Source: Lachnospiraceae bacterium (lineage in GTDB: Bacteria > Bacillota > Clostridia > Lachnospirales > Lachnospiraceae). From it: 57,810 bases of DNA. Location of the stretch: assembly GCA_017511045.1 (NCBI GenBank), contig JAFWLM010000118.1, forward strand, positions 1 to 57,810, given 5' to 3'. Within the stretch, counting starts at the first letter, position 1; each line of letters starts with the position of its first letter. Position numbers and translations under genes: made by a program. Below are positions 1 to 57,810 of this stretch, piece after piece. Below the pieces are notes generated by a model, which was not told the origin of the DNA, searched no databases, and saw only the letters and a program-made list of their open reading frames with translations.

Positions 1-19
1 CGATCCGAAAGAACTGGAA

Positions 20-1036
20 GTGAAATATTATATGCCAGGGCCTCCGAATGTCCCGCCGATGCCGGTCTTAAGTACGCCGATCACACCACGGGAGAATTAC
101 CTCCGGATGATGCATCATGAGCAGCCGCTTTGGCTTCCGACATCCATGGATTATGCGATCACCGCCCCAACCTGCAGCCCGGATGCCTGGGCACACGGCG
201 TTGTTTTCGGACCGGGAATCAATCCAGCGGATGAAGGCGGAAAAGACATGCTCGGTGTCGAATGGGAAATCTATGGTCCGGGGGCGATGGTCCGTCAGGG
301 AAATCCGTTGGTCAAAGACCTTGACCACTGGGAAGATTATGTGACGTTTCCGGATGTTGACAGCTGGGATTGGGAAAGCAGCGGCATAAAAGATGTGAAA
401 CGGGCAAATGACAACGGACAGGTCATTCGTATTGCTCAGTTTTCCGGTCTCTTTGAACGTCTGATTTCGTTAGTCGATATGGAAGAGGCTCTTGTTTCCA
501 TGATCGATGAAGACTGTGCACCGGCGATCCACCGCCTGTTTGATTACATGTGCAAACTGTATGATAAGCATTTTGAAAAGTATGCGAAGTATCTGCATGC
601 GGATACCGTCTGGTTCATGGATGACTGGGGAACGCAGAGAGCTCCGTTCTTCTCAATCGATACGATTAGAGAGATGCTGCTTCCTTACCTGAAACGGGTC
701 GTTGAAAGCGCGCACAAGTACGGACTGCTTCTGGATTTTCATAGCGATGGAAAGATTGATGAGCTGGTTCCGCTGATCGTTGAGAGCGGGGCAGACTCCT
801 GGGAGGGACAGATCATGAATGATAAGATCAAAGTCCTTGAAACCTATCCGCAGCTTGTCTGCAATGTCCATATGCCGCCGATCCCGAAGGATGCGACAGA
901 AGAGCAGATGCATGCGATCGTAGATGAGTTCTTTGAGACCTACGGAAAATACCGCATTGTTGTCGACGCTTTTGGCGTGAGTCCGGACGCCCTTGTTTAT
1001 CTTTACGAGAAGTCCCGCAGAGCCTATTGTGGTTAA
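20..1036 (+). CDS. UroD/MtaA-like methyltransferase-fold protein (5' end uncertain)
   Basis: Member of the uroporphyrinogen decarboxylase-like superfamily, which includes the corrinoid methyltransferases MtaA and MtbA. The usual opening of the fold, TPRENYLRMM, appears about 20 residues in, and the FMDDWG segment near the middle is shared with the convergent paralogue at 1285-2295. The zinc-site region reads HSDGK, whereas the paralogue has HSCGY, so the usual Cys ligand is replaced by Asp; a classic zinc-thiolate methyltransferase role is therefore doubtful. The reading frame is open back to base 2 and the GTG at 20 has no convincing Shine-Dalgarno, so the true start may lie before the window. 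No heme genes are nearby, so real UroD activity is unlikely. Substrate unknown. Confidence 0.75.
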   Translation: MKYYMPGPPNVPPMPVLSTPITPRENYLRMMHHEQPLWLPTSMDYAITAPTCSPDAWAHGVVFGPGINPADEGGKDMLGVEWEIYGPGAMVRQGNPLVKDLDHWEDYVTFPDVDSWDWESSGIKDVKRANDNGQVIRIAQFSGLFERLISLVDMEEALVSMIDEDCAPAIHRLFDYMCKLYDKHFEKYAKYLHADTVWFMDDWGTQRAPFFSIDTIREMLLPYLKRVVESAHKYGLLLDFHSDGKIDELVPLIVESGADSWEGQIMNDKIKVLETYPQLVCNVHMPPIPKDATEEQMHAIVDEFFETYGKYRIVVDAFGVSPDALVYLYEKSRRAYCG

Positions 1037-1284
1037 TGCATTTGGGCCTATAGCACGTTTCGTAATAATCTGACCCAATGATTTGGACAAAAATTGCTTG
1101 TAAATAAGGGCATTTGGGCCTATATAACGTTCCATAAAAAAACGACCCATGGTTTTCAGTGAAAATCGTGGGTCGTAATTTCATATAATCTGCTATAGGC
1201 CCAAATAGCCTCGTTTTGGCCAGTTTTCAGATCCTGGGAATGGGTCATAATTTCATGAACGTTGTAGTAGACCCAATCCAGCGT
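1037..1284. repeat. Repeat-rich region between convergent genes
   Basis: This gene-free 248 bp holds several related repeats. GCATTTGGGCCTATA occurs directly at 1038-1052 and 1110-1124, and its complement (CTATAGGCCCAAAT) at 1193-1206. TGGGTCGTAATTTCAT (1169-1184) recurs with one change at 1241-1256. In the middle sits a long hairpin (listed separately). The region could be a REP/MITE-like insertion or a complex two-way terminator between the convergent UroD-like genes. No coding potential was recognised. Confidence 0.7.
1142..1176. terminator. 16-bp stem hairpin, possible two-way terminator
   Basis: The arms ACGACCCATGGTTTTC and GAAAATCGTGGGTCGT pair over 16 positions (two G-T pairs) around a 3-nt loop. 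An A-rich stretch precedes the 5' arm, giving a U-run on the minus strand, so it may end the minus-strand gene at 1285; the plus-strand side has only a weak T run. It could equally be the core of a mobile palindromic repeat. Confidence 0.5.
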
Positions 1285-2295
1285 CTACTCCCACGGATTC
1301 GGCTTATCCGGGGTGATCAGCGTCTGCTTACTGATCAGGTCATGAATGTCATCCATGAAGTCATTAAAGTATTCTTCATTTACGGAAACATACTGCGGTA
1401 CCCATTTGCCAAGTGGCAGACATTCACGGAAAGCGCGCTCCACCTCCTGACGGCGTTCTTCGCGTGACTTGGAGCCCTCGATCAGCCGGTTGTTGATGCC
1501 GCCCATAAAGAGGATATCTTTTCCGTAGTCCTTCATCAGCTCAGGAACACCGTTTTCAACCATCATCGGCTCAATGATATCAACACCGATCTCTACCAGA
1601 TCCGGAATGATCTGACGGATATATCCACAGGAATGATGCATATACAGCATTCCATAATCATGTATCTTTTCCACATAGCGGATCTCATTTGGCTTGATGA
1701 ACTCCCGCCAGATTTCCGGCGAGAAGAACATGTTGTTGTTCTGTCCCCAGTCATCCTGCATTCCGATTGAATCCGGCTGGACAGCCTCATAAACCAGATC
1801 GATCTGGTTCAGCCGGTATTCACAGAAGGCATCCATATATTCGTGCATTTCATCCGGATATTCATAAAAAGCTGCCAGGGCATCTTCGAAGCCAATCATA
1901 TGATGGAGACGCTCGAATTGTCCGGAGAGGAACGTAGTGTTCAGATACTTGTTTTCCGGATCATAATGCATGGCATTTTTCATTCCTTTCAGCATTTCAG
2001 CGGCAGGGAATTTCGTGTAGTCCGGAAAATGAACATGTTCTTTCCATTCTGACATATCGTCAAAAAGCTTAAATCCGGGAAATACTGTAGACCCGTCTTT
2101 CCCCGGGTTTGGTCCCATGTTCTGCCATTTGACGCCCCATTCGTCATAACCAGCTCCATAGGCATCGTAATCCGGGAACTTCATATAGCGGTCACCCGGA
2201 AAGATCAGTCCGCACATCACATCATAATGGCTGACCATATAATCCGCGTGTTCTCCCCGTACCATCGCAAGGAATGCTTCTCTCGGTGTCTGCAT
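1285..2295 (-). CDS. UroD/MtaA-like methyltransferase-fold protein
   Basis: A 336-residue protein of the UroD/MtaA superfamily. It begins MQTPREAFLAMVRGE, the typical N-terminus of these proteins, and contains MQDDWGQNN and a HHSCGYI motif in which His and Cys match the metal-site region of corrinoid methyltransferases. Start ATG at 2295 is preceded by GGAGG at good spacing. It is a paralogue of the gene at 20-1036, which points toward it, and it is divergent from the molybdoenzyme gene at 2492. Such proteins are numerous in anaerobes that demethylate methoxyaromatics or methylamines, but no corrinoid protein or matching methyltransferase is seen here, so the substrate is unknown. Confidence 0.8.
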   Translation of the reverse strand: MQTPREAFLAMVRGEHADYMVSHYDVMCGLIFPGDRYMKFPDYDAYGAGYDEWGVKWQNMGPNPGKDGSTVFPGFKLFDDMSEWKEHVHFPDYTKFPAAEMLKGMKNAMHYDPENKYLNTTFLSGQFERLHHMIGFEDALAAFYEYPDEMHEYMDAFCEYRLNQIDLVYEAVQPDSIGMQDDWGQNNNMFFSPEIWREFIKPNEIRYVEKIHDYGMLYMHHSCGYIRQIIPDLVEIGVDIIEPMMVENGVPELMKDYGKDILFMGGINNRLIEGSKSREERRQEVERAFRECLPLGKWVPQYVSVNEEYFNDFMDDIHDLISKQTLITPDKPNPWE

Positions 2296-2424
2296 ATTCT
2301 TATCCCTCCTGTTCTGTAGTCCATATTATCAATGGGATGACCATAGGAATATGTGCGCCGGCACAAATATAAAATGGGGTCTTTTTAGCACGGGAATGAA
2401 CTTCTGCAAATCAGGATAAATTCG

Positions 2425-2454
2425 TTGATTCACACCGAAAATATAGAGTATAGT
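2425..2454 (+). promoter_or_regulatory. Promoter of first transhydroxylase-like operon
   Basis: TTGATT (2425-2430) and TATAGT (2449-2454) are separated by 18 bp and lie about 40 bp before the ATG at 2492, which has an AGGAGG-type ribosome site. The rest of 2296-2424 shows no recognised riboswitch or operator. Confidence 0.5.
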
Positions 2455-2491
2455 CGAACCATATCAAGGAAAAAGAATAGGAGGAATATGT

Positions 2492-5400
2492 ATGTCACAG
2501 ACAAGTGTGGGATTGAAAACAACTGTACAAAAGCTGCTTGATAAAACAATCGTAAGCGGCACACTATTCAGCTTGGACAAGCTTTTAAATGCGCTTGGCG
2601 CGATTAATGCGGAATTCAAACAGGAATTGGCCAAGATGAATATCACAGTGCAGCTGAAACTTCGTGATAATACATATGGCAGATGGTTTCGTTTTAAAGA
2701 CGGAACCGTAGAAGGCCATGATGGTATCAATAAAGATGCAAGCGTTGAGATGATCTTTGAAGATGAAGATATAGCTAGGAGGGTCACTGCGCTGATCCGT
2801 GATCAGGCTGCATTTGCCAATGCGGCAAAACAGGGAGCGCTGGTGCTCAATGGACCGGATGCGGAAGCAATGTGGTTTTCTTCCCTGCTTCTTAAAGTCT
2901 TCGCGTTTGATGTTCTGTATTTGAAGAATTACGGAACAAAGATGGCGAACGGGGAGATGCGGTATGTGCAGGGGACCAATGGAGGTCCGTTGTTCGTTTA
3001 TGTCAAAGACGGAAAGATCGTCCGTATCACTCCAATGGACTTTGATGAAGAAGATGCCGATCCATGGACGATCAAAGCACACGGGAAAAAGTTTACGCCT
3101 CCGAAACGTGTAACGACCAATGCCTGTGCACAGAACTTTAAGAGCATGATCTATTCTCCGAACCGGATCCTGTATCCGATGAAGAGAGTTGATTTTGATC
3201 CGAAGAACGGAAATAGGAATACACAGAACAGAGGTATCTCCGGCTACGAAAGGATCAGTTGGGATGAAGCGCTTGATTTTGTTGCTGACGAAATCAAACG
3301 TGTACGCCAGACTTATGGATGCGGAGCAGTGTTCGGAAAAGCAGGCGGACATCATATGTGGGGAAATATCGGAAACTCACAGAGTAGTTCAAAGAGGTTC
3401 TTTAACTGCATCGGCGCAACGATGACAGAACTGAACCCGGACAGCTGGGAAGGCTGGGCGTGGGGCGCCGTCCATACATATGGACAGACTGCCCGTAACG
3501 GAAGTCCCGAGCCTTATAACACGGTAGAAGACTGTATGCAGAATGCCGACATGATCGTTTACTGGTCATCGGATCCGGAAACAACTGCAGGCGTTTACGC
3601 AGGCCAGGAAGGCACGATCAGAAGAGAATGGCTGAAGGATCTGGATATTAAGGTCGTCCATATCGATCCTTATATGAACTCGACTGCAACCTTTGTTGCC
3701 GGCAGATGGATATGCCCGAGACCGAATACGGATGTTGCACTCGCTGTTGCCATAGCAAATGTCTGGATGCATGAAGGTCTTTATGACAAAGACTATGTAA
3801 AGAAGAGAACCTATGCTTTTGATAAATGGGAAGAATATGTGACTGGTAAAACAGACGGCATTGATAAGACTCCGGAATGGCAGGAAGATATCACAGGTGT
3901 TCCTGCAAGAACCGTAAGAAATCTTGCCCGTTATTGGGGAACCCATAAAGTGTATCTTGCAGCAGGCGGTATCGGCGGATTCGGATCTGCCTGCCGCGGT
4001 GCGTTCGGAACAGAATGGGCCAGAGTTATGGTATGTCTGGTCGCTATGCAGGGCTATGGAAAGCCGGGCATCAACTTCGGAGGACTCCAATACGGAACTC
4101 CACTGGATACCAGGTTTTATTTCCCGGGTTATGCAGACGGCGGATTTTCCGGCGATTATATGACGACCGGTGCAGGTGTAAATATGTATAACAGAAGCCC
4201 GCAGTCCCCGTCCCTGAATTCCGAGACCCAGTCGATCTCAAGACTGCTTCTTCCGGAAGCACTTATGGAGGGACATGCTGAGTGGAATGCAAGAAGTTCA
4301 TACACCGTACAGGCCCAGTTCAATAAAAAGAAATATCCGGCAAACGGACATGCCGGAGTCAAAATGTATTATAACTACGGCGGCTCGAATATCGGTACTC
4401 AGCCGGAGTCCAAACGTTATGCAAAAATGTTCCGCTGCGACACGCTTGAGACGATCGTGAACCAGTCGATCTGGTTTGAGGGTGAGGCGAAATTTGCAGA
4501 TATCATCCTTCCGGCATGCACGAACTTTGAGCGTTGGGATATCGGTGAAGCAGCATCCTGCGGAGGCTATATCGACCGCTCCTTCCTGCAGAACAATTAC
4601 CGCGTGATCTTCGTGCAGCATAAGTGCATAGAACCGCTTGGAGAAAGCAAATCGGATTTCGATATTTTCCAGGAGATCGCAAACCGTCTTGGTCTGTGGC
4701 AGGTCTTTTCAGAAGGCAACTCCCAGTATGACTGGGTGAAACGCCAGTATGAGGCATCTGATATGGTTAAGATCATGCCGTGGAGCAAGTTCATAAAGAA
4801 GGGCTACTATGTTGTCCCTCCGCTTCCGGAAAACAGAAGAGATCCGGTCGCAATGAACTGGTACGCAGAAGGAAGAAAGAAAGATACACCGGAAATTACT
4901 CCGATTCCGGCAGAATACTACGGACAGTACGGAATGGGAATGCAGACTCCATCCGGGCTGATCGAATTTGAAAGCCAGCCGCTCAAACGTTTCGATCCGG
5001 ATGATGAAGAACGGCGTCCGATTTGCACCTACATCCACAGCTGGGAAGGCGTAGGTTCCGTACCATATACAAAGTACAAACTGCAGCTGATCTCACCGCA
5101 TGCGAAATTCTCGATGCATACGATGGGAGATCTGAAGGATTCCTTCGTCAACGATATCGATGAGCACCGGATGCTGATCGACGGACACCGCTTCTGGATA
5201 TTCCGAATGAATCCGAAGGATGCGGAAGCAAGAGGTCTGAAAGACAGAGATATTGTTGAGGTCTATAACGACAGAGGAAGAGTCCTCTGCGGACTTCATG
5301 TGACCGAGCGTGTACCGGAAGGAACCGTTCATTCCTGCGAGAGCTGTGCGGATTATAAGACGCTGGAAAATGATCCGGGAGGAGAAAATACCGTTGAGAT

Positions 5401-5518
5401 CATGGGATGCATCAATAACCTGACGCCGAAGCGCTTTATCGCAAAGAACTGCCACGGCATGGCAGCAAACTCCTGCCTTGTGGAAGTGAAAAAGTGGGAA
5501 GGGGGTAAAGTAGAATGA
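2492..5518 (+). CDS. SCP2-domain fused molybdopterin transhydroxylase-like large subunit 1
   Basis: A 1008-residue cytoplasmic molybdopterin oxidoreductase of the DMSO reductase superfamily, closest by eye to the large subunit of pyrogallol-phloroglucinol transhydroxylase (about 875 residues). There is no N-terminal Cys cluster and no Tat signal, as in that enzyme. Residues about 10-140 form an extra SCP2-like lipid-binding domain (RLRDN..GRWF.F pattern, then LNGPDAEAMWFSSLL), which explains the added length. His287, Asp317-Ser318-Trp319 and Tyr547 have exactly the spacing of His144, Asp174-Ser175-Trp176 and Tyr404 as I recall them from the Pelobacter enzyme, Ser being the Mo ligand. The position matching Tyr152 is Asn295 here. 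The stop overlaps the small-subunit start by 4 bp. Reaction could be hydroxyl transfer, hydroxylation or dehydroxylation of a hydrophobic aromatic; substrate unknown. Confidence 0.85.
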   Translation: MSQTSVGLKTTVQKLLDKTIVSGTLFSLDKLLNALGAINAEFKQELAKMNITVQLKLRDNTYGRWFRFKDGTVEGHDGINKDASVEMIFEDEDIARRVTALIRDQAAFANAAKQGALVLNGPDAEAMWFSSLLLKVFAFDVLYLKNYGTKMANGEMRYVQGTNGGPLFVYVKDGKIVRITPMDFDEEDADPWTIKAHGKKFTPPKRVTTNACAQNFKSMIYSPNRILYPMKRVDFDPKNGNRNTQNRGISGYERISWDEALDFVADEIKRVRQTYGCGAVFGKAGGHHMWGNIGNSQSSSKRFFNCIGATMTELNPDSWEGWAWGAVHTYGQTARNGSPEPYNTVEDCMQNADMIVYWSSDPETTAGVYAGQEGTIRREWLKDLDIKVVHIDPYMNSTATFVAGRWICPRPNTDVALAVAIANVWMHEGLYDKDYVKKRTYAFDKWEEYVTGKTDGIDKTPEWQEDITGVPARTVRNLARYWGTHKVYLAAGGIGGFGSACRGAFGTEWARVMVCLVAMQGYGKPGINFGGLQYGTPLDTRFYFPGYADGGFSGDYMTTGAGVNMYNRSPQSPSLNSETQSISRLLLPEALMEGHAEWNARSSYTVQAQFNKKKYPANGHAGVKMYYNYGGSNIGTQPESKRYAKMFRCDTLETIVNQSIWFEGEAKFADIILPACTNFERWDIGEAASCGGYIDRSFLQNNYRVIFVQHKCIEPLGESKSDFDIFQEIANRLGLWQVFSEGNSQYDWVKRQYEASDMVKIMPWSKFIKKGYYVVPPLPENRRDPVAMNWYAEGRKKDTPEITPIPAEYYGQYGMGMQTPSGLIEFESQPLKRFDPDDEERRPICTYIHSWEGVGSVPYTKYKLQLISPHAKFSMHTMGDLKDSFVNDIDEHRMLIDGHRFWIFRMNPKDAEARGLKDRDIVEVYNDRGRVLCGLHVTERVPEGTVHSCESCADYKTLENDPGGENTVEIMGCINNLTPKRFIAKNCHGMAANSCLVEVKKWEGGKVE

Positions 5519-6471
5519 AAAAGTTTCATATGATCATAGATCTTGAAAAATGTGCCGGCTGCTTTAACTGCTTCTTAGCATGTAAAGACGAGCATGTAGG
5601 AAACGAGTGGCTTCCGTATACGAAAGAACAACAAAAGCATGACCTGAAATGGATCGATGTGAAAGTGCATGAAAGAGGTGTTGCTCCCTATACTGAGATC
5701 ACTTATGTAACGCAGACCTGCCAGCATTGTGACAATGCCCCCTGCGAGAAAAAGTATCCGGAGGTCTTTCAGAAGAGAAGCGACGGGATCATGCTGATCG
5801 ATATCAATAAAGCGAATGATCCGAAATATGCAGATGCATGTCCGTATGGATGCGTCAGTTGGAATGAGACGGCTCAGAATGTACAGAAATGTACCGGATG
5901 TGCACACCTGATCGACGGCGGCTGGAAAGAGCCGAGATGTGTGCAGGCATGTGCGACCAGAGCAATGCAGACCGTTTTTTGTGAGGACGCGGAATGGGAC
6001 AGACTCGTGGAACGACAGGGATTAAAACCGATCACAGACGGTTCAAATAAACCGAGGATCCTCTACAAGAACCTCTATATGTACAATAAATGCTTTGTCA
6101 AAGGTGTTGTTTCCACTTATGTGGATGGCCTTGAAGAAGGTGTGATCGACGCAAAGGTGGAACTTAAGATCGGAAATGAGACGATCTATGAATGCAGGAC
6201 GGATTACTTAGGAGAGTTCTATATCGACCGTATTCCGAAAAATACAGGGAAAATGGCAGTAGTCATTACAGCAGAAGGTGCAGAGCCGCTCACAAGAGAC
6301 TTTGAAATTCAGGATAAAAGCATTGTCCTTGATCCGATCCTGATCGGAGAGGGCGAAGCAAAGGCAAACGTGATCCTTCCGAACGAGCATGCTTTGCAGC
6401 AGGCATTAGATCATATGACCAGCTATGATGCCGAAGACGCAAGGAAAGCATTCGCAAAAGAGAAGAAGTAA
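5515..6471 (+). CDS. Transhydroxylase-like Fe-S small subunit 1
   Basis: A 318-residue electron-transfer subunit partnering the molybdoenzyme just upstream (ATGA overlap). Residues about 10-190 are ferredoxin-like with Cys groups CAGCFNC..C, CQHCDNAPC and CTGC(x11)C(x3)C. The second group ends KYP where NrfC/DmsB-type proteins have CP, so three [4Fe-4S] clusters rather than four are expected, as reported for the transhydroxylase beta subunit. Residues about 205-285 (TDYLGEFYIDRIPK) form a beta-sandwich of the Cna-B/transthyretin kind, also present in the Pelobacter small subunit. No signal peptide. It is clearly paralogous to 9815-10801 but lacks that protein's Lys-rich tail. Confidence 0.87.
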   Translation: MKKFHMIIDLEKCAGCFNCFLACKDEHVGNEWLPYTKEQQKHDLKWIDVKVHERGVAPYTEITYVTQTCQHCDNAPCEKKYPEVFQKRSDGIMLIDINKANDPKYADACPYGCVSWNETAQNVQKCTGCAHLIDGGWKEPRCVQACATRAMQTVFCEDAEWDRLVERQGLKPITDGSNKPRILYKNLYMYNKCFVKGVVSTYVDGLEEGVIDAKVELKIGNETIYECRTDYLGEFYIDRIPKNTGKMAVVITAEGAEPLTRDFEIQDKSIVLDPILIGEGEAKANVILPNEHALQQALDHMTSYDAEDARKAFAKEKK

Positions 6472-6487
6472 ACAGTATTTCTGAATA

Positions 6488-6525
6488 AAGGAGACAGGGG
6501 ACAGAGAACCGTCCCCTGTCTTCCT
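6488..6525. repeat. REP-like palindrome, possible terminator
   Basis: GACAGGGGAC (6493-6502) and GTCCCCTGTC (6511-6520) form a perfect 10-bp stem around AGAGAACC, extendable to about 13 bp. Related palindromes built on GGAGACAG / CTGTCTCC recur at 18931 and 21693. It lies 17 bp past the small-subunit stop and may end the first transhydroxylase transcript, though a T run is missing. Confidence 0.6.
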
Positions 6526-6605
6526 GTGAATAATTCCAAAATAATCTGAAATTCATTCCAAAAAGTAATGGATAAATTTTATACAATTTCTCTTTTACTG
6601 GGTAA

Positions 6606-6647
6606 TTGCCTTCCCGTTGTTTCAATGGTATACTTTTTGGTATACCA
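6606..6647 (+). promoter_or_regulatory. Promoter with overlapping palindromic operator
   Basis: TTGCCT (6606-6611) and TATACT (6629-6634), 17 bp apart, form a good promoter. The perfect inverted repeat TGGTATAC (6626-6633) / GTATACCA (6640-6647), 6 bp between arms, overlaps the -10 box, the position expected for a repressor site; a GTATAC core would suit a GntR- or MarR-type dimer. The rest of 6472-6785 holds the REP palindrome and a leader hairpin (AACGCC at 6719-6724, GGCGTT at 6736-6741), and no gene. Confidence 0.5.
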
Positions 6648-6785
6648 AGGTAAATAATAGGGGGACGTGTGTCCATTTTTACGGATTTGCTGATTTCATT
6701 CTTTATTAAGAAAAGAGCAACGCCGAAAAAAGAATGGCGTTACAGAACTCACAAGGGAAGAAACAGGAAAGGAAGGTAATCGTAA

Positions 6786-9700
6786 ATGACTACTTTATCT
6801 CAGGAAGCATTGGATAAGTCATTGAATATCTTCAACAAAACGATCGTCGGAGGAACCTTATTCACACTGGATAAGCTCCTCAATGTTCTGGGGACTCTTT
6901 CGCCGAAATTTAAGGCAGAACTCGCAGAGCATAATGTGACCGTTCAGTTGAGACTTCGTGACAACAGCTATGGCCGCTGGTTCAAGTTCGACAATGGGAA
7001 TGTTTCCGGTCATGACGGGATCAATCCGGATGCAGTTGTAGACATGGTCTTTGAGGATGCAGCTACTGCACGCCGTGTAACTGCACTGATCAGAAGTCAG
7101 TTTGATTTCGTCAATGCTGCAAAGCAGGGACAGCTTGCTTTGAATGGCCCGGATGCGGAAGCAATGTGGTTTTCCTCATTGCTGCTGAAAGTATTTGCAT
7201 TCGACGTTCTGTATCTGAATAATTACGGAACGAAGATGGCAAACGGCGAGACCCGTTATACAACAGGAACAAACGGCGGTCCGTTATTTGTTTATGTAAA
7301 GGATGACAAAATCGTCCGTGTAACTCCGATCGATTTCGACAATGAAGATCCGGATATGTGGACGATCGAAGCAAAGGGACAGAAACTGACTCCTCCGAGG
7401 AGAACAACAGTTGCACCTTATGCGCAGGGGTGGAAACAGATGGTCTATTCTCCGGACAGATGTCTGTACCCGATGAAGAGAGTAGACTTTGATCCGGACG
7501 GAGACCGCCATTATGAAAACCGTGGTGTTTCCGGCTATGAGAGGATCAGCTGGGATGAAGCTCTCGATATTGTAGCAAAAGAAATGATCCGTATCCGTAA
7601 GAACTACGGACCCGGTGCGATCTTCGCATCGACCGGATCCCACCATAACTGGGGAAATATCGGATATTATCTTTCCTGTGCAAAGCGTTTCTTCAACGTT
7701 ATCGGCGCAACGATGTGTATGCATAACCCGGACAGCTGGGAAGGCTGGGCATGGGGCGGCCAGCACCATTTTGGCGGCTCTGCACATAACGGCGGAGCAG
7801 AAGCATACAGCACAGTTGAAGACTGCTTGCAGAATTCTGAATTCATCGTATTCTGGTCCTCTGATCCGGAATCGACTGCCGGTAACTATGCCGGACAGGA
7901 AGGTACGATCCGTCGTGAATGGATCAATAAATTAGGAATCCCTGTCGTTCATATCGACCCATACCAGAACGCAACAGCAGCCTTTGTCAGAGGCCGCTGG
8001 ATCTGCCCGAGACCAGCAACAGATGCTGCACTTGGTATCGCGATCGCAAATGTCTGGATGAAAGAAGATCTGTACGACAAGGATTATGTAAAGAAGAGAA
8101 CATACGGCTTCGAAAAATGGGAAGAGTATGTATTAGGAAAGACGGACGGAATCGACAAGACTCCGGAATGGCAGGAAGATATCACCGGTGTTCCGGCAAG
8201 AACCGTTCGTGCACTTGCAAGATACTGGGGAACCCACAAGACCTATCTTGCCTGCGGGTCCATGACCAGTTTTGGTTCTGCCTGCCGTACCGCATTCGGT
8301 ACTGAGTGGGCACGTGTCTGCGTCTGCCTGATCGCAATGCAGGGCTGGGGCAAACCTGGCGTTAATTTAGGAACGCTGCAGTTTGGTACTCCGCTGGATG
8401 TGAAGTTCTTCTTCCCTGGTTATGCAGACGGCGGTTTCTCCGGCGACTTTATCGGAACCGGTGCCGGCGTTGCGCTTTACAACAGAATGCCGCAGACTCC
8501 TTCTGTAAGTTCCGAATATCAGGCAATCCCGCGTCTGATGCTTCCGGAAGCAATCATGTCCAAGGGAGAAGCAGATATCACCTGGCATCAGCTTGGTGTT
8601 TACTCCGTACACTCCCAGTTCATGCAGCTTCATTATCCGGCTCCGGGTCATGAAAGAGTCCGCATGTACTACAAGTACGGCGGATCCCATATGGGAACAC
8701 AGCCGGAATCCAAACGTTATGCAAAACAGTATCGCTGTGACAGCTTAGAGTTCGTCGTCAACCAGTCCGTGTGGTTCGAGGGTGAGGCAAGATTTGCGGA
8801 TATTATCCTTCCTGCATGTACGAACTTTGAGCGTTGGGATATCGGAGAGTTTGCTTCCTGCGGCGGTTATATTCCGAACTCTTATCTGCAGAACAACTCC
8901 CGTGTGATCTTCGTACAGCATAAATGTATTGAGCCGCTCGGTGAGAGCAAGGCGGACTTCGATATCTTCCAGGAAGTTGCCAACAGACTGGGACTCTGGC
9001 AGGTATACTCCGAAGGAAATACCGAGTATGACTGGGCAAAGAGATATTATGAGGCAACGGATATGGCAAGAGTCATGCCGTGGGGCAAGTTCATTAAGAA
9101 GGGCTATTACGTTGTTCCGCCGCTTCCGGCAAACAGACGTGATCCGGTTGCTTACCGCTGGTTTGCGGAGGGGAGAAAGAAAGATACACCGGAGCTTACA
9201 CCGCTGCCGTCCGAATATTACGGACGTTACGGCGAGGGTATGCAGACGCCGTCCGGCCTGATCGAGTTTGAAGCTCAAACCTTAAAGAGATTTGATCCGA
9301 ATGATGAAGAGAGACTTCCGATCTGTACTTATATTCACAGTTTCGAAGGTGTCGGATCTGATCTTTACGCAAAATATAAATTACAGATGATCTCACCTCA
9401 CTCAAAGTATTCCTTCCATACGATGGGTGACTTGAAAGATACGAACATCAACGATATTCAGGAACACAGACGTCTGATCGACGGCCATCGCTTCTGGGTA
9501 TTCCGTATGAATACAAAAGATGCGGAAGAAAGAGGCCTGAAAGACGGAGATGTCGTTGAGGTTTATAACGACAGAGCAAAAGTTCTCTGTGCGTTAGAGA
9601 CGACCGAACGTGTTCCGAAGGGCGTATGCCACTCCTATGAGTCCTGTGCTGACTATGTCACACTGGAAAATGATCCGGGTGGAGATGATACTACCGAGAT

Positions 9701-9818
9701 CATGGGCTGCGTCAACAACCTGACTCCTAGCAGATTCCTTACAAAGCACGCACATGGCTTAGCGGTTAACTCCTGCCTTGTGGAAGTCAGAAAATGGGAA
9801 GGAGGTAAAATCGGATGA
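6786..9818 (+). CDS. SCP2-domain fused molybdopterin transhydroxylase-like large subunit 2
   Basis: A 1010-residue paralogue of the protein at 2492-5518, similar along its full length. It has the same order: SCP2-like domain at about residues 10-140, then the four-domain molybdopterin fold. Putative catalytic residues are His286, Asp316-Ser317-Trp318 and Tyr546. Unlike copy 1, the residue matching Tyr152 of the Pelobacter transhydroxylase is Tyr294, so this copy keeps more of the known active site. It starts at an ATG after GGAAAGGAAGG and overlaps its small subunit by 4 bp. It leads the operon with polyprenyl synthase, HdrCBA and FlxDCBA, which suggests that electrons from NADH reach this enzyme or that its product is a prenylated lipid. 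No Fe-S motif in the large subunit. Substrate unknown. Confidence 0.87.
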   Translation: MTTLSQEALDKSLNIFNKTIVGGTLFTLDKLLNVLGTLSPKFKAELAEHNVTVQLRLRDNSYGRWFKFDNGNVSGHDGINPDAVVDMVFEDAATARRVTALIRSQFDFVNAAKQGQLALNGPDAEAMWFSSLLLKVFAFDVLYLNNYGTKMANGETRYTTGTNGGPLFVYVKDDKIVRVTPIDFDNEDPDMWTIEAKGQKLTPPRRTTVAPYAQGWKQMVYSPDRCLYPMKRVDFDPDGDRHYENRGVSGYERISWDEALDIVAKEMIRIRKNYGPGAIFASTGSHHNWGNIGYYLSCAKRFFNVIGATMCMHNPDSWEGWAWGGQHHFGGSAHNGGAEAYSTVEDCLQNSEFIVFWSSDPESTAGNYAGQEGTIRREWINKLGIPVVHIDPYQNATAAFVRGRWICPRPATDAALGIAIANVWMKEDLYDKDYVKKRTYGFEKWEEYVLGKTDGIDKTPEWQEDITGVPARTVRALARYWGTHKTYLACGSMTSFGSACRTAFGTEWARVCVCLIAMQGWGKPGVNLGTLQFGTPLDVKFFFPGYADGGFSGDFIGTGAGVALYNRMPQTPSVSSEYQAIPRLMLPEAIMSKGEADITWHQLGVYSVHSQFMQLHYPAPGHERVRMYYKYGGSHMGTQPESKRYAKQYRCDSLEFVVNQSVWFEGEARFADIILPACTNFERWDIGEFASCGGYIPNSYLQNNSRVIFVQHKCIEPLGESKADFDIFQEVANRLGLWQVYSEGNTEYDWAKRYYEATDMARVMPWGKFIKKGYYVVPPLPANRRDPVAYRWFAEGRKKDTPELTPLPSEYYGRYGEGMQTPSGLIEFEAQTLKRFDPNDEERLPICTYIHSFEGVGSDLYAKYKLQMISPHSKYSFHTMGDLKDTNINDIQEHRRLIDGHRFWVFRMNTKDAEERGLKDGDVVEVYNDRAKVLCALETTERVPKGVCHSYESCADYVTLENDPGGDDTTEIMGCVNNLTPSRFLTKHAHGLAVNSCLVEVRKWEGGKIG

Positions 9819-10801
9819 AAAAGTTTCATATGATTATTGACCTTGAGAAATGTGTAGGCTGCTTTAACTGCATGTTAGCCTGCAAAGATGAGCATGTTGG
9901 GAACTCCTGGCTCCCTTATACCCAGGAAGCTCCGAAGCATGACCATAAATGGATCTGCCCGACACTTACTGAAAGAGGCGAGGCTCCGTATACAGAAGTA
10001 ACTTACGTTACCAGAACCTGTATGCACTGCGACAATGCTCCGTGCGCAAAGAAATATCCGGACGTCTTCATTAAGAGAAGCGACGGTATCATGCTGATCG
10101 ATTATAAGAAAGCAAAAGATCCAGAGATCGCTTCCGCATGTCCTTATGGAATGATCCACTGGAACGAAGAGCTGGAGGTTGCTCAGAAATGTACCGGATG
10201 CGCACACCTTCTTGATGAAGGCTGGAAAGAGCCAAGATGCGTACAGACCTGTCCGCTCCGTGCACTGCAGACCGTTTTCTGCGATGATGCAGAGTGGGAG
10301 CAGATCATTGAGAAGCAGGGTCTGAAAGCTATTACAGACGGGACGAATAAGCCGCGTGTAATGTACAAGCATCTGTACTTCTACAACAAGTGCTTTGTCA
10401 AAGGAGCGCTGTGCTTTGATAAGGACGGTATTGAAGAGGCAGCAATTGGCGCTAAGGTAGAGCTGATGGTCGGAAACACCGTCGTTGCTGTAACTGAAAC
10501 CGACTTCCTCGGCGAGTTTTACATTGACCGGATCCCGAAAAACTCCGGCGTCATGAAGATCAAAGCGACGTTTGAAGGCTTCGATCCGCTGGAAAAAGAA
10601 TTTGAGATCAAGGATAAGAGTGTTGTTTTAGATGCTCTGAAACTCGGCGGCGGCGAAGGAAAACCGGCTGTCATCCTTCCGAATGAGCATGCAAATCAGC
10701 AGGCATTAGACCATATGGTTCCGAAGGATGTCGAGGCAGCAAAGAAAGCCTTTGGGCTTGCAGATAAAAAAACGGCAAAAAAGAAAGCTTCTAAAGAGTA
10801 A
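9815..10801 (+). CDS. Transhydroxylase-like Fe-S small subunit 2
   Basis: A 328-residue partner of the large subunit just upstream. Cys groups CVGCFNC..C, CMHCDNAPC (with KYP replacing the fourth Cys) and CTGC(x11)C(x3)C predict three [4Fe-4S] clusters. The C-terminal beta-sandwich is marked by TDFLGEFYIDRIPK. It ends in a Lys-rich tail absent from paralogue 1, perhaps for contact with an acidic partner or the membrane surface. Only 2 bp separate its stop from the polyprenyl synthase start, so expression is tightly linked. Confidence 0.87.
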   Translation: MKKFHMIIDLEKCVGCFNCMLACKDEHVGNSWLPYTQEAPKHDHKWICPTLTERGEAPYTEVTYVTRTCMHCDNAPCAKKYPDVFIKRSDGIMLIDYKKAKDPEIASACPYGMIHWNEELEVAQKCTGCAHLLDEGWKEPRCVQTCPLRALQTVFCDDAEWEQIIEKQGLKAITDGTNKPRVMYKHLYFYNKCFVKGALCFDKDGIEEAAIGAKVELMVGNTVVAVTETDFLGEFYIDRIPKNSGVMKIKATFEGFDPLEKEFEIKDKSVVLDALKLGGGEGKPAVILPNEHANQQALDHMVPKDVEAAKKAFGLADKKTAKKKASKE

Positions 10802-10803
10802 GA

Positions 10804-11910
10804 ATGAGAGTTTCTGCACCTGACAATATTCATCAGATGGAGTTGGAGTCCGCAAATGAGAACTTCGAATTGTTCCGGAGGTTTCACAAGCTGGACGATG
10901 GCACCTATTCCGTAGCAGAAGCGACACTGAAAGGCGATTACTATTTCAGCAGGTTCTCGCTGGATCTGATCCCTGTCGATTCGATCGAGATCACTGACCG
11001 CTTTGCAAAAATCTTAAGAGAAGATGCCAGCGGAGCGGAAAGCGAGGAACTTCCCCAAATGTCATTTGACAAACCGTCAAATTTCGTTAAGGGGAAAGCG
11101 CTTTTGGAAAAGCAGCTGAAAAAGATCTGTGAAACATCAAATACAGGAATGAGGGAAGACCTTGAACGGGTGATCCTGGCCGGAGGAAAACGCTTAAGAC
11201 CTGCACTTGCGCAGGCGGCCTATGCGCTGGGGGATGCGCCAAAGCTTCCCATCCTTCCTTTGATGGTGATGATCGAACTGATGCATACGGCGTCTCTTAT
11301 CCATGACGATGTCGTTGATAAAGGAATGGTACGGAGAAACGTGCCGACGATCAACGCAACGAGCGGAGATTTGAATGCTGTAAGAGCAGCGGACTTTATT
11401 CTGGGTCGTGCGATGGAACTTCTAAAGATATACAAAGGTTCCGGAATCAATGAACGGCTGGCAAAGGTCTCAGAGCAGATGTGTATCGGAGAATTAGAAC
11501 AGCTTGAAAAGCTGAATACAGAATTCTCTGAAGAAGCATATTTCCGGATGATCGAGAAAAAGACAGCTTTGTTTATTGAAGCAGCTGCCTTTACCGGCGC
11601 CGTCGCAGGAGGATGTTCGCCGGAAGTGATCAAAGCAATGGAAGGCTACGGATACAACATCGGAGTTGCGTTCCAGATCAAAGATGACATCCTGGATTTT
11701 ACCGGCACAGAAAAGTTCGGTAAGTCCATTGGTCAGGATGAAAGAAAGGGACTTGCAACGCTGCCTAAGATCATCGGTCTTGAAGAAGCGCAGAAGCAGG
11801 TCGAAGCTTACTCAGAAAAGGCAATCAGTGCTTTAGAAATAATTAAGAACGGAGCGTCTAAAAAGGCGTTCATAGAAATGGCAAAGCAATTGGAGAATCG
11901 GGAGATTTAA
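10804..11910 (+). CDS. Long-chain polyprenyl diphosphate synthase with N-terminal extension
   Basis: A trans-isoprenyl diphosphate synthase that would condense isopentenyl diphosphate onto an allylic diphosphate. The core runs from about residue 95, with GGKRLRP, the first Asp-rich motif DDVVD (168-172) and the second DDILD (294-298). The residue five before the first Asp is Ala, not an aromatic, which in this family suggests a long product (C30-C40 or more) such as a quinone side chain. The first roughly 95 residues are not part of the usual family and I do not recognise them; they could be a small regulatory or docking domain. Placement between the molybdoenzyme and Hdr genes is unusual. 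A housekeeping role in undecaprenyl lipid is unlikely, since that uses the cis-type family. Confidence 0.85.
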   Translation: MRVSAPDNIHQMELESANENFELFRRFHKLDDGTYSVAEATLKGDYYFSRFSLDLIPVDSIEITDRFAKILREDASGAESEELPQMSFDKPSNFVKGKALLEKQLKKICETSNTGMREDLERVILAGGKRLRPALAQAAYALGDAPKLPILPLMVMIELMHTASLIHDDVVDKGMVRRNVPTINATSGDLNAVRAADFILGRAMELLKIYKGSGINERLAKVSEQMCIGELEQLEKLNTEFSEEAYFRMIEKKTALFIEAAAFTGAVAGGCSPEVIKAMEGYGYNIGVAFQIKDDILDFTGTEKFGKSIGQDERKGLATLPKIIGLEEAQKQVEAYSEKAISALEIIKNGASKKAFIEMAKQLENREI

Positions 11911-11911
11911 A

Positions 11912-12472
11912 ATGGAAAAGATTTTAAACAGAGAAGAGGGAAAACTCTTAGCCGACCGCATTGCAAAAGAGGCAAATGTTGCACTGGATGAATGTTACCA
12001 GTGTGGCAAATGTTCCGCAGGATGTCCGATGGCAAACTCCTATGACCTGATGCCGCGTCAGATCGTGCATTTAATGCACCTTGGTGACATGGATACGGTC
12101 ATGAAGTCAAAGACCATCTGGCTCTGTGCAAGCTGCCATACTTGTGTGGAAAGATGTCCTCATGATATCGACATTCCGACACTGATCGAAAAATCCAGAA
12201 TGGAAGCACAGAAACGTGGCATCAGTGCCCAGAGAAATGTGCGTCTGTTCAATGACATCTTTATGGAGACTGTCAGAGGATTCGGTAAATCTCAGGAAGT
12301 CATCTTAGAGGGCGCATACAATGTGACAAGCGGAAGACTTCTGCAGGATATGGCGAACGTGCCTCAGATGCTGAAAAAAGACATCGTACGGCCGGAACTG
12401 AATTCGGTTCAGGATAAAGAAGATATCCGCCGGATCATGAAAGAATGTGAAGAGGGAGGTGCGGTCAAATGA
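11912..12472 (+). CDS. hdrC: Heterodisulfide reductase subunit C-like
   Basis: A 186-residue iron-sulfur protein with two [4Fe-4S] motifs, CYQCGKCSAGCP and CASCHTCVERCP, as in HdrC. In Hdr complexes it relays electrons between HdrA and the catalytic HdrB. It starts one base after the polyprenyl synthase stop and overlaps hdrB by 4 bp. Together with the next six genes it forms the hdrCBA-flxDCBA set known from sulfate reducers and other anaerobes. Confidence 0.93.
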   Translation: MEKILNREEGKLLADRIAKEANVALDECYQCGKCSAGCPMANSYDLMPRQIVHLMHLGDMDTVMKSKTIWLCASCHTCVERCPHDIDIPTLIEKSRMEAQKRGISAQRNVRLFNDIFMETVRGFGKSQEVILEGAYNVTSGRLLQDMANVPQMLKKDIVRPELNSVQDKEDIRRIMKECEEGGAVK

Positions 12473-13437
12473 AACAATACGCATACTACCCGGGATGTTC
12501 CATGGACTCTACAGCAGTGACCTATAAAAAGAGCTTTGAATATATTGCTTCAAAGATCGGTCTTGTAATGAAAGAGATTCCGGACTGGAACTGCTGCGGA
12601 TCAACAGCGGCACATACCAAAAATGAAAAAATGGCATACGCTTTATCTGCAAGGAATATCGCGATCGCGGAAGAAGAACTTCCGGGTCTTGATATCGTTA
12701 CTCCTTGTGCATCCTGCTATTCCAGACTGAAATATGCAAGCTACGTAGGAAAGAATGATGAAGCAAAAAGGCAGGAGATCGAAGAGGTCTTAAGACGCTC
12801 GTTTAAAGCAGAGGCAGAAGTCTTGAATTTCCTGGATCTGTTTGAGGATCCGGAGATTCAGGAAGCAATCAAAGAAAAGCTTCACAGAAATCTCGAAGGA
12901 CTTAACGTGGCCTGCTATTACGGCTGCCTGATGAGCCGTCCGAGAGAGATCACCGGAGAGACTGATCCGGAAAATCCGATGAAAATGGATGAGATCATTG
13001 AGCTTACCGGAGCAAAGGCAATTGCCTGGGATTACAAGACAGAATGCTGCGGTGCCAGCCATCAGGTGGATGCTCCGGAGCATGCAAGAGAGCTGATCGA
13101 CCGCATCTTCCGGAATGCACAGGCAAACGGAGCAGACGTGATCGTTACCGCATGTCCTCTCTGCAATATGAATCTGGATATGCGTGAAGCAGAAATCAAT
13201 AAGAATTTCGGAAGAAAATACAACATTCCGGTATTCCAGTTCACAGAACTGATCGCGATCGCTATGGGTGCATCTGCAGCTGACTGCGGAATTCATCAGC
13301 ATTTCTTCCCGGCATTTGATGTGATCAACGAAGTAGTTAAGACCGGGGCCAAAAAAGCGGCAGCAGAGGCTAAGGCTGAAGCAAAGAAAGATCCGTTGAA
13401 AGATGGCCCAATCGTAGTCGGAAAGGCAGGTAGATAG
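12469..13437 (+). CDS. hdrB: Heterodisulfide reductase subunit B-like
   Basis: A 322-residue protein with two CCG domains: the adjacent Cys pairs at 42-43 (NCCGST) and 193-194 (ECCGAS), each with later CxxC elements (CASC and CPLC). In methanogen HdrB these hold two unusual [4Fe-4S] clusters that cleave the CoM-S-S-CoB disulfide. Methanogen cofactors are not expected here, so the acceptor is probably a protein disulfide, a small thiol or the neighbouring molybdoenzyme. The C-terminal tail is Ala/Lys-rich and longer than the core needs. Confidence 0.92.
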   Translation: MKQYAYYPGCSMDSTAVTYKKSFEYIASKIGLVMKEIPDWNCCGSTAAHTKNEKMAYALSARNIAIAEEELPGLDIVTPCASCYSRLKYASYVGKNDEAKRQEIEEVLRRSFKAEAEVLNFLDLFEDPEIQEAIKEKLHRNLEGLNVACYYGCLMSRPREITGETDPENPMKMDEIIELTGAKAIAWDYKTECCGASHQVDAPEHARELIDRIFRNAQANGADVIVTACPLCNMNLDMREAEINKNFGRKYNIPVFQFTELIAIAMGASAADCGIHQHFFPAFDVINEVVKTGAKKAAAEAKAEAKKDPLKDGPIVVGKAGR

Positions 13438-13438
13438 T

Positions 13439-15418
13439 ATGGCAAGAATAGGTGTATTTATCTGTCACTGCGGAACAAACATTGCCGCAACCGTTGATGT
13501 GGAAAAGGTCGCTGAGGCAGCGAAGAGCATGCCTGGCGTCGCTTATGCACGCGACTACAAATATATGTGTTCCGAACCGGGACAGGCGATGATCAAAGAG
13601 GCGATCGAAGAACATAACTTAGACCGCATCGTCATCGGCTCCTGTTCACCGAGAATGCATGAGACGACCTTCCGCAAGATGCTGAAGGGGACAAAGATTA
13701 ACCCTTATCTGCTTGAGATCGCAAACCTGCGTGAGCAGTGTGCATGGGTCCATACCGATAAGGCAAAAGCTACAGAGAAGGCAATCAACCTTGTCCAGAT
13801 GGCTGTAGCGAAAGTTGCGAATAACAAACCGCTGACAACTTCCACGATCCCGATCACGAAGCGCGCGCTGGTCATCGGCGGCGGTATCGCAGGAATCCAG
13901 GCGGCTCTGGATATTGCGGATGCAGGTTATGATGTTACGATCGTAGAAAAAGAGCCGACCATCGGCGGTCATATGGTCATGCTGGATAAGACCTTCCCGA
14001 CCATGGACTGCTCCGCATGTATCTCAACACCGAAAATGGTTGATGCCGGAGCACATCCGAATATCACGCTGAAGACCTCCTGCGAAGTGGAGAAGGTCGA
14101 TGGATATATCGGAAACTTTGAAGTAACGATCAAAGAAAAAGCAAAATATGTAAATCACGATCTTTGCACAGGCTGCGGTCTCTGTCAGACTAAATGTCCG
14201 ACCAAGGTTACCAGCGAGTTCAACCAGGGTATGAGCAAGCGCTCTGCAATCTACATTCCGTTTGCACAGGCGGTTCCTTCCAAACCGGTCATTGATCCGC
14301 AGGCATGCCTGAAGCTGACAAAGGACAAATGCGGTATCTGTGAAAAAATCTGTCCGATCGGCGCGATCAACTATCAGGATGAGGTGAAATATACCACTGA
14401 ACAGTACGGCGCGATCGTTGTTGCAACCGGTTATGAACTGGTTGACTGGAAGCAGATGTATCCGGAATACGGCGGAGGCAAGTATGAAGATGTCATTACA
14501 GGACTTCAGTTTGAACGTCTCGTAAACGCTTCCGGACCGACGGAAGGACATATCGTAAGACCTTCTGACGGCAAGGAGCCGAAAGACGTCGTCATTGTCA
14601 AATGTGTCGGCAGCCGTGATCCCAAAAAAGGAAAAACATATTGCTCCAGAGCCTGCTGTATGTACAGTGCAAAGCATGCACATCAGATCCTGGACAAGAT
14701 CCCGAATTCCAGAGTATACATCTTCTACATGGATGTCCGTACTCCGGGTAAGGGATATGAAGAGTTTTATGACAATACCAGAAAAGACGGTGCTCAGTAT
14801 ATCAGAGGCCGTGTATCAAAGATCTACAAAGAGGGCAGCAAGCTGATCGTAAAAGGTGAGGATTCCCTGATCGGACGTCCGGTCACTGTCGAGGCGGATA
14901 TGGTCATCCTTGCCACAGCGATGGAAGCTGCACCGGGAGTCGAAGAAGTGGTAAGCAAACTGGGTATTTCTATGGATAAGGACCGCTGGGTCCAGGAGGC
15001 ACATCCGAAGCTTCGTCCTGTTGAGACCCAGAGTGCAGGTATCTTCCTTTGCGGAACCTGCCAGGGACCGAAAGATATTCCTGACACGGTATCGCAGGCA
15101 GGCGCTGCTGCTTCGAAAGTCATCGGTATTCTGAACCATGATGAGATGGAAACATCCCCGATGATCTCTCACGTGGATCAGACGAAGTGTGCCGGCTGCG
15201 GATACTGCGTGGAATGCTGTCCGTATAAGGCAATCTCCTTAGTAGAGGTTCCGGGACGTGACGGAAACCGCAAGGTAACCAAGACTGTTGCACAGGTAAA
15301 CGAAGGCCTTTGCCAGGGCTGCGGATGCTGTACCGCAACCTGCCGTACAGGATGTATCGACCTGAGAGGCTTTACGAATGATCAGATTCTGAAGGAGGTG
15401 GATGCGTTATGTCTATAA
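13439..15418 (+). CDS. hdrA: Heterodisulfide reductase subunit A-like flavoprotein
   Basis: A 659-residue HdrA. It has the N-terminal Cys-containing region (CHCGTN), the GGGIAGIQAA dinucleotide-binding motif for FAD at about residue 145, the DCSACISTP cluster motif, an inserted ferredoxin (CTGCGLCQTKCP, CGICEKICP) and a C-terminal ferredoxin (CAGCGYCVECCP, CQGCGCCTATC). HdrA FAD is the electron-bifurcating centre in methanogen complexes. Length is typical for a full HdrA. It overlaps flxD by 10 bp, so it is very likely part of one complex with FlxABCD. Confidence 0.95.
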   Translation: MARIGVFICHCGTNIAATVDVEKVAEAAKSMPGVAYARDYKYMCSEPGQAMIKEAIEEHNLDRIVIGSCSPRMHETTFRKMLKGTKINPYLLEIANLREQCAWVHTDKAKATEKAINLVQMAVAKVANNKPLTTSTIPITKRALVIGGGIAGIQAALDIADAGYDVTIVEKEPTIGGHMVMLDKTFPTMDCSACISTPKMVDAGAHPNITLKTSCEVEKVDGYIGNFEVTIKEKAKYVNHDLCTGCGLCQTKCPTKVTSEFNQGMSKRSAIYIPFAQAVPSKPVIDPQACLKLTKDKCGICEKICPIGAINYQDEVKYTTEQYGAIVVATGYELVDWKQMYPEYGGGKYEDVITGLQFERLVNASGPTEGHIVRPSDGKEPKDVVIVKCVGSRDPKKGKTYCSRACCMYSAKHAHQILDKIPNSRVYIFYMDVRTPGKGYEEFYDNTRKDGAQYIRGRVSKIYKEGSKLIVKGEDSLIGRPVTVEADMVILATAMEAAPGVEEVVSKLGISMDKDRWVQEAHPKLRPVETQSAGIFLCGTCQGPKDIPDTVSQAGAAASKVIGILNHDEMETSPMISHVDQTKCAGCGYCVECCPYKAISLVEVPGRDGNRKVTKTVAQVNEGLCQGCGCCTATCRTGCIDLRGFTNDQILKEVDALCL

Positions 15419-15882
15419 AGAAAGACGATAACTGGGAGCCGAAGATCCTTGCATTCTGCTGCAATTGGTGTACATACACCGGAGCGGATCTTGCCGGACT
15501 GAACCGTATGAAATATCCGGAAAACGTCCGTACCATCCGCGTTCCATGTTCTTCCAGAGTTAACCCGCAGTTTATCCTGCGTGCATTCCAGAAAGGCGCT
15601 GACGGCGTTCTGGTCTGCGGATGCCATCCGGGTGACTGTCACTATGCAACAGGAAACTACTTCACAAGAAGGCGTTTCATGTTGATGCAGAGACTTTTAG
15701 AGTATAACGGAATCGACCCGAAACGCTTCCAGGCAAAATGGATCAGTGGCTCTGAAGCTGCAAAATTCCGTGATACAGTAACAGAGGTCAGCGCACAGAT
15801 CAAGGCGCTCGGACCGAACACGAAATTTGTTGCCCCGCATTATGACAATGCGCTTCAGGCAAAGGAAGGAGGTGCTGAATAA
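15409..15882 (+). CDS. flxD: FlxD / MvhD-like [2Fe-2S] subunit
   Basis: A 157-residue protein of the MvhD family with CCNWCTYTGADLAG near the N-terminus, VPCSSRV and CGCHPGDCHY, the Cys set that binds a [2Fe-2S] cluster and docks on HdrA. It starts inside the end of hdrA after an AGGAGG site and its stop overlaps the flxC start by one base. In Flx-Hdr complexes it passes electrons from the NADH-oxidising Flx module to HdrA. Confidence 0.93.
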   Translation: MSIKKDDNWEPKILAFCCNWCTYTGADLAGLNRMKYPENVRTIRVPCSSRVNPQFILRAFQKGADGVLVCGCHPGDCHYATGNYFTRRRFMLMQRLLEYNGIDPKRFQAKWISGSEAAKFRDTVTEVSAQIKALGPNTKFVAPHYDNALQAKEGGAE

Positions 15883-16733
15883 TGGCAGGCTTAACAGAAG
15901 CTCAGGTTCAGGACCGGATTCGTGAAGAAGCGAAAAAGGCTCTGGCAAGCGGTGAAGTAAGTGCCGTTGTCGGATGGACCTCCACCCGTTTTGAAGATAA
16001 AACAAAACCGTATTTTGCGGAAACAGAAGCAGAGTGCGATCTCCTAGTATGGAATAAATACTGCATCAACGGCACAGGAAAATTTGCCCTTGATGACAGA
16101 TACCCGGAGAAAAAGATCGCGATCATTGCCAGAGGCTGCGACTCCCGTGCATTAAACAGAATGCTGCGGGACAAACAGCTCAAGAGAGAGAACCTCTATA
16201 TTATCGGCGTGGTCTGCGATGGAAAAGAAAACGCAGTCTGCGAAGGATGTCAGCATAAAAACCCGCTGACATATGATGTACTGATCGGAGAGCCGGTAGA
16301 AGAGCAGATGAACGCGGAACGGTTCAAAGAAATCGAGGCGTTTGAAAAGCTGACTCCGGACCAGAGATATGAATACTGGGCAAAACAGTATGACAAATGC
16401 ATTCACTGCTATGCCTGCAGAAACGCATGTCCGGCATGCAACTGCGTGGAATGTTATGCAGACCAGTACCGTACCGGATGGCAGGGAAAGGCAGCAGACA
16501 GAGAGCAGAATCAGGTTTACGGTCTTACCAGAGCGTTCCATGTCGGTGACCGCTGCATCGAGTGCGGAGAGTGTGAACGTGTCTGCCCGATGAACCTTCC
16601 GATCATGCGTCAGACAAAGAAAATGCTGAAAGACATCAACGATCTTTTCGGTGATTATGAGTGCGGACTTCCGGATGATGCAATGCCGGTTTTAGGCACC
16701 TATAAGCTCGAAGATCCGGATGAGTTTATGTAG
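15882..16733 (+). CDS. flxC: FlxC-like ferredoxin-domain subunit
   Basis: A 283-residue protein. The N-terminal half (GWTSTRFEDKTKPYF, IARGCDSRALNRMLRDKQL) resembles FrhB/FlxC-type proteins. The C-terminal half holds two cluster motifs, CIHCYACRNACPAC and CIECGECERVCP. In the Flx complex it is one of two ferredoxin-like subunits bridging FlxA to FlxD. The assignment to FlxC rather than FlxB rests on length and order and could be swapped. Confidence 0.85.
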   Translation: MAGLTEAQVQDRIREEAKKALASGEVSAVVGWTSTRFEDKTKPYFAETEAECDLLVWNKYCINGTGKFALDDRYPEKKIAIIARGCDSRALNRMLRDKQLKRENLYIIGVVCDGKENAVCEGCQHKNPLTYDVLIGEPVEEQMNAERFKEIEAFEKLTPDQRYEYWAKQYDKCIHCYACRNACPACNCVECYADQYRTGWQGKAADREQNQVYGLTRAFHVGDRCIECGECERVCPMNLPIMRQTKKMLKDINDLFGDYECGLPDDAMPVLGTYKLEDPDEFM

Positions 16734-16745
16734 GAGGTGAGGATC

Positions 16746-17819
16746 ATGACATTAGCGAAAAAAGATTTAAATAAAGCGTTGGAGATCCTCAGCAAAGACG
16801 CAGTCGTCTTTGCCCCGACCTTCGACATGATCGAAGACCCGTCCGAAGGCGGACAGACCATGGGCGAGAAGAAATTCATGCCGTATAAAGAAGGAATGTT
16901 CATCGCGCTTGACGGTCCGAATACCGTAAAACCGCCAAAGGATGTCCTTTTCCCGAACGTGGAAAAAATGTACCGCTATAAGACAGGCGAGAATGCGGAA
17001 ATTGTTGAGATCTTCCCCGAAGATACAAAGAAGATCCTCTTTGGAATCCGCCCCTGCGATGCACGCAGCATCGAGGCGATGGACAAGGTGTTCTTTACCA
17101 AGGACTATGTGGATTCCTATTACGCAAAACGCCGTGAGAACGTAGTCATTGTTTCCATGGGATGCGTAGAACCGGAGCGTACCTGCTTCTGTGATTCCAT
17201 GGGACTTGATCCGAACAATGCGCCGAATGCGGATGTCATGATGAATGTGGCAAAGGATTCTGTAGATGCGTTTATTCTCGAAGCTTATACGGATAAGGGA
17301 AAAGAACTGTTAGAGCAGTTAAAAGATTTAGATGGAGGAGCAGGAGAAGCGAAACGCGATGTGAAATGCTCCCTGCAGATCAACAAGGATCCGGAGCTGG
17401 ACAAGAAACTGGCCGGCATGTTTGAACATCCGATCTGGGATAAGATCACGAAAGGATGTATCGGATGCGGAACCTGTACCTTTGTATGTCCGACCTGTTA
17501 CTGCTTCGATATCGATAACGAAAACTACGGAGCAGAGGGCTGCAAATACCGTTGCTGGGATTCCTGTATGTTCAGCGACTATACCAGAATGGCAGGCGGT
17601 GCAAACCCGCGTCCGACCAAGAAGGAGCGTCTGAGAAACCGCTATATGCATAAGCTCAGCTATTTCAATGAGAGATACGGCGAAACCTTATGTGTCGGCT
17701 GCGGAAGATGCGTTGCGAACTGCCCGTCCCATCTCGATATCTCTGAGTTTATCGAAAAGGCAACGGCAGCAGATCCGAATGCGGAAACTTATACCGATGC
17801 ACCGGGAAAGGAGGCGTAA
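16746..17819 (+). CDS. flxB: FlxB-like ferredoxin-domain subunit
   Basis: A 357-residue protein resembling sulfhydrogenase beta subunits and AsrA. Motifs: GIRPCDARSIEAMD in the middle, then [4Fe-4S] groups CIGCGTCTFVCPTC and CVGCGRCVANCP. I chose the ATG at 16746 because AGGAGG at 16732-16737 sits 8 bases before it; an in-frame GTG at 16737 overlaps that site. The ribosome site also overlaps the flxC stop. Expected role is electron transfer within the Flx-Hdr complex. Confidence 0.87.
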   Translation: MTLAKKDLNKALEILSKDAVVFAPTFDMIEDPSEGGQTMGEKKFMPYKEGMFIALDGPNTVKPPKDVLFPNVEKMYRYKTGENAEIVEIFPEDTKKILFGIRPCDARSIEAMDKVFFTKDYVDSYYAKRRENVVIVSMGCVEPERTCFCDSMGLDPNNAPNADVMMNVAKDSVDAFILEAYTDKGKELLEQLKDLDGGAGEAKRDVKCSLQINKDPELDKKLAGMFEHPIWDKITKGCIGCGTCTFVCPTCYCFDIDNENYGAEGCKYRCWDSCMFSDYTRMAGGANPRPTKKERLRNRYMHKLSYFNERYGETLCVGCGRCVANCPSHLDISEFIEKATAADPNAETYTDAPGKEA

Positions 17820-17822
17820 GAT

Positions 17823-18668
17823 ATGGCAGTAGATCATGAGTGCTCATGCAATAAGAATCCATTGGTTCCGTCTTTGTGCAAGGTCATTGATGTGAAACAG
17901 GAAACACCTGATATCCAGACCTACACGATCCAGACGCTCGATGGCAAGAAGCCTTTCAGCCCGCTTCCGGGACAGCTGGCAATGATCTCGCTCTTAGGCG
18001 TCGGCGAGGCAATGTTCTCAATTACGGCGCAGGGAGAGGATTATATTCAGAGTGCAATCAAGAGAACAGGTATGCTGACGGATGAATTCCATCAGATGCA
18101 GCCGGGGCAGGTGATCGGTGTAAGAGGACCTTACGGAAACCATTTCCCAATCGACGATTTAAAGGGAAAAGACGTACTGTTCATCGGCGGCGGTGTTGGC
18201 ATCGCGCCGGTACGTTCCATGATCCGTTACGCGTTTGAACACAGAGAAGATTTCGGACATATCGACATCCTTTACGGAGCCCGTTCGTCCGCGGATATCT
18301 GTTTCAAACAGGACTGTCTGGAAGACTGGCCAAAACAGCCGGATACCAATGTGTACATTACAACAGATGTTCCGTCCGATGACTGGGACGGACATGTAGG
18401 CTTTGTTCCTCCTTATATCGAAGAGGTGGGATTCAAGCCGGAAGGTAAAAAAGTAGTTCTTTGCGGACCGCCTATTATGATCAAATTAGGTTCGGCGAGC
18501 CTGTTAAAGCTCGGCTTCGCAAAAGAAGATATTATCACGACCTTAGAGCTCCGTATGAAATGCGGAATCGGAAAATGCGGTCGTTGTAATATAGGAAGTA
18601 AATTTGTATGTTTAGACGGTCCGGTATTTACTTTATCCGAACTGGATGAACTGCCGGATGAGAAATAG
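17823..18668 (+). CDS. flxA: FlxA-like FAD/NAD(P)H-binding subunit
   Basis: A 281-residue ferredoxin-reductase-like protein, similar to the sulfhydrogenase gamma subunit and PyrK. It has an FAD-binding barrel (PGQLAMISLLG), a nucleotide domain (FIGGGVGIAPVRSM, VLCGPPIM) and a C-terminal [2Fe-2S] group (MKCGIGKCGRCNIG...C). It is the likely entry point for NADH electrons. Preceded by AAAGGAGG and followed 10 bp later by the small membrane protein gene. Confidence 0.9.
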   Translation: MAVDHECSCNKNPLVPSLCKVIDVKQETPDIQTYTIQTLDGKKPFSPLPGQLAMISLLGVGEAMFSITAQGEDYIQSAIKRTGMLTDEFHQMQPGQVIGVRGPYGNHFPIDDLKGKDVLFIGGGVGIAPVRSMIRYAFEHREDFGHIDILYGARSSADICFKQDCLEDWPKQPDTNVYITTDVPSDDWDGHVGFVPPYIEEVGFKPEGKKVVLCGPPIMIKLGSASLLKLGFAKEDIITTLELRMKCGIGKCGRCNIGSKFVCLDGPVFTLSELDELPDEK

Positions 18669-18678
18669 GAGGAATAAA

Positions 18679-18903
18679 ATGGGCTTAGGAAAATCTTTAG
18701 TTAAATTAGGTGTTTTAGCAGGCGCAGCTTACGGCGGATACTATCTGTACAAAAAATATGTAAAGAAAGACAATGTTCCGCAGAAGGATTTTGACGAGCT
18801 TGCAGACGTAAACTTCGATTATGATGATGACGCTGCAAAAGAAGAAAGCTTCGCAGACAAGATCAAAGCTGCAGCAGAAAAACAGCTGAACAAGATTAAG
18901 TAA
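18679..18903 (+). CDS. Small membrane protein, 74 residues, copy A
   Basis: Not a family I recognise. ATG at 18679 follows AGGAGG at good distance. Residues about 3-27 (GKSLVKLGVLAGAAYGGYYL) look like one membrane helix or a strongly membrane-binding segment, followed by a Lys-rich stretch, an acidic middle (FDYDDD) and an amphipathic Lys/Ala C-terminus. It differs from copy B (20377-20601) at only 4 of 74 residues. It is the last gene of the Hdr-Flx operon, so it may anchor that soluble complex to the membrane. Function is inference only. Confidence 0.8.
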   Translation: MGLGKSLVKLGVLAGAAYGGYYLYKKYVKKDNVPQKDFDELADVNFDYDDDAAKEESFADKIKAAAEKQLNKIK

Positions 18904-18930
18904 AAGTGAGAACCATTGTTCTATAGGGGA

Positions 18931-18961
18931 GAAGGAGACAGAGCTGTTCTCTGTCTCCTTC
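18931..18961 (+). terminator. Hairpin ending the Hdr-Flx operon; REP-like
   Basis: AAGGAGACAGAG (18932-18943) and CTCTGTCTCCTT (18949-18960) form a perfect 12-bp stem with a 5-nt loop, 28 bp past the small-protein stop. Only a mixed CCTTCCTT tail follows, so it may be an imperfect terminator. Related to the palindromes at 6488 and 21693. Confidence 0.55.
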
Positions 18962-19007
18962 CTTACCTTTCCGGCAGGGAAGAACAAAACCTGAAGGAGA
19001 ATGAAAG

Positions 19008-20219
19008 ATGCTCGTTTTCAAAAATGCTAAACTGATCGATGGAACAGGAAAAGAACCTGTAGAAAATGCTTCGATTCTGATTGAACATGGCCGTTTTCGG
19101 GAGATCGGGACCGATCTTTCATATCCTGGGGATACAATAGTTATTGACCTGAAGGGTAAGACCGTTATTCCGGGACTTATCGATGCCCATATTCACATTA
19201 ACGGATCAAGCAGGCTGGACCGTCCAGGGGCAAGTCATCTTATCCCAAGCTATAACTTTGCGGAAATGCGGGAAGGTTGTCTCAGATGGGGTGTTGTTGC
19301 TGTCCGTTCCTGTGGGCAGTTTGTAGAAGAAACACTTGCTTTCAGGGAGGGCGTAGAAAACGGTACGATTGAGCGTTCTCCACGTGTTTGTATGTCCGGC
19401 CCTATGTTCCAGTCTCCGGGCGGACATCCCTGTTATACCGTTTTTATGTCGGATCCGGATGTGGAACAGTTCGCATGTGCGATCGTGAAGGAAGATACCG
19501 AGATCGAGCCGATCATCAAAAAGTCCAAAGAGCAGGGCGTGGATTTTACAAAGGTCTTCTATGCACATTTGAATAAGATGGATTATCCGAATCCGGTGCC
19601 GCGAATCTCGAAGAAGAAACTGCAGGAAATAATTGATATTTCCCATCGTTATGGGCTTTCTGTTACCGTGCACGTTGATTGTCCTGAAGAGATGAAGGAT
19701 GCTGTCGAACTCGGAGCTGATGTGATCGAGCATATGATCGGAGCGGGCGAGACGCAAAATGATTTTTCGGATGAACTGGTTGCCCTGACGAAACAAAGCG
19801 GTGCCATTATTGATCCCACTATGATCTCTATTAAGCGTTTTGATCCTTTAAACGATTCAGCACCTTCTGTCTGGAATGCTGTGAAAAAGGCTGTGATGAA
19901 ATGCTATCATGCTGGAATTCCGCTGGCCGTTGGCTGCGATGCAGGCATACCGTTTGTCCCGTTTGGGGAGGCTGTACATGATGAAATGGCTTGCCTGAAC
20001 GATGTCGGGATTCCTCCGCTTGAAGTAATCACAATGGCAACAAGCGGCAATGCGAAACTACTGGGTATGGATGATCATATAGGAACGATCGAGCCGGGAA
20101 AAGATGCAGATCTGATCGTTTTAGAAAAAGATCCGCTCGAGGACATTAAAAATACGAAAACCATTGAACTGGTCTTCTTAAAGGGCAGAGTTGTTACTGA
20201 TTGTATAAGCGAAATGTAG
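19008..20219 (+). CDS. Amidohydrolase family protein
   Basis: A 403-residue metal-dependent hydrolase of the imidazolonepropionase/dipeptidase-like amidohydrolase group. The N-terminal strand (MLVFKNAKLIDGTG), the metal pair DAHIH (His61, His63), later His in TVHVD and VIEHM, and Asp in VGCDAG give the usual binuclear or mononuclear site. The tail (GTIEPGKDADLIVLEKDP) is classic. ATG at 19008 is preceded by AAGGAGA 7 bases away. It lies between the two copies of the small membrane protein and may hydrolyse an amide or lactam; substrate unknown. Whether it belongs to the surrounding system is unclear. Confidence 0.88.
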   Translation: MLVFKNAKLIDGTGKEPVENASILIEHGRFREIGTDLSYPGDTIVIDLKGKTVIPGLIDAHIHINGSSRLDRPGASHLIPSYNFAEMREGCLRWGVVAVRSCGQFVEETLAFREGVENGTIERSPRVCMSGPMFQSPGGHPCYTVFMSDPDVEQFACAIVKEDTEIEPIIKKSKEQGVDFTKVFYAHLNKMDYPNPVPRISKKKLQEIIDISHRYGLSVTVHVDCPEEMKDAVELGADVIEHMIGAGETQNDFSDELVALTKQSGAIIDPTMISIKRFDPLNDSAPSVWNAVKKAVMKCYHAGIPLAVGCDAGIPFVPFGEAVHDEMACLNDVGIPPLEVITMATSGNAKLLGMDDHIGTIEPGKDADLIVLEKDPLEDIKNTKTIELVFLKGRVVTDCISEM

Positions 20220-20254
20220 TCTGCATCGGAGTATCATTCGGAAACTTTTTTCGA

Positions 20255-20297
20255 TTGACGATTAAGCGGAAAACGATATACTATTTATATAATAGTA
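20255..20297 (+). promoter_or_regulatory. Promoter and inverted repeat before small protein B operon
   Basis: TTGACG (20255-20260) and TATACT (20277-20282) with 16-bp spacing form a strong promoter. TACTATT (20279-20285) and AATAGTA (20291-20297) make a perfect 7-bp inverted repeat with 5 bp between arms across the -10 end and start point, a plausible operator. Confidence 0.55.
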
Positions 20298-20376
20298 AGT
20301 GAGTTCGAGGGTTCAGATGAATCGATAGTTTCGCTATATGATGCGTATGATCTTTCGAAAAAACAGGAGGTTTAAA

Positions 20377-20601
20377 ATGGGCTTAGGAAAAGCATTAGTA
20401 AAATTAGGAGTAGTAGCAGGTGCTGCTTACGGCGGATACTATCTTTACAAAAAATATGTAAAGAAAGACAATGTTCCACAGAAAGATTTCGATGATCTTG
20501 CAGACGTTACCTTCGATTATGATGATGACGCAGCAAAAGAAGAAAGCTTTGCAGACAAGATCAAAGCTGCTGCAGAAAAACAGCTGAACAAGATTAAATA
20601 A
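20377..20601 (+). CDS. Small membrane protein, 74 residues, copy B
   Basis: Near-identical to copy A (18679-18903): S6A, L13V, one E-to-D and one N-to-T. ATG at 20377 follows AGGAGG. Same layout: hydrophobic N-terminal segment with AGAAYGGYYLYKKY, acidic middle, basic amphipathic C-terminus. Codons differ at many synonymous positions while the protein is almost unchanged, pointing to purifying selection on the protein. It is the first gene of an operon with the UbiA-type prenyltransferase, whose GTG start lies 6 bases past this stop. Confidence 0.82.
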   Translation: MGLGKALVKLGVVAGAAYGGYYLYKKYVKKDNVPQKDFDDLADVTFDYDDDAAKEESFADKIKAAAEKQLNKIK

Positions 20602-20607
20602 GACAAC

Positions 20608-21687
20608 GTGAAGAAAATAAAATTCTGGTTTGACAATGCACGGTCGGTATCATTGCCTCAGAGCATGATGCCGGCTCTTGTCGCGGCTTTTCTTGCGACG
20701 AAATATTCAGACTTTAAATGGTATCTGGCCCTGGTCTCTCTGATTGGAATCGCCTTTGCCCATTTGAGTCTGAATTTATTTGACGATTATTTTGATTTCA
20801 GAAACGCTGAACAGGGTGATCGTACGGCTCTTGTAAGAGAGGGCTTTCGTGCGATGACAGCAAAATGTCCGCCGCTGCAGGATGGAACAGTAAGCCCTAA
20901 AAAGTGGTTTTTAGTCAGCTGCCTGTTTGGGGTCATCGCCTGCTGTTTTGGCGTGCCTGTTCTGATCCTTCGCGGAGCAACGATCCTTTGGGTCGTTCTT
21001 GGTGTGGCCGTATTAGGCCTTTTCTATTCCGCGCCTCCGTTAAAGCTCGGCTATCATGGCCTTGGAGAGCTGATCATCGGCTGCATTTTCGGACCGGGGA
21101 TCTTTATCGGGATGAACCTTGCTGCCGCAGGAGAGTTCCATCTTTCAGAAGTCCTGCTGTCTATCGCCATGGGACTGATCGTCGTTGCAATCCTTTATGT
21201 ACATTCCATTATGGATTATGCGGCTGATACAAAGGCAGGCAAGAGGACTCTGGCATGGCTGGTCGGCTGCCATGCAACGATACCGAAAGCAGGGAAAGAG
21301 GTGCCGGCACCATCAGAAGAAAAAGTGAAAGCAGGGCAGAACCGGCAGTATATTGCACTTGCGGCAATCATTTTCCTGCCGTATGTGCTGGTGATCCTTG
21401 CAGTTGTGATCCAAGCGGTTCAGCCATATTATATTGTGGCTCTTCTTGCGCTTCCATGGTCCATCGATCTTTTCCGTTCGATGCTGGCTTTCAAAAAAGA
21501 CCCGTTCGCACCCGTAGAGAAGAAGTGGTGGTACGGAAGCTTTCAGATGTGGGAAGCGATCAAGGAAAACCATCTCGACTGGTTTATGCTGAGATGGCTC
21601 CTGGCGCAGCGTATCAGCATCGTATTCAGTATATTATGCATCCTCGCGTCGATCGCGGAGATGATCATTAAACTGACAACACTGTAG
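20608..21687 (+). CDS. UbiA/MenA-family prenyltransferase
   Basis: A 359-residue polytopic membrane protein of the UbiA superfamily, which transfers a polyprenyl chain to an aromatic or other acceptor. The first Asp-rich motif is NLFDDYFDF (Asn56, Asp59, Asp60, Asp63) and the second DYAADTKAGKRTLA (Asp203, Asp207), matching the Mg-diphosphate sites of MenA/UbiA. About eight or nine hydrophobic segments. A linker at about 228-250 (Lys/Glu/Pro-rich) lies between helices. The GTG start at 20608 lacks a clear ribosome site but is probably coupled to the preceding gene. The acceptor is unknown; together with the long-chain prenyl synthase it implies a prenylated, quinone-like lipid. Confidence 0.85.
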   Translation: MKKIKFWFDNARSVSLPQSMMPALVAAFLATKYSDFKWYLALVSLIGIAFAHLSLNLFDDYFDFRNAEQGDRTALVREGFRAMTAKCPPLQDGTVSPKKWFLVSCLFGVIACCFGVPVLILRGATILWVVLGVAVLGLFYSAPPLKLGYHGLGELIIGCIFGPGIFIGMNLAAAGEFHLSEVLLSIAMGLIVVAILYVHSIMDYAADTKAGKRTLAWLVGCHATIPKAGKEVPAPSEEKVKAGQNRQYIALAAIIFLPYVLVILAVVIQAVQPYYIVALLALPWSIDLFRSMLAFKKDPFAPVEKKWWYGSFQMWEAIKENHLDWFMLRWLLAQRISIVFSILCILASIAEMIIKLTTL

Positions 21688-21692
21688 TTAGT

Positions 21693-21725
21693 GGAGGAGA
21701 CAGAGAACCGTCCCCTGTCTCCTTG
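21693..21725. repeat. REP-like palindrome (shortened arm)
   Basis: AGGAGACAG (21695-21703) pairs with CTGTCTCCT (21715-21723). The loop AGAACCGTCCC matches the right part of the 6488 element, so this copy looks like the same repeat with part of the left arm missing. It sits between the prenyltransferase and radical SAM genes inside an apparent operon and may reduce downstream transcription. Confidence 0.6.
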
Positions 21726-21747
21726 TATAAACAGAAAGAATAATCAT

Positions 21748-22755
21748 ATGAAATTCACACAATTATGCTATCTTCCAATATGGTTTTTAAGGAATGTGAT
21801 CTTTAAAGAGCATGGACCACTGCAGACAGTCCTGTTCATTACGGATTACTGCAACTTGAAATGTAAACATTGTTTCGAGATGGGACATGCCTGCACTATG
21901 CAGAAATCCTATCAGCAGATCAAGGAAGAACTGGAGTATTCCTACCGTATGGGCAGCCGCTTTGTAGATTTTGAAGGCGGAGAGCCAACGCTTTGGAGAC
22001 AGCCGGTCAGCCGGACGAAAGACTCCTGGACTCCGAAACGGGGGATCAGCGGAAGAGTAGATAAAAACGGAACGCCGATCCTTGACATCAATGATCTGAT
22101 CATCCTGGCAAAGAAGATCGGTTTTTATTCCTGCACGGTAACGACAAATGCACAGACTGATTTTTCCTGGGTGAATGCTGATCTGATCTGGATGAGCCTG
22201 GATGGATATAAAGAGTATCATGACCGGGTCCGCGGAGAAGGCGCCTTTGAGAAGCTGGATAAAAACGCCCGTATCTTTGCGGAAAAACAGAAACAGAAAA
22301 AGGCTGCCGGCAAGAAGCCCTGTGTGCTCGGATGCAATATGGCGATCAACCGGATCAACAAAGACTCAGTTGGTGATGTGCTGAATTATGTGAAGCAGAG
22401 CCGCTTTATTGAAAGCATTGCATTGAATTTCCATACACCGTATCCCGGAACAGAAGAACTGATGCTGGATGATAAGACCAAGGCATTTGTGATCGACAGG
22501 ATCATCGCCTATAAGAAAGCCGGGTATCCGATCCAAAACAGTGTAAGCGGTCTTAAGATCATGAAAAAACGCGGCTTCAAGAAAAACTGCTGGGTCAGCA
22601 ACTTTATCATTACTGACGGAACCCGTTTTAAGACCTGCCCGGGTGAGACTTTGGGAATCTGCGATGATTGCGGTTTCTGTATGGCAGGTGAGATGTACAG
22701 TGTCATGCATTTGAAGCCGGATACGCTGCTGGCAGGAATGTCACTGAGATTATAA
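21748..22755 (+). CDS. Radical SAM enzyme
   Basis: A 335-residue radical SAM protein. The cluster motif CNLKCKHC (Cys35, Cys39, Cys42) follows FITDYCN, and GGEP (EGGEPTLW) is the SAM-binding glycine motif. The C-terminal Cys-rich part (FKTCPGETLGICDDCGFC) could bind a second cluster, as in SPASM or HpnH-like proteins. The chosen ATG at 21748 begins the conserved part; an in-frame GTG at 21691 lies within the repeat and is unlikely. It lies 4 bp before the DUF445 gene and downstream of the prenyltransferase. A role in ring or chain modification of the prenylated lipid is a guess. Confidence 0.83.
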   Translation: MKFTQLCYLPIWFLRNVIFKEHGPLQTVLFITDYCNLKCKHCFEMGHACTMQKSYQQIKEELEYSYRMGSRFVDFEGGEPTLWRQPVSRTKDSWTPKRGISGRVDKNGTPILDINDLIILAKKIGFYSCTVTTNAQTDFSWVNADLIWMSLDGYKEYHDRVRGEGAFEKLDKNARIFAEKQKQKKAAGKKPCVLGCNMAINRINKDSVGDVLNYVKQSRFIESIALNFHTPYPGTEELMLDDKTKAFVIDRIIAYKKAGYPIQNSVSGLKIMKKRGFKKNCWVSNFIITDGTRFKTCPGETLGICDDCGFCMAGEMYSVMHLKPDTLLAGMSLRL

Positions 22756-22759
22756 AAAT

Positions 22760-23638
22760 ATGTTACATACAATCCTTCATTACATTTCCGGACCGGTCAT
22801 CGGTGCGGTCATCGGAGCTTTTACAAATTATCTTGCGATCAAGATGTTGTTCAGGCCTTTAAAACCGGTAAAGATCGGCCGCTTTACGCTGCCGTTAACG
22901 CCGGGTGTGATACCGCGTCATCAGGAGGCTCTGGCCGACGCGCTTTCCAATACTGTTTATGAAAATTTCTTCACCAACACAGATATCGAAGGGATTTTTA
23001 TGACTGATGAAATGACAGACAGGTTCTCGGAGGGAATCTACCAGCTGCTCGAGGGGGTCGATCTTTCCTCTGTTGGAGACGGACTCAGCGAGGAATCCAA
23101 ACTGAAAGTAAAGGAAGCAATCTATCGGAAGATCCACGAAATGATCCTGAACACGGATATCTCCGGCATCGTTTCAAATGAAACGGCAAAGATCATCCGC
23201 ACAAAAGTAAAAGGCGGACTGGTCTCCAATATTATCTTAAGTGAAGAGATTACGGGCCGGATCGCATCTTATGCAGGCAGACAGGTTCAGGATTACATCC
23301 GGGAGAATGATGTGGAAATCCTGTATCCGATCCTTGAAAAGCAAAGTTCGGAACTGAAAAAGATGAACTTAGCTGATCTTACCGGGTCTGTTGGTATTGA
23401 CCGTGAGATCATCATGGAAACGATAAAAAAAGGGTACCGGAGCTTTATGGGCGACACGAAGCAGAAGATTGCGGAGACGTTCCATATCAAAGAATTTATC
23501 CATGAAAAGATCATGGAACTGGATCCGGGCGAGATCGAGCGTCTGGTCAATAAAGCGATCAAACGGGAAATGAACTATCTTGTTTATCTTGGCGCTCTTT
23601 TAGGTTTTATCATCGGCATTATTAATATCTTTGTTTAA
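22760..23638 (+). CDS. DUF445 family membrane protein
   Basis: A 292-residue protein of the DUF445 (YheB-like) family. The N-terminal membrane segment GPVIGAVIGAFTNYLAIKMLFRP and the following PLTPGVIPRHQEALADALS are characteristic. A second membrane segment closes the protein (LGALLGFIIGIINIFV), with a long helical part between. No clear ribosome site is present, so it is probably translated by coupling with the radical SAM gene 4 bp upstream. Biochemical function of the family is not established; its place here suggests a membrane-lipid related role. Confidence 0.85.
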   Translation: MLHTILHYISGPVIGAVIGAFTNYLAIKMLFRPLKPVKIGRFTLPLTPGVIPRHQEALADALSNTVYENFFTNTDIEGIFMTDEMTDRFSEGIYQLLEGVDLSSVGDGLSEESKLKVKEAIYRKIHEMILNTDISGIVSNETAKIIRTKVKGGLVSNIILSEEITGRIASYAGRQVQDYIRENDVEILYPILEKQSSELKKMNLADLTGSVGIDREIIMETIKKGYRSFMGDTKQKIAETFHIKEFIHEKIMELDPGEIERLVNKAIKREMNYLVYLGALLGFIIGIINIFV

Positions 23639-23666
23639 AAAAAAGAAAGCGCTTTAGAGTTTTTAT

Positions 23667-23674
23667 GATATAAT
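23667..23674 (+). promoter_or_regulatory. Extended -10 promoter of kinase-like gene
   Basis: TGATATAAT-type extended -10 with TATAAT at 23669-23674, about 44 bp before the ATG at 23718. No convincing -35 box. Confidence 0.45.
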
Positions 23675-23717
23675 CTTAAAGAAGTTTGAGTAATCCTTAT
23701 AGTGAGAGGTAGAATTC

Positions 23718-24335
23718 ATGAACAGAGTAATTACGATTGGTAGAGAGTTTGGTTCCGGTGGTAGAGAACTTGGCGTTCGTCTGGCTAACGCACTTGACTT
23801 TGCATATTATGATAAGGAAATCATCACAGCGATCGTCAACCATACAGACCTTGCGGAAGGCTTTGTAAAGGAAGTTGTAGAAGGCAAGTCTGCCAGATAC
23901 TTCCCGCTGAACATCGGCCAGAGTATGAATATCAACGTGGATTATCAGATCCATCAGATGCAGTCGATCGTGAAAGCGCAGACAGAAACGATCAAAGAAA
24001 TGGCACTGAAATCCAATTGCGTCATCGTCGGAAGATGTGCAGACTATATCCTCAAGGACCTGCGTGATGAAGGCCAGATCGAACTGTTCCGTCTCTTTAT
24101 CTATGCTGAACCGGAAAGCCGGTTGAAACGATGCAAAGAGAGGGCAAAGGAAGGCGAGAATCTGACAGATAAAGAAATGGAGAAGCAGATCAAGCGGATC
24201 AATAAGGATCGTGCATCCTATTATGAGGATTACACTCTCCAGAAATGGGGAGATAAGAGTAATTATGATATCTGTCTCAACACTTCATTTATGAATATCG
24301 AATCGATGATCCCGCATCTTGCAAAACTCTTCTAA
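23718..24335 (+). CDS. Cytidylate kinase-like family protein
   Basis: A 205-residue P-loop protein beginning MNRVITIGREFGSGGRELG, the typical modified Walker A of the cytidylate kinase-like group common in Clostridia. Later features include CVIVGRCADYIL and the lid-like RLKRCKERAKEGENLTDKE. It may phosphorylate a nucleoside monophosphate, but this group is separate from the housekeeping Cmk and its substrate has not been settled to my knowledge. Single-gene unit with its own promoter and terminator. Confidence 0.85.
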   Translation: MNRVITIGREFGSGGRELGVRLANALDFAYYDKEIITAIVNHTDLAEGFVKEVVEGKSARYFPLNIGQSMNINVDYQIHQMQSIVKAQTETIKEMALKSNCVIVGRCADYILKDLRDEGQIELFRLFIYAEPESRLKRCKERAKEGENLTDKEMEKQIKRINKDRASYYEDYTLQKWGDKSNYDICLNTSFMNIESMIPHLAKLF

Positions 24336-24361
24336 AACAATTACAAACGATAAAAAATGTG

Positions 24362-24394
24362 AAACAGTGACCTATAAAAGGGTCACTGTTTTAA
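24362..24394 (+). terminator. Rho-independent terminator
   Basis: AAACAGTGACC (24362-24372) and GGTCACTGTTT (24381-24391) form a perfect 11-bp stem with a T-rich tail, 27 bp after the kinase-like gene. Confidence 0.85.
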
Positions 24395-24427
24395 TATTTA
24401 TGTAATATTTATTTAAAACCATCGTAA

Positions 24428-24456
24428 TTGAATTTCTGAAAATCCTCCAATATAAT
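24428..24456 (+). promoter_or_regulatory. Promoter of surface hydrolase operon
   Basis: TTGAAT (24428-24433) and TATAAT (24451-24456) at exactly 17-bp spacing, upstream of the glucosaminidase-dockerin gene. Confidence 0.7.
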
Positions 24457-24513
24457 TACAGAGTATTCATCCTCAATCACTTGAAAGCCTCCCAGCGACA
24501 TGTGATTTTCGAG

Positions 24514-26241
24514 ATGAAGAATACAAAAACAAAGAGATCCAATCTTATATGGCCAATCTTGTTAAGTGCGCTATTATTCATAGCCGTGCTTTTTGTATGC
24601 TTCTTTTTACCGGATACAACCTATGGAGCGCAGAGCGGATATGTAAATGCCAGCGATCTGAATGTTCGGACCAAACCATCAACAACGAATTCATCCGTCG
24701 TCGGAACAGTCTCGTATCAGACGGTTACGATCTTAGGAAGCGAAACAGACGCTTCCGGAAACCTCTGGTACAAGATCAGTTATAATGGCGGCGAGTATTA
24801 TATCTTCGGATCTTACGTAACACTGAATGCAGATTCCGGATCAGAGGTATCCTCCGGTCAGCAGGTTTCATCGGCTGACTATGGCTCTTTTGAAGAGCAG
24901 CTTGCAAGATTCCCGGAAAGCTATCGAAGCAAAATTCAGGAGATCCATGCTTCCTATCCGAATTATATCTTCCAGGCAGACTACGTCAGCATGAGTTATG
25001 ACGAAGCGGTTTATCAGGAAACCTTAGATCACAGAAAACTGGTCAGTATGACAGCTGACGGAGTTTCCTGGAGATCTTTAAGCTCTTCCTGCTATGACTG
25101 GAACACAGGTAGCTGGAGCACATTCTCAGGCAACTGGACGGATGCGGGAATCGATGTCATTGAATACTATATGGATCCGAGGAATTTCCTTTCGACCCGT
25201 AACATGTATATCTTCGCGCAGCAGACCTATACCGGCGCTGAGACAAGAAGCGGAGTAGAGAGCATTGTCGGCAGTTCTTTCCTTGCAGGCAACTATACCG
25301 ACTCAACAGGTACTCATAATTATATTGATATCATTATGCAGGTGGCAGCAGAGTCACATGTCAGCCCGTATGTCATTGCAGCAACTCTGCGTATCGAGCA
25401 GCCTTATGGCGGAGACTCTCCGCTGATCGACGGCTCCTACGGTTATTACAACTTCTTTAACTTCGCAGCCAGCGGCTCTGATGTTGTAGGAAACGGCATT
25501 GCGTATGCAAAGAAGCAGGGTTGGGATACCGTCTATAAATCGATCTTAGGCGGAGCACAGGGTTATTACAACGGCTATCTGAAATACGGCCAGGATACTT
25601 ACTTCTATAAAGATTATAACGTCATCAACGGTGACTTTAACCATCAGTATGCACAGGGTGCATATGACCAGATTGGCAGCGCAGCATTCCTGCGCAATGC
25701 GATCAGCGATGATCATAATGCAACGATGGTCCTTCGAATCCCGGTCTATACGACCATGCCGGCTGAATCCCAGGGATATCCGCCGGAAACCTCCAGTTTA
25801 AATGCACGTTATCAAAGAGGCGGAGCTGTCATTCCTAGAAAGACGGCAACGATCACCTCTGCTGATACGATCAATACGGATGTAACGCCGGTAAGCGGCG
25901 GAACGGGCGCAGCAGTTGTTCCTACAGATGATACTGGCGATGACAATGGAAGCGGATCTACCGGAACTACCACTGTATCTACCGGTGCAGGCACTGATGT
26001 TACAGACGGAGGATCGAATGAAGATCCGGGAGGAGGCGGCACATCGCCGAAATACAGCTCCGGCGATGCAAACGGAGATGGCAAGATCTCGGCTCTGGAT
26101 TATGTCGCAGTTAAGAATCACATCCTTGGAAAGAAAGTGATCAGCGATGCGGATAAGCTGAAAGCAGCTGACGCAAACGGCGACGGCAAGATCTCAGCAC
26201 TTGATTATGTCCGGATCAAAAATACGATTTTAGGAAGATAA
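24514..26241 (+). CDS. Secreted SH3-glucosaminidase with C-terminal dockerin
   Basis: Exported peptidoglycan-hydrolase-like protein. A Lys/Arg-rich start and a long hydrophobic segment (LIWPILLSALLFIAVLFVCFFL) form a signal peptide or anchor. Next come a bacterial SH3 domain (GYVNASDLNVRTKPS...YIFGSYV), an endo-beta-N-acetylglucosaminidase domain (YMDPRNFLSTRNMYIFAQQ to about the IPVYTTMP segment), a low-complexity Gly/Thr/Asp linker, and a type I dockerin with two calcium loops (GDANGDGKISALDYV and DANGDGKISALDYVRIKN). I prefer the ATG at 24514; an in-frame TTG at 24481 would add 11 residues. The dockerin implies a cohesin partner, perhaps encoded elsewhere. The next gene, 9 bp downstream, encodes a membrane-anchored surface protein. 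Confidence 0.88.
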   Translation: MKNTKTKRSNLIWPILLSALLFIAVLFVCFFLPDTTYGAQSGYVNASDLNVRTKPSTTNSSVVGTVSYQTVTILGSETDASGNLWYKISYNGGEYYIFGSYVTLNADSGSEVSSGQQVSSADYGSFEEQLARFPESYRSKIQEIHASYPNYIFQADYVSMSYDEAVYQETLDHRKLVSMTADGVSWRSLSSSCYDWNTGSWSTFSGNWTDAGIDVIEYYMDPRNFLSTRNMYIFAQQTYTGAETRSGVESIVGSSFLAGNYTDSTGTHNYIDIIMQVAAESHVSPYVIAATLRIEQPYGGDSPLIDGSYGYYNFFNFAASGSDVVGNGIAYAKKQGWDTVYKSILGGAQGYYNGYLKYGQDTYFYKDYNVINGDFNHQYAQGAYDQIGSAAFLRNAISDDHNATMVLRIPVYTTMPAESQGYPPETSSLNARYQRGGAVIPRKTATITSADTINTDVTPVSGGTGAAVVPTDDTGDDNGSGSTGTTTVSTGAGTDVTDGGSNEDPGGGGTSPKYSSGDANGDGKISALDYVAVKNHILGKKVISDADKLKAADANGDGKISALDYVRIKNTILGR

Positions 26242-26250
26242 AGAAGTAAT

Positions 26251-27582
26251 ATGGTAAAACCCCGTAACCTGAAAAAGAGAATCATTGGAATTATGCTTGC
26301 AGCTTGTCTTGCAAGCGTAATTTTTGCTGTTCCTGCATATGCGGCAGGAGGGGCTTATGTAGATAGTTATGTTGAAGTAGCAGAAGGTGAGCATAAAACT
26401 ATTTATGTAAGTGCTGATAATGCTTTTGGCGTATATAGCGTTAGTTCATCTGGCAATGTACATGCCACTATGTTGGATGAAGGCGCGCTCGACAACGATA
26501 GTGAAGCAATCGATATTTTTGGAGCAAGTGCAGGAGATGGAACGGTTACGATTTATTTTTCGACGCTTGCCACTTTTGACGAGGAAGAATTAGATGGTAC
26601 TACGTTATATGTTAACGTGCACGTCTATTCTCCAGATGGCGGCTACACTCCGGACAAGGGTGGAGAAGATGGAGGACAGCCGGCAGAGCAGGAGACGACA
26701 ACTGCCGACCCGAATGTAGACAAGTTAAAGGTCGCGCTTGACGGAGCAGAGTACAGCGTTCTGAAAGATCTTGCGGGTATCGAACTTCCAAAAGGATTTA
26801 CAGAAGCTGACGGCACATATAACGGAGAAAAAGTCAGAGTTCTCTCATTTGGAAAAGACCTGACACTTTATGTTCTTAAAAAGACAGATGACGGAAGTAT
26901 TATCTTCCGAACCTATAATGAAAAGGATAAAAAGTTTGAAGCTCCGAAGACGCTCGTCCAGAACAAGATCACATACTATCTGTTAGATATTCCGGAAGGG
27001 GAAAAAGCTCCGGAAGGATATACCGAAAAAGACCTGAAGATCGGTGACTATACAGTTAAAGGCTATGTCGCAAATTCAAAAACCTATGAGGACTTTTATT
27101 ATATCCGTGCCTTAAGCGATGGAACAGCAGGCTATTATGCCTATGATACAAAGCAGGGTTCGATCCAGCGCTGCATGAGTTTAGACGAAGCATTAAATGC
27201 CAATGAGCTGATCAAGCAGATGCAGGAAGAGGCAGAGAAGGAAGCTCTGAAAGCAGCGAAAACAGAAAAAATGCTTAAGATCCTTCTTCTTGTGGCAGCA
27301 GTTATCGTGGTCGGACTGATCGTGGCGCTGATTATTGTTGCAGCAAAAAAGAAAAAGAACGGCGGCAGTGGACCGGGAAACAGCAATGGGCCAAAAGCGG
27401 ACGATTTGGATACAGAGCGACTGGACGTGTCTGACGAGCTCACAAATGAGTTCAATGAAACTGCGCCCCTCGATGAAGTCGAAGTACCGGACGGCGTATC
27501 TGATTTGGATGCCTATGAAATGGAAATCGAGGACTTAATCGATGATGAAGCAGGAACCTCCTGGAAAGACTTAGGCATGTAA
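26251..27582 (+). CDS. Membrane-anchored extracellular protein
   Basis: Family not recognised. A signal peptide (IIGIMLAACLASVIFAVPAYA) is followed by a beta-rich domain of about 100 residues (residues about 32-128), a Gly/Asp/Thr-rich linker, a second domain of about 150 residues, a charged helix, and one membrane helix (ILLLVAAVIVVGLIVALIIVAA) followed by KKKK, so the acidic tail of about 70 residues lies in the cytoplasm. It starts 9 bp after the dockerin protein and is probably co-transcribed. The first domain could be a cohesin- or Ig-like receptor for the dockerin neighbour, but I see no decisive motif. Confidence 0.8.
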   Translation: MVKPRNLKKRIIGIMLAACLASVIFAVPAYAAGGAYVDSYVEVAEGEHKTIYVSADNAFGVYSVSSSGNVHATMLDEGALDNDSEAIDIFGASAGDGTVTIYFSTLATFDEEELDGTTLYVNVHVYSPDGGYTPDKGGEDGGQPAEQETTTADPNVDKLKVALDGAEYSVLKDLAGIELPKGFTEADGTYNGEKVRVLSFGKDLTLYVLKKTDDGSIIFRTYNEKDKKFEAPKTLVQNKITYYLLDIPEGEKAPEGYTEKDLKIGDYTVKGYVANSKTYEDFYYIRALSDGTAGYYAYDTKQGSIQRCMSLDEALNANELIKQMQEEAEKEALKAAKTEKMLKILLLVAAVIVVGLIVALIIVAAKKKKNGGSGPGNSNGPKADDLDTERLDVSDELTNEFNETAPLDEVEVPDGVSDLDAYEMEIEDLIDDEAGTSWKDLGM

Positions 27583-27650
27583 ACTTCACAAATAAAAAAG
27601 TTTATTTCGAAATGTGTTATCTCCTAACAGACATTCGACATGTATATCAG

Positions 27651-27680
27651 GAAAGACCGGCCGCCTGGCCGGTTTTTTCC
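27651..27680 (+). terminator. Rho-independent terminator
   Basis: ACCGGCC (27656-27662), loop GCCT, GGCCGGT (27667-27673), followed by a run of Ts; flanking GGAAA/TTTTCC extends the stem. Ends the surface-protein operon. Confidence 0.9.
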
Positions 27681-27835
27681 TGTCCGGAAATACGCGGAAA
27701 CCCTTAAAGATTTCAGACGGAACAATGGGAAGTATGGCATCTCTAAGGGAATTATGTCATAATGAATGAACGGAAAGATTGATTTACTTCCTTTATTTGA
27801 ACTGTACGGTTTTTTGCTGATAAAGGAGCTCTGAT

Positions 27836-28726
27836 ATGAAACGGACAGTAATAGTTTTATTAGGTATCGTGTGTTTGACGGCCCTTTGCTTCGGATGTGG
27901 TTTGGCTAAAAAGCCGGGAGGCGGCAATGAACCTGAAACGAAGCCTACAACAGTCGTTAGCGGAAATGGAGAAGGTATGGATTTTCAGTCGATCAGGATC
28001 GCGGAAAGCGGTTCGATGGCATACAGTACTGTCTATTATGCAGAAAAAACGGATACCGGTTTGCATCTGGAATATTACATGGGCAATTATTACTGGGATG
28101 GGAATGACCAAAAAGAAGATAAACAGATGATCCATCAGCTGGATGGAGATGAGGCCCTTTACGAACAGGTGGCAGCGTTAGTCGAAAAATATGATCTTGC
28201 TTCCTGGGATGGATTCAGCGGCTCTGACCCGAATGTTTTAGATGGCTATGGGTTTACCCTGGAAGCTGTTCTTGCAGACGGAACAACGATCTTTGCCAGT
28301 GGTTCCAATAAGTTTCCGGATGGCTATCATGGTTTTATTGGTGAAATGGATGCACTTCTTTCAAGGGAAGAAATTACTGAGACGATATTTGATGCAGGGG
28401 ATTATTCGATAGAATTACCGGAAAGCTGGCTGAACAATGTCACAGCGTTGTTCCGGGAAGGCTATGTTGCATTTGAAGTGCAGACTGAGGTGCAGAACCG
28501 CACGATTCTTTGCATTTATAATGAGCCTTATGAATACGGTAATGGTGGGGAAGACTACCAGACGATCAAAAAGTACCACAAAGAGGGGTCGGACTGGTAT
28601 ATCGTAATATACCGGTATCCGGAGGCTGATTCCGCTTATGAAGAAATGAATGATGCGCAGAAGGCGATCTGTGACTCCCTGGATGACGATATGCAGAAGA
28701 TCGCAAAGAGCCTTAAACTGAAATAA
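27836..28726 (+). CDS. Putative lipoprotein of unknown function
   Basis: A 296-residue exported protein. The N-terminus MKRTVIVLLGIVCLTALCFGCG is a signal sequence with a lipobox-like CFGC, slightly off the usual LxxC pattern, so lipidation at that Cys is probable but not certain. A Pro/Thr/Gly linker follows, then a mixed alpha/beta globular region with no motif I recognise. Single gene; a CATAAT box with upstream TG lies at about 27757-27764. Neighbours give no functional clue. Confidence 0.75.
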   Translation: MKRTVIVLLGIVCLTALCFGCGLAKKPGGGNEPETKPTTVVSGNGEGMDFQSIRIAESGSMAYSTVYYAEKTDTGLHLEYYMGNYYWDGNDQKEDKQMIHQLDGDEALYEQVAALVEKYDLASWDGFSGSDPNVLDGYGFTLEAVLADGTTIFASGSNKFPDGYHGFIGEMDALLSREEITETIFDAGDYSIELPESWLNNVTALFREGYVAFEVQTEVQNRTILCIYNEPYEYGNGGEDYQTIKKYHKEGSDWYIVIYRYPEADSAYEEMNDAQKAICDSLDDDMQKIAKSLKLK

Positions 28727-28751
28727 AGCTATCCTTTGCAGATGATACCTA

Positions 28752-28760
28752 TGCTATAAT
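28752..28760 (+). promoter_or_regulatory. Extended -10 promoter immediately before ABC-F start
   Basis: TGCTATAAT (28752-28760) ends only 9 bp before the ATG at 28770, and there is no ribosome binding site in between. A start point about 7 bp past the -10 box would leave two or three bases of leader. Confidence 0.5.
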
Positions 28761-28769
28761 GAACCAATT

Positions 28770-30788
28770 ATGAGACTGCAAATCCGAAACGCTCTCGTTC
28801 AATACGGAGCGGAAACGATATTAGATCATATCGACTTTGAGATCCGCGGAAATGAAAAGATCGCTGTTGTCGGGAGAAACGGGTGTGGAAAGACCACACT
28901 CTTAAAACTGATTTCCGGAATTATAACAGCGGAGAATCCGAACAGTGATGAACAATATGCCTTTATGCTGGCCGGCGGACAGTCGATCGGCTATTTAGAG
29001 CAGATCAATTTTGAGGATAAAGAGATCTCTGCGGAAGATGAGATCAAAAAAGTGTTCCGGAAAGTCTATGAGTGCCGTGACGAGATGAGAGAAGTCGAAA
29101 AGCAGCTGGAGACGAATCCGGAAGAACGCCTGATCAAACGCTATGATTATCTCCAGAAGCAATGGGATGCCCTTGGCGGAGATTCCTGTGAAAGAGAAAT
29201 GCATATCATGTTCCGTCAGTTCGGCTTTGAACCGGAGGAGATCAAAAAGCCAATGGGGAATTTCTCCGGAGGGCAGCAGACAAAGATCGCCTTTGTAAAG
29301 CTTCTCTTAAGCAAACCGGATATCCTTCTTTTAGATGAGCCGACAAACCATCTGGACCTTCCTTCCATTGAGTGGCTGGAAGAGTATCTGAAAAAATACG
29401 AGAAGGCGGTCGTTGTAGTTTCCCATGACCGTATCTTCCTGGACCGGATCGCAGATGTCACCTATGAAATCGAATATCACCGCATGACTCGTTATGCCGG
29501 AAACTACAGTGCTTATATCGCCCAGAAAGAAGCCGCACTCCTAAAACAGGAAAAAGACTATGAGGCTCAGCAGAAGGAGATCAAACGGCTTACAGAGTGG
29601 GTAGAGAAGTGGAAGAACACACCGACTAAGGTAACGGCGGCCAGATCAAAGCTGAAGGCTATCGAACACATGGTAAAGATCGAGAAACCGCGCCGTTTTG
29701 ACCGTACGACCTTCCGTGCCCACTTTCTTCCGAAAACAGAAAGCTTCCAGCATGTGTTAGTGGCAAAAGACCTTACGATCGGATATGACCGGGCTTTAAG
29801 TACTGTCTCCTTTGATCTGATGCGGGGAGAACGGCTTGCAGTGATCGGAGAAAACGGAAAAGGAAAATCCACGCTGCTGAGAACTCTGACCGGTCAGGTA
29901 AGTCCCCTTTCCGGCGATTTCACTTTTGGCGGGAATGTGGAAGCCGGATATTTTGATCAGCAGACAGCTGTTATTAATGACATGAATCCGGAACAGACGG
30001 TTTTCGATAATTTCCACGACGAGTATCCCCGTCTTACGAACGAACAGGTCCGAAGCGCGCTCGGAGCATTCGCGTTTACACAGGAAGAAGTAGAACGGAA
30101 ACTCGGACAGCTTTCCGGTGGCGAGCGTGTACGCCTTGCTTTGTGCAAGATGCTTTTTACGCGGCCGAACTTCCTGATCCTGGACGAGCCTACAAACCAT
30201 CTGGACATTTTCGGGAAAGATGCGTTGGAGCAGATGCTGAATGAATATACCGGGACCGTGCTTTTTGTTTCCCATGACCGCTACTTCATAAAACGGATCG
30301 CTACACAGATCCTGGATTTCGAAAATGACGCGGTAGAGTTCTATCCGTATCCGTACGAAGAGTATCTGGAGGAGAGAAAGAAAAGGGCGGAGCGAAAAGA
30401 ATCCGCATCCCGCACAGCAACTGTCAATGCCGCAAAAACAACAGAACAGCAGATGGAAAAGGCGTTTGCGGATGATGAGACTTTAGCAAAAGCAGAAACC
30501 CTTGGGGTATCGCCGGAGACTCTTGATAATATCCGGAGAAATCCGGGAAAAGAGCGTTCTAAAATCGAACGAAAGATCGAAAAACTCGAAACCGAAATGA
30601 CTTCCAGCGAAGAGCTGCTGAGCTCCCTCAAGGAACAGTACAACGACCCGGATGCGGCAGCAGATTATGAAAGACTCGGAAAACTGGAAAAAGAGATCCA
30701 TGAACAGGAAGAACTGCAGGAAGATCTTCTGGCACAGATCATGGAACAGGAAGAACTGCTCGCCTTTGTAGAATCTGTTGTTTCATAA
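28770..30788 (+). CDS. ABC-F family ATPase
   Basis: A 672-residue soluble protein with two ABC ATPase domains and no membrane segment. Domain 1: Walker A GRNGCGKTT, signature FSGGQQ, Walker B LLLDEPTNHLD. Domain 2: GENGKGKST, LSGGER, LILDEPTNHLD. The interdomain linker (about 245-300) is charged and helical, and the C-terminus from about 540 is a Glu/Lys-rich coiled coil. ABC-F proteins act on the ribosome, as translation factors (Uup, EttA type) or antibiotic-protection proteins; which applies cannot be decided here. Convergent with the ABC exporter gene. Confidence 0.93.
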   Translation: MRLQIRNALVQYGAETILDHIDFEIRGNEKIAVVGRNGCGKTTLLKLISGIITAENPNSDEQYAFMLAGGQSIGYLEQINFEDKEISAEDEIKKVFRKVYECRDEMREVEKQLETNPEERLIKRYDYLQKQWDALGGDSCEREMHIMFRQFGFEPEEIKKPMGNFSGGQQTKIAFVKLLLSKPDILLLDEPTNHLDLPSIEWLEEYLKKYEKAVVVVSHDRIFLDRIADVTYEIEYHRMTRYAGNYSAYIAQKEAALLKQEKDYEAQQKEIKRLTEWVEKWKNTPTKVTAARSKLKAIEHMVKIEKPRRFDRTTFRAHFLPKTESFQHVLVAKDLTIGYDRALSTVSFDLMRGERLAVIGENGKGKSTLLRTLTGQVSPLSGDFTFGGNVEAGYFDQQTAVINDMNPEQTVFDNFHDEYPRLTNEQVRSALGAFAFTQEEVERKLGQLSGGERVRLALCKMLFTRPNFLILDEPTNHLDIFGKDALEQMLNEYTGTVLFVSHDRYFIKRIATQILDFENDAVEFYPYPYEEYLEERKKRAERKESASRTATVNAAKTTEQQMEKAFADDETLAKAETLGVSPETLDNIRRNPGKERSKIERKIEKLETEMTSSEELLSSLKEQYNDPDAAADYERLGKLEKEIHEQEELQEDLLAQIMEQEELLAFVESVVS

Positions 30789-30799
30789 AAAATGATATT

Positions 30800-30834
30800 T
30801 GAAAGCCCCTGCTGAGCAGGGGCTCTTTTATTGA
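30800..30834. terminator. Two-way terminator between convergent genes
   Basis: AGCCCCTGCT and AGCAGGGGCT form a GC-rich hairpin at 30804-30824 with CTTTTATT downstream and an A-containing stretch upstream, serving the ABC-F gene and probably the minus-strand exporter. Confidence 0.8.
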
Positions 30835-30846
30835 GATGATAGTTTT

Positions 30847-32604
30847 TCAGGAGATCGTCTGGGCATTGACCAGCTTTTCATATTCTCCGTGGAGTGCCAT
30901 CAGTTCATTATGCGTTCCGTATTCCATCACCTGATTCTGATCGATGACAGCTATCTTATCTGCGCCGCGGACAGTACTGAGTCTGTGTGCAATGATGATC
31001 GATGTTCTGCCTTTTGAGAGCTCATCAAAGGCATCCTGGATACGGATTTCGGTAATGCTGTCTAAGGCAGAAGTTGCTTCATCCAGAATGATGATCGGCG
31101 GGTTTTTGAGGAAGATCCGGGCGATACCGATCCGCTGTTTCTGACCGCCGGAGAGCATGACTCCGCGTTCTCCGATATAGGATTGATACTGCTCCGGCAT
31201 CTGCATGATCTCTTCGTGGAGCTCTGCCTTCTTTGCTGCTTCGATGATCTCTTCCATTGAAGCGTCCGGCTTCCCGTACGCGATATTCTCGTAGATCGTT
31301 CCGGCGAACATGAAAACGTCCTGCTGCACAATTCCGATCGCCTGACGGAGGGATTTCTGGGTCACTGTTCTGATATCATATCCGTCTACGCTGATCGAGC
31401 CTTCGCTGACTTCATAGAAGCGGGGGATCAGATTGCTGAGGGTTGTCTTGCCGCCGCCTGAAGGGCCGACGATTGCCAGAGTTGTTCCGGCTGGGACTTC
31501 AAGCGAAACATGTCTTAATACTTCTGCCTGAGGCAGTTTGTGTCCATTACTTTCTTTATATGTGAAACTGACGTCGTTGATCCTGATATCTCCCTTAACA
31601 TTTTTCAGAACATGCGCATTCTCTGCGTCCGTGATCTCCGGGTCCGTGCGCATGATCTCAAGGAAACGTCTGAATCCTGCCATGCCTGCCATGTACTGTT
31701 CCACAAACGCGACCAGTTTCCGGACCGGAGTGAGGAAGGAAGAAACATAGAGACTGAAGGTTACAAGGCCGATATAGGAGAGGGTATCATGCATGATATA
31801 ATATCCGCCGACCATGATCACGAGTACGGACAGGATCGGAAGGGCGAACTCCATACCTGCATGAAAGATCGCCATGGCATTGTAGTAACCGCGTTTGGAT
31901 TCCACATAAGCCTTGTTCGTATCTTCGAATTTCTTTAATTCCATCTCTTCATTGGCGAATGCTTTTGCGGTCCGGATACCGGAAAAGCCGCTTTCGATCG
32001 AAGCATTGATTTCTGCCTGTTTCGCTTTGACCTTAACGCTGGCATCAGCCATTCGTTTTCTCAGGATGATCGTGAAGATCACGAAGACAGGGATCACAGC
32101 GAATACGATCAACGCGAGCCTCCACTCCACACCACAAAGAATAATAAAAGCTCCGATGATGGTGATGCTGGAGATCAGAAGATCTTCCGGACCGTGGTGT
32201 GCAAGTTCAGCGATCTCGAAAAGATCATTCGTGACACGGCTCATCAGCTGGCCTGTTCTGTGTTTATCAAAGAAACGGAAACTTAATCCTTCAATATGGG
32301 TAAACAGCTCCGTCCGCATATCTGCTTCCATATAGACACCCATGCGATGTCCCCAGTACGTAATGATGTAGTAGAGGAACGCCCGTACGATATACGCACA
32401 GACCATGATCACCATTACGATAAAGAAAGTCTTGTATTCATTCTCCGGGAGATATCTCTCCATGCTCATCTTCGATATATACGGGAATGTTAAGTCGACT
32501 GCTGCAACGAGCAGTGCGCAGATCATATCGAGCAGAAACAGTCCGATATGATTTTTATAGAAGCGCATGAAAATGCGTATGCTGCCGGTATTTTTATAAT
32601 CCAT
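30847..32604 (-). CDS. ABC exporter, fused permease-ATPase
   Basis: A half-size ABC exporter (585 residues from the chosen start), MsbA/LmrA type. Six membrane helices occupy about residues 15-300, then the ATPase: Walker A GPSGGGKTT, Q-loop, signature LSGGQKQRIGIARI, Walker B IIILDEATSALD and the H-loop HRLS. I start at the ATG at 32604 (MDYKNTG) because AAGGAG lies 9 bases before it; the open frame runs further up to 32691 without support. No paired exporter gene adjoins it, so it probably acts as a homodimer. Substrate could be a lipid, peptide or drug. Confidence 0.92.
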   Translation of the reverse strand: MDYKNTGSIRIFMRFYKNHIGLFLLDMICALLVAAVDLTFPYISKMSMERYLPENEYKTFFIVMVIMVCAYIVRAFLYYIITYWGHRMGVYMEADMRTELFTHIEGLSFRFFDKHRTGQLMSRVTNDLFEIAELAHHGPEDLLISSITIIGAFIILCGVEWRLALIVFAVIPVFVIFTIILRKRMADASVKVKAKQAEINASIESGFSGIRTAKAFANEEMELKKFEDTNKAYVESKRGYYNAMAIFHAGMEFALPILSVLVIMVGGYYIMHDTLSYIGLVTFSLYVSSFLTPVRKLVAFVEQYMAGMAGFRRFLEIMRTDPEITDAENAHVLKNVKGDIRINDVSFTYKESNGHKLPQAEVLRHVSLEVPAGTTLAIVGPSGGGKTTLSNLIPRFYEVSEGSISVDGYDIRTVTQKSLRQAIGIVQQDVFMFAGTIYENIAYGKPDASMEEIIEAAKKAELHEEIMQMPEQYQSYIGERGVMLSGGQKQRIGIARIFLKNPPIIILDEATSALDSITEIRIQDAFDELSKGRTSIIIAHRLSTVRGADKIAVIDQNQVMEYGTHNELMALHGEYEKLVNAQTIS

Positions 32605-32778
32605 AGGGTGAATCTCCTTAAGTTTCAAGAACCAATTTAGCACAATCTGAAAGCGAAAACAATCCACCTCTTCCAAAGTAAACACTTTCAAAAAAAGCAG
32701 GCACTTCAGGGGTCTTTTTTATTGCGTTTGCTTCGCTGAAGTAAAGTAAAATTTTTTGCTAAAAAAGACGAAAAGTAG

Positions 32779-32807
32779 TTGCTTTTTGGCGCTTTAGGGA
32801 GTAAAAT
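32779..32807 (+). promoter_or_regulatory. Promoter of mraZ division cluster
   Basis: TTGCTT (32779-32784) and TAAAAT (32802-32807) at 17-bp spacing. The expected start point, near 32814, lies directly at the first MraZ box. Confidence 0.55.
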
Positions 32808-32815
32808 CACCTTAC

Positions 32816-32851
32816 AAGTGGTAGAAAGTGGTACTTAATGGAGCGAAGTGG
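32816..32851 (+). promoter_or_regulatory. Four MraZ boxes at 10-bp period
   Basis: AAGTGG at 32816, 32826 and 32846, and TAATGG at 32836, are spaced exactly 10 bp apart, one helical turn. MraZ is known to bind short direct repeats of this GTGG kind upstream of its own operon. The position at +1 fits autorepression. Confidence 0.75.
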
Positions 32852-32988
32852 TAAATGCTCAGAGCCGTCAAACGATTTGATTTTTTGGGATTTGCTGAAG
32901 AGTAAAGGGCACGGAGCTCCTTAAGTTGGTACTTAGCGCTGAGTGGCGCTTCAGTATAAAAGACACAAATGTCGCTGGGAGGTAACAG

Positions 32989-33429
32989 GTGAGCAGAATG
33001 TTTATGGGGGAATACAACCACACCATAGACGCAAAGGGCAGAGTCATTGTCCCTTCGAAATTCCGAAATATGCTCGGAGATAATTTCGTTGTCACCAAAG
33101 GTTTAGATGGCTGCTTGTGGGTTTTTCCTGCAGATGAGTGGGACTTATTCTATGAAAAACTCCGCAGCCTGCCTGTTACCAAAAAAGACACCCGTCAATT
33201 TGTAAGAAACTTTATGGCAAATGCGGACAATCCGGAAATCGACAAACAGGGCAGAGTCCTGATTCCGCAGAACCTGAGACAGGCAGCAAATCTTGAGAAA
33301 GATGTCGTTCTGATCGGAACCGGTCCGAGAATCGAGATCTGGAACAGAGAAGCCTGGGAAGCTACTTACGAAGAAGAAGACGCCGATGCAATTGCAGAGC
33401 GCATGGGAGACTGGGGATTTGATATTTAA
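32989..33429 (+). CDS. mraZ: Transcriptional regulator MraZ
   Basis: A 146-residue double-AbrB-fold regulator of the division and cell-wall (dcw) cluster. Both repeats are visible: [22 protein letters not shown] and [13 protein letters not shown]. The GTG at 32989 has GGGAGG just upstream; an ATG at 32998 gives the more usual MFMGEY start but poorer spacing. It ends inside the start of rsmH. It binds the repeats listed at 32816-32851. Confidence 0.95.
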
Positions 33430-34375
33430 ACACGAATCCGTACTGCCGGAAGAAACGATCGAATACCTGAACATCAAACCCGATGGGATTTATGTAGACG
33501 GAACGTTAGGCGGCGCAGGACATTCCCTGAGGATCCTTGAACATCTTACAAGCGGCAAACTGATCGGGATCGATCAGGACGCAGAAGCGTTAGAGGCTGC
33601 GGCACAAAGATTAAGTCAGTATAAAGATCAGGCGCTCCTGGTTAAAGATAACTTCGTAAATATTGAAGAAGTACTGAAAAAACTAAACATCGAAAAGGTG
33701 GACGGCATCCTCTTAGACATTGGGGTTTCCTCCTACCAGATCGATAATCCGGAACGCGGATTCACTTACAGGGAAGATGCTCCGCTGGACATGAGAATGG
33801 ACAGAGACAGACCCCTTTCCGCAAAGGAAGTTGTAAATACCTACAGCAAAGAAGATCTCGCAAGGATCATCCGGATATACGGCGAAGAAAACTTCGCATC
33901 CAATATAGCAAAGCACATTGTTAACGAAAGAGATAAGGCACCGATCGAAACGACCGGACAGCTTGCAAAGATCGTAGAGCAGGCGATACCGGCAAAGGTC
34001 CGAAAAGGGAAAAAGGGATTCGCAAAGAAAACCTTTCAGGCGATCCGCATTGAGGTCAACTCGGAACTGGATGTTCTGAAGGATTCCATCGATACGATGA
34101 TCGACCTCTTAAATCCCGGAGGAAGGCTCTGTATCATCACCTTCCATTCCTTAGAAGACCGGATCGTAAAAGAAGCCTTCAGGAGAAATCAAGAACCATG
34201 CACGTGCCCTCGGGACTTCCCCGTATGTGTATGCGGAAAAGTCTCGAAGGGACACGTGCTAACGAAGAGGCCCGTCATTCCTACAAGTGAGGAATGTTCA
34301 AGTAATAAAAGAGCAACGAGTGCAAAGCTGAGAGTGTTTGAAAAGGCTGAAAATGAGAAATACGAAGCAGATTGA
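33419..34375 (+). CDS. rsmH: 16S rRNA (cytosine-1402-N4)-methyltransferase RsmH
   Basis: S-adenosylmethionine-dependent methyltransferase acting on C1402 of 16S rRNA in the 30S P site. SAM motif [17 protein letters not shown] and the C-terminal [12 protein letters not shown] are diagnostic. I place the start at TTG 33419, giving MIFKHESVL as in homologues, with GGAG about 9 bases upstream; an ATG at 33386 is possible but adds residues unlike the family. It overlaps mraZ and ftsL. Confidence 0.95.
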
Positions 34376-34841
34376 TCAACTGAATAGTGTGGAAAGAATT
34401 TTCGCCGACGGAAATACTGTCCGTAAAGAAAAAGTTTATGAGACAGTCCGGATGACACGGCCAAGACGGCCACTGCAAAAAACGGAGAGACAAAAACAGG
34501 TTATCAGGAAAGTCGACAGACAGAAAAGAGCAATCAGATTTTCTTGCATCGGATTTTCTGTAGCTGTTTTGGTCGCTTTGTGCGTTGTCATGCTCACGAT
34601 GGTAGTTAAGAACAGTGATCTGAATACCGACATCTCCAAACTGGAAACAGAATGGGAAGAACTCAGATCACAGAACGATTCTAAAGAGTACGATATGAAC
34701 GTCAGCGTCGATCTGAACTACGTGGTTCAGGTGGCGACTCAGGAACTTGGCATGGTACGAAGTACAGCCGGCCAGATCCGGACATACGACTCCTCCGATT
34801 CTGAATATCTGAAACAATTAGCAGAAATACCAACGAAATAA
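34353..34841 (+). CDS. ftsL: FtsL-like division protein
   Basis: A 162-residue bitopic membrane protein in the usual ftsL position between rsmH and the PBP gene. A basic cytoplasmic part of about 65 residues leads to one membrane helix ([23 protein letters not shown]) and a helical outer part ([20 protein letters not shown]) that should form a coiled coil with DivIC. Start chosen at ATG 34353 with AAAAGG upstream; an in-frame TTG at 34338 is less likely. It overlaps the end of rsmH. Assignment rests on shape and position, as FtsL sequences vary widely. Confidence 0.82.
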
Positions 34842-34895
34842 CGTTGGTGTTTCTTGGTTGTATGGGTGAAACATCAGGCAGGCGGATCTGGATAA

Positions 34896-36704
34896 ATGAG
34901 AAATAACAAGAAGTCTAATTCCAGAGAGAAAAAAAGATTAGGTAACAGATTTGGAATCGTTACCGTCATTTTTTTTGTATTAATGGGAATTCTGGCGGTC
35001 CGTCTCATTTGGATCGTCGCCTTCGACGGAAATAAATATGCGAAAGCCGCACTGGCACAGTCTGAAACATCCAGCGTCACGCTGACTTCTAAACGCGGCG
35101 ATATTATTGACCGGAATAATGTACAGCTTGCAACCAGCACAAAAGTCTATAATCTGATCTTAGATCCCAGAGTCATCCTGACAAATGAGGAACGTTATTT
35201 AGAGCCGACTGTTACAGCAGTGGAGCAGTGTTTCGGCATTCCTACAGATGAACTCAGGACGAAGATCGCAGAAAACCCGAACAGCAGCTATATCACGCTT
35301 ACAAAAGGTCTCACCTATGCAGAGGTCGAGGGCTTTCTTGATATGAAGTCCAAGAATACAAAGATCAACGGTATCTGGCTCGAGGAAAACTTTAAGCGTA
35401 ATTATACCTACGGTACACTGGCTTCTTCCGTCATTGGATTTACCGAAGGGGGAAGGGGCGCTTACGGTCTTGAATACATGTATAATGACCAGCTGACCGG
35501 AAGCGACGGTATGGAGTATTCGTTCGTCAACAGCTCGAATGTTCTGGAAACTGTGCGCAAAGATGCAGAAGACGGAAATACGATCAAAACGACTCTTGAC
35601 TATAATATCCAGGCGATCGTGGAGCAGGAGATCGCGGCAACACAGGCTGAGACCAAAGCATTGACGGTTGCCTGTGTGATCCAGGATCCGAATACCGGAG
35701 AGATCCTTGCAATGGCAGACAGCAAAAACTTCGATCCGAATGATCCGCGTAATCTTAGCTACAGTTATACGCCTGAGCAGATTGCCGCGATGAGTGATCA
35801 GGATACAACGAATGCGCTGAGCGAGATCTGGAAAAACTTCTGCGTAACAAGCAGCTACGAGCCGGGGTCAACCTTCAAACCGTTTACCCTTGCTATGGCT
35901 TTGGAAGAAAACAAGATCAGCAAGACGGATGAGTATGACTGCGGCGGAAGCCAGGTCTTCTTTGAAGGCTCTCCGTGGGAGCGGACGATCTGGTGCTATG
36001 AAAGAGGCGGCCACGGACACATGGACGTTAAGGGAACGATCACAAACTCCTGCAATATTTCTCTTGCAGCAATGGCAGGAAAAGTCGGTGTCGATTCGTT
36101 CTGCAAATACCAGCACAAATTTGGATTCGGCGAATATACCGACATCGATCTTCCGAATGAGATGAGTTGTGAAACCCTGCTTTATAATCCAAGCAATATG
36201 ACAGAGCTCGACCTTGCAACAAACGGTTTCGGACAGAACTTCAACCTTACCATGGTGCAGATGACGACAGCGTTCAGTTCTCTGATCAACGGCGGATATC
36301 TGTACCGCCCATACACGGTTAGGGGCATCTATAACGCAAGCGGAGAACTGTTAAAGTCATTTGACAGAGTTCTTGTGGCGCAGACGATCTCACCTTCAAC
36401 GAGTGATTTCGTTAAGGAATGTTTAAGATCCGTTGTTACTGACGGAACCGGAAAACCTGCTGCTGTTGAAGGCTACAAGATTGCAGGAAAGACCGGAACA
36501 GCACAGAAATATGATAAGGAAGGAGATCTCTATGTCATCTCTTTCATCGGCTTTGCACCGTATGACAATCCGGAAGTCGTCTGCTATGTAGCGATCGACG
36601 AGCCGGAAACCGGCGATGCGAGCCGCTATGCTTCAGAATTATTCAGCAGAATCATGACAAATGTGTTATCTTATATGAATATTGCGCCTGATGACTTAGG
36701 CTAA
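34896..36704 (+). CDS. Class B penicillin-binding protein (FtsI/SpoVD type)
   Basis: A 602-residue peptidoglycan transpeptidase. One N-terminal membrane helix, a dimerisation domain with RGDIIDRN, and a transpeptidase domain with the three active-site motifs: Ser325-Thr-Phe-Lys328, Ser385-Cys-Asn387 and Lys532-Thr-Gly534. No PASTA domains, so it resembles FtsI/PbpB without tail repeats. In this cluster it is probably the septal transpeptidase working with FtsW and FtsL; a sporulation SpoVD role is possible and cannot be separated here. Confidence 0.93.
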   Translation: MRNNKKSNSREKKRLGNRFGIVTVIFFVLMGILAVRLIWIVAFDGNKYAKAALAQSETSSVTLTSKRGDIIDRNNVQLATSTKVYNLILDPRVILTNEERYLEPTVTAVEQCFGIPTDELRTKIAENPNSSYITLTKGLTYAEVEGFLDMKSKNTKINGIWLEENFKRNYTYGTLASSVIGFTEGGRGAYGLEYMYNDQLTGSDGMEYSFVNSSNVLETVRKDAEDGNTIKTTLDYNIQAIVEQEIAATQAETKALTVACVIQDPNTGEILAMADSKNFDPNDPRNLSYSYTPEQIAAMSDQDTTNALSEIWKNFCVTSSYEPGSTFKPFTLAMALEENKISKTDEYDCGGSQVFFEGSPWERTIWCYERGGHGHMDVKGTITNSCNISLAAMAGKVGVDSFCKYQHKFGFGEYTDIDLPNEMSCETLLYNPSNMTELDLATNGFGQNFNLTMVQMTTAFSSLINGGYLYRPYTVRGIYNASGELLKSFDRVLVAQTISPSTSDFVKECLRSVVTDGTGKPAAVEGYKIAGKTGTAQKYDKEGDLYVISFIGFAPYDNPEVVCYVAIDEPETGDASRYASELFSRIMTNVLSYMNIAPDDLG

Positions 36705-36729
36705 TAATAAAAAAGAGATGGGGAATGAT

Positions 36730-37698
36730 ATGAACTGGCTAACATTGATCGCACTGGCAATCGGTTTTGTTTTAGGAATCATACTGATTCCTGTTTTCAT
36801 TCCGATCCTCAAAAAATTCAAGTTCGGACAGCAGATCCGCGAAGAAGGACCGGAAGCACATCTCAAAAAGAGCGGAACTCCTACAATGGGCGGAGTCTGT
36901 ATCGTGATTGCCTTCCTTGTAGGAACAGCACCATTTATTCCGGTGTCGAAAGAGGCGCTTCCTATCATGATCTGTACTTTCCTGTTCAGCCTGATCGGAT
37001 TTCTGGATGACTTTCTGAAGATCAAAAAGCATCAGAGCGAAGGGCTTAAGGCATGGCAGAAATTCCTTCTTCAGATCATCTTTACAGCAGCATTGATGGC
37101 ATATTGTTCGATCGCTCTCGGACATGGAACAAATACGATCGTTCCATTCCTTGGAGACTGCAATCTTCATGGCTGGTGGTACTTCGTGATCTTCTGCGGC
37201 ATTATGGGCTGTGTGAACGGTGCAAACTTTACAGACGGTCTGGATGGACTCGCAAGTTCTGTGACGATCGTGATCGCCCTGTTTTTTACCGTAGCGTCAG
37301 TTGTTTTCTTCGGTAAAACAGCTCTTGATCCGGCGAGTCTTGCAATGCTCGGCGCACTTGCAGCGTTCCTGATCTTCAATCATTATCCGGCAAAGATCTT
37401 CATGGGAGATACCGGTTCTCTGGCACTCGGCGGATTCGTTGCTGCTTTCGCCATGGTGAACAAGATACCGGTCTTCTTAGTATTTGTCGCGTTTATTTAT
37501 CTGCTGGAGATCATTTCGGTGATCCTGCAGGTCGGTTATTTTAAACTGACCCACGGAAAGAGGATCTTCCGCATGGCTCCGATCCACCATCACTTTGAAC
37601 TCGGCGGGCTTAGCGAGGTTAAAGTAGTGATCCTGTTTACAGTCATTACCGTGGTGGGATGTCTTGTCGCAGTTGCGGGATTCCTGATCCATCCATAA
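36730..37698 (+). CDS. mraY: Phospho-N-acetylmuramoyl-pentapeptide transferase
   Basis: An integral membrane enzyme (about ten helices) that attaches UDP-MurNAc-pentapeptide to undecaprenyl phosphate, forming lipid I. Diagnostic stretches: GTPTMGG, LGFLDD-like GFLDDFLKI, NFTDGLDGLA, and MAPIHHHFEL near the C-terminus. Start taken as ATG 36730, with GGGGAA at suitable distance; ATG 36718 would add four residues but has no ribosome site. Confidence 0.95.
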   Translation: MNWLTLIALAIGFVLGIILIPVFIPILKKFKFGQQIREEGPEAHLKKSGTPTMGGVCIVIAFLVGTAPFIPVSKEALPIMICTFLFSLIGFLDDFLKIKKHQSEGLKAWQKFLLQIIFTAALMAYCSIALGHGTNTIVPFLGDCNLHGWWYFVIFCGIMGCVNGANFTDGLDGLASSVTIVIALFFTVASVVFFGKTALDPASLAMLGALAAFLIFNHYPAKIFMGDTGSLALGGFVAAFAMVNKIPVFLVFVAFIYLLEIISVILQVGYFKLTHGKRIFRMAPIHHHFELGGLSEVKVVILFTVITVVGCLVAVAGFLIHP

Positions 37699-37750
37699 AA
37701 AACGTTAAAAGCAGAAACAAAACATAAATCAAGAAACAGAGAGCAGACAA

Positions 37751-39112
37751 ATGAAATTAGATGGAAAAACTATTTTGATCTACGGTATGGGAATCAGCGG
37801 AAAGGGAGTTGCAACGCTCCTTAAGAATCATGAGAATTCCCTGATCCTTTACGATGGAAACGAAGCGCTTGATAAAGAGGCGCTGTTAAAAGAACTGGGC
37901 CTTGCGGATAAGGCAAAGGTCATTACCGGAAAGCTGTCAGAAGAAGCCCTGAACGGCGTTGATATCCTGGCTTTAAGCCCCGGTATTTCAGCATTCGCTC
38001 CGGATATTGAGATGGCAAGAAAAGCAGGTGTTTCCATTTTAGGAGAGGTAGAGATCGCCTATGAGATCTCGAAAGGCCGCATGGCTGCTATCACAGGAAC
38101 CAACGGAAAGACAACAACGACAGCGCTGACCGGCGAGATCATGAAAGCAGCTTATCCGGAAGTGTTTGTGGTTGGTAATATCGGAAAAAGTTTTGCCTCT
38201 GTGGCAGATGAGACCACAGATAACAGTGTAATCGTTGCAGAGATCTCCAGCTTCCAGCTGGAATCGATCGATGAGTTCCATCCGGAAGTTAGTGCGGTTT
38301 TGAACCTGACTCCAGATCATTTAGACAGACATGGCAGTTTTGAAAACTATGCTGCTGTCAAAATGCAGATCGCGAAAAACCAGAAGCCGGATGAGATCTG
38401 CGTGATCAATTATGACGATGAGTATTTAAGAGGATTAGCGGAAGATATCACCCCGAAAAAACTGTATTTCTCCAGGAAAGAAGAACTGGAATACGGCATT
38501 TTCCTGAAAGGGGATATGATCTGTTATAAAGACGAAAACAGACTTACGGAGATCATCCGAAAAGATGATATGAACCTGATGGGTGACCATAATGTGGAAA
38601 ACGTAATGGCAGCCTGCGGAATCGGAATTGCCATGGGAGTTTCGATCCCGGTGATCGCTGATGTTGTCAGAAATTTCCAGGCGGTGGAGCACAGGATCGA
38701 GTTTGTCTGCAGGAGAAAAGGCGTCGCATATTATAACGATTCCAAAGGAACCAATACTGATGCAGCTTCCAAGGCTGTTTCCGCCATGGTAGCACCGACG
38801 ATCCTGATTGCCGGCGGCTACGATAAAGGCGCAGATTTCACGGAATGGATCGAAGGATTTCACGGGAAGATCCGTGATATGATCCTGATCGGCCAGACCG
38901 CGGAAAAAATTAAAGAAACCGCTTTAAAATGCGGTTTTACAAATCTTCATATGTGTGAAGATCTGAAAGAGGCTGTAGCAAAGGCAGCTGAAATGGCTAA
39001 TGAAGGAGACGCTGTTCTTCTTTCTCCGGCCTGTGCAAGCTGGGGACAGTTTAAAAATTATGAACAGCGCGGAGAAATGTTTAAAGACTATGTCCGTGCT
39101 TTAGAAGACTAA
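37751..39112 (+). CDS. murD: UDP-N-acetylmuramoylalanine-D-glutamate ligase
   Basis: A 453-residue Mur ligase that adds D-Glu to UDP-MurNAc-L-Ala. N-terminal Rossmann part (IYGMGISGKGVA), central ATPase (GTNGKTTTTALTGEI), NLTPDHLDRHGS and the C-terminal LSPACASWGQFKNYEQRGEMF are diagnostic. Length is normal for the family. It lies between mraY and ftsW, the usual order; murG and murC are not in this window. Confidence 0.96.
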   Translation: MKLDGKTILIYGMGISGKGVATLLKNHENSLILYDGNEALDKEALLKELGLADKAKVITGKLSEEALNGVDILALSPGISAFAPDIEMARKAGVSILGEVEIAYEISKGRMAAITGTNGKTTTTALTGEIMKAAYPEVFVVGNIGKSFASVADETTDNSVIVAEISSFQLESIDEFHPEVSAVLNLTPDHLDRHGSFENYAAVKMQIAKNQKPDEICVINYDDEYLRGLAEDITPKKLYFSRKEELEYGIFLKGDMICYKDENRLTEIIRKDDMNLMGDHNVENVMAACGIGIAMGVSIPVIADVVRNFQAVEHRIEFVCRRKGVAYYNDSKGTNTDAASKAVSAMVAPTILIAGGYDKGADFTEWIEGFHGKIRDMILIGQTAEKIKETALKCGFTNLHMCEDLKEAVAKAAEMANEGDAVLLSPACASWGQFKNYEQRGEMFKDYVRALED

Positions 39113-39160
39113 GCACAAGAGACGCTGTTTTGATTTAGAAGGAATACAGGACCAGGAAAT

Positions 39161-40369
39161 TTGAAAAACAAGAATAATTCACAGCCGGCAAAAAAGAAGA
39201 AAAATCTGAATGCGGTCAGCGGTATCGACTGGATGCTCGTTCTGATCGTTGTCGTGCTGCTCATCTTTGGCCTGATCATGCTCTACAGCGCTAGCTCATA
39301 TAATTCTCAGATCAAATTCGGAACCTCCGCATGGTATGTGAAAAAGCAGATATTCTCAACGCTCATCGGTCTGGTGGGAATGTTTGTGATCGCTTTTGTT
39401 CCGGTCAATTTTTGGAGAAAAGCAGCCATTTCCTTATATATCCTTGGAGTGATCTCGGTCTTACTGATCCTGACTCCTCTTGGAGGAGAGGAGATAAATG
39501 GAGCAAAGCGCTGGCTGGATCTTAAAGTGATCTCTGTGCAGCCGGCAGAGATCCTGAAAATCGCGCTTGTTGCGGCAATGGCCTTCTTTATTGCGAAATT
39601 CATTAAATATCTTGATGACTGGCGCATCTATGTCATTGGTTTCAGTATCTGTCTGATCGCCTGCGCATTGACATTATTCGTTACGGATGACCTTGGAACC
39701 GCGATCATCATCTTTGCCATGGGCTTTGTGATGATGCTGGTTGCTGCTCCGAGAGTCTTATATCTGATCATTACGATCGTCGTGGCTTTAGCGGCTGTTG
39801 TAGGCGTCATACTGATCAAGCCCAATAAACTGGTGCGTGTTAAGGCATGGATGCATTTAGACCAGTATTCGGATGATATCGGCTATCAGATCACCCAGGC
39901 CCTCTATGCGATCGGTTCCGGCGGCATCTTCGGAAAAGGCTTAGGAAAGAGTACCCAGAAGATGGGCTTCGTTCCGGAGTCGGAAAACGATATGATCTTT
40001 TCCATTATCTGTGAGGAGCTTGGGATCATTGGCGGAATTATCCTGATCCTTTTGATCGTACTTCTGATCTGGAGAATGAAAAAGATCTATGACAAAACGG
40101 ATGATATTTTTGGAAAAGTTATGGTTGCCGGCGTTGCGACTCATATTGCAATGCAGACTTTTGTCAACATCGGTGTTGTAAGTAATTTGCTTCCGAATAC
40201 CGGAGTTCCGCTTCCGTTCATGAGCTACGGCGGTACCGCGATCCTCTTCCTTTTGGCAGAGATCGGCATCGTTCTTGCGGTTGGCCGGGTCAAACAGAAA
40301 GACCCGGTAGACAAGAGAAAAGAGTATTACCGCAGAGATAAAGAACGAGGCGTGATTTACTTTCAATAA
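39161..40369 (+). CDS. ftsW: Septal peptidoglycan glycosyltransferase FtsW
   Basis: A 402-residue SEDS-family polytopic protein. Motifs such as MLYSASSY, KRWLDL, QPAEILKIALV, GIFGKGLGKS and the NTGVPLPFMSYGGTAIL stretch are typical. It polymerises lipid II together with the class B PBP upstream. The start codon is TTG with AGGA just upstream. An RodA-type elongation role cannot be excluded, but the gene neighbourhood favours FtsW. Confidence 0.93.
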   Translation: MKNKNNSQPAKKKKNLNAVSGIDWMLVLIVVVLLIFGLIMLYSASSYNSQIKFGTSAWYVKKQIFSTLIGLVGMFVIAFVPVNFWRKAAISLYILGVISVLLILTPLGGEEINGAKRWLDLKVISVQPAEILKIALVAAMAFFIAKFIKYLDDWRIYVIGFSICLIACALTLFVTDDLGTAIIIFAMGFVMMLVAAPRVLYLIITIVVALAAVVGVILIKPNKLVRVKAWMHLDQYSDDIGYQITQALYAIGSGGIFGKGLGKSTQKMGFVPESENDMIFSIICEELGIIGGIILILLIVLLIWRMKKIYDKTDDIFGKVMVAGVATHIAMQTFVNIGVVSNLLPNTGVPLPFMSYGGTAILFLLAEIGIVLAVGRVKQKDPVDKRKEYYRRDKERGVIYFQ

Positions 40370-40371
40370 TA

Positions 40372-40917
40372 ATGAAAAAATCTACAATAATAATTATTTC
40401 TGCAGCAGCAGTCTGTGTGATCGCTCTCTGTACCTTATTTCTTACTGGCGTATTGAAATTCCCGTGGGGACAGAAGAAAGAGGAATCTCCTAAAAAGGCT
40501 GAGCTGTATGTGGAATATATGAATGAGTGCATGCTCATTGATCACGAGGGATATGTGATCGGCAGCGTTTCCGAACCGCCGACGGATATCCCTAAAGTCA
40601 GCGGCATTACATTCTCCAGCATTATTACCGGAGAAAAACTGAAGCCGCAGGAAGAAGAAGCTTATGGGTATGCAAGGCGGATCGTGGATTCTCTTCAGAG
40701 AAATGCAATTCCGATCAGCGAGGTCTATATCTCCTCCGATCTTCAGGCGACCCTTTATGTGAACAGCGTAAAGATCCTTCTCGGCTCAGATAACAAAACC
40801 GAGGAAAAACTCCGCGAGATGCGGGATTTCTATGATGACTTCAAAGATCTTTCCGGTACTTTAGACATGCAGGAGATCGGTTATAACAATCTGGGCTTTT
40901 CTTTTAAGCAGAATTAG
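40372..40917 (+). CDS. Short FtsQ/DivIB-like protein lacking a POTRA domain
   Basis: A 181-residue protein starting 2 bp after ftsW. One N-terminal membrane helix (IIIISAAAVCVIALCTLFLTG) is followed, after only about 25 residues, by a segment that resembles the FtsQ beta domain: CMLIDHEGYVIG, ISGI-like VSGITFSS, ATLYVNSVKILLGS and the closing GTLDM. The POTRA domain of about 70 residues that normally lies next to the membrane helix seems absent. Position between ftsW and ftsZ supports a DivIB/FtsQ role. Confidence 0.75.
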   Translation: MKKSTIIIISAAAVCVIALCTLFLTGVLKFPWGQKKEESPKKAELYVEYMNECMLIDHEGYVIGSVSEPPTDIPKVSGITFSSIITGEKLKPQEEEAYGYARRIVDSLQRNAIPISEVYISSDLQATLYVNSVKILLGSDNKTEEKLREMRDFYDDFKDLSGTLDMQEIGYNNLGFSFKQN

Positions 40918-40955
40918 TAGATTCTGTGAATTCATTCCAATATAAAAAGTTAAAG

Positions 40956-40984
40956 TTGAAATTTCTCTCAATTAAGGATATTAT
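40956..40984 (+). promoter_or_regulatory. ftsZ promoter
   Basis: TTGAAA (40956-40961) and TATTAT (40979-40984) at 17-bp spacing, about 35 bp before the ftsZ ATG. Gives ftsZ expression separate from the mraZ promoter. Confidence 0.75.
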
Positions 40985-41019
40985 ATACTGAGTTCATTAG
41001 ATTGAGAGGAAAGTATCTT

Positions 41020-42237
41020 ATGGCAGATTTTGATTATGGTGAGACAGTAAGAGGCGCACGTATCGTCGTTGTCGGCGTTGGCGGCGCTGGTAATAATGCT
41101 GTAAACAGAATGCTCGACGGCGGAGTTCAGCTCGTTGAGTTTATTGGTGTCAATACGGATAAACAGGCACTTCAGTTATGCAAAGCTCCGGTTACGATCC
41201 AGATTGGTGAGAAGATCACAAAAGGTCTCGGAGCCGGTGCACAGCCGGAGGTTGGCCAGAAGGCAGCAGAAGAGAGCATCGAAATGATCCAGAAGGCATT
41301 AGCCGGTGCGGATATGGTGTTCCTTACCTGTGGTATGGGCGGCGGAACCGGAACAGGTGCGACTCCGGTCATTGCAAAAGTTGCAAAGGATATGGACATC
41401 CTTACTGTCGGTATCGTCACCAAGCCTTTTAAATTTGAAAACAAAGCCCGCATGAATAATGCGATCTTAGGTATTGAAAGATTAAAAGAAGTTGTGGATA
41501 CACTGATCGTTATCCCGAATGATAAGCTTCTTGAGATCGTTGACAGAAGAACTTCCATCACTGACGCATTTAAGACAGCTGATGGTGTGCTTCAGCAGGC
41601 AGTCAGCGGAATCACTGATTTGATCAATATTCCGGCACTGATCAACCTGGATTTTGCAGATGTTCGTACAGTCATGCTCAATAAGGGCGTTGCTCATATC
41701 GGTATCGGAACCGGAACCGGTGATGACAAAGCAGAAGACGCTGTTAAATATGCAGTTTCTTCACCGCTCCTTGAGACGACCATCCGTGGTGCTTCTCATG
41801 TTATTATCAACATCTCCGGTGATATCTCCCTTATCGAAGCAAATGATGCTGCATCTTATGTTCAGGATCTGGCTGGTGACGGAGCAAATATCATCTTTGG
41901 TGCACGCTACGAAGCAGAGCCGGCTGATACCTGTACGATCACTGTTATTGCAACAGGCATCAACGACAGTTCCATTCGTATGGTACCGAACAGAAACGCT
42001 CAGCGTCAGGCACAGCAGGTTGTAAAACCTCAGCTTGAAGCAGCCGCTCCGGCACAGGAAGCAGCTCCGGCAGCACAGGAGGCATCTCCGGCTCCGGCAG
42101 CTCCGGCACAGGAGGCTGGAAGTGCTCAGCAGCGTCCGGCAGCTAAACCGGGCTTAAACTTTAATGTTCCGAGACAGCCGAAACAGACAGTTCAGGAGCA
42201 GGATATCCGCATTCCGGATTTCTTAAAGAAAAAATAA
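41020..42237 (+). CDS. ftsZ: Cell division GTPase FtsZ
   Basis: A 405-residue tubulin homologue that forms the Z ring. GTP-binding [11 protein letters not shown] and [11 protein letters not shown] signature (from [10 protein letters not shown]), [11 protein letters not shown] (T7 loop) and the C-terminal partner-binding peptide [10 protein letters not shown]. The linker before it is Ala/Pro/Gln-rich. Start chosen at ATG 41020 with GAGAGGA upstream; the in-frame TTG at 41002 is in that ribosome site region. ftsA is absent upstream, as in many Clostridia. Confidence 0.97.
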
Positions 42238-42257
42238 TTGATTTGACTTACGAGAGG

Positions 42258-42290
42258 AAGGACCGACTCAGAAGGCCGGTCCTTTTTATT
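42258..42290 (+). terminator. Terminator after ftsZ
   Basis: AAGGACCG (42258-42265) and CGGTCCTT (42277-42284) with TTTATT following. Confidence 0.85.
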
Positions 42291-42336
42291 CGCACTGGAT
42301 TCCATCAAATGTTCACAAAAAACGTAAAATTTATCC

Positions 42337-42365
42337 TTGCAAATTAAAAAGTGTTGGGGTATTAT
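42337..42365 (+). promoter_or_regulatory. groES-groEL promoter
   Basis: TTGCAA (42337-42342) and TATTAT (42360-42365), 17-bp spacing, directly before the CIRCE element. Confidence 0.8.
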
Positions 42366-42376
42366 GATAACAAGGT

Positions 42377-42403
42377 TTAGCACTCAAATGAAGTGAGTGC
42401 TAA
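42377..42403 (+). promoter_or_regulatory. CIRCE operator (HrcA site)
   Basis: TTAGCACTC, 9-bp spacer, GAGTGCTAA: a perfect match to the CIRCE consensus. HrcA should repress groES-groEL here outside heat stress. Confidence 0.97.
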
Positions 42404-42427
42404 CAAATTCAAAGGAGGACATAAAAA

Positions 42428-42700
42428 ATGAAATTAGTTCCGTTAGGTGACAGAGTAGTTCTTAAGCAGATGCAGGCAGAAGAGACCACTGCATCCGGCA
42501 TCGTATTACCGGGACAGGCTCAGGAAAAACCACAGCAGGCTTTTGTTGTTGCAGTAGGACCTGGCACAGATGATGTTAAAATGACCGTCAAAGTTGATGA
42601 TGTCGTTATTTATTCCAAATATGCAGGAACTGACGTAAAACTTGATGACGAAGAATATGTGATCGTTCGTCATGATGACATTCTTGCAATTGTTAAATAA
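42428..42700 (+). CDS. groES: Co-chaperonin GroES
   Basis: A 90-residue co-chaperonin forming the heptameric lid of GroEL. Starts [14 protein letters not shown]; the mobile loop is [18 protein letters not shown] and the end [16 protein letters not shown]. Strong AAAGGAGG ribosome site; 18 bp before groEL; controlled by the CIRCE element. Confidence 0.97.
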
Positions 42701-44353
<1,653 letters not shown>

Positions 44354-44381
44354 GCGAATAGCGAGCCAGACTAAAAGGAAC

Positions 44382-44420
44382 AAAAAGCGGGCGCACATTT
44401 ATGTGTAAGCCCGCTTTTTT
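44382..44420 (+). terminator. Terminator after groEL
   Basis: AAAAAGCGGGC (44382-44392) and GCCCGCTTTTTT (44409-44420) with a small inner hairpin (CACAT/ATGTG). Confidence 0.9.
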
Positions 44421-44429
44421 GACGATTAG

Positions 44430-44571
44430 TTTGGCGACAAACGGATATGAGCGCAGTGCGCTTTGCGCACGTAGCGAATGTCCGTCTGGCTCGCGTTGAT
44501 TTATTTGGCGACAAACGAATATGAGCGCAGCGCAATCGCTTGGCTTTTTTGATTTATCTTGGCGACAAACG
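44430..44571. repeat. Three copies of TTTGGCGACAAACG repeat
   Basis: TTTGGCGACAAACG occurs at 44430-44443 and 44504-44517, and with one change at 44558-44571. The first two copies continue with a matching ATATGAGCGCAG stretch, and copy 1 contains the hairpin GTGCGC-TTT-GCGCAC (44456-44470). It fills the gap between the convergent groEL and MFS genes. Looks like a small duplicated palindromic element. Confidence 0.75.
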
Positions 44572-44572
44572 A

Positions 44573-45871
44573 TCACGTCCGGTCAGCCGCATTGGCATCC
44601 GGCAGCTTCCTCATTGTCATCAAAGAAGTAAAGCTGATCGCGATAATAATGATCAGTATCAGATAAGCAATTTTCGTGTGGCCGCTCTGAATCAGAGATG
44701 TCATCATGATTCCGGAAAAGGCACCGGGGATCAGTGAAAGCGCAAAGGCGATCCGATTCGCAGACTGGTATTGCTTGCGGCCGTAAACATAAGCAATGAA
44801 ACATGGTCCCATGACGGGAGCAGCACCGAGAATGTTTGCCAGACCAAAAGCCATGATGATCAGCAGGATGACAGATTTTCTTGCAGGCATAAATATGAGT
44901 GACAAGGTCGGGATCAACATGCTGAGAATGAGGAGCATTTCTGTTTTTAAGGAACCGATTTTATCGTTCAACCATCCGTATGCAAGTGAACACGGAATCC
45001 CAGCGATGGCTCCGGCGGATACAAAGACAGTTGCAGCTAACCAAAGTTCCTGCCCGCCGCGAGTCATAAAGCTGATAGCCATAGAGGACATGATCGCGGG
45101 GACAACAAACTGCGGAGCGATCATAACGATCGTAAGCTGCCAGAATTTTTTATCTCTCAGCATTACTGATGCTTTTATCGGTGTGCTGTCACTGGTTTCA
45201 GAGAGCGGTGCGTGATCCATGCCATCCGGATACATACCGGCATCTTCCGGAACATCTTTTAACAGAAAAACCAGGACCAGTATCATGATCAGAGTCAGGA
45301 CTGCAATCCCGTAATAGAACGGACGGTAATCTCCGTTCCAGCTTTTGGAGATCACATTCGGCATCAGAGATGTTCCGACAATAGTAAAAATCGTGGCTCC
45401 GATGGAACCAATCGATGCCATTCGTCCTCTAAGTTTGATGAACCAGTTTGTAATCAGCATCGCCCCACCCATTTGAAAGATCGGGCAGCAGCAGCGAATG
45501 ACGAAAAGCGAGATAAAGAACAGTGGAAAGTTTCCTGCTTTTGTTCCACCGAAACAGTCAAGCCCGTTAGCAAGAGCGATCCCTATGCATCCTAATCCGG
45601 TAAGTACCATGAACGGGATCATTATCTTCTTGACTCCAAACTTGATCATGAGCGTTCCGTATACCATTGTTAAAACAATTGCAGCGAGGTTTCCGATCGT
45701 CAGGGGGAGCATCGTTAGATTTGCGCTCCATCCTCCGCCTTCTTCTGTAATAAAAGTTTGTATGATGTTCATTTGTTCTACCTGCATGCCGGCATACATG
45801 AACATGCAGAGCAGATCAAAAACTACAAGAATTGCGGCGACAATGGTAAAGTTCTTTTTTTTACTTTTCAT
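44573..45871 (-). CDS. MFS transporter, second of tandem pair
   Basis: A 432-residue major facilitator protein with about 12 membrane helices. GWSANLTMLPLTIGNLAAIVL and the following FGVKKIM (motif A region) and WFIKLRGRMASI resemble the OFA (oxalate/formate antiporter) and related monocarboxylate groups. Paralogous over its full length to the gene at 45907-47235 and probably co-transcribed with it (35 bp gap). Likely moves a small organic anion; substrate unknown. Confidence 0.87.
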   Translation of the reverse strand: MKSKKKNFTIVAAILVVFDLLCMFMYAGMQVEQMNIIQTFITEEGGGWSANLTMLPLTIGNLAAIVLTMVYGTLMIKFGVKKIMIPFMVLTGLGCIGIALANGLDCFGGTKAGNFPLFFISLFVIRCCCPIFQMGGAMLITNWFIKLRGRMASIGSIGATIFTIVGTSLMPNVISKSWNGDYRPFYYGIAVLTLIMILVLVFLLKDVPEDAGMYPDGMDHAPLSETSDSTPIKASVMLRDKKFWQLTIVMIAPQFVVPAIMSSMAISFMTRGGQELWLAATVFVSAGAIAGIPCSLAYGWLNDKIGSLKTEMLLILSMLIPTLSLIFMPARKSVILLIIMAFGLANILGAAPVMGPCFIAYVYGRKQYQSANRIAFALSLIPGAFSGIMMTSLIQSGHTKIAYLILIIIIAISFTSLMTMRKLPDANAADRT

Positions 45872-45906
45872 AATTCAATACTTTCTTTCGAATAAATTCT
45901 ATTTGA

Positions 45907-47235
45907 TCATCCTGCTTTATGACGGAGCGAGTCACGGTCGGCTGCATTGGCATCCGGGATCTTCATCATGGTCATAAGAGTCACGAAACTGATAACATCA
46001 AGGATGATAAGGATCAGGTATGCGAGCCATGCATGACCGGATCCGATCAGGGAGGTCATCATGATTCCGCTGAATGCACCTGGGATCATCTCAATTGCCA
46101 TGGTGACCCGGTTGACAGACTGAAATTTCCGTCTTCCGTATAAATGAGCAACCAGACAGGGATGCGTGACCGGAGCGGCTCCGAGTGTGAGCGCTAACCC
46201 CACCGCCAAAATGACGAGGAGAACGGTGCTTTTATGAGAAGGCATAAACAACAGTGTCACTGTTGGTATTAACATGGAGCCGAGGAACAGGGCTTGTGTG
46301 ATCAATGCGCCGAGTTTATCATTTAAAACTCCGAAAAGAAGAGAGCATGCGACACCGGCAATTGCACCGGCTGATACAAAGACGGTTGCTTGTAGCCACA
46401 GTTCTGATCCCCCTCTCGTAATAAAACTGAGCGCCATGGATGACATCATGCCGGAAATAAGAACCGTCGGAGCTGACTGAACGACCGCTAATTTCCATGC
46501 AATCGGATCGCGAAGGACCTCAGATACTTTCATTGGCATGTCATCTCCCTTTTCCGATTTTGGCGCTTGTTCTGTGCCGTCAGGATAGAGACCGGAGTCT
46601 TCAGGGAAATCCTTTAAACACACTCCCAAAACGACTGCCATTATAACACAGAGTGCTCCCACACCATAGTAGAAGGGACGGTAATCACCGCTCCAGCTTT
46701 TCGCAATTACGTTTGGCATCGCTGATGTTCCAACAACAGTGAAGAGTGTTGCACCCATGGAACAGATTGATGCCATACGTCCTCGAAGACGTATGAACCA
46801 GTTGGTGATCAGCATCATAGCACCCATCTGAAAGATCGGGCTGGCACAGCGGACCACCATCATGGAAGCAAAGAAGAGAGGATAGTTTCCGGAGGCCGCC
46901 CCTCCGAAGCAATCCAAGCCATTCGCCAGAGAGATCCCGGCACAGCCGAGACCGGACAGAATCATAAACGGAATCATTATTTTGCGGACTCCGACACGGA
47001 TAAAGAGTGTCCCGAAGACAAAGGTCAGAACAATGCAGATCAGGTTTCCTATCGTCATCGGGAGCATTGTCATGTTCGCGCTCCAGCCGCCTCCTTTTTC
47101 AGTGATGAAGGTCTGGATGACATTCATGTGTTCCGAATGTAGTCCGGCGAACATGAACATACACAGTATGGAGAGAATGGATAAAATGACTGCAAAAACG
47201 ATGAAGCGTCTTTTTTTAGTTTTTTCTGTTTTCAT
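45907..47235 (-). CDS. MFS transporter, first of tandem pair
   Basis: A 442-residue major facilitator protein, about 12 helices, with GGGWSANMTMLPMTIGNL, VGVRKIMIPFM and WFIRLRGRMASICS. Similar to its downstream paralogue, including shared LDCFGG and YPDG loops and the C-terminal MKIPDANAADR. Divergent from the siroheme protein gene, with which it shares a 300-bp control region. Two near-equal paralogues may serve uptake and export of a substrate/product pair, or form a heterodimer; this is inference. Confidence 0.87.
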   Translation of the reverse strand: MKTEKTKKRRFIVFAVILSILSILCMFMFAGLHSEHMNVIQTFITEKGGGWSANMTMLPMTIGNLICIVLTFVFGTLFIRVGVRKIMIPFMILSGLGCAGISLANGLDCFGGAASGNYPLFFASMMVVRCASPIFQMGAMMLITNWFIRLRGRMASICSMGATLFTVVGTSAMPNVIAKSWSGDYRPFYYGVGALCVIMAVVLGVCLKDFPEDSGLYPDGTEQAPKSEKGDDMPMKVSEVLRDPIAWKLAVVQSAPTVLISGMMSSMALSFITRGGSELWLQATVFVSAGAIAGVACSLLFGVLNDKLGALITQALFLGSMLIPTVTLLFMPSHKSTVLLVILAVGLALTLGAAPVTHPCLVAHLYGRRKFQSVNRVTMAIEMIPGAFSGIMMTSLIGSGHAWLAYLILIILDVISFVTLMTMMKIPDANAADRDSLRHKAG

Positions 47236-47411
47236 AAAAAGTATACTCTCAATTCAATATGTATTCTGCCGCGTTTTTCCAGTGGTTAGATCTTTTTTAG
47301 AACAAAGATACCCACATTAATAAAACTATGTATTAATAATAAAGCCGGATTCTGTTTTCCGCTTTATAATTCCTTCTAAATTAATGTATATGGTATTTGT
47401 AATATGGTACA

Positions 47412-47448
47412 AAAGATATTCACCCTCATAGGAATTGTGAATATCTTT
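47412..47448. promoter_or_regulatory. 12-bp inverted repeat
   Basis: AAAGATATTCAC (47412-47423) and GTGAATATCTTT (47437-47448) are perfect complements around a 13-nt loop. Could be an operator in the divergent region or an RNA hairpin. No adjacent gene ends here, so a plain terminator is less likely. Confidence 0.6.
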
Positions 47449-47486
47449 ATTTCATATCATTATTTTTCTGAAGACATACGGGTGGC

Positions 47487-47509
47487 TTCTGTTTTATAAT
47501 AAAACAGAA
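47487..47509. promoter_or_regulatory. 23-bp perfect palindrome over -10 box
   Basis: TTCTGTTTTAT and ATAAAACAGAA flank a single central base. TATAAT (47495-47500) lies inside it, so a dimer bound here would block the promoter of the siroheme-protein gene 27 bp downstream. Regulator unknown. Confidence 0.65.
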
Positions 47510-47535
47510 TACGAACAGGACGGAGGGCTGTTAAA

Positions 47536-48255
47536 ATGCTGACAAACGAGGAGAAGGCAGGCTTAAAGGGCAGAGGAATGATCATCTCGAAAGACGGAGA
47601 ACATTTTGTCGCCAGGATCCTGACGGAAAACGGAACGGTGACGAGTGACCAGTTAAGAGCGCTTGCGGATGCGGCAGACCGCTATGCAGAAGGCAGCGTT
47701 GGTTTTACCAGCCGTCTTTCCGTTGAGATGCCGGGTGTTGCCTATGAGAATATTGATCCTCTGGAGACATTTCTGAATAACAATGGAATGGAGATCGGTG
47801 GAACAGGACCGAAGATCCGTCCTGTCGCCTGTTGCAAAGGAACCGTCTGCGTTCACGGGCTGATAGATACGCAGGGTTTTGCAGCAGAGCTTCATGAGAA
47901 GTTTTACAAAGGATGGCATGATGTTACGCTGCCTGCCAAATTCAAGATCGCTGTCGGCGGATGTCCCAATAACTGTATCAAACCGAGCCTGAATGATTTC
48001 GGGATCTCCGGCTGGATGCGGGTGAATGAAGCCGGGGAGCGTGTTCCGGGGTATAAGATTACTTTGGGCGGGCTCTGGGGAAAGAGCCAGAGAGTCGGAA
48101 CCCCGGTGGAAGGTGTGTTTTCAAAAGAGCAGGTCTTGAGTATTCTGGACCAGAGCCTTAAGATCTGGATGGAAGAGGCAGAACCGAAGGAACGTTTCGG
48201 CCGTTATTTAGACAGGGTAGGGGCGGACGCATTTATCGCAAGGCTTCAATTCTGA
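47536..48255 (+). CDS. Small siroheme [4Fe-4S] sulfite/nitrite reductase-like protein
   Basis: A 239-residue protein with one sulfite/nitrite reductase repeat: an N-terminal half-domain (GSVGFTSRLSVEMPGV) and the siroheme-cluster motif Cys99-x5-Cys105 ... Cys143-x3-Cys147 (CCKGTVC and GGCPNNC). It is about half the size of AsrC/NirA-type two-repeat enzymes and has no extra ferredoxin domain, like low-molecular-weight anaerobic sulfite reductases. No dsrC, asrAB or cysIJ gene is adjacent. It may reduce sulfite or another small oxyanion, taking electrons from ferredoxin. GGAGG precedes the ATG; a palindromic operator covers its promoter. Confidence 0.82.
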   Translation: MLTNEEKAGLKGRGMIISKDGEHFVARILTENGTVTSDQLRALADAADRYAEGSVGFTSRLSVEMPGVAYENIDPLETFLNNNGMEIGGTGPKIRPVACCKGTVCVHGLIDTQGFAAELHEKFYKGWHDVTLPAKFKIAVGGCPNNCIKPSLNDFGISGWMRVNEAGERVPGYKITLGGLWGKSQRVGTPVEGVFSKEQVLSILDQSLKIWMEEAEPKERFGRYLDRVGADAFIARLQF

Positions 48256-48267
48256 CGACTTGGAAGA

Positions 48268-48337
48268 TTACACAAGGGTGACTTTTGATTTTCGTCATTT
48301 TGTCCTCTTGACCTTCGTGTAACAAAACAGTGTAACA
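48268..48337. repeat. GTGTAACA/TTACAC motifs before FAD oxidoreductase
   Basis: GTGTAACA occurs at 48317-48324 and 48330-48337, 13 bp apart, and the complement TTACAC at 48268-48273. TTACACAAGG (48268-48277) can also pair with CCTTCGTGTAA (48312-48322) except one bulge. A candidate regulator site or terminator/attenuator in the 142-bp gap. Confidence 0.45.
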
Positions 48338-48397
48338 TTATTTACAATAAGAGAATTATCAGATGGGGTATCCAGTTCAGGAAAGGAAGGAGCATCT

Positions 48398-49942
48398 ATG
48401 GTTAATCATTATGACGCAAGAAAATTCAACACCGACGTGCTGGTATGCGGCGGTGGTGTGGCAGGCGCGGCAGCTGCAATCGTGGCTGCAAGAAGAGGCC
48501 TGAAAGTACTGCTGTTAGAGTATGGAATCTCTTTAGGAGGACTTGCAACCAATAACTATGTGACCGGTATCGCCGGACAGGTGGAAGGACTGAGCCTCGA
48601 ATGGATCAACCGCTGCATCGAAGAGGGATACGGACAGTGGAGACCGCATCTGCCGCTTTTCGACCCTGATAAGGCAAAAATCTTATTAGAGACAATGATC
48701 CATGAGCATGGCGGACGGATTCTGTATGGTACCCATGTAGTTGATGTGAACATGGAAGAGGATGGCAGAAATATCAAAAACGTCATTGCCTACAGTAAGT
48801 CCGGCCGGATGGAGATCTCTGCGAAAGTCTATATCGATGCAACCGGTGACGGCGATGTGGCAGCAGCTGCAGGGGCGCCGTACGAAGAAGGCAGTCCGGA
48901 ATTTATGGGCCTGAATATGGGAACGACTCTGGCATTCCGTTTTACCAACGTGAACTGGGCAGCATATCAGAAGGCCAATGGAGAATGGGCAAAGAAGCAG
49001 ATCGAAGAAAAAGGAAAAGTGGACTGCTATGGCTTATATAATGACATGCACAGACAAGCACTGGAAGCCGGAGACCTTCCGTATTTTGTCTTCCCGTCAG
49101 CATTGATGTATCCGATACCGGGATTTCCGGAAGACTCGCTGGATGTTTCTGTTATGACCTGCCATAGTTTTTACAACCATAATACCGATGTAGAGGATCT
49201 TACAAGACAGATCGTAGAGCAGCATCAGCAGATCCTGTTCCTGGAAAAATTCTTTAATAAATGGATCCCGGGCTTTGAAAAAGCAAAGGTTTCAGGTATC
49301 GGAAGCCTTCACGGAGTCAGGGATTCCAGAAGGATCATCGGGGAATATGTGTTCAAAGCATCTGATGTGGCGTGTGCCAGAAAGTTCGAAGACGGGATCG
49401 TAAGATTTCCGGAATTCTTTGATACCCATCATCCGACAAGCCCGACACAGGGATTTAAGCGCCATATCCATATGACAGAACCGGAAGAACCTACGGTCAC
49501 GATACCGGATGAACGTTTTGAGGGATTGGAAATGCACCGTTTCGGAACACCCGCCGGCGTTCAGTGCAGACCGAATCCGAGAGATTACTGCGAGATCCCG
49601 TTCCGTTCGCTCGTTCCGCTCGGCGTAGACAATCTGCTTCTGGCAGGCCGATGTGTATCTGCAGAGTTTGATTCCTGCGGCGGAGTCCGTGTCATCGCAC
49701 CTTCCATGGGAACCGGACAGGCGGCAGCAATTGCGGCGGAGATTGCCGTTAGAGAAGGAACACGGATCCGCGACATCGATCCGAAGCTCATCCGTAAAAA
49801 GATGATCGAGGAAGAGGGCGTCGAGCTGGATAAACCGGTCGACGGATACTGGGAAGAGAGGACACACCGAGAAGGAACACTGATTGTTAACTTCACTGAT
49901 TCGGCGGATATCATTACTCCGAAAGGAGTCGTTCCGTTTTAA
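48398..49942 (+). CDS. FAD-dependent oxidoreductase
   Basis: A 514-residue flavoprotein of the FAD_oxidored (PF12831-like) group. N-terminal dinucleotide fold VLVCGGGVAGAAAAIVAARRG, then GGLATNNYVTG, YIDATGDGDVAAAAG and the C-terminal CVSAEFDSCGGVRVIAPSMGTGQAAAIAA, all typical. No Fe-S motif. GGAAGGAG precedes the ATG. It lies 5 bp before a UroD-like gene, so the two are probably one unit. The substrate of this group is seldom known; it could reduce a C=C bond or oxidise an alcohol. Confidence 0.87.
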   Translation: MVNHYDARKFNTDVLVCGGGVAGAAAAIVAARRGLKVLLLEYGISLGGLATNNYVTGIAGQVEGLSLEWINRCIEEGYGQWRPHLPLFDPDKAKILLETMIHEHGGRILYGTHVVDVNMEEDGRNIKNVIAYSKSGRMEISAKVYIDATGDGDVAAAAGAPYEEGSPEFMGLNMGTTLAFRFTNVNWAAYQKANGEWAKKQIEEKGKVDCYGLYNDMHRQALEAGDLPYFVFPSALMYPIPGFPEDSLDVSVMTCHSFYNHNTDVEDLTRQIVEQHQQILFLEKFFNKWIPGFEKAKVSGIGSLHGVRDSRRIIGEYVFKASDVACARKFEDGIVRFPEFFDTHHPTSPTQGFKRHIHMTEPEEPTVTIPDERFEGLEMHRFGTPAGVQCRPNPRDYCEIPFRSLVPLGVDNLLLAGRCVSAEFDSCGGVRVIAPSMGTGQAAAIAAEIAVREGTRIRDIDPKLIRKKMIEEEGVELDKPVDGYWEERTHREGTLIVNFTDSADIITPKGVVPF

Positions 49943-49947
49943 AGAAT

Positions 49948-50955
49948 ATGACGCCAAAAGAAAACTACTTAACAGTATTAAAAGGCGGGGTCCCGGAGTG
50001 GCTCCCTATCGACACCTATACTTTTTATCCTCCCTGGTTCACACCGGGGGTGATCTGTATCCGCCCTTATATTTTTAATATCGGACGAATGGGAGGTAAG
50101 GACTTTTTTGGTGTGGAGTTTATTCCGACAGAAAGTACCGGAGGACAGGGAATGCCGGACCACAGCCAAATCCTGCTGAAGGATATTCATGACTGGCCGA
50201 ATGTGATCAAACTTCCGGATATAAATGACTTTGATTTCGAGGAGATGGCGAGAAAGGATCTGGAAAAGATCGACCGGACACAGACTGCTGTGGAACTTGG
50301 GACCCATGTCGGCTATTTCCAGCTTCTCATGGAGTTCATGGGAATGACAGAAGGGCTGATCGCCATGTATGAGGAGCCGGAAGAGGTCTATAATCTGATG
50401 GAGTACCTGGCAGATTGGCTGGATGAATTCTTTAAACGGAGCATTGATGCATATAAACCGGATGTTTATGCGATCACAGATGATATTGCTTCTTCAAAAA
50501 ACACTTTTATGTCAAAACAGGTTTACAGGGAACTGATCAAACCGTTCCATGTAAGGATGTGCGAATATGCAAACAAGCTCGGGATTCCGATTGATATGCA
50601 TTGCTGCGGTCACTGTGAAGACTTTATTGAAGAATGGTTTGATTTTAATGTCATCATGTGGAACTGCTGTCAGTGGATGAATGATCTGGAAGGGATCAAG
50701 AAGAAATACGGAAGCCGCCTGATCTTAAACCGCTGCAACAGCCTGGATGATCCGCAGAATTTCAGCGATGCAAAGGAAGAAGATGTCCGGGCGTGTATCC
50801 GCAAATATATTGACACTTTTGCTCCGGGCGGCGGATATATCTTTGGCGCATATGTTTTCGGACCGACCGGGGATGAGACGATCGCCAGAAGAAATATGTG
50901 GATGATGGACGAGTACAGGAAGTACGGAATCCCGTGGTATAAGAATCATTCCTGA
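49948..50955 (+). CDS. UroD/MtaA-like methyltransferase-fold protein
   Basis: A 335-residue member of the UroD superfamily starting MTPKENYLTVLKGG. The metal-site region reads MHCCGHCEDF, with His, two Cys and another Cys available, so zinc binding as in MtaA is plausible; ITDDIASSKNTF replaces the DDWG region of the two paralogues near the window start. Probably co-transcribed with the FAD oxidoreductase (5 bp gap, weak ribosome site). Could transfer a methyl group to or from a corrinoid protein, but none is visible nearby. Confidence 0.8.
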   Translation: MTPKENYLTVLKGGVPEWLPIDTYTFYPPWFTPGVICIRPYIFNIGRMGGKDFFGVEFIPTESTGGQGMPDHSQILLKDIHDWPNVIKLPDINDFDFEEMARKDLEKIDRTQTAVELGTHVGYFQLLMEFMGMTEGLIAMYEEPEEVYNLMEYLADWLDEFFKRSIDAYKPDVYAITDDIASSKNTFMSKQVYRELIKPFHVRMCEYANKLGIPIDMHCCGHCEDFIEEWFDFNVIMWNCCQWMNDLEGIKKKYGSRLILNRCNSLDDPQNFSDAKEEDVRACIRKYIDTFAPGGGYIFGAYVFGPTGDETIARRNMWMMDEYRKYGIPWYKNHS

Positions 50956-50977
50956 TTGAAGAGAAGAGAATAATACA

Positions 50978-51760
50978 TTATCCCCTGAACAGTCCAAACA
51001 GACCGACGCGGTTTTTCGTGCCGGTCTTTTTATATATATTGTGAATGTGTTTTTCAAAGGTGGATTTCGTAATGCAGAGTTCTTCTGTGATCGCATTGTC
51101 TGCAGCACCGTTCAGCATCATATTGATGATCTCTTCCTCTCTTCTGGTAAGGGAATAATCGTTGATCAATGCTTTCGGAACAGAAAAGCCGGGAGCCGTC
51201 GGGTCGGCCTTGAATCCTCGGTAGCGGGTGACAAGGCGGTAGAGCTTCAGTTCAATATGAGCCTTCAGTAATTCTAAAAAGAAGATCTCTTTATCTGTGA
51301 AATCGCCGTCTTCTTTTCTGCGGTACAGTCCGATCATGCCCAGCTTGATATCATTATGAACAAAAGTAGCCTGAAGAGCATAGTAAAGCTTCTGAGGTTT
51401 ATATACCTCTTTGTAAAGCGCGGAATTATTCCATTCTTCTTCCTCTCTGGAATCTGTAGCGCGGAACACGCTGCTCCATGGAGCTTCCATGTATTCCCAC
51501 CAGATCGACCGGTAGCTTCCTTCAACAAAACGGGACTCATCAAACGGATCATTTTCAGGACCGGTGAAGTAGGGTTCCTCGTAGACAAATTCGTTGTTGC
51601 GGGAGGTCACTTTCAGAGCCATGGCCTTATGATATGGGATCATCGTCTTGATCTGTGAAAGTAAGATCCTGGAAAGGTCTGAGAAAGAATCGCATAAATT
51701 GATGCGGTAGATGACCTGGGAAATATAAGAACTTTCTTTCATTGATAAACTGACTGCCAT
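50978..51760 (-). CDS. LuxR-type transcriptional regulator
   Basis: A 260-residue DNA-binding protein. Residues about 196-258 form a LuxR/GerE helix-turn-helix: LTRREEEIINMMLNGAADNAITEELCITKSTFEKHIHNIYKKTGTKNR pattern (shown here only in part as LTRREEEIINMML and STFEKHIHNIYKK). The N-terminal 170 residues look like a GAF-type sensor without a receiver Asp, so it probably senses a small ligand. AAAGGAGG precedes the start. It is divergent from the CoA-transferase operon and likely controls it or the FAD/UroD pair it faces. Confidence 0.87.
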   Translation of the reverse strand: MAVSLSMKESSYISQVIYRINLCDSFSDLSRILLSQIKTMIPYHKAMALKVTSRNNEFVYEEPYFTGPENDPFDESRFVEGSYRSIWWEYMEAPWSSVFRATDSREEEEWNNSALYKEVYKPQKLYYALQATFVHNDIKLGMIGLYRRKEDGDFTDKEIFFLELLKAHIELKLYRLVTRYRGFKADPTAPGFSVPKALINDYSLTRREEEIINMMLNGAADNAITEELCITKSTFEKHIHNIYKKTGTKNRVGLFGLFRG

Positions 51761-51964
51761 GGCGGCCTCCTTTCTGTACAGCTATATCCTAATCCCCTAT
51801 AAGAGCAATATCAAGCAGAAGATTGGAATAAAACTTCTAATATTGCGGAAAATAAGTAGAAAAATAGATATATCAGCCAATTTCCAATCATCCAACAAAA
51901 AATTATACTTTCAATAGAAAACTGTAAAAGGCGTTAAGCTGCAGCAGATGAAAGGAAGGAAAAA

Positions 51965-53515
51965 ATGGCAAAGATCATTACAGCAAAAGAAGCAGCACAG
52001 CTCATCCCTGACGGGGCGACTGTAGCATGCGGAGGCATGGGACTTTCCGGATGGGCTGAGGAGATTGGATGCGCGATCCGCGACAACTTTATCGAAACCG
52101 GCCATCCCTGTAATCTGAGTATCAAACAGGGAAGTGCAATGGGCGACTGGAAAGAGCGAGGCATCACCCGTCTTGGTGAAGGCGGGGAAGGTCTGGTAAC
52201 GAAATGGAGCGCGGCACATGTCGGAAGTGCGTTCACCCTGAATAAACTTGCGGTTGATAATAAACTGGAATGCTGGTGTCTTCCTCAGGGTGTGATCGTA
52301 AACCTCTGGAGGGAGATCGCAGCCGGACGCCCGGGCCTGATCACGAAAGTTGGTTTGGGAACATTCGTTGATCCGCGTCTCGACGGCGGAAAAATGAACA
52401 CGGTCACAAAAGAGGATATCTGCAAGCTGATCGAATTTGAAGGAGAAGAGTATCTGTTCTATAAATCATTTCCGGTCGATGTTGCGATCCTGCGCGGAAC
52501 GACAGCGGATGAAAACGGAAATATCAGCTTTGAACATGAATCGGTCCTGAATGAAGGCCTGTCCATTGCAGAAGCTGTTAAGCATTGCGGCGGAATCGTC
52601 ATTGTGCAGGTGGAATACATTGCGAAAGCAGGAACGCTGCATCCGAAGGAAGTTAAGATTCCGGGAATCCTGGTAGATTACGTGGTTCAGGCAACCACGA
52701 CCGACGCCTGCTGGCAGACGGAAGGCGTGTATTATGAGCCGGCATTTTGCGGCAATGTCAAAAAACCGGTCGACCGGATCAAACCGATGGAACTATCCGA
52801 ACGTAAGGTGATCTGCCGCCGGTGTGCTGCAGCTCTGAGAAAAGGAAATGTAGTTAATCTCGGGATCGGTATGGCGGCTGATACAGCTGCAGTCGTTGCG
52901 GAAGAAGGCTATATTGACGATATTGTTTTGAGCACGGAGTCCGGTATGGTCGGGGGTGTTCCTGCAGCTCTTCCAAATTTCGGAAGTGCATGGAACCCGG
53001 ATGCGATCATGACCCATAATGATATGTTTGACCTGATCGACGGTGGAAGTTTAGACGTTACGGTTCTCGGTATCGGACAGATCGATGAGAAAGGAAATAA
53101 CAATGTGTCAAAATTTGGTCCTTCACTGACGGGGCCGGGTGGCTTTATCAATATCACCAGCGCGACAAAAACCGTTATCTTCTGCGGAACTTTTATGGCG
53201 AAGGGAAAATACAGGATCGGGGATGGAAAACTCGAGATCCTGGAAGAAGGCAAGATCCGCAAATTTGTTAAGAATGTGGAACAGATCACCTTTTCTGCGG
53301 AAAAAGCGCCAAAAGACCAAAATGTTCTTTACGTTACGGAACGCTGTGTCTTTAAACTGATCGACGGTGTACTGACGCTGACGGAGATCGCGCCAGGCAT
53401 AGACCTGGAAAAAGACATCCTCGCAAATATGGATTTCACACCGGCAATTGCGGATGATCTGAAAGTTATGGATGAGGGAATGTTCTGTGAAAACTGGGGC
53501 GGACTGTCTCTGTGA
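51965..53515 (+). CDS. Family I CoA-transferase (propionate/acetate CoA-transferase-like)
   Basis: A 516-residue fused alpha-beta CoA-transferase of the YdiF/Pct type. The N-terminal half starts AKIITAKEAAQLIPDGATVACGGMG; the C-terminal half has NLGIGMAAD and STESGMVGG, whose Glu is the expected catalytic residue that forms the glutamyl-CoA intermediate. It would activate a carboxylic acid with CoA from another acyl-CoA. It precedes acyl-CoA dehydrogenase and EtfBA genes on the same strand, so it probably loads the acid to be reduced. GGAAGG before the ATG. Confidence 0.9.
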   Translation: MAKIITAKEAAQLIPDGATVACGGMGLSGWAEEIGCAIRDNFIETGHPCNLSIKQGSAMGDWKERGITRLGEGGEGLVTKWSAAHVGSAFTLNKLAVDNKLECWCLPQGVIVNLWREIAAGRPGLITKVGLGTFVDPRLDGGKMNTVTKEDICKLIEFEGEEYLFYKSFPVDVAILRGTTADENGNISFEHESVLNEGLSIAEAVKHCGGIVIVQVEYIAKAGTLHPKEVKIPGILVDYVVQATTTDACWQTEGVYYEPAFCGNVKKPVDRIKPMELSERKVICRRCAAALRKGNVVNLGIGMAADTAAVVAEEGYIDDIVLSTESGMVGGVPAALPNFGSAWNPDAIMTHNDMFDLIDGGSLDVTVLGIGQIDEKGNNNVSKFGPSLTGPGGFINITSATKTVIFCGTFMAKGKYRIGDGKLEILEEGKIRKFVKNVEQITFSAEKAPKDQNVLYVTERCVFKLIDGVLTLTEIAPGIDLEKDILANMDFTPAIADDLKVMDEGMFCENWGGLSL

Positions 53516-53603
53516 TTTTACCCCAACGGGTAGTATGGGAAGCAAAGAAATCCGTATACAATTCATGTCATAAAGATGGAAAAGATAGAAACAGGAGGGA
53601 AAT

Positions 53604-54746
53604 ATGATTCTTGATCAGAAACATTTAAGGTTTCAGAAGCTGTGTAGACAGTTCGCTGAGACTGAGTTTACAAAAGAACTTCTGGACAGATTAGAGGAGA
53701 CGGGAGACTTTGACTGGGATATCTTTAAGAAGATGTCGAAGTACGGCTTCTGCGGCGTCAAGATCCCGAAAGAATATGGCGGAGCTGGCGGAGACTATCT
53801 CTCCTACGCGATCCTCGTGGAAGAGTTTGCGAGAGTCTCACCGGTACTGTCCATCTATGCGAATACGTCTAACTCTTTAGGCGGCGGTCCGCTCATGCTG
53901 GCGGGAACAGAAGAGCAGAAACAGAAATACCTTCCGCCGGTAGCCAGAGGCGAAGAAATCATGGTCTTTGCACTGACCGAGCCGGGTGCCGGATCGGATG
54001 CGGGCGGAACGACGACGAGAGCGGAAGAGCAGGAAGACGGAAGCTTTATTCTGAACGGCCGCAAGACCTTTATCAGCGGCGCTCCGATGGCGGACAACTG
54101 CATCGTCTTTGCGAAGACCGATCCATCCCAGAAAGGCAGCCGTGGCATCGGCATGTTCGTTCTGGATATGCATCTTCCGGGAGTCTCTTTAGGAAAACCG
54201 GAGCACAAGATGGGAATCAAGGGCTATCCGACCTGTGATGTGATCATGGAAGACGTCCATGTTCCGAAGGATGCCCTGGTAGGACAGAAAGACAAGGGTT
54301 TCGGCTATGCGATGAAGACTCTGGACGGAGGCCGTCTCGGAATGGCGGCACAGGGCGTTGGCATCGCGCAGGGCTGTTTGGAGGAATCGATCAAATACGC
54401 AAAAGAAAGAAAACAGTTCGGTCGTCCGATCGCGAATTTCCAGGCCATCAGTTTCATGCTCGCTGACATGGCAACGGAGACGGAAGCTGCCAGACAGCTG
54501 GTCTATCATGCAGCGGAGCTGAAAGATGCAGGAAAGGACGCGGGGATGGCATGCTCGATTGCGAAGTACTATGCAGCGGAAGCAGCCAACCATGTGGCGT
54601 ACAAAGCCGTGCAGATCCATGGCGGATACGGCTATATCAGTGATTATAAAGTGGAACGTTTCTACCGCGACGCAAGGATCGTTCCGATCTATGAAGGAAC
54701 CAGTCAGGTGCAGCAGATGGTCATTTCCGGCATGCTGCTGAAATAG
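53604..54746 (+). CDS. Acyl-CoA dehydrogenase
   Basis: A 380-residue FAD enzyme. Motifs: FALTEPGAGSDAGG, GRKTFISGAPMADN, QFGRPIANFQAISFMLADM, and IYEGTSQVQQM, whose Glu is the usual catalytic base. In anaerobes such enzymes with EtfAB run as enoyl-CoA reductases. AGGAGG ribosome site; 17 bp before etfB. Length is normal. Candidates are butyryl-CoA dehydrogenase, acryloyl-CoA reductase or an arylacryloyl-CoA reductase. Confidence 0.94.
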   Translation: MILDQKHLRFQKLCRQFAETEFTKELLDRLEETGDFDWDIFKKMSKYGFCGVKIPKEYGGAGGDYLSYAILVEEFARVSPVLSIYANTSNSLGGGPLMLAGTEEQKQKYLPPVARGEEIMVFALTEPGAGSDAGGTTTRAEEQEDGSFILNGRKTFISGAPMADNCIVFAKTDPSQKGSRGIGMFVLDMHLPGVSLGKPEHKMGIKGYPTCDVIMEDVHVPKDALVGQKDKGFGYAMKTLDGGRLGMAAQGVGIAQGCLEESIKYAKERKQFGRPIANFQAISFMLADMATETEAARQLVYHAAELKDAGKDAGMACSIAKYYAAEAANHVAYKAVQIHGGYGYISDYKVERFYRDARIVPIYEGTSQVQQMVISGMLLK

Positions 54747-54763
54747 AAAGGAGGATTCGAACG

Positions 54764-55564
54764 ATGAAGATCTATGTATGTGTAAAACAGGTTCCGGATA
54801 CCTCCGGTGTTGTAGCAGTCAATCCGGATGGCACGATGAACCGTGCAAAGATGCCGACGATCATCAACCCGGATGATTTAAATGCAATGGAAGCGGCGCT
54901 GCAGCTGAAAGAAAGCGAAGGAGCAACGGTCGTTGCAGTCTCAATGGGACCTCCGCAGGCCGGTGAGATGATGCGGGAACTCCTGGCTATGGGTGCGGAT
55001 GAAGCCGTGCTGATCAGCGGCCGGGAATTCGGTGGGTCAGATACGTTTGCGACCAGCCAGATCATAGCAGGCGGCATCCATCACATGGGAATCGGAAAAG
55101 AAGATCTTGTCCTTTGCGGACGTCAGGCAATCGACGGGGATACCGCACAGGTCGGCCCGCAGATCGCGGAAAAACTTCACCTTCCGCAGGTGACCTACGC
55201 AACAGAAATAAAAAAGGACGGCGATACCTATACCGTCAAAAGAGCATTGGAAGACGGCTATATGACGATTCAGGTGAAAAGCCCGTGCCTGATCACCTGT
55301 ATCAAGGAACTCAATGAGCCGAGATATATGTCTGTAGAAGGCGTATTTGAAGCAGATGAGAAGCCGTTAACGATCCTGGATTATGAAGCGCTGAAGGACG
55401 AGCGCTTAATTGAAACAGATACGATCGGGCTCAACGGCTCTCCGACTAACATTTTCAGGTCCTTTAACCCGCCGGTCAAAGGACAGGGTGAGATGCTTCA
55501 GGGAACCGAAAAAGAGATGGCTGCGGCATTAGCAGAAAAGCTTTCCGCAAAGCATGTGATTTAA
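54764..55564 (+). CDS. etfB: Electron transfer flavoprotein beta subunit
   Basis: A 266-residue EtfB beginning MKIYVCVKQVPDT, with NPDDLNAMEAALQLKE, AMGADEAVLIS and CGRQAIDGDTAQVGP, the latter typical of the signature region. In bifurcating Etfs, EtfB carries the FAD that takes NADH electrons. The sequence fits the group found with anaerobic acyl-CoA dehydrogenases. 15 bp before etfA. Confidence 0.95.
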   Translation: MKIYVCVKQVPDTSGVVAVNPDGTMNRAKMPTIINPDDLNAMEAALQLKESEGATVVAVSMGPPQAGEMMRELLAMGADEAVLISGREFGGSDTFATSQIIAGGIHHMGIGKEDLVLCGRQAIDGDTAQVGPQIAEKLHLPQVTYATEIKKDGDTYTVKRALEDGYMTIQVKSPCLITCIKELNEPRYMSVEGVFEADEKPLTILDYEALKDERLIETDTIGLNGSPTNIFRSFNPPVKGQGEMLQGTEKEMAAALAEKLSAKHVI

Positions 55565-55579
55565 GAAAGGAGATCAGAA

Positions 55580-56677
55580 ATGGCAGAGTTTAACAGCAGT
55601 ATGATTGAAGACTTTTCCGATATCTGGGTGTTCTGTGAACAGCGGGATGGAAAACTGATGCCGACGGATTTCGAATTGATCTCCGAAGGACGGAAACTGG
55701 CAGACCAAAGAGGATCAAAGCTGATCGGTCTTCTTCTGGGAGACAATGTGACGGAATTGGCAAAAGAGCTTGGAGGATACGGCGCGGACAAAGTCATCGT
55801 CTGCGAAGATCCTGCGCTGGCTGTCTATACGAATGAAGCTTATACCAACGTGGTCTGTGATATGGTGATGGAGAGGAAGCCGGAAGTGCTATTGATCGGA
55901 GCCAGCAATATCGGCCGTGACTTAGGCCCACGCTGTGCGGCAAGACTCCACACAGGACTTACGGCAGACTGCACACACCTCGATATCGATATGAACACCT
56001 ACGTGGACTTCCTGGATAAGAACTCCAACGTGGATGTGGCTTCTACTACTTTCAAGATGGAAGACGTGAACATGAAGATGACGAGACCGGCTTTCGGCGG
56101 CCATTTGATGGCGACGATCATCTGCCCGCGCTTCCGTCCATGCATGGCAACGGTTCGTCCGGGCGTATTGAAGAAGGCTGATTTTGATCAGGCGAAGGCA
56201 GATGCGTGTGAGATCGAAGTTGTGAAGCCGGAGATCAATGCAGCAGACATTCATGAAAAGGTTCTGGAAGTCGTAAAGGAAGCGAAAGAGGCCGTAGACC
56301 TGATCGGAGCAGATGTTGTCGTTTCCATTGGTAACGGTGCTTCGAAAGATGTCGAAACAGCTAAGAAACTGGCACAGGATCTGGCGGATGCTTTAGGAGG
56401 CGGAGTTGTCGGAGCGAGCCGTGCGCTGGTGGATGCAGGACTCATGGATGCAGACCGGCAGGTCGGGCAGACCGGAAAAACCGTTCATCCGAAAGTCTAT
56501 GTAGCGCTTGGAATCAGCGGAGCCATCCAGCATAAAGCAGGAATGGATCATTCCGAGCTGATCATTGCTGTAAATAAGAATGAGAATGAGCCGATCTTTG
56601 AAGTTGCCGATTACGGACTGGTTGGGGATCTGTTCAAAATCGTTCCGGAAATGATCGAAGCGATCAAGGCGCAGTAA
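55580..56677 (+). CDS. etfA: Electron transfer flavoprotein alpha subunit
   Basis: A 365-residue EtfA. The C-terminal FAD domain is clear: GGGVVGASRALVDAGLM, RQVGQTGKTVHPKVYVALGISGAIQHKAGM. It lacks the N-terminal ferredoxin domain of CarE from caffeate respiration. It has a short N-terminal extension before DIWVFCEQRDGKL. AAAGGAG precedes the ATG. Together with EtfB and the dehydrogenase it probably bifurcates electrons from NADH to enoyl-CoA and ferredoxin. Confidence 0.95.
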   Translation: MAEFNSSMIEDFSDIWVFCEQRDGKLMPTDFELISEGRKLADQRGSKLIGLLLGDNVTELAKELGGYGADKVIVCEDPALAVYTNEAYTNVVCDMVMERKPEVLLIGASNIGRDLGPRCAARLHTGLTADCTHLDIDMNTYVDFLDKNSNVDVASTTFKMEDVNMKMTRPAFGGHLMATIICPRFRPCMATVRPGVLKKADFDQAKADACEIEVVKPEINAADIHEKVLEVVKEAKEAVDLIGADVVVSIGNGASKDVETAKKLAQDLADALGGGVVGASRALVDAGLMDADRQVGQTGKTVHPKVYVALGISGAIQHKAGMDHSELIIAVNKNENEPIFEVADYGLVGDLFKIVPEMIEAIKAQ

Positions 56678-56724
56678 AAAAATATATACTATAAATAAAA
56701 AAAGTTGTATAATAAACAAACTAT

Positions 56725-56759
56725 AAGGAGGTTAATGATACTCATTATCCTCCTTTTTT
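56725..56759 (+). terminator. Terminator after etfA
   Basis: AAGGAGG with TAATGA pairs with TCATTA and CCTCCTT (one mismatch between the two stem parts, 3-nt loop), followed by a T run. Confidence 0.88.
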
Positions 56760-56823
56760 CTTAACGTATGCTTTGCATGCCTTATTTTTGACGAGTAAAA
56801 ACGTAGTATAAAGGAGTAATTCG

Positions 56824-57810
56824 ATGAGTAGAGAGTGGACTGCAAAATGGATCGGACCGGAAGCAGGGGATGAGTCGCATCCTGTCATCTTCAAGGATTT
56901 TTATATTGATGATGAGATCAAAAAAGCAACACTTTTCATTACAGGGCTTGGTATTTTTGAAGCCTATGTCAATGGACAGAGAGTTGGAGGAGAATATCTG
57001 ACCCCATATAAGAGTGCCGGAGCAGAAGAAGTCCAGTACTTTAGCTTTGATGTGACAGAACTCTTACATTGCGGACCGGATTCTGAAGTGAATTCCATTG
57101 ATGTTTTTCTCGGCAAAGGATGGAATGACGATGATCCGTTTGCTCTGAAAGCGGAATTTGAGATCGAGGTCTATAAAAACTCTGCGAAAGCGGAAGAAGC
57201 ATCTGCGAGTATTGAAGAACAGACAGTCACCGAAGAAGCAGCTGAAGAATTACCTGCTTTTGAAGAGCCTTCTTTCAGTGAAGAAAAAGAGGAGATTTCA
57301 ATCAGCGATGAGCTGGATGATCTGTTTAATGAAGACTTTTTAGACGAAGCTCTTGCTGAGGCTGAAGAAGACGAATTTGATCCGGAAACCGGAGAAACAG
57401 AGACAGAAAAAGTCCTGCTTCTTGCAATGAGAGGCAGTGAAAAAGTCGGCTCGGCCAATGAACCGTTCGAATTAGATGACCTGAACGAACTGGATGATTT
57501 CCTTCAGGGAGTGATCGAGCCTGCAGCTGCGGCTCCGCTCACAGAGGAAGAGGATGCAATAGTGGAAGAGGATGATACAGCAGCGCTGGAAGCTGAAATC
57601 CAGGAAGCAAAAGCCAGACTGGAAGAACTCAAGGCACGGCTTTCAAAGAAGGAAGAAAGAACAGACGAGGATGATCTCGAAATCTTTGATTTTGAAGATT
57701 GGGATGAAGAAAACCCGCCTGCACCATACAGATCAGCAGATGCAGAGGAAAGCTATGAAGAGAACAGCATAAGTCCGGAAAGCATTGAAGAAATCATGGA
57801 GGAAGAGCCG
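56824..57810 (+). CDS. Alpha-L-rhamnosidase N-terminal domain with long acidic stretch (3' partial)
   Basis: The frame is open from ATG 56824 (AAAGGAG upstream) to the window end: 329 residues without a stop. Residues about 5-115 match the N-terminal carbohydrate-binding domain of GH78 alpha-L-rhamnosidases: TAKWIGPE, then ATLFITGLGIFEAYVNGQRVG-type pattern, YFSFDVTELL and VFLGKGWN. From about residue 118 the sequence becomes extremely Glu/Asp-rich and low in complexity, with a possible coiled coil (EAEIQEAKARLEELKARLSKKEE). A short ordered-looking piece, EKVLLLAMRGSEK, lies in between. No signal peptide. The catalytic domain would have to follow beyond the window. Confidence 0.75.
   Translation, partial: MSREWTAKWIGPEAGDESHPVIFKDFYIDDEIKKATLFITGLGIFEAYVNGQRVGGEYLTPYKSAGAEEVQYFSFDVTELLHCGPDSEVNSIDVFLGKGWNDDDPFALKAEFEIEVYKNSAKAEEASASIEEQTVTEEAAEELPAFEEPSFSEEKEEISISDELDDLFNEDFLDEALAEAEEDEFDPETGETETEKVLLLAMRGSEKVGSANEPFELDDLNELDDFLQGVIEPAAAAPLTEEEDAIVEEDDTAALEAEIQEAKARLEELKARLSKKEERTDEDDLEIFDFEDWDEENPPAPYRSADAEESYEENSISPESIEEIMEEEP

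Follow-up and report, generated by a model that had tools for sequence, protein, structure and literature searches.

Gut and sediment Lachnospiraceae and Oscillospiraceae are regarded as fermenters, and a gene cluster in a Lachnospiraceae bacterium (GCA_017511045.1) raises the question of whether such bacteria may own an oxygen-free system built on a prenylated quinone-type lipid. The cluster spans positions 2492..23638 of the window, i.e., the whole stretch of 57,810 nt analyzed here (contig JAFWLM010000118.1, positions 1 to 57,810, forward strand), with the order SCP2Mo1-FeS1-SCP2Mo2-FeS2-polyprenyl synthase-HdrCBA-FlxDCBA-smem1-amidohydrolase-smem2-UbiA-radical SAM-DUF445, all on the (+) strand. 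All genes named in the initial annotation were confirmed at or near the coordinates it had given, and their content is read here as suggesting an undescribed oxygen-free quinone system.

Gene content of the cluster

The cluster opens with two genes first described as transhydroxylase-like molybdoenzymes each fused to an SCP2-like domain, and both parts of this description were borne out, the domain by profile comparison. SCP2Mo1 (2492..5518) was assigned by Pfam, PDB profile, and alignment, and SCP2Mo2 (6786..9818), assigned by Pfam, same-genus contigs, and the tree, is the copy common to the rest of the genus; the two share 74% identity. Both AthL-type bodies contained the AhtL-like_1st domain (E 1.7e-27 and 8.5e-28, respectively) and Molybdopterin domains, and SCP2Mo1 matched the large subunit of pyrogallol hydroxytransferase (E 5e-281), placing the proteins in the AthL/AthS family by AhtL-like domain 1 and whole-body homology to 4v4c_A. 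Each gene is followed by an AthS-type iron-sulfur subunit, FeS1 (5515..6471; small subunit 4v4c_B, E 2.8e-53) and FeS2 (9815..10801; Pfam), which are 68% identical; the C-terminus of FeS2 gave a weak CarboxypepD_reg-like match under the cut-off (E 0.0022). No membrane-anchor subunit was seen adjoining the Mo genes. Residues H144, D174, S175, W176, and Y404 (AthL numbering) were conserved in 30/30 fused rows, among which we take S175 to be the Mo-ligand serine and H144, D174, and Y404 to be catalytic in AthL. Position 153 carried R or K in 5/8 unfused rows vs. 0/30 fused rows, where Y, F, W, H, or S occurred instead, and SCP2Mo1 stood apart from the 29 other fused rows in having N/S at positions 152/153.

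The N-terminal domain covers ~150 residues of both proteins (about aa 1-150 in SCP2Mo1). SCP2Mo1 scored 14.4 bits as full protein and 18.7 bits as the domain alone vs. a PF02036 gathering score of 21.3; Pfam SCP2 gave E 0.048 on full SCP2Mo1, no match on full SCP2Mo2, and matches at E<=1 for two of 12 isolated N-terminal domains (best 0.0021). A PDB profile search with the domain returned two matches (E 0.65 and E 1.8). When its profile was compared with that of 16 stand-alone SCP2 proteins, the probability was 88 and P was 3.7e-7 over 130 columns, with a best P of 0.0066 among 30 column-shuffled control profiles, which relates the domain to SCP2; a lipid-holding role is likely.

The same operon continues with the anticipated long-chain prenyl synthase (10804..11910; Pfam, NCBIfam, and PDB profile), a HepT-like polyprenyl diphosphate synthase with both DDxxD motifs and an N-terminal extension. 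This extension corresponded to a separate ORF of 107-162 aa in nine distant relatives, which would represent a HepS/HexA-like small subunit; the four sequences run had no Pfam match, and PDB profiles matched polyprenyl synthases (best E 0.0016). The hdrCBA-flxDCBA genes were likewise recovered: HdrC (11912..12472), HdrB with two CCG stretches (12469..13437), HdrA (13439..15418), FlxD of the FlpD family (15409..15882), the FlxC-like (15882..16733) and FlxB-like (16737..17819) FeS proteins, and the FlxA-like NAD-binding subunit (17823..18668) all fitted their own Pfam domains, the four Flx names being taken from domain content and order. Three other genomes (G462, G460, and G458), in which no Hdr-Flx was seen, had FixC-type (ETF:quinone oxidoreductase-like) genes. 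The G462 protein contained an ETF-QO ubiquinone-binding domain above cut-off (E 5.8e-8); that of G460 passed PRK10015, failed FixC PRK10157, and neighbored a FixX-like gene with a sub-threshold Fer4_ETF_QO match; and that of G458 was 71% identical to the G460 protein in a genome also encoding EtfB and EtfA.

The duplication of a small membrane protein was upheld as the pair smem1 (18646..18903; acidic tail, from the ORF translation) and smem2 (20338..20601), 92.5% identical and each with one hydrophobic stretch judged by eye, on either side of an amidohydrolase (19008..20219; Pfam). Among seven same-genus contigs, the window alone showed this repeated pair, the amidohydrolase, and a second Mo gene, the remaining six having a single operon free of all three; completeness was 81% for the window genome and 87-96% for six of the seven same-genus genomes. 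The UbiA/MenA-type prenyltransferase, radical SAM, and DUF445 genes noted downstream are present at 20608..23638. The divergent, MenA-like UbiA-superfamily protein (20608..21687) had two Asp motifs and scored 95 bits against NF004751 (cut-off 264), and among seven cluster UbiAs scored, including that of the window, MenA models were best in all and one passed TIGR00751. The radical SAM protein (21691..22755; Pfam) showed general radical SAM similarity only against PDB and NCBIfam, with a homolog after UbiA in 11/18 genomes, and the DUF445 protein (22760..23638) was assigned by a Pfam-type domain match. A scan of the window found no Rfam matches, promoters at chance level (23 vs. 24.3 expected), and 26 terminator-like sites vs. 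16.4 expected.

Conservation of the cluster and distribution of the fusion

The cluster was kept in the 18 class A genomes analyzed, including the type strains Parasporobacterium paucivorans DSM 15970 and Sporobacter termitidis DSM 10068; its presence in two isolates led us to reject chance assembly or a binning artifact. Co-occurrence of the fusion with the extended prenyl synthase and UbiA was also confirmed: the fusion was followed directly by FeS and prenyl synthase genes in 18/18 class A loci, and UbiA, a family present in 18/18 genomes, was on the contig of the fusion in 15/18, counting G465, where the contig stops and carries a C-terminal fragment of the gene. The remaining cases were two ambiguous ones at contig ends and one (G462) on a different contig. 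Loci and genomes overlap without being identical (G000 is not among the loci and G003 not among the genomes). The loci were found with the peptide patterns FAFDVLYL and NYGTKM[PA]N, both absent or varied in class B, so the search is biased to class A and is mute on the relative frequency of the classes. Gene names in several relatives' neighborhoods that had no family search behind them were assigned by eye, and the P. paucivorans synthase, HdrC, and FlxB and the G034 UbiE, masked by overlapping spurious ORFs in the gene listing, were taken from separate searches. UbiE/MenG-type genes (E<1e-40) occurred in 5/18 genomes, immediately 3' of UbiA in three, and were not found in the other 13, including the window genus. 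In P. paucivorans the operon ends with UbiA followed immediately by UbiE, which passed both TIGR01934 and the NF001243 demethylmenaquinone methyltransferase model (255 vs. 235 bits).

The fusion had been expected to go with prenyl genes, which held for class A (18/18 loci) and failed for class B, the older fusion branch, where prenyl genes were nearby in 0/12 copies with context; the claim that the two always go together was rejected. The fusion thus seems to predate its link to prenyl genes. Class A formed a single branch (support 100/100) with a stem of 0.35, a length as after a change of function; the tree was midpoint rooted, carried a long-branch warning among unfused rows, retained the N-terminal domain in 12/30 fused rows missed by the trimming motif, and had two duplicate rows (L151) dropped. 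Two class B copies (G884 and G852) adjoined SDR, 3-hydroxyacyl-CoA dehydrogenase, cyclase, BKACE, thiolase, and CoA-transferase genes, a set that corresponds to the phloroglucinol pathway (PMC10470551). The window genome also encodes a different, unfused AthL beside thiolase, SDR, 3HCDH, and BKACE genes in such a phloroglucinol-type cluster; the fused enzyme is therefore not needed for that role.

The usual quinone routes appeared to be lacking in the 18 class A genomes, where neither MenD nor MqnA/D was found. MenD reached the cut-off in 0/18 genomes (17 had sub-threshold matches only), and PF02621 (MqnA/D-type) did so in three (G005, G006, and G008), in which the proteins were rejected as MqnA because they are lipoproteins with signal peptides whose gene neighbors encode an ABC permease and ATPase. 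A classical menaquinone pathway in class A was consequently rejected. In the class of G314, MenD or MqnA/D occurred in 3/7 fused genomes (4/8 including G314) vs. 5/13 unfused genomes, the latter hand-picked from one family with G899 and G870 excluded as having short SCP2-type matches only, and 4/10 class B genomes had neither. On these counts, the distribution of the fusion is not explained simply by that of classical quinone pathways, and strict dependence on a classical menaquinone pool was rejected.

Proposed function and alternative readings

The conserved cluster, the UbiA linkage, the UbiE/MenG-type and FixC-type genes, and the failure to find MenD and MqnA/D indicate that a prenylated quinone-type lipid is quite probably made, and likely used, by these bacteria. 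In the proposed mechanism, a two-part polyprenyl diphosphate synthase would supply the tail, which the MenA-like UbiA would join to an aromatic acid (dihydroxynaphthoate obtained by salvage, or another), and ring modification would follow, by UbiE or, in the genus of the window, perhaps by the radical SAM protein. Hdr-Flx, or the FixC-type genes in three relatives, would bifurcate electrons from NADH, the quinone system likely forming the high-potential branch. With the lipid held by its SCP2-like domain, the AthL/AthS-type enzyme would act on the ring through oxygen-free hydroxyl transfer or removal, analogous to UbiT with UbiU-UbiV in ubiquinone synthesis. That the Mo enzyme works with the cluster's lipid at all is somewhat favored, about half of this likelihood falling to a change of the lipid ring rather than to the drawing of electrons from the lipid, and the whole chain from lipid synthesis through ring chemistry by the Mo enzyme is offered tentatively. 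The genes had initially been proposed to modify a prenylated ring, making or using a quinone-like lipid; co-occurrence and the UbiE/MenG- and FixC-type genes agree with a lipid made or used, and the MenA/MenG affinity of UbiA and UbiE tells against the ring chemistry, as it points to a naphthoquinone needing no ring hydroxylation and means that a head group from dihydroxynaphthoate salvage would be simpler than one requiring a new ring hydroxylation. A more specific and decidedly unlikely version is a new benzoquinone, in which a plant-derived polyhydroxybenzoate would be prenylated by UbiA, hydroxylated by SCP2-AthL/AthS para to an existing hydroxyl to give a hydroquinone, methylated by UbiE or the radical SAM protein, and used as carrier by Hdr-Flx or FixC-type bifurcation, all Mo-dependent and oxygen-free.

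The MenA/MenG-like UbiA and UbiE would also fit salvage of neighbors' dihydroxynaphthoate to (demethyl)menaquinone, with SCP2-Mo/FeS as a soluble quinol-linked oxidoreductase passing electrons via the SCP2 domain to a phenolic acceptor, a possible though doubtful reading. Exogenous DHNA is reported to serve a bacterium unable to make quinones (PMC10746273), an EET-like locus of Sporobacter combines an NDH-2-like gene (by eye) with prenyl synthase and MenA-like UbiA, and the NADH-oxidizing bifurcation modules of the cluster require an electron sink; however, MenD or MqnA/D was no commoner in fused genomes of the class of G314 than in the 13 unfused ones, and no anchor subunit was seen adjoining the Mo genes. 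The closeness of the enzyme body to AthL and the phloroglucinol-type neighbors of the G884 and G852 fusions would instead suit a transhydroxylase or dehydroxylase of small phenols, with an SCP2-like domain that has a structural role or shuttles substrate, and with prenyl genes that serve an independent quinone in an operon shared by chance; P. paucivorans and S. termitidis are degraders of methoxylated aromatics. This account is unlikely given the invariant FeS and prenyl synthase genes after the class A fusion, the separate unfused AthL of the window genome, and the long-stemmed single branch of class A.

Relation to known systems

If the proposed quinone system is correct, Lachnospiraceae and Oscillospiraceae regarded as fermenters, including two cultured type strains that carry the cluster, would own a quinone system bearing on how polyphenol metabolism is coupled to energy conservation, and UbiUVT would be joined by a Mo-based way of altering the ring of a lipid without oxygen. 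The pyrogallol-phloroglucinol transhydroxylase AthL/AthS (PDB 4v4c) shares the whole Mo body, the FeS subunit, and the catalytic residues, whereas the fusion has an SCP2-like N-terminal domain, has R153 replaced by an aromatic or small residue, and lies in an operon holding prenyl and bifurcation genes. UbiT/UbiU/UbiV is alike in logic, pairing an SCP2 protein that holds the lipid with a ring hydroxylase that needs no O2, as is proposed here, and a ubiT-ubiU gene fusion is described for Zymomonas (PMC6747719); that system uses a U32-family FeS protein in proteobacteria, in contrast to the AthL-type molybdoenzyme in Clostridia. The DHNA-salvage loci of EET bacteria similarly combine a prenyl synthase and a MenA-like gene without MenD, while the present cluster differs by its Mo enzyme, by Hdr-Flx or FixC-type genes, and by UbiE in some genomes, with no NDH-2 noticed in it. 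The Mo-dependent catechol dehydroxylases of Eggerthella and Gordonibacter are also bis-MGD enzymes acting on phenolic rings and, in a published analysis (PMC7028382), form a clade of their own that does not group with pyrogallol hydroxytransferase.

Gene content and conservation of the prenyl-linked cluster

The window is contig C85 of a 2.04 Mb genome (G000, 81% complete), and the genes listed in the initial annotation (two molybdoenzyme fusions, prenyl synthase, hdrCBA-flxDCBA, UbiA, radical SAM, and DUF445) were all located on one of its strands. The gene order was SCP2Mo1-FeS1, SCP2Mo2-FeS2, polyprenyl synthase, HdrCBA, and FlxDCBA, then an amidohydrolase between two copies of a small protein, and finally UbiA, radical SAM, and DUF445. 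Adjacent genes overlapped or were separated by ≤3 bases from SCP2Mo2 (6786–9818) to the first small-protein copy and by ≤6 bases from the second copy to DUF445. SCP2Mo1 (2492–5518) and FeS1 matched the large and small subunits of pyrogallol hydroxytransferase (AthL and AthS; E 5e-281 and 2.8e-53, respectively). The two small proteins (18646–20601; 92.5% identical) bracket the amidohydrolase, which breaks the operon in the window species and is absent there in six same-genus relatives, and a terminator-like hairpin of 13 pairs occurs at 18931–18961. URO-D-family genes near the operon at 1285–2295 and 49948–50955 (both by Pfam) and at 20–1036 (28% identical to the 1285–2295 gene; no Pfam match at 1e-10) are perhaps methyltransferases acting on methoxylated aromatics, and CoA-transferase, acyl-CoA dehydrogenase, and EtfBA genes lie downstream (51965–56677).

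Scanning one genome per species for sequence patterns identified 18 loci of class A, the fusion branch tied to prenyl genes, among them those of Parasporobacterium paucivorans DSM 15970 and Sporobacter termitidis DSM 10068. The fusion was followed by an FeS gene and prenyl synthase in 18/18 loci (L046 ends inside the synthase). In an overlapping but not identical set of 18 class A genomes (G000, G001, G002, G005–G008, G034, and G457–G466), UbiA (PF01040) was present in all, sharing a contig with the fusion in 15 (in G465 as a C-terminal portion lying where the contig ends). Its placement was obscured by contig ends in G464 and G466, and in G462 it occupied another contig immediately 5' of UbiE. 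The expected co-occurrence of fusion, prenyl synthase, and UbiA held in class A but not in class B, the older branch, with prenyl genes near 0/12 copies. Hdr-Flx genes followed in 14/18 class A genomes, as far as the retrieved sequence extended where it cut them short, and were spread across two contigs in G464. None was seen in the sequence retrieved for G458, G460, and G462, which carried FixC-type genes in their place (with EtfBA in G458 and a FixX-like gene in G460), while G461 had both Hdr-Flx and Etf-type genes, identified by similarity to those of Sporobacter. A radical SAM homologue followed UbiA in 11/18 genomes (seven same-genus plus G459, G463, G464, and G466). UbiE-type genes (E <1e-40) were found in five (G034, G457, G459, G462, and G466), and weaker PF01209 matches, to other methyltransferases, in 21/21 genomes searched. 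The P. paucivorans order was fusion-FeS-HepS-like-synthase-HdrCBA-FlxDCBA-UbiA-UbiE, its UbiE scoring 255 bits against the demethylmenaquinone methyltransferase model (cut-off 235).

The N-terminal extension of the window synthase corresponded to a stand-alone ORF of 107–162 aa in nine distant class A members, whose profile matched polyprenyl synthases (E 0.0016), suggesting a HepS/HexA-like small subunit. Across 391 genomes of the window's class, the HepS-like profile matched only the window genome, apart from one weak match, which sits within an 807-codon frame and was taken as spurious.

Origin of the fusion and its occurrence without prenyl genes

The Pfam SCP2 match of the N-terminal domain was below threshold, and 2/12 isolated domains matched at E ≤1 (best 0.0021). 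When compared as profiles, 12 N-terminal domains aligned with 16 stand-alone SCP2 proteins over 130 columns (probability 88, P 3.7e-7; best P 0.0066 in 30 column-shuffled controls), the 16 being drawn from 28 loci, some of which lacked a clean short ORF. The domain is therefore likely homologous to SCP2, with lipid binding as its putative function. In a tree of 38 sequences, 12 of which retained the N-terminal domain, the 30 fused rows formed one group (support 100/99) and class A a single branch (100/100, stem 0.35) to which class B was paraphyletic under midpoint rooting, consistent with the fusion having arisen once and later been recruited into the prenyl operon. All 30 fused rows kept H144, D174, S175, W176, and Y404 (AthL numbering), residues with functional roles in AthL. 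Position 153 was R/K in AthL and 5/8 unfused rows and Y, F, W, H, or S in 30/30 fused rows. N152/S153 occurred in SCP2Mo1 alone, differing from the other 29 fused rows, and therefore this duplicate may have changed substrate.

Class B fusions were found in three further genomes of a 398-genome phylum sample (G093, G314, and G367, the last with three copies), and matches in 10 of 82 genomes of G314's class comprised eight fusions (G314 counted) and short SCP2-type matches only in G899 and G870. Within 9–37 kb around each of 12 class B copies, queries for UbiA, UbiE, HepS-like, prenyl synthase, radical SAM, FixC, HdrB, and FlxD gave no match, the sole match being DUF445 in G887. Class B fusions L071 (G314), L172 (G883), and L174 (G887) are bordered by Crp/Fnr-type regulators that, by eye, presumably resemble CprK. 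The fusions of G884 and G852 were surrounded by SDR, 3-hydroxyacyl-CoA dehydrogenase, cyclase, BKACE, thiolase, and CoA-transferase genes (Pfam for eight proteins, seven from G884 and one from G852; others by eye), a set given for phloroglucinol degradation (PMC10470551). Two unfused AthL-type enzymes of the window genome (L181 and L182, contig C106) adjoin thiolase, SDR, 3-hydroxyacyl-CoA dehydrogenase, BKACE, and acetate/butyrate-kinase-family genes, with which they probably form a cluster for gallate/phloroglucinol fermentation, and could cover the soluble role. No cyclase gene was noticed in the 34 kb fetched around them; one was seen by eye in G005.

Head group and role of the fused enzyme

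The classical quinone pathway was not found in the 18 class A genomes by MenD and PF02621 searches: MenD was above cut-off in 0/18 (17 with weak matches of the wider enzyme family only), and PF02621 in G005, G006, and G008, where the matches were rejected as MqnA/D-type, being lipoproteins adjoining ABC-transporter genes. MenD or MqnA/D was found in 6/10 class B genomes; within G314's class the frequencies in fused (3/7, or 4/8 with G314) and hand-picked unfused genomes (5/13) show no association. The cluster UbiA proteins best matched MenA models, the window copy below cut-offs and one Sporobacter copy above TIGR00751. S. termitidis also has a separate EET-like locus (L156) with an NDH-2-like protein (by eye; Pyr_redox_2), prenyl synthase, MenA-like UbiA, and a NusG-like protein (by eye).

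Judged from its genes, the class A cluster would cover tail synthesis, prenyl transfer, and partly ring methylation. No head-group synthesis genes were recognized in it, pointing to a salvaged dihydroxynaphthoate or another aromatic head; dihydroxynaphthoate salvage is practiced by Lactiplantibacillus (PMC10746273). In the most likely working, a quinone-type lipid would be made by the synthase and UbiA, in some genomes with UbiE, and Hdr-Flx or FixC-type bifurcation would then reduce it. Involvement of the fused enzyme with this lipid seems fairly probable: it might rework the lipid's ring or use the lipid as the electron source for reducing a phenol, two roles that the sequence does not separate. 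The open-licence literature searched, which excludes most subscription papers, yielded no description of an SCP2-molybdopterin fusion, with or without polyprenyl genes, or of a transhydroxylase in quinone/menaquinone biosynthesis. The model for ring rework is ubiquinone, whose ring is reworked by UbiT with UbiU-UbiV and for which a ubiT-ubiU gene fusion has been reported (PMC6747719).
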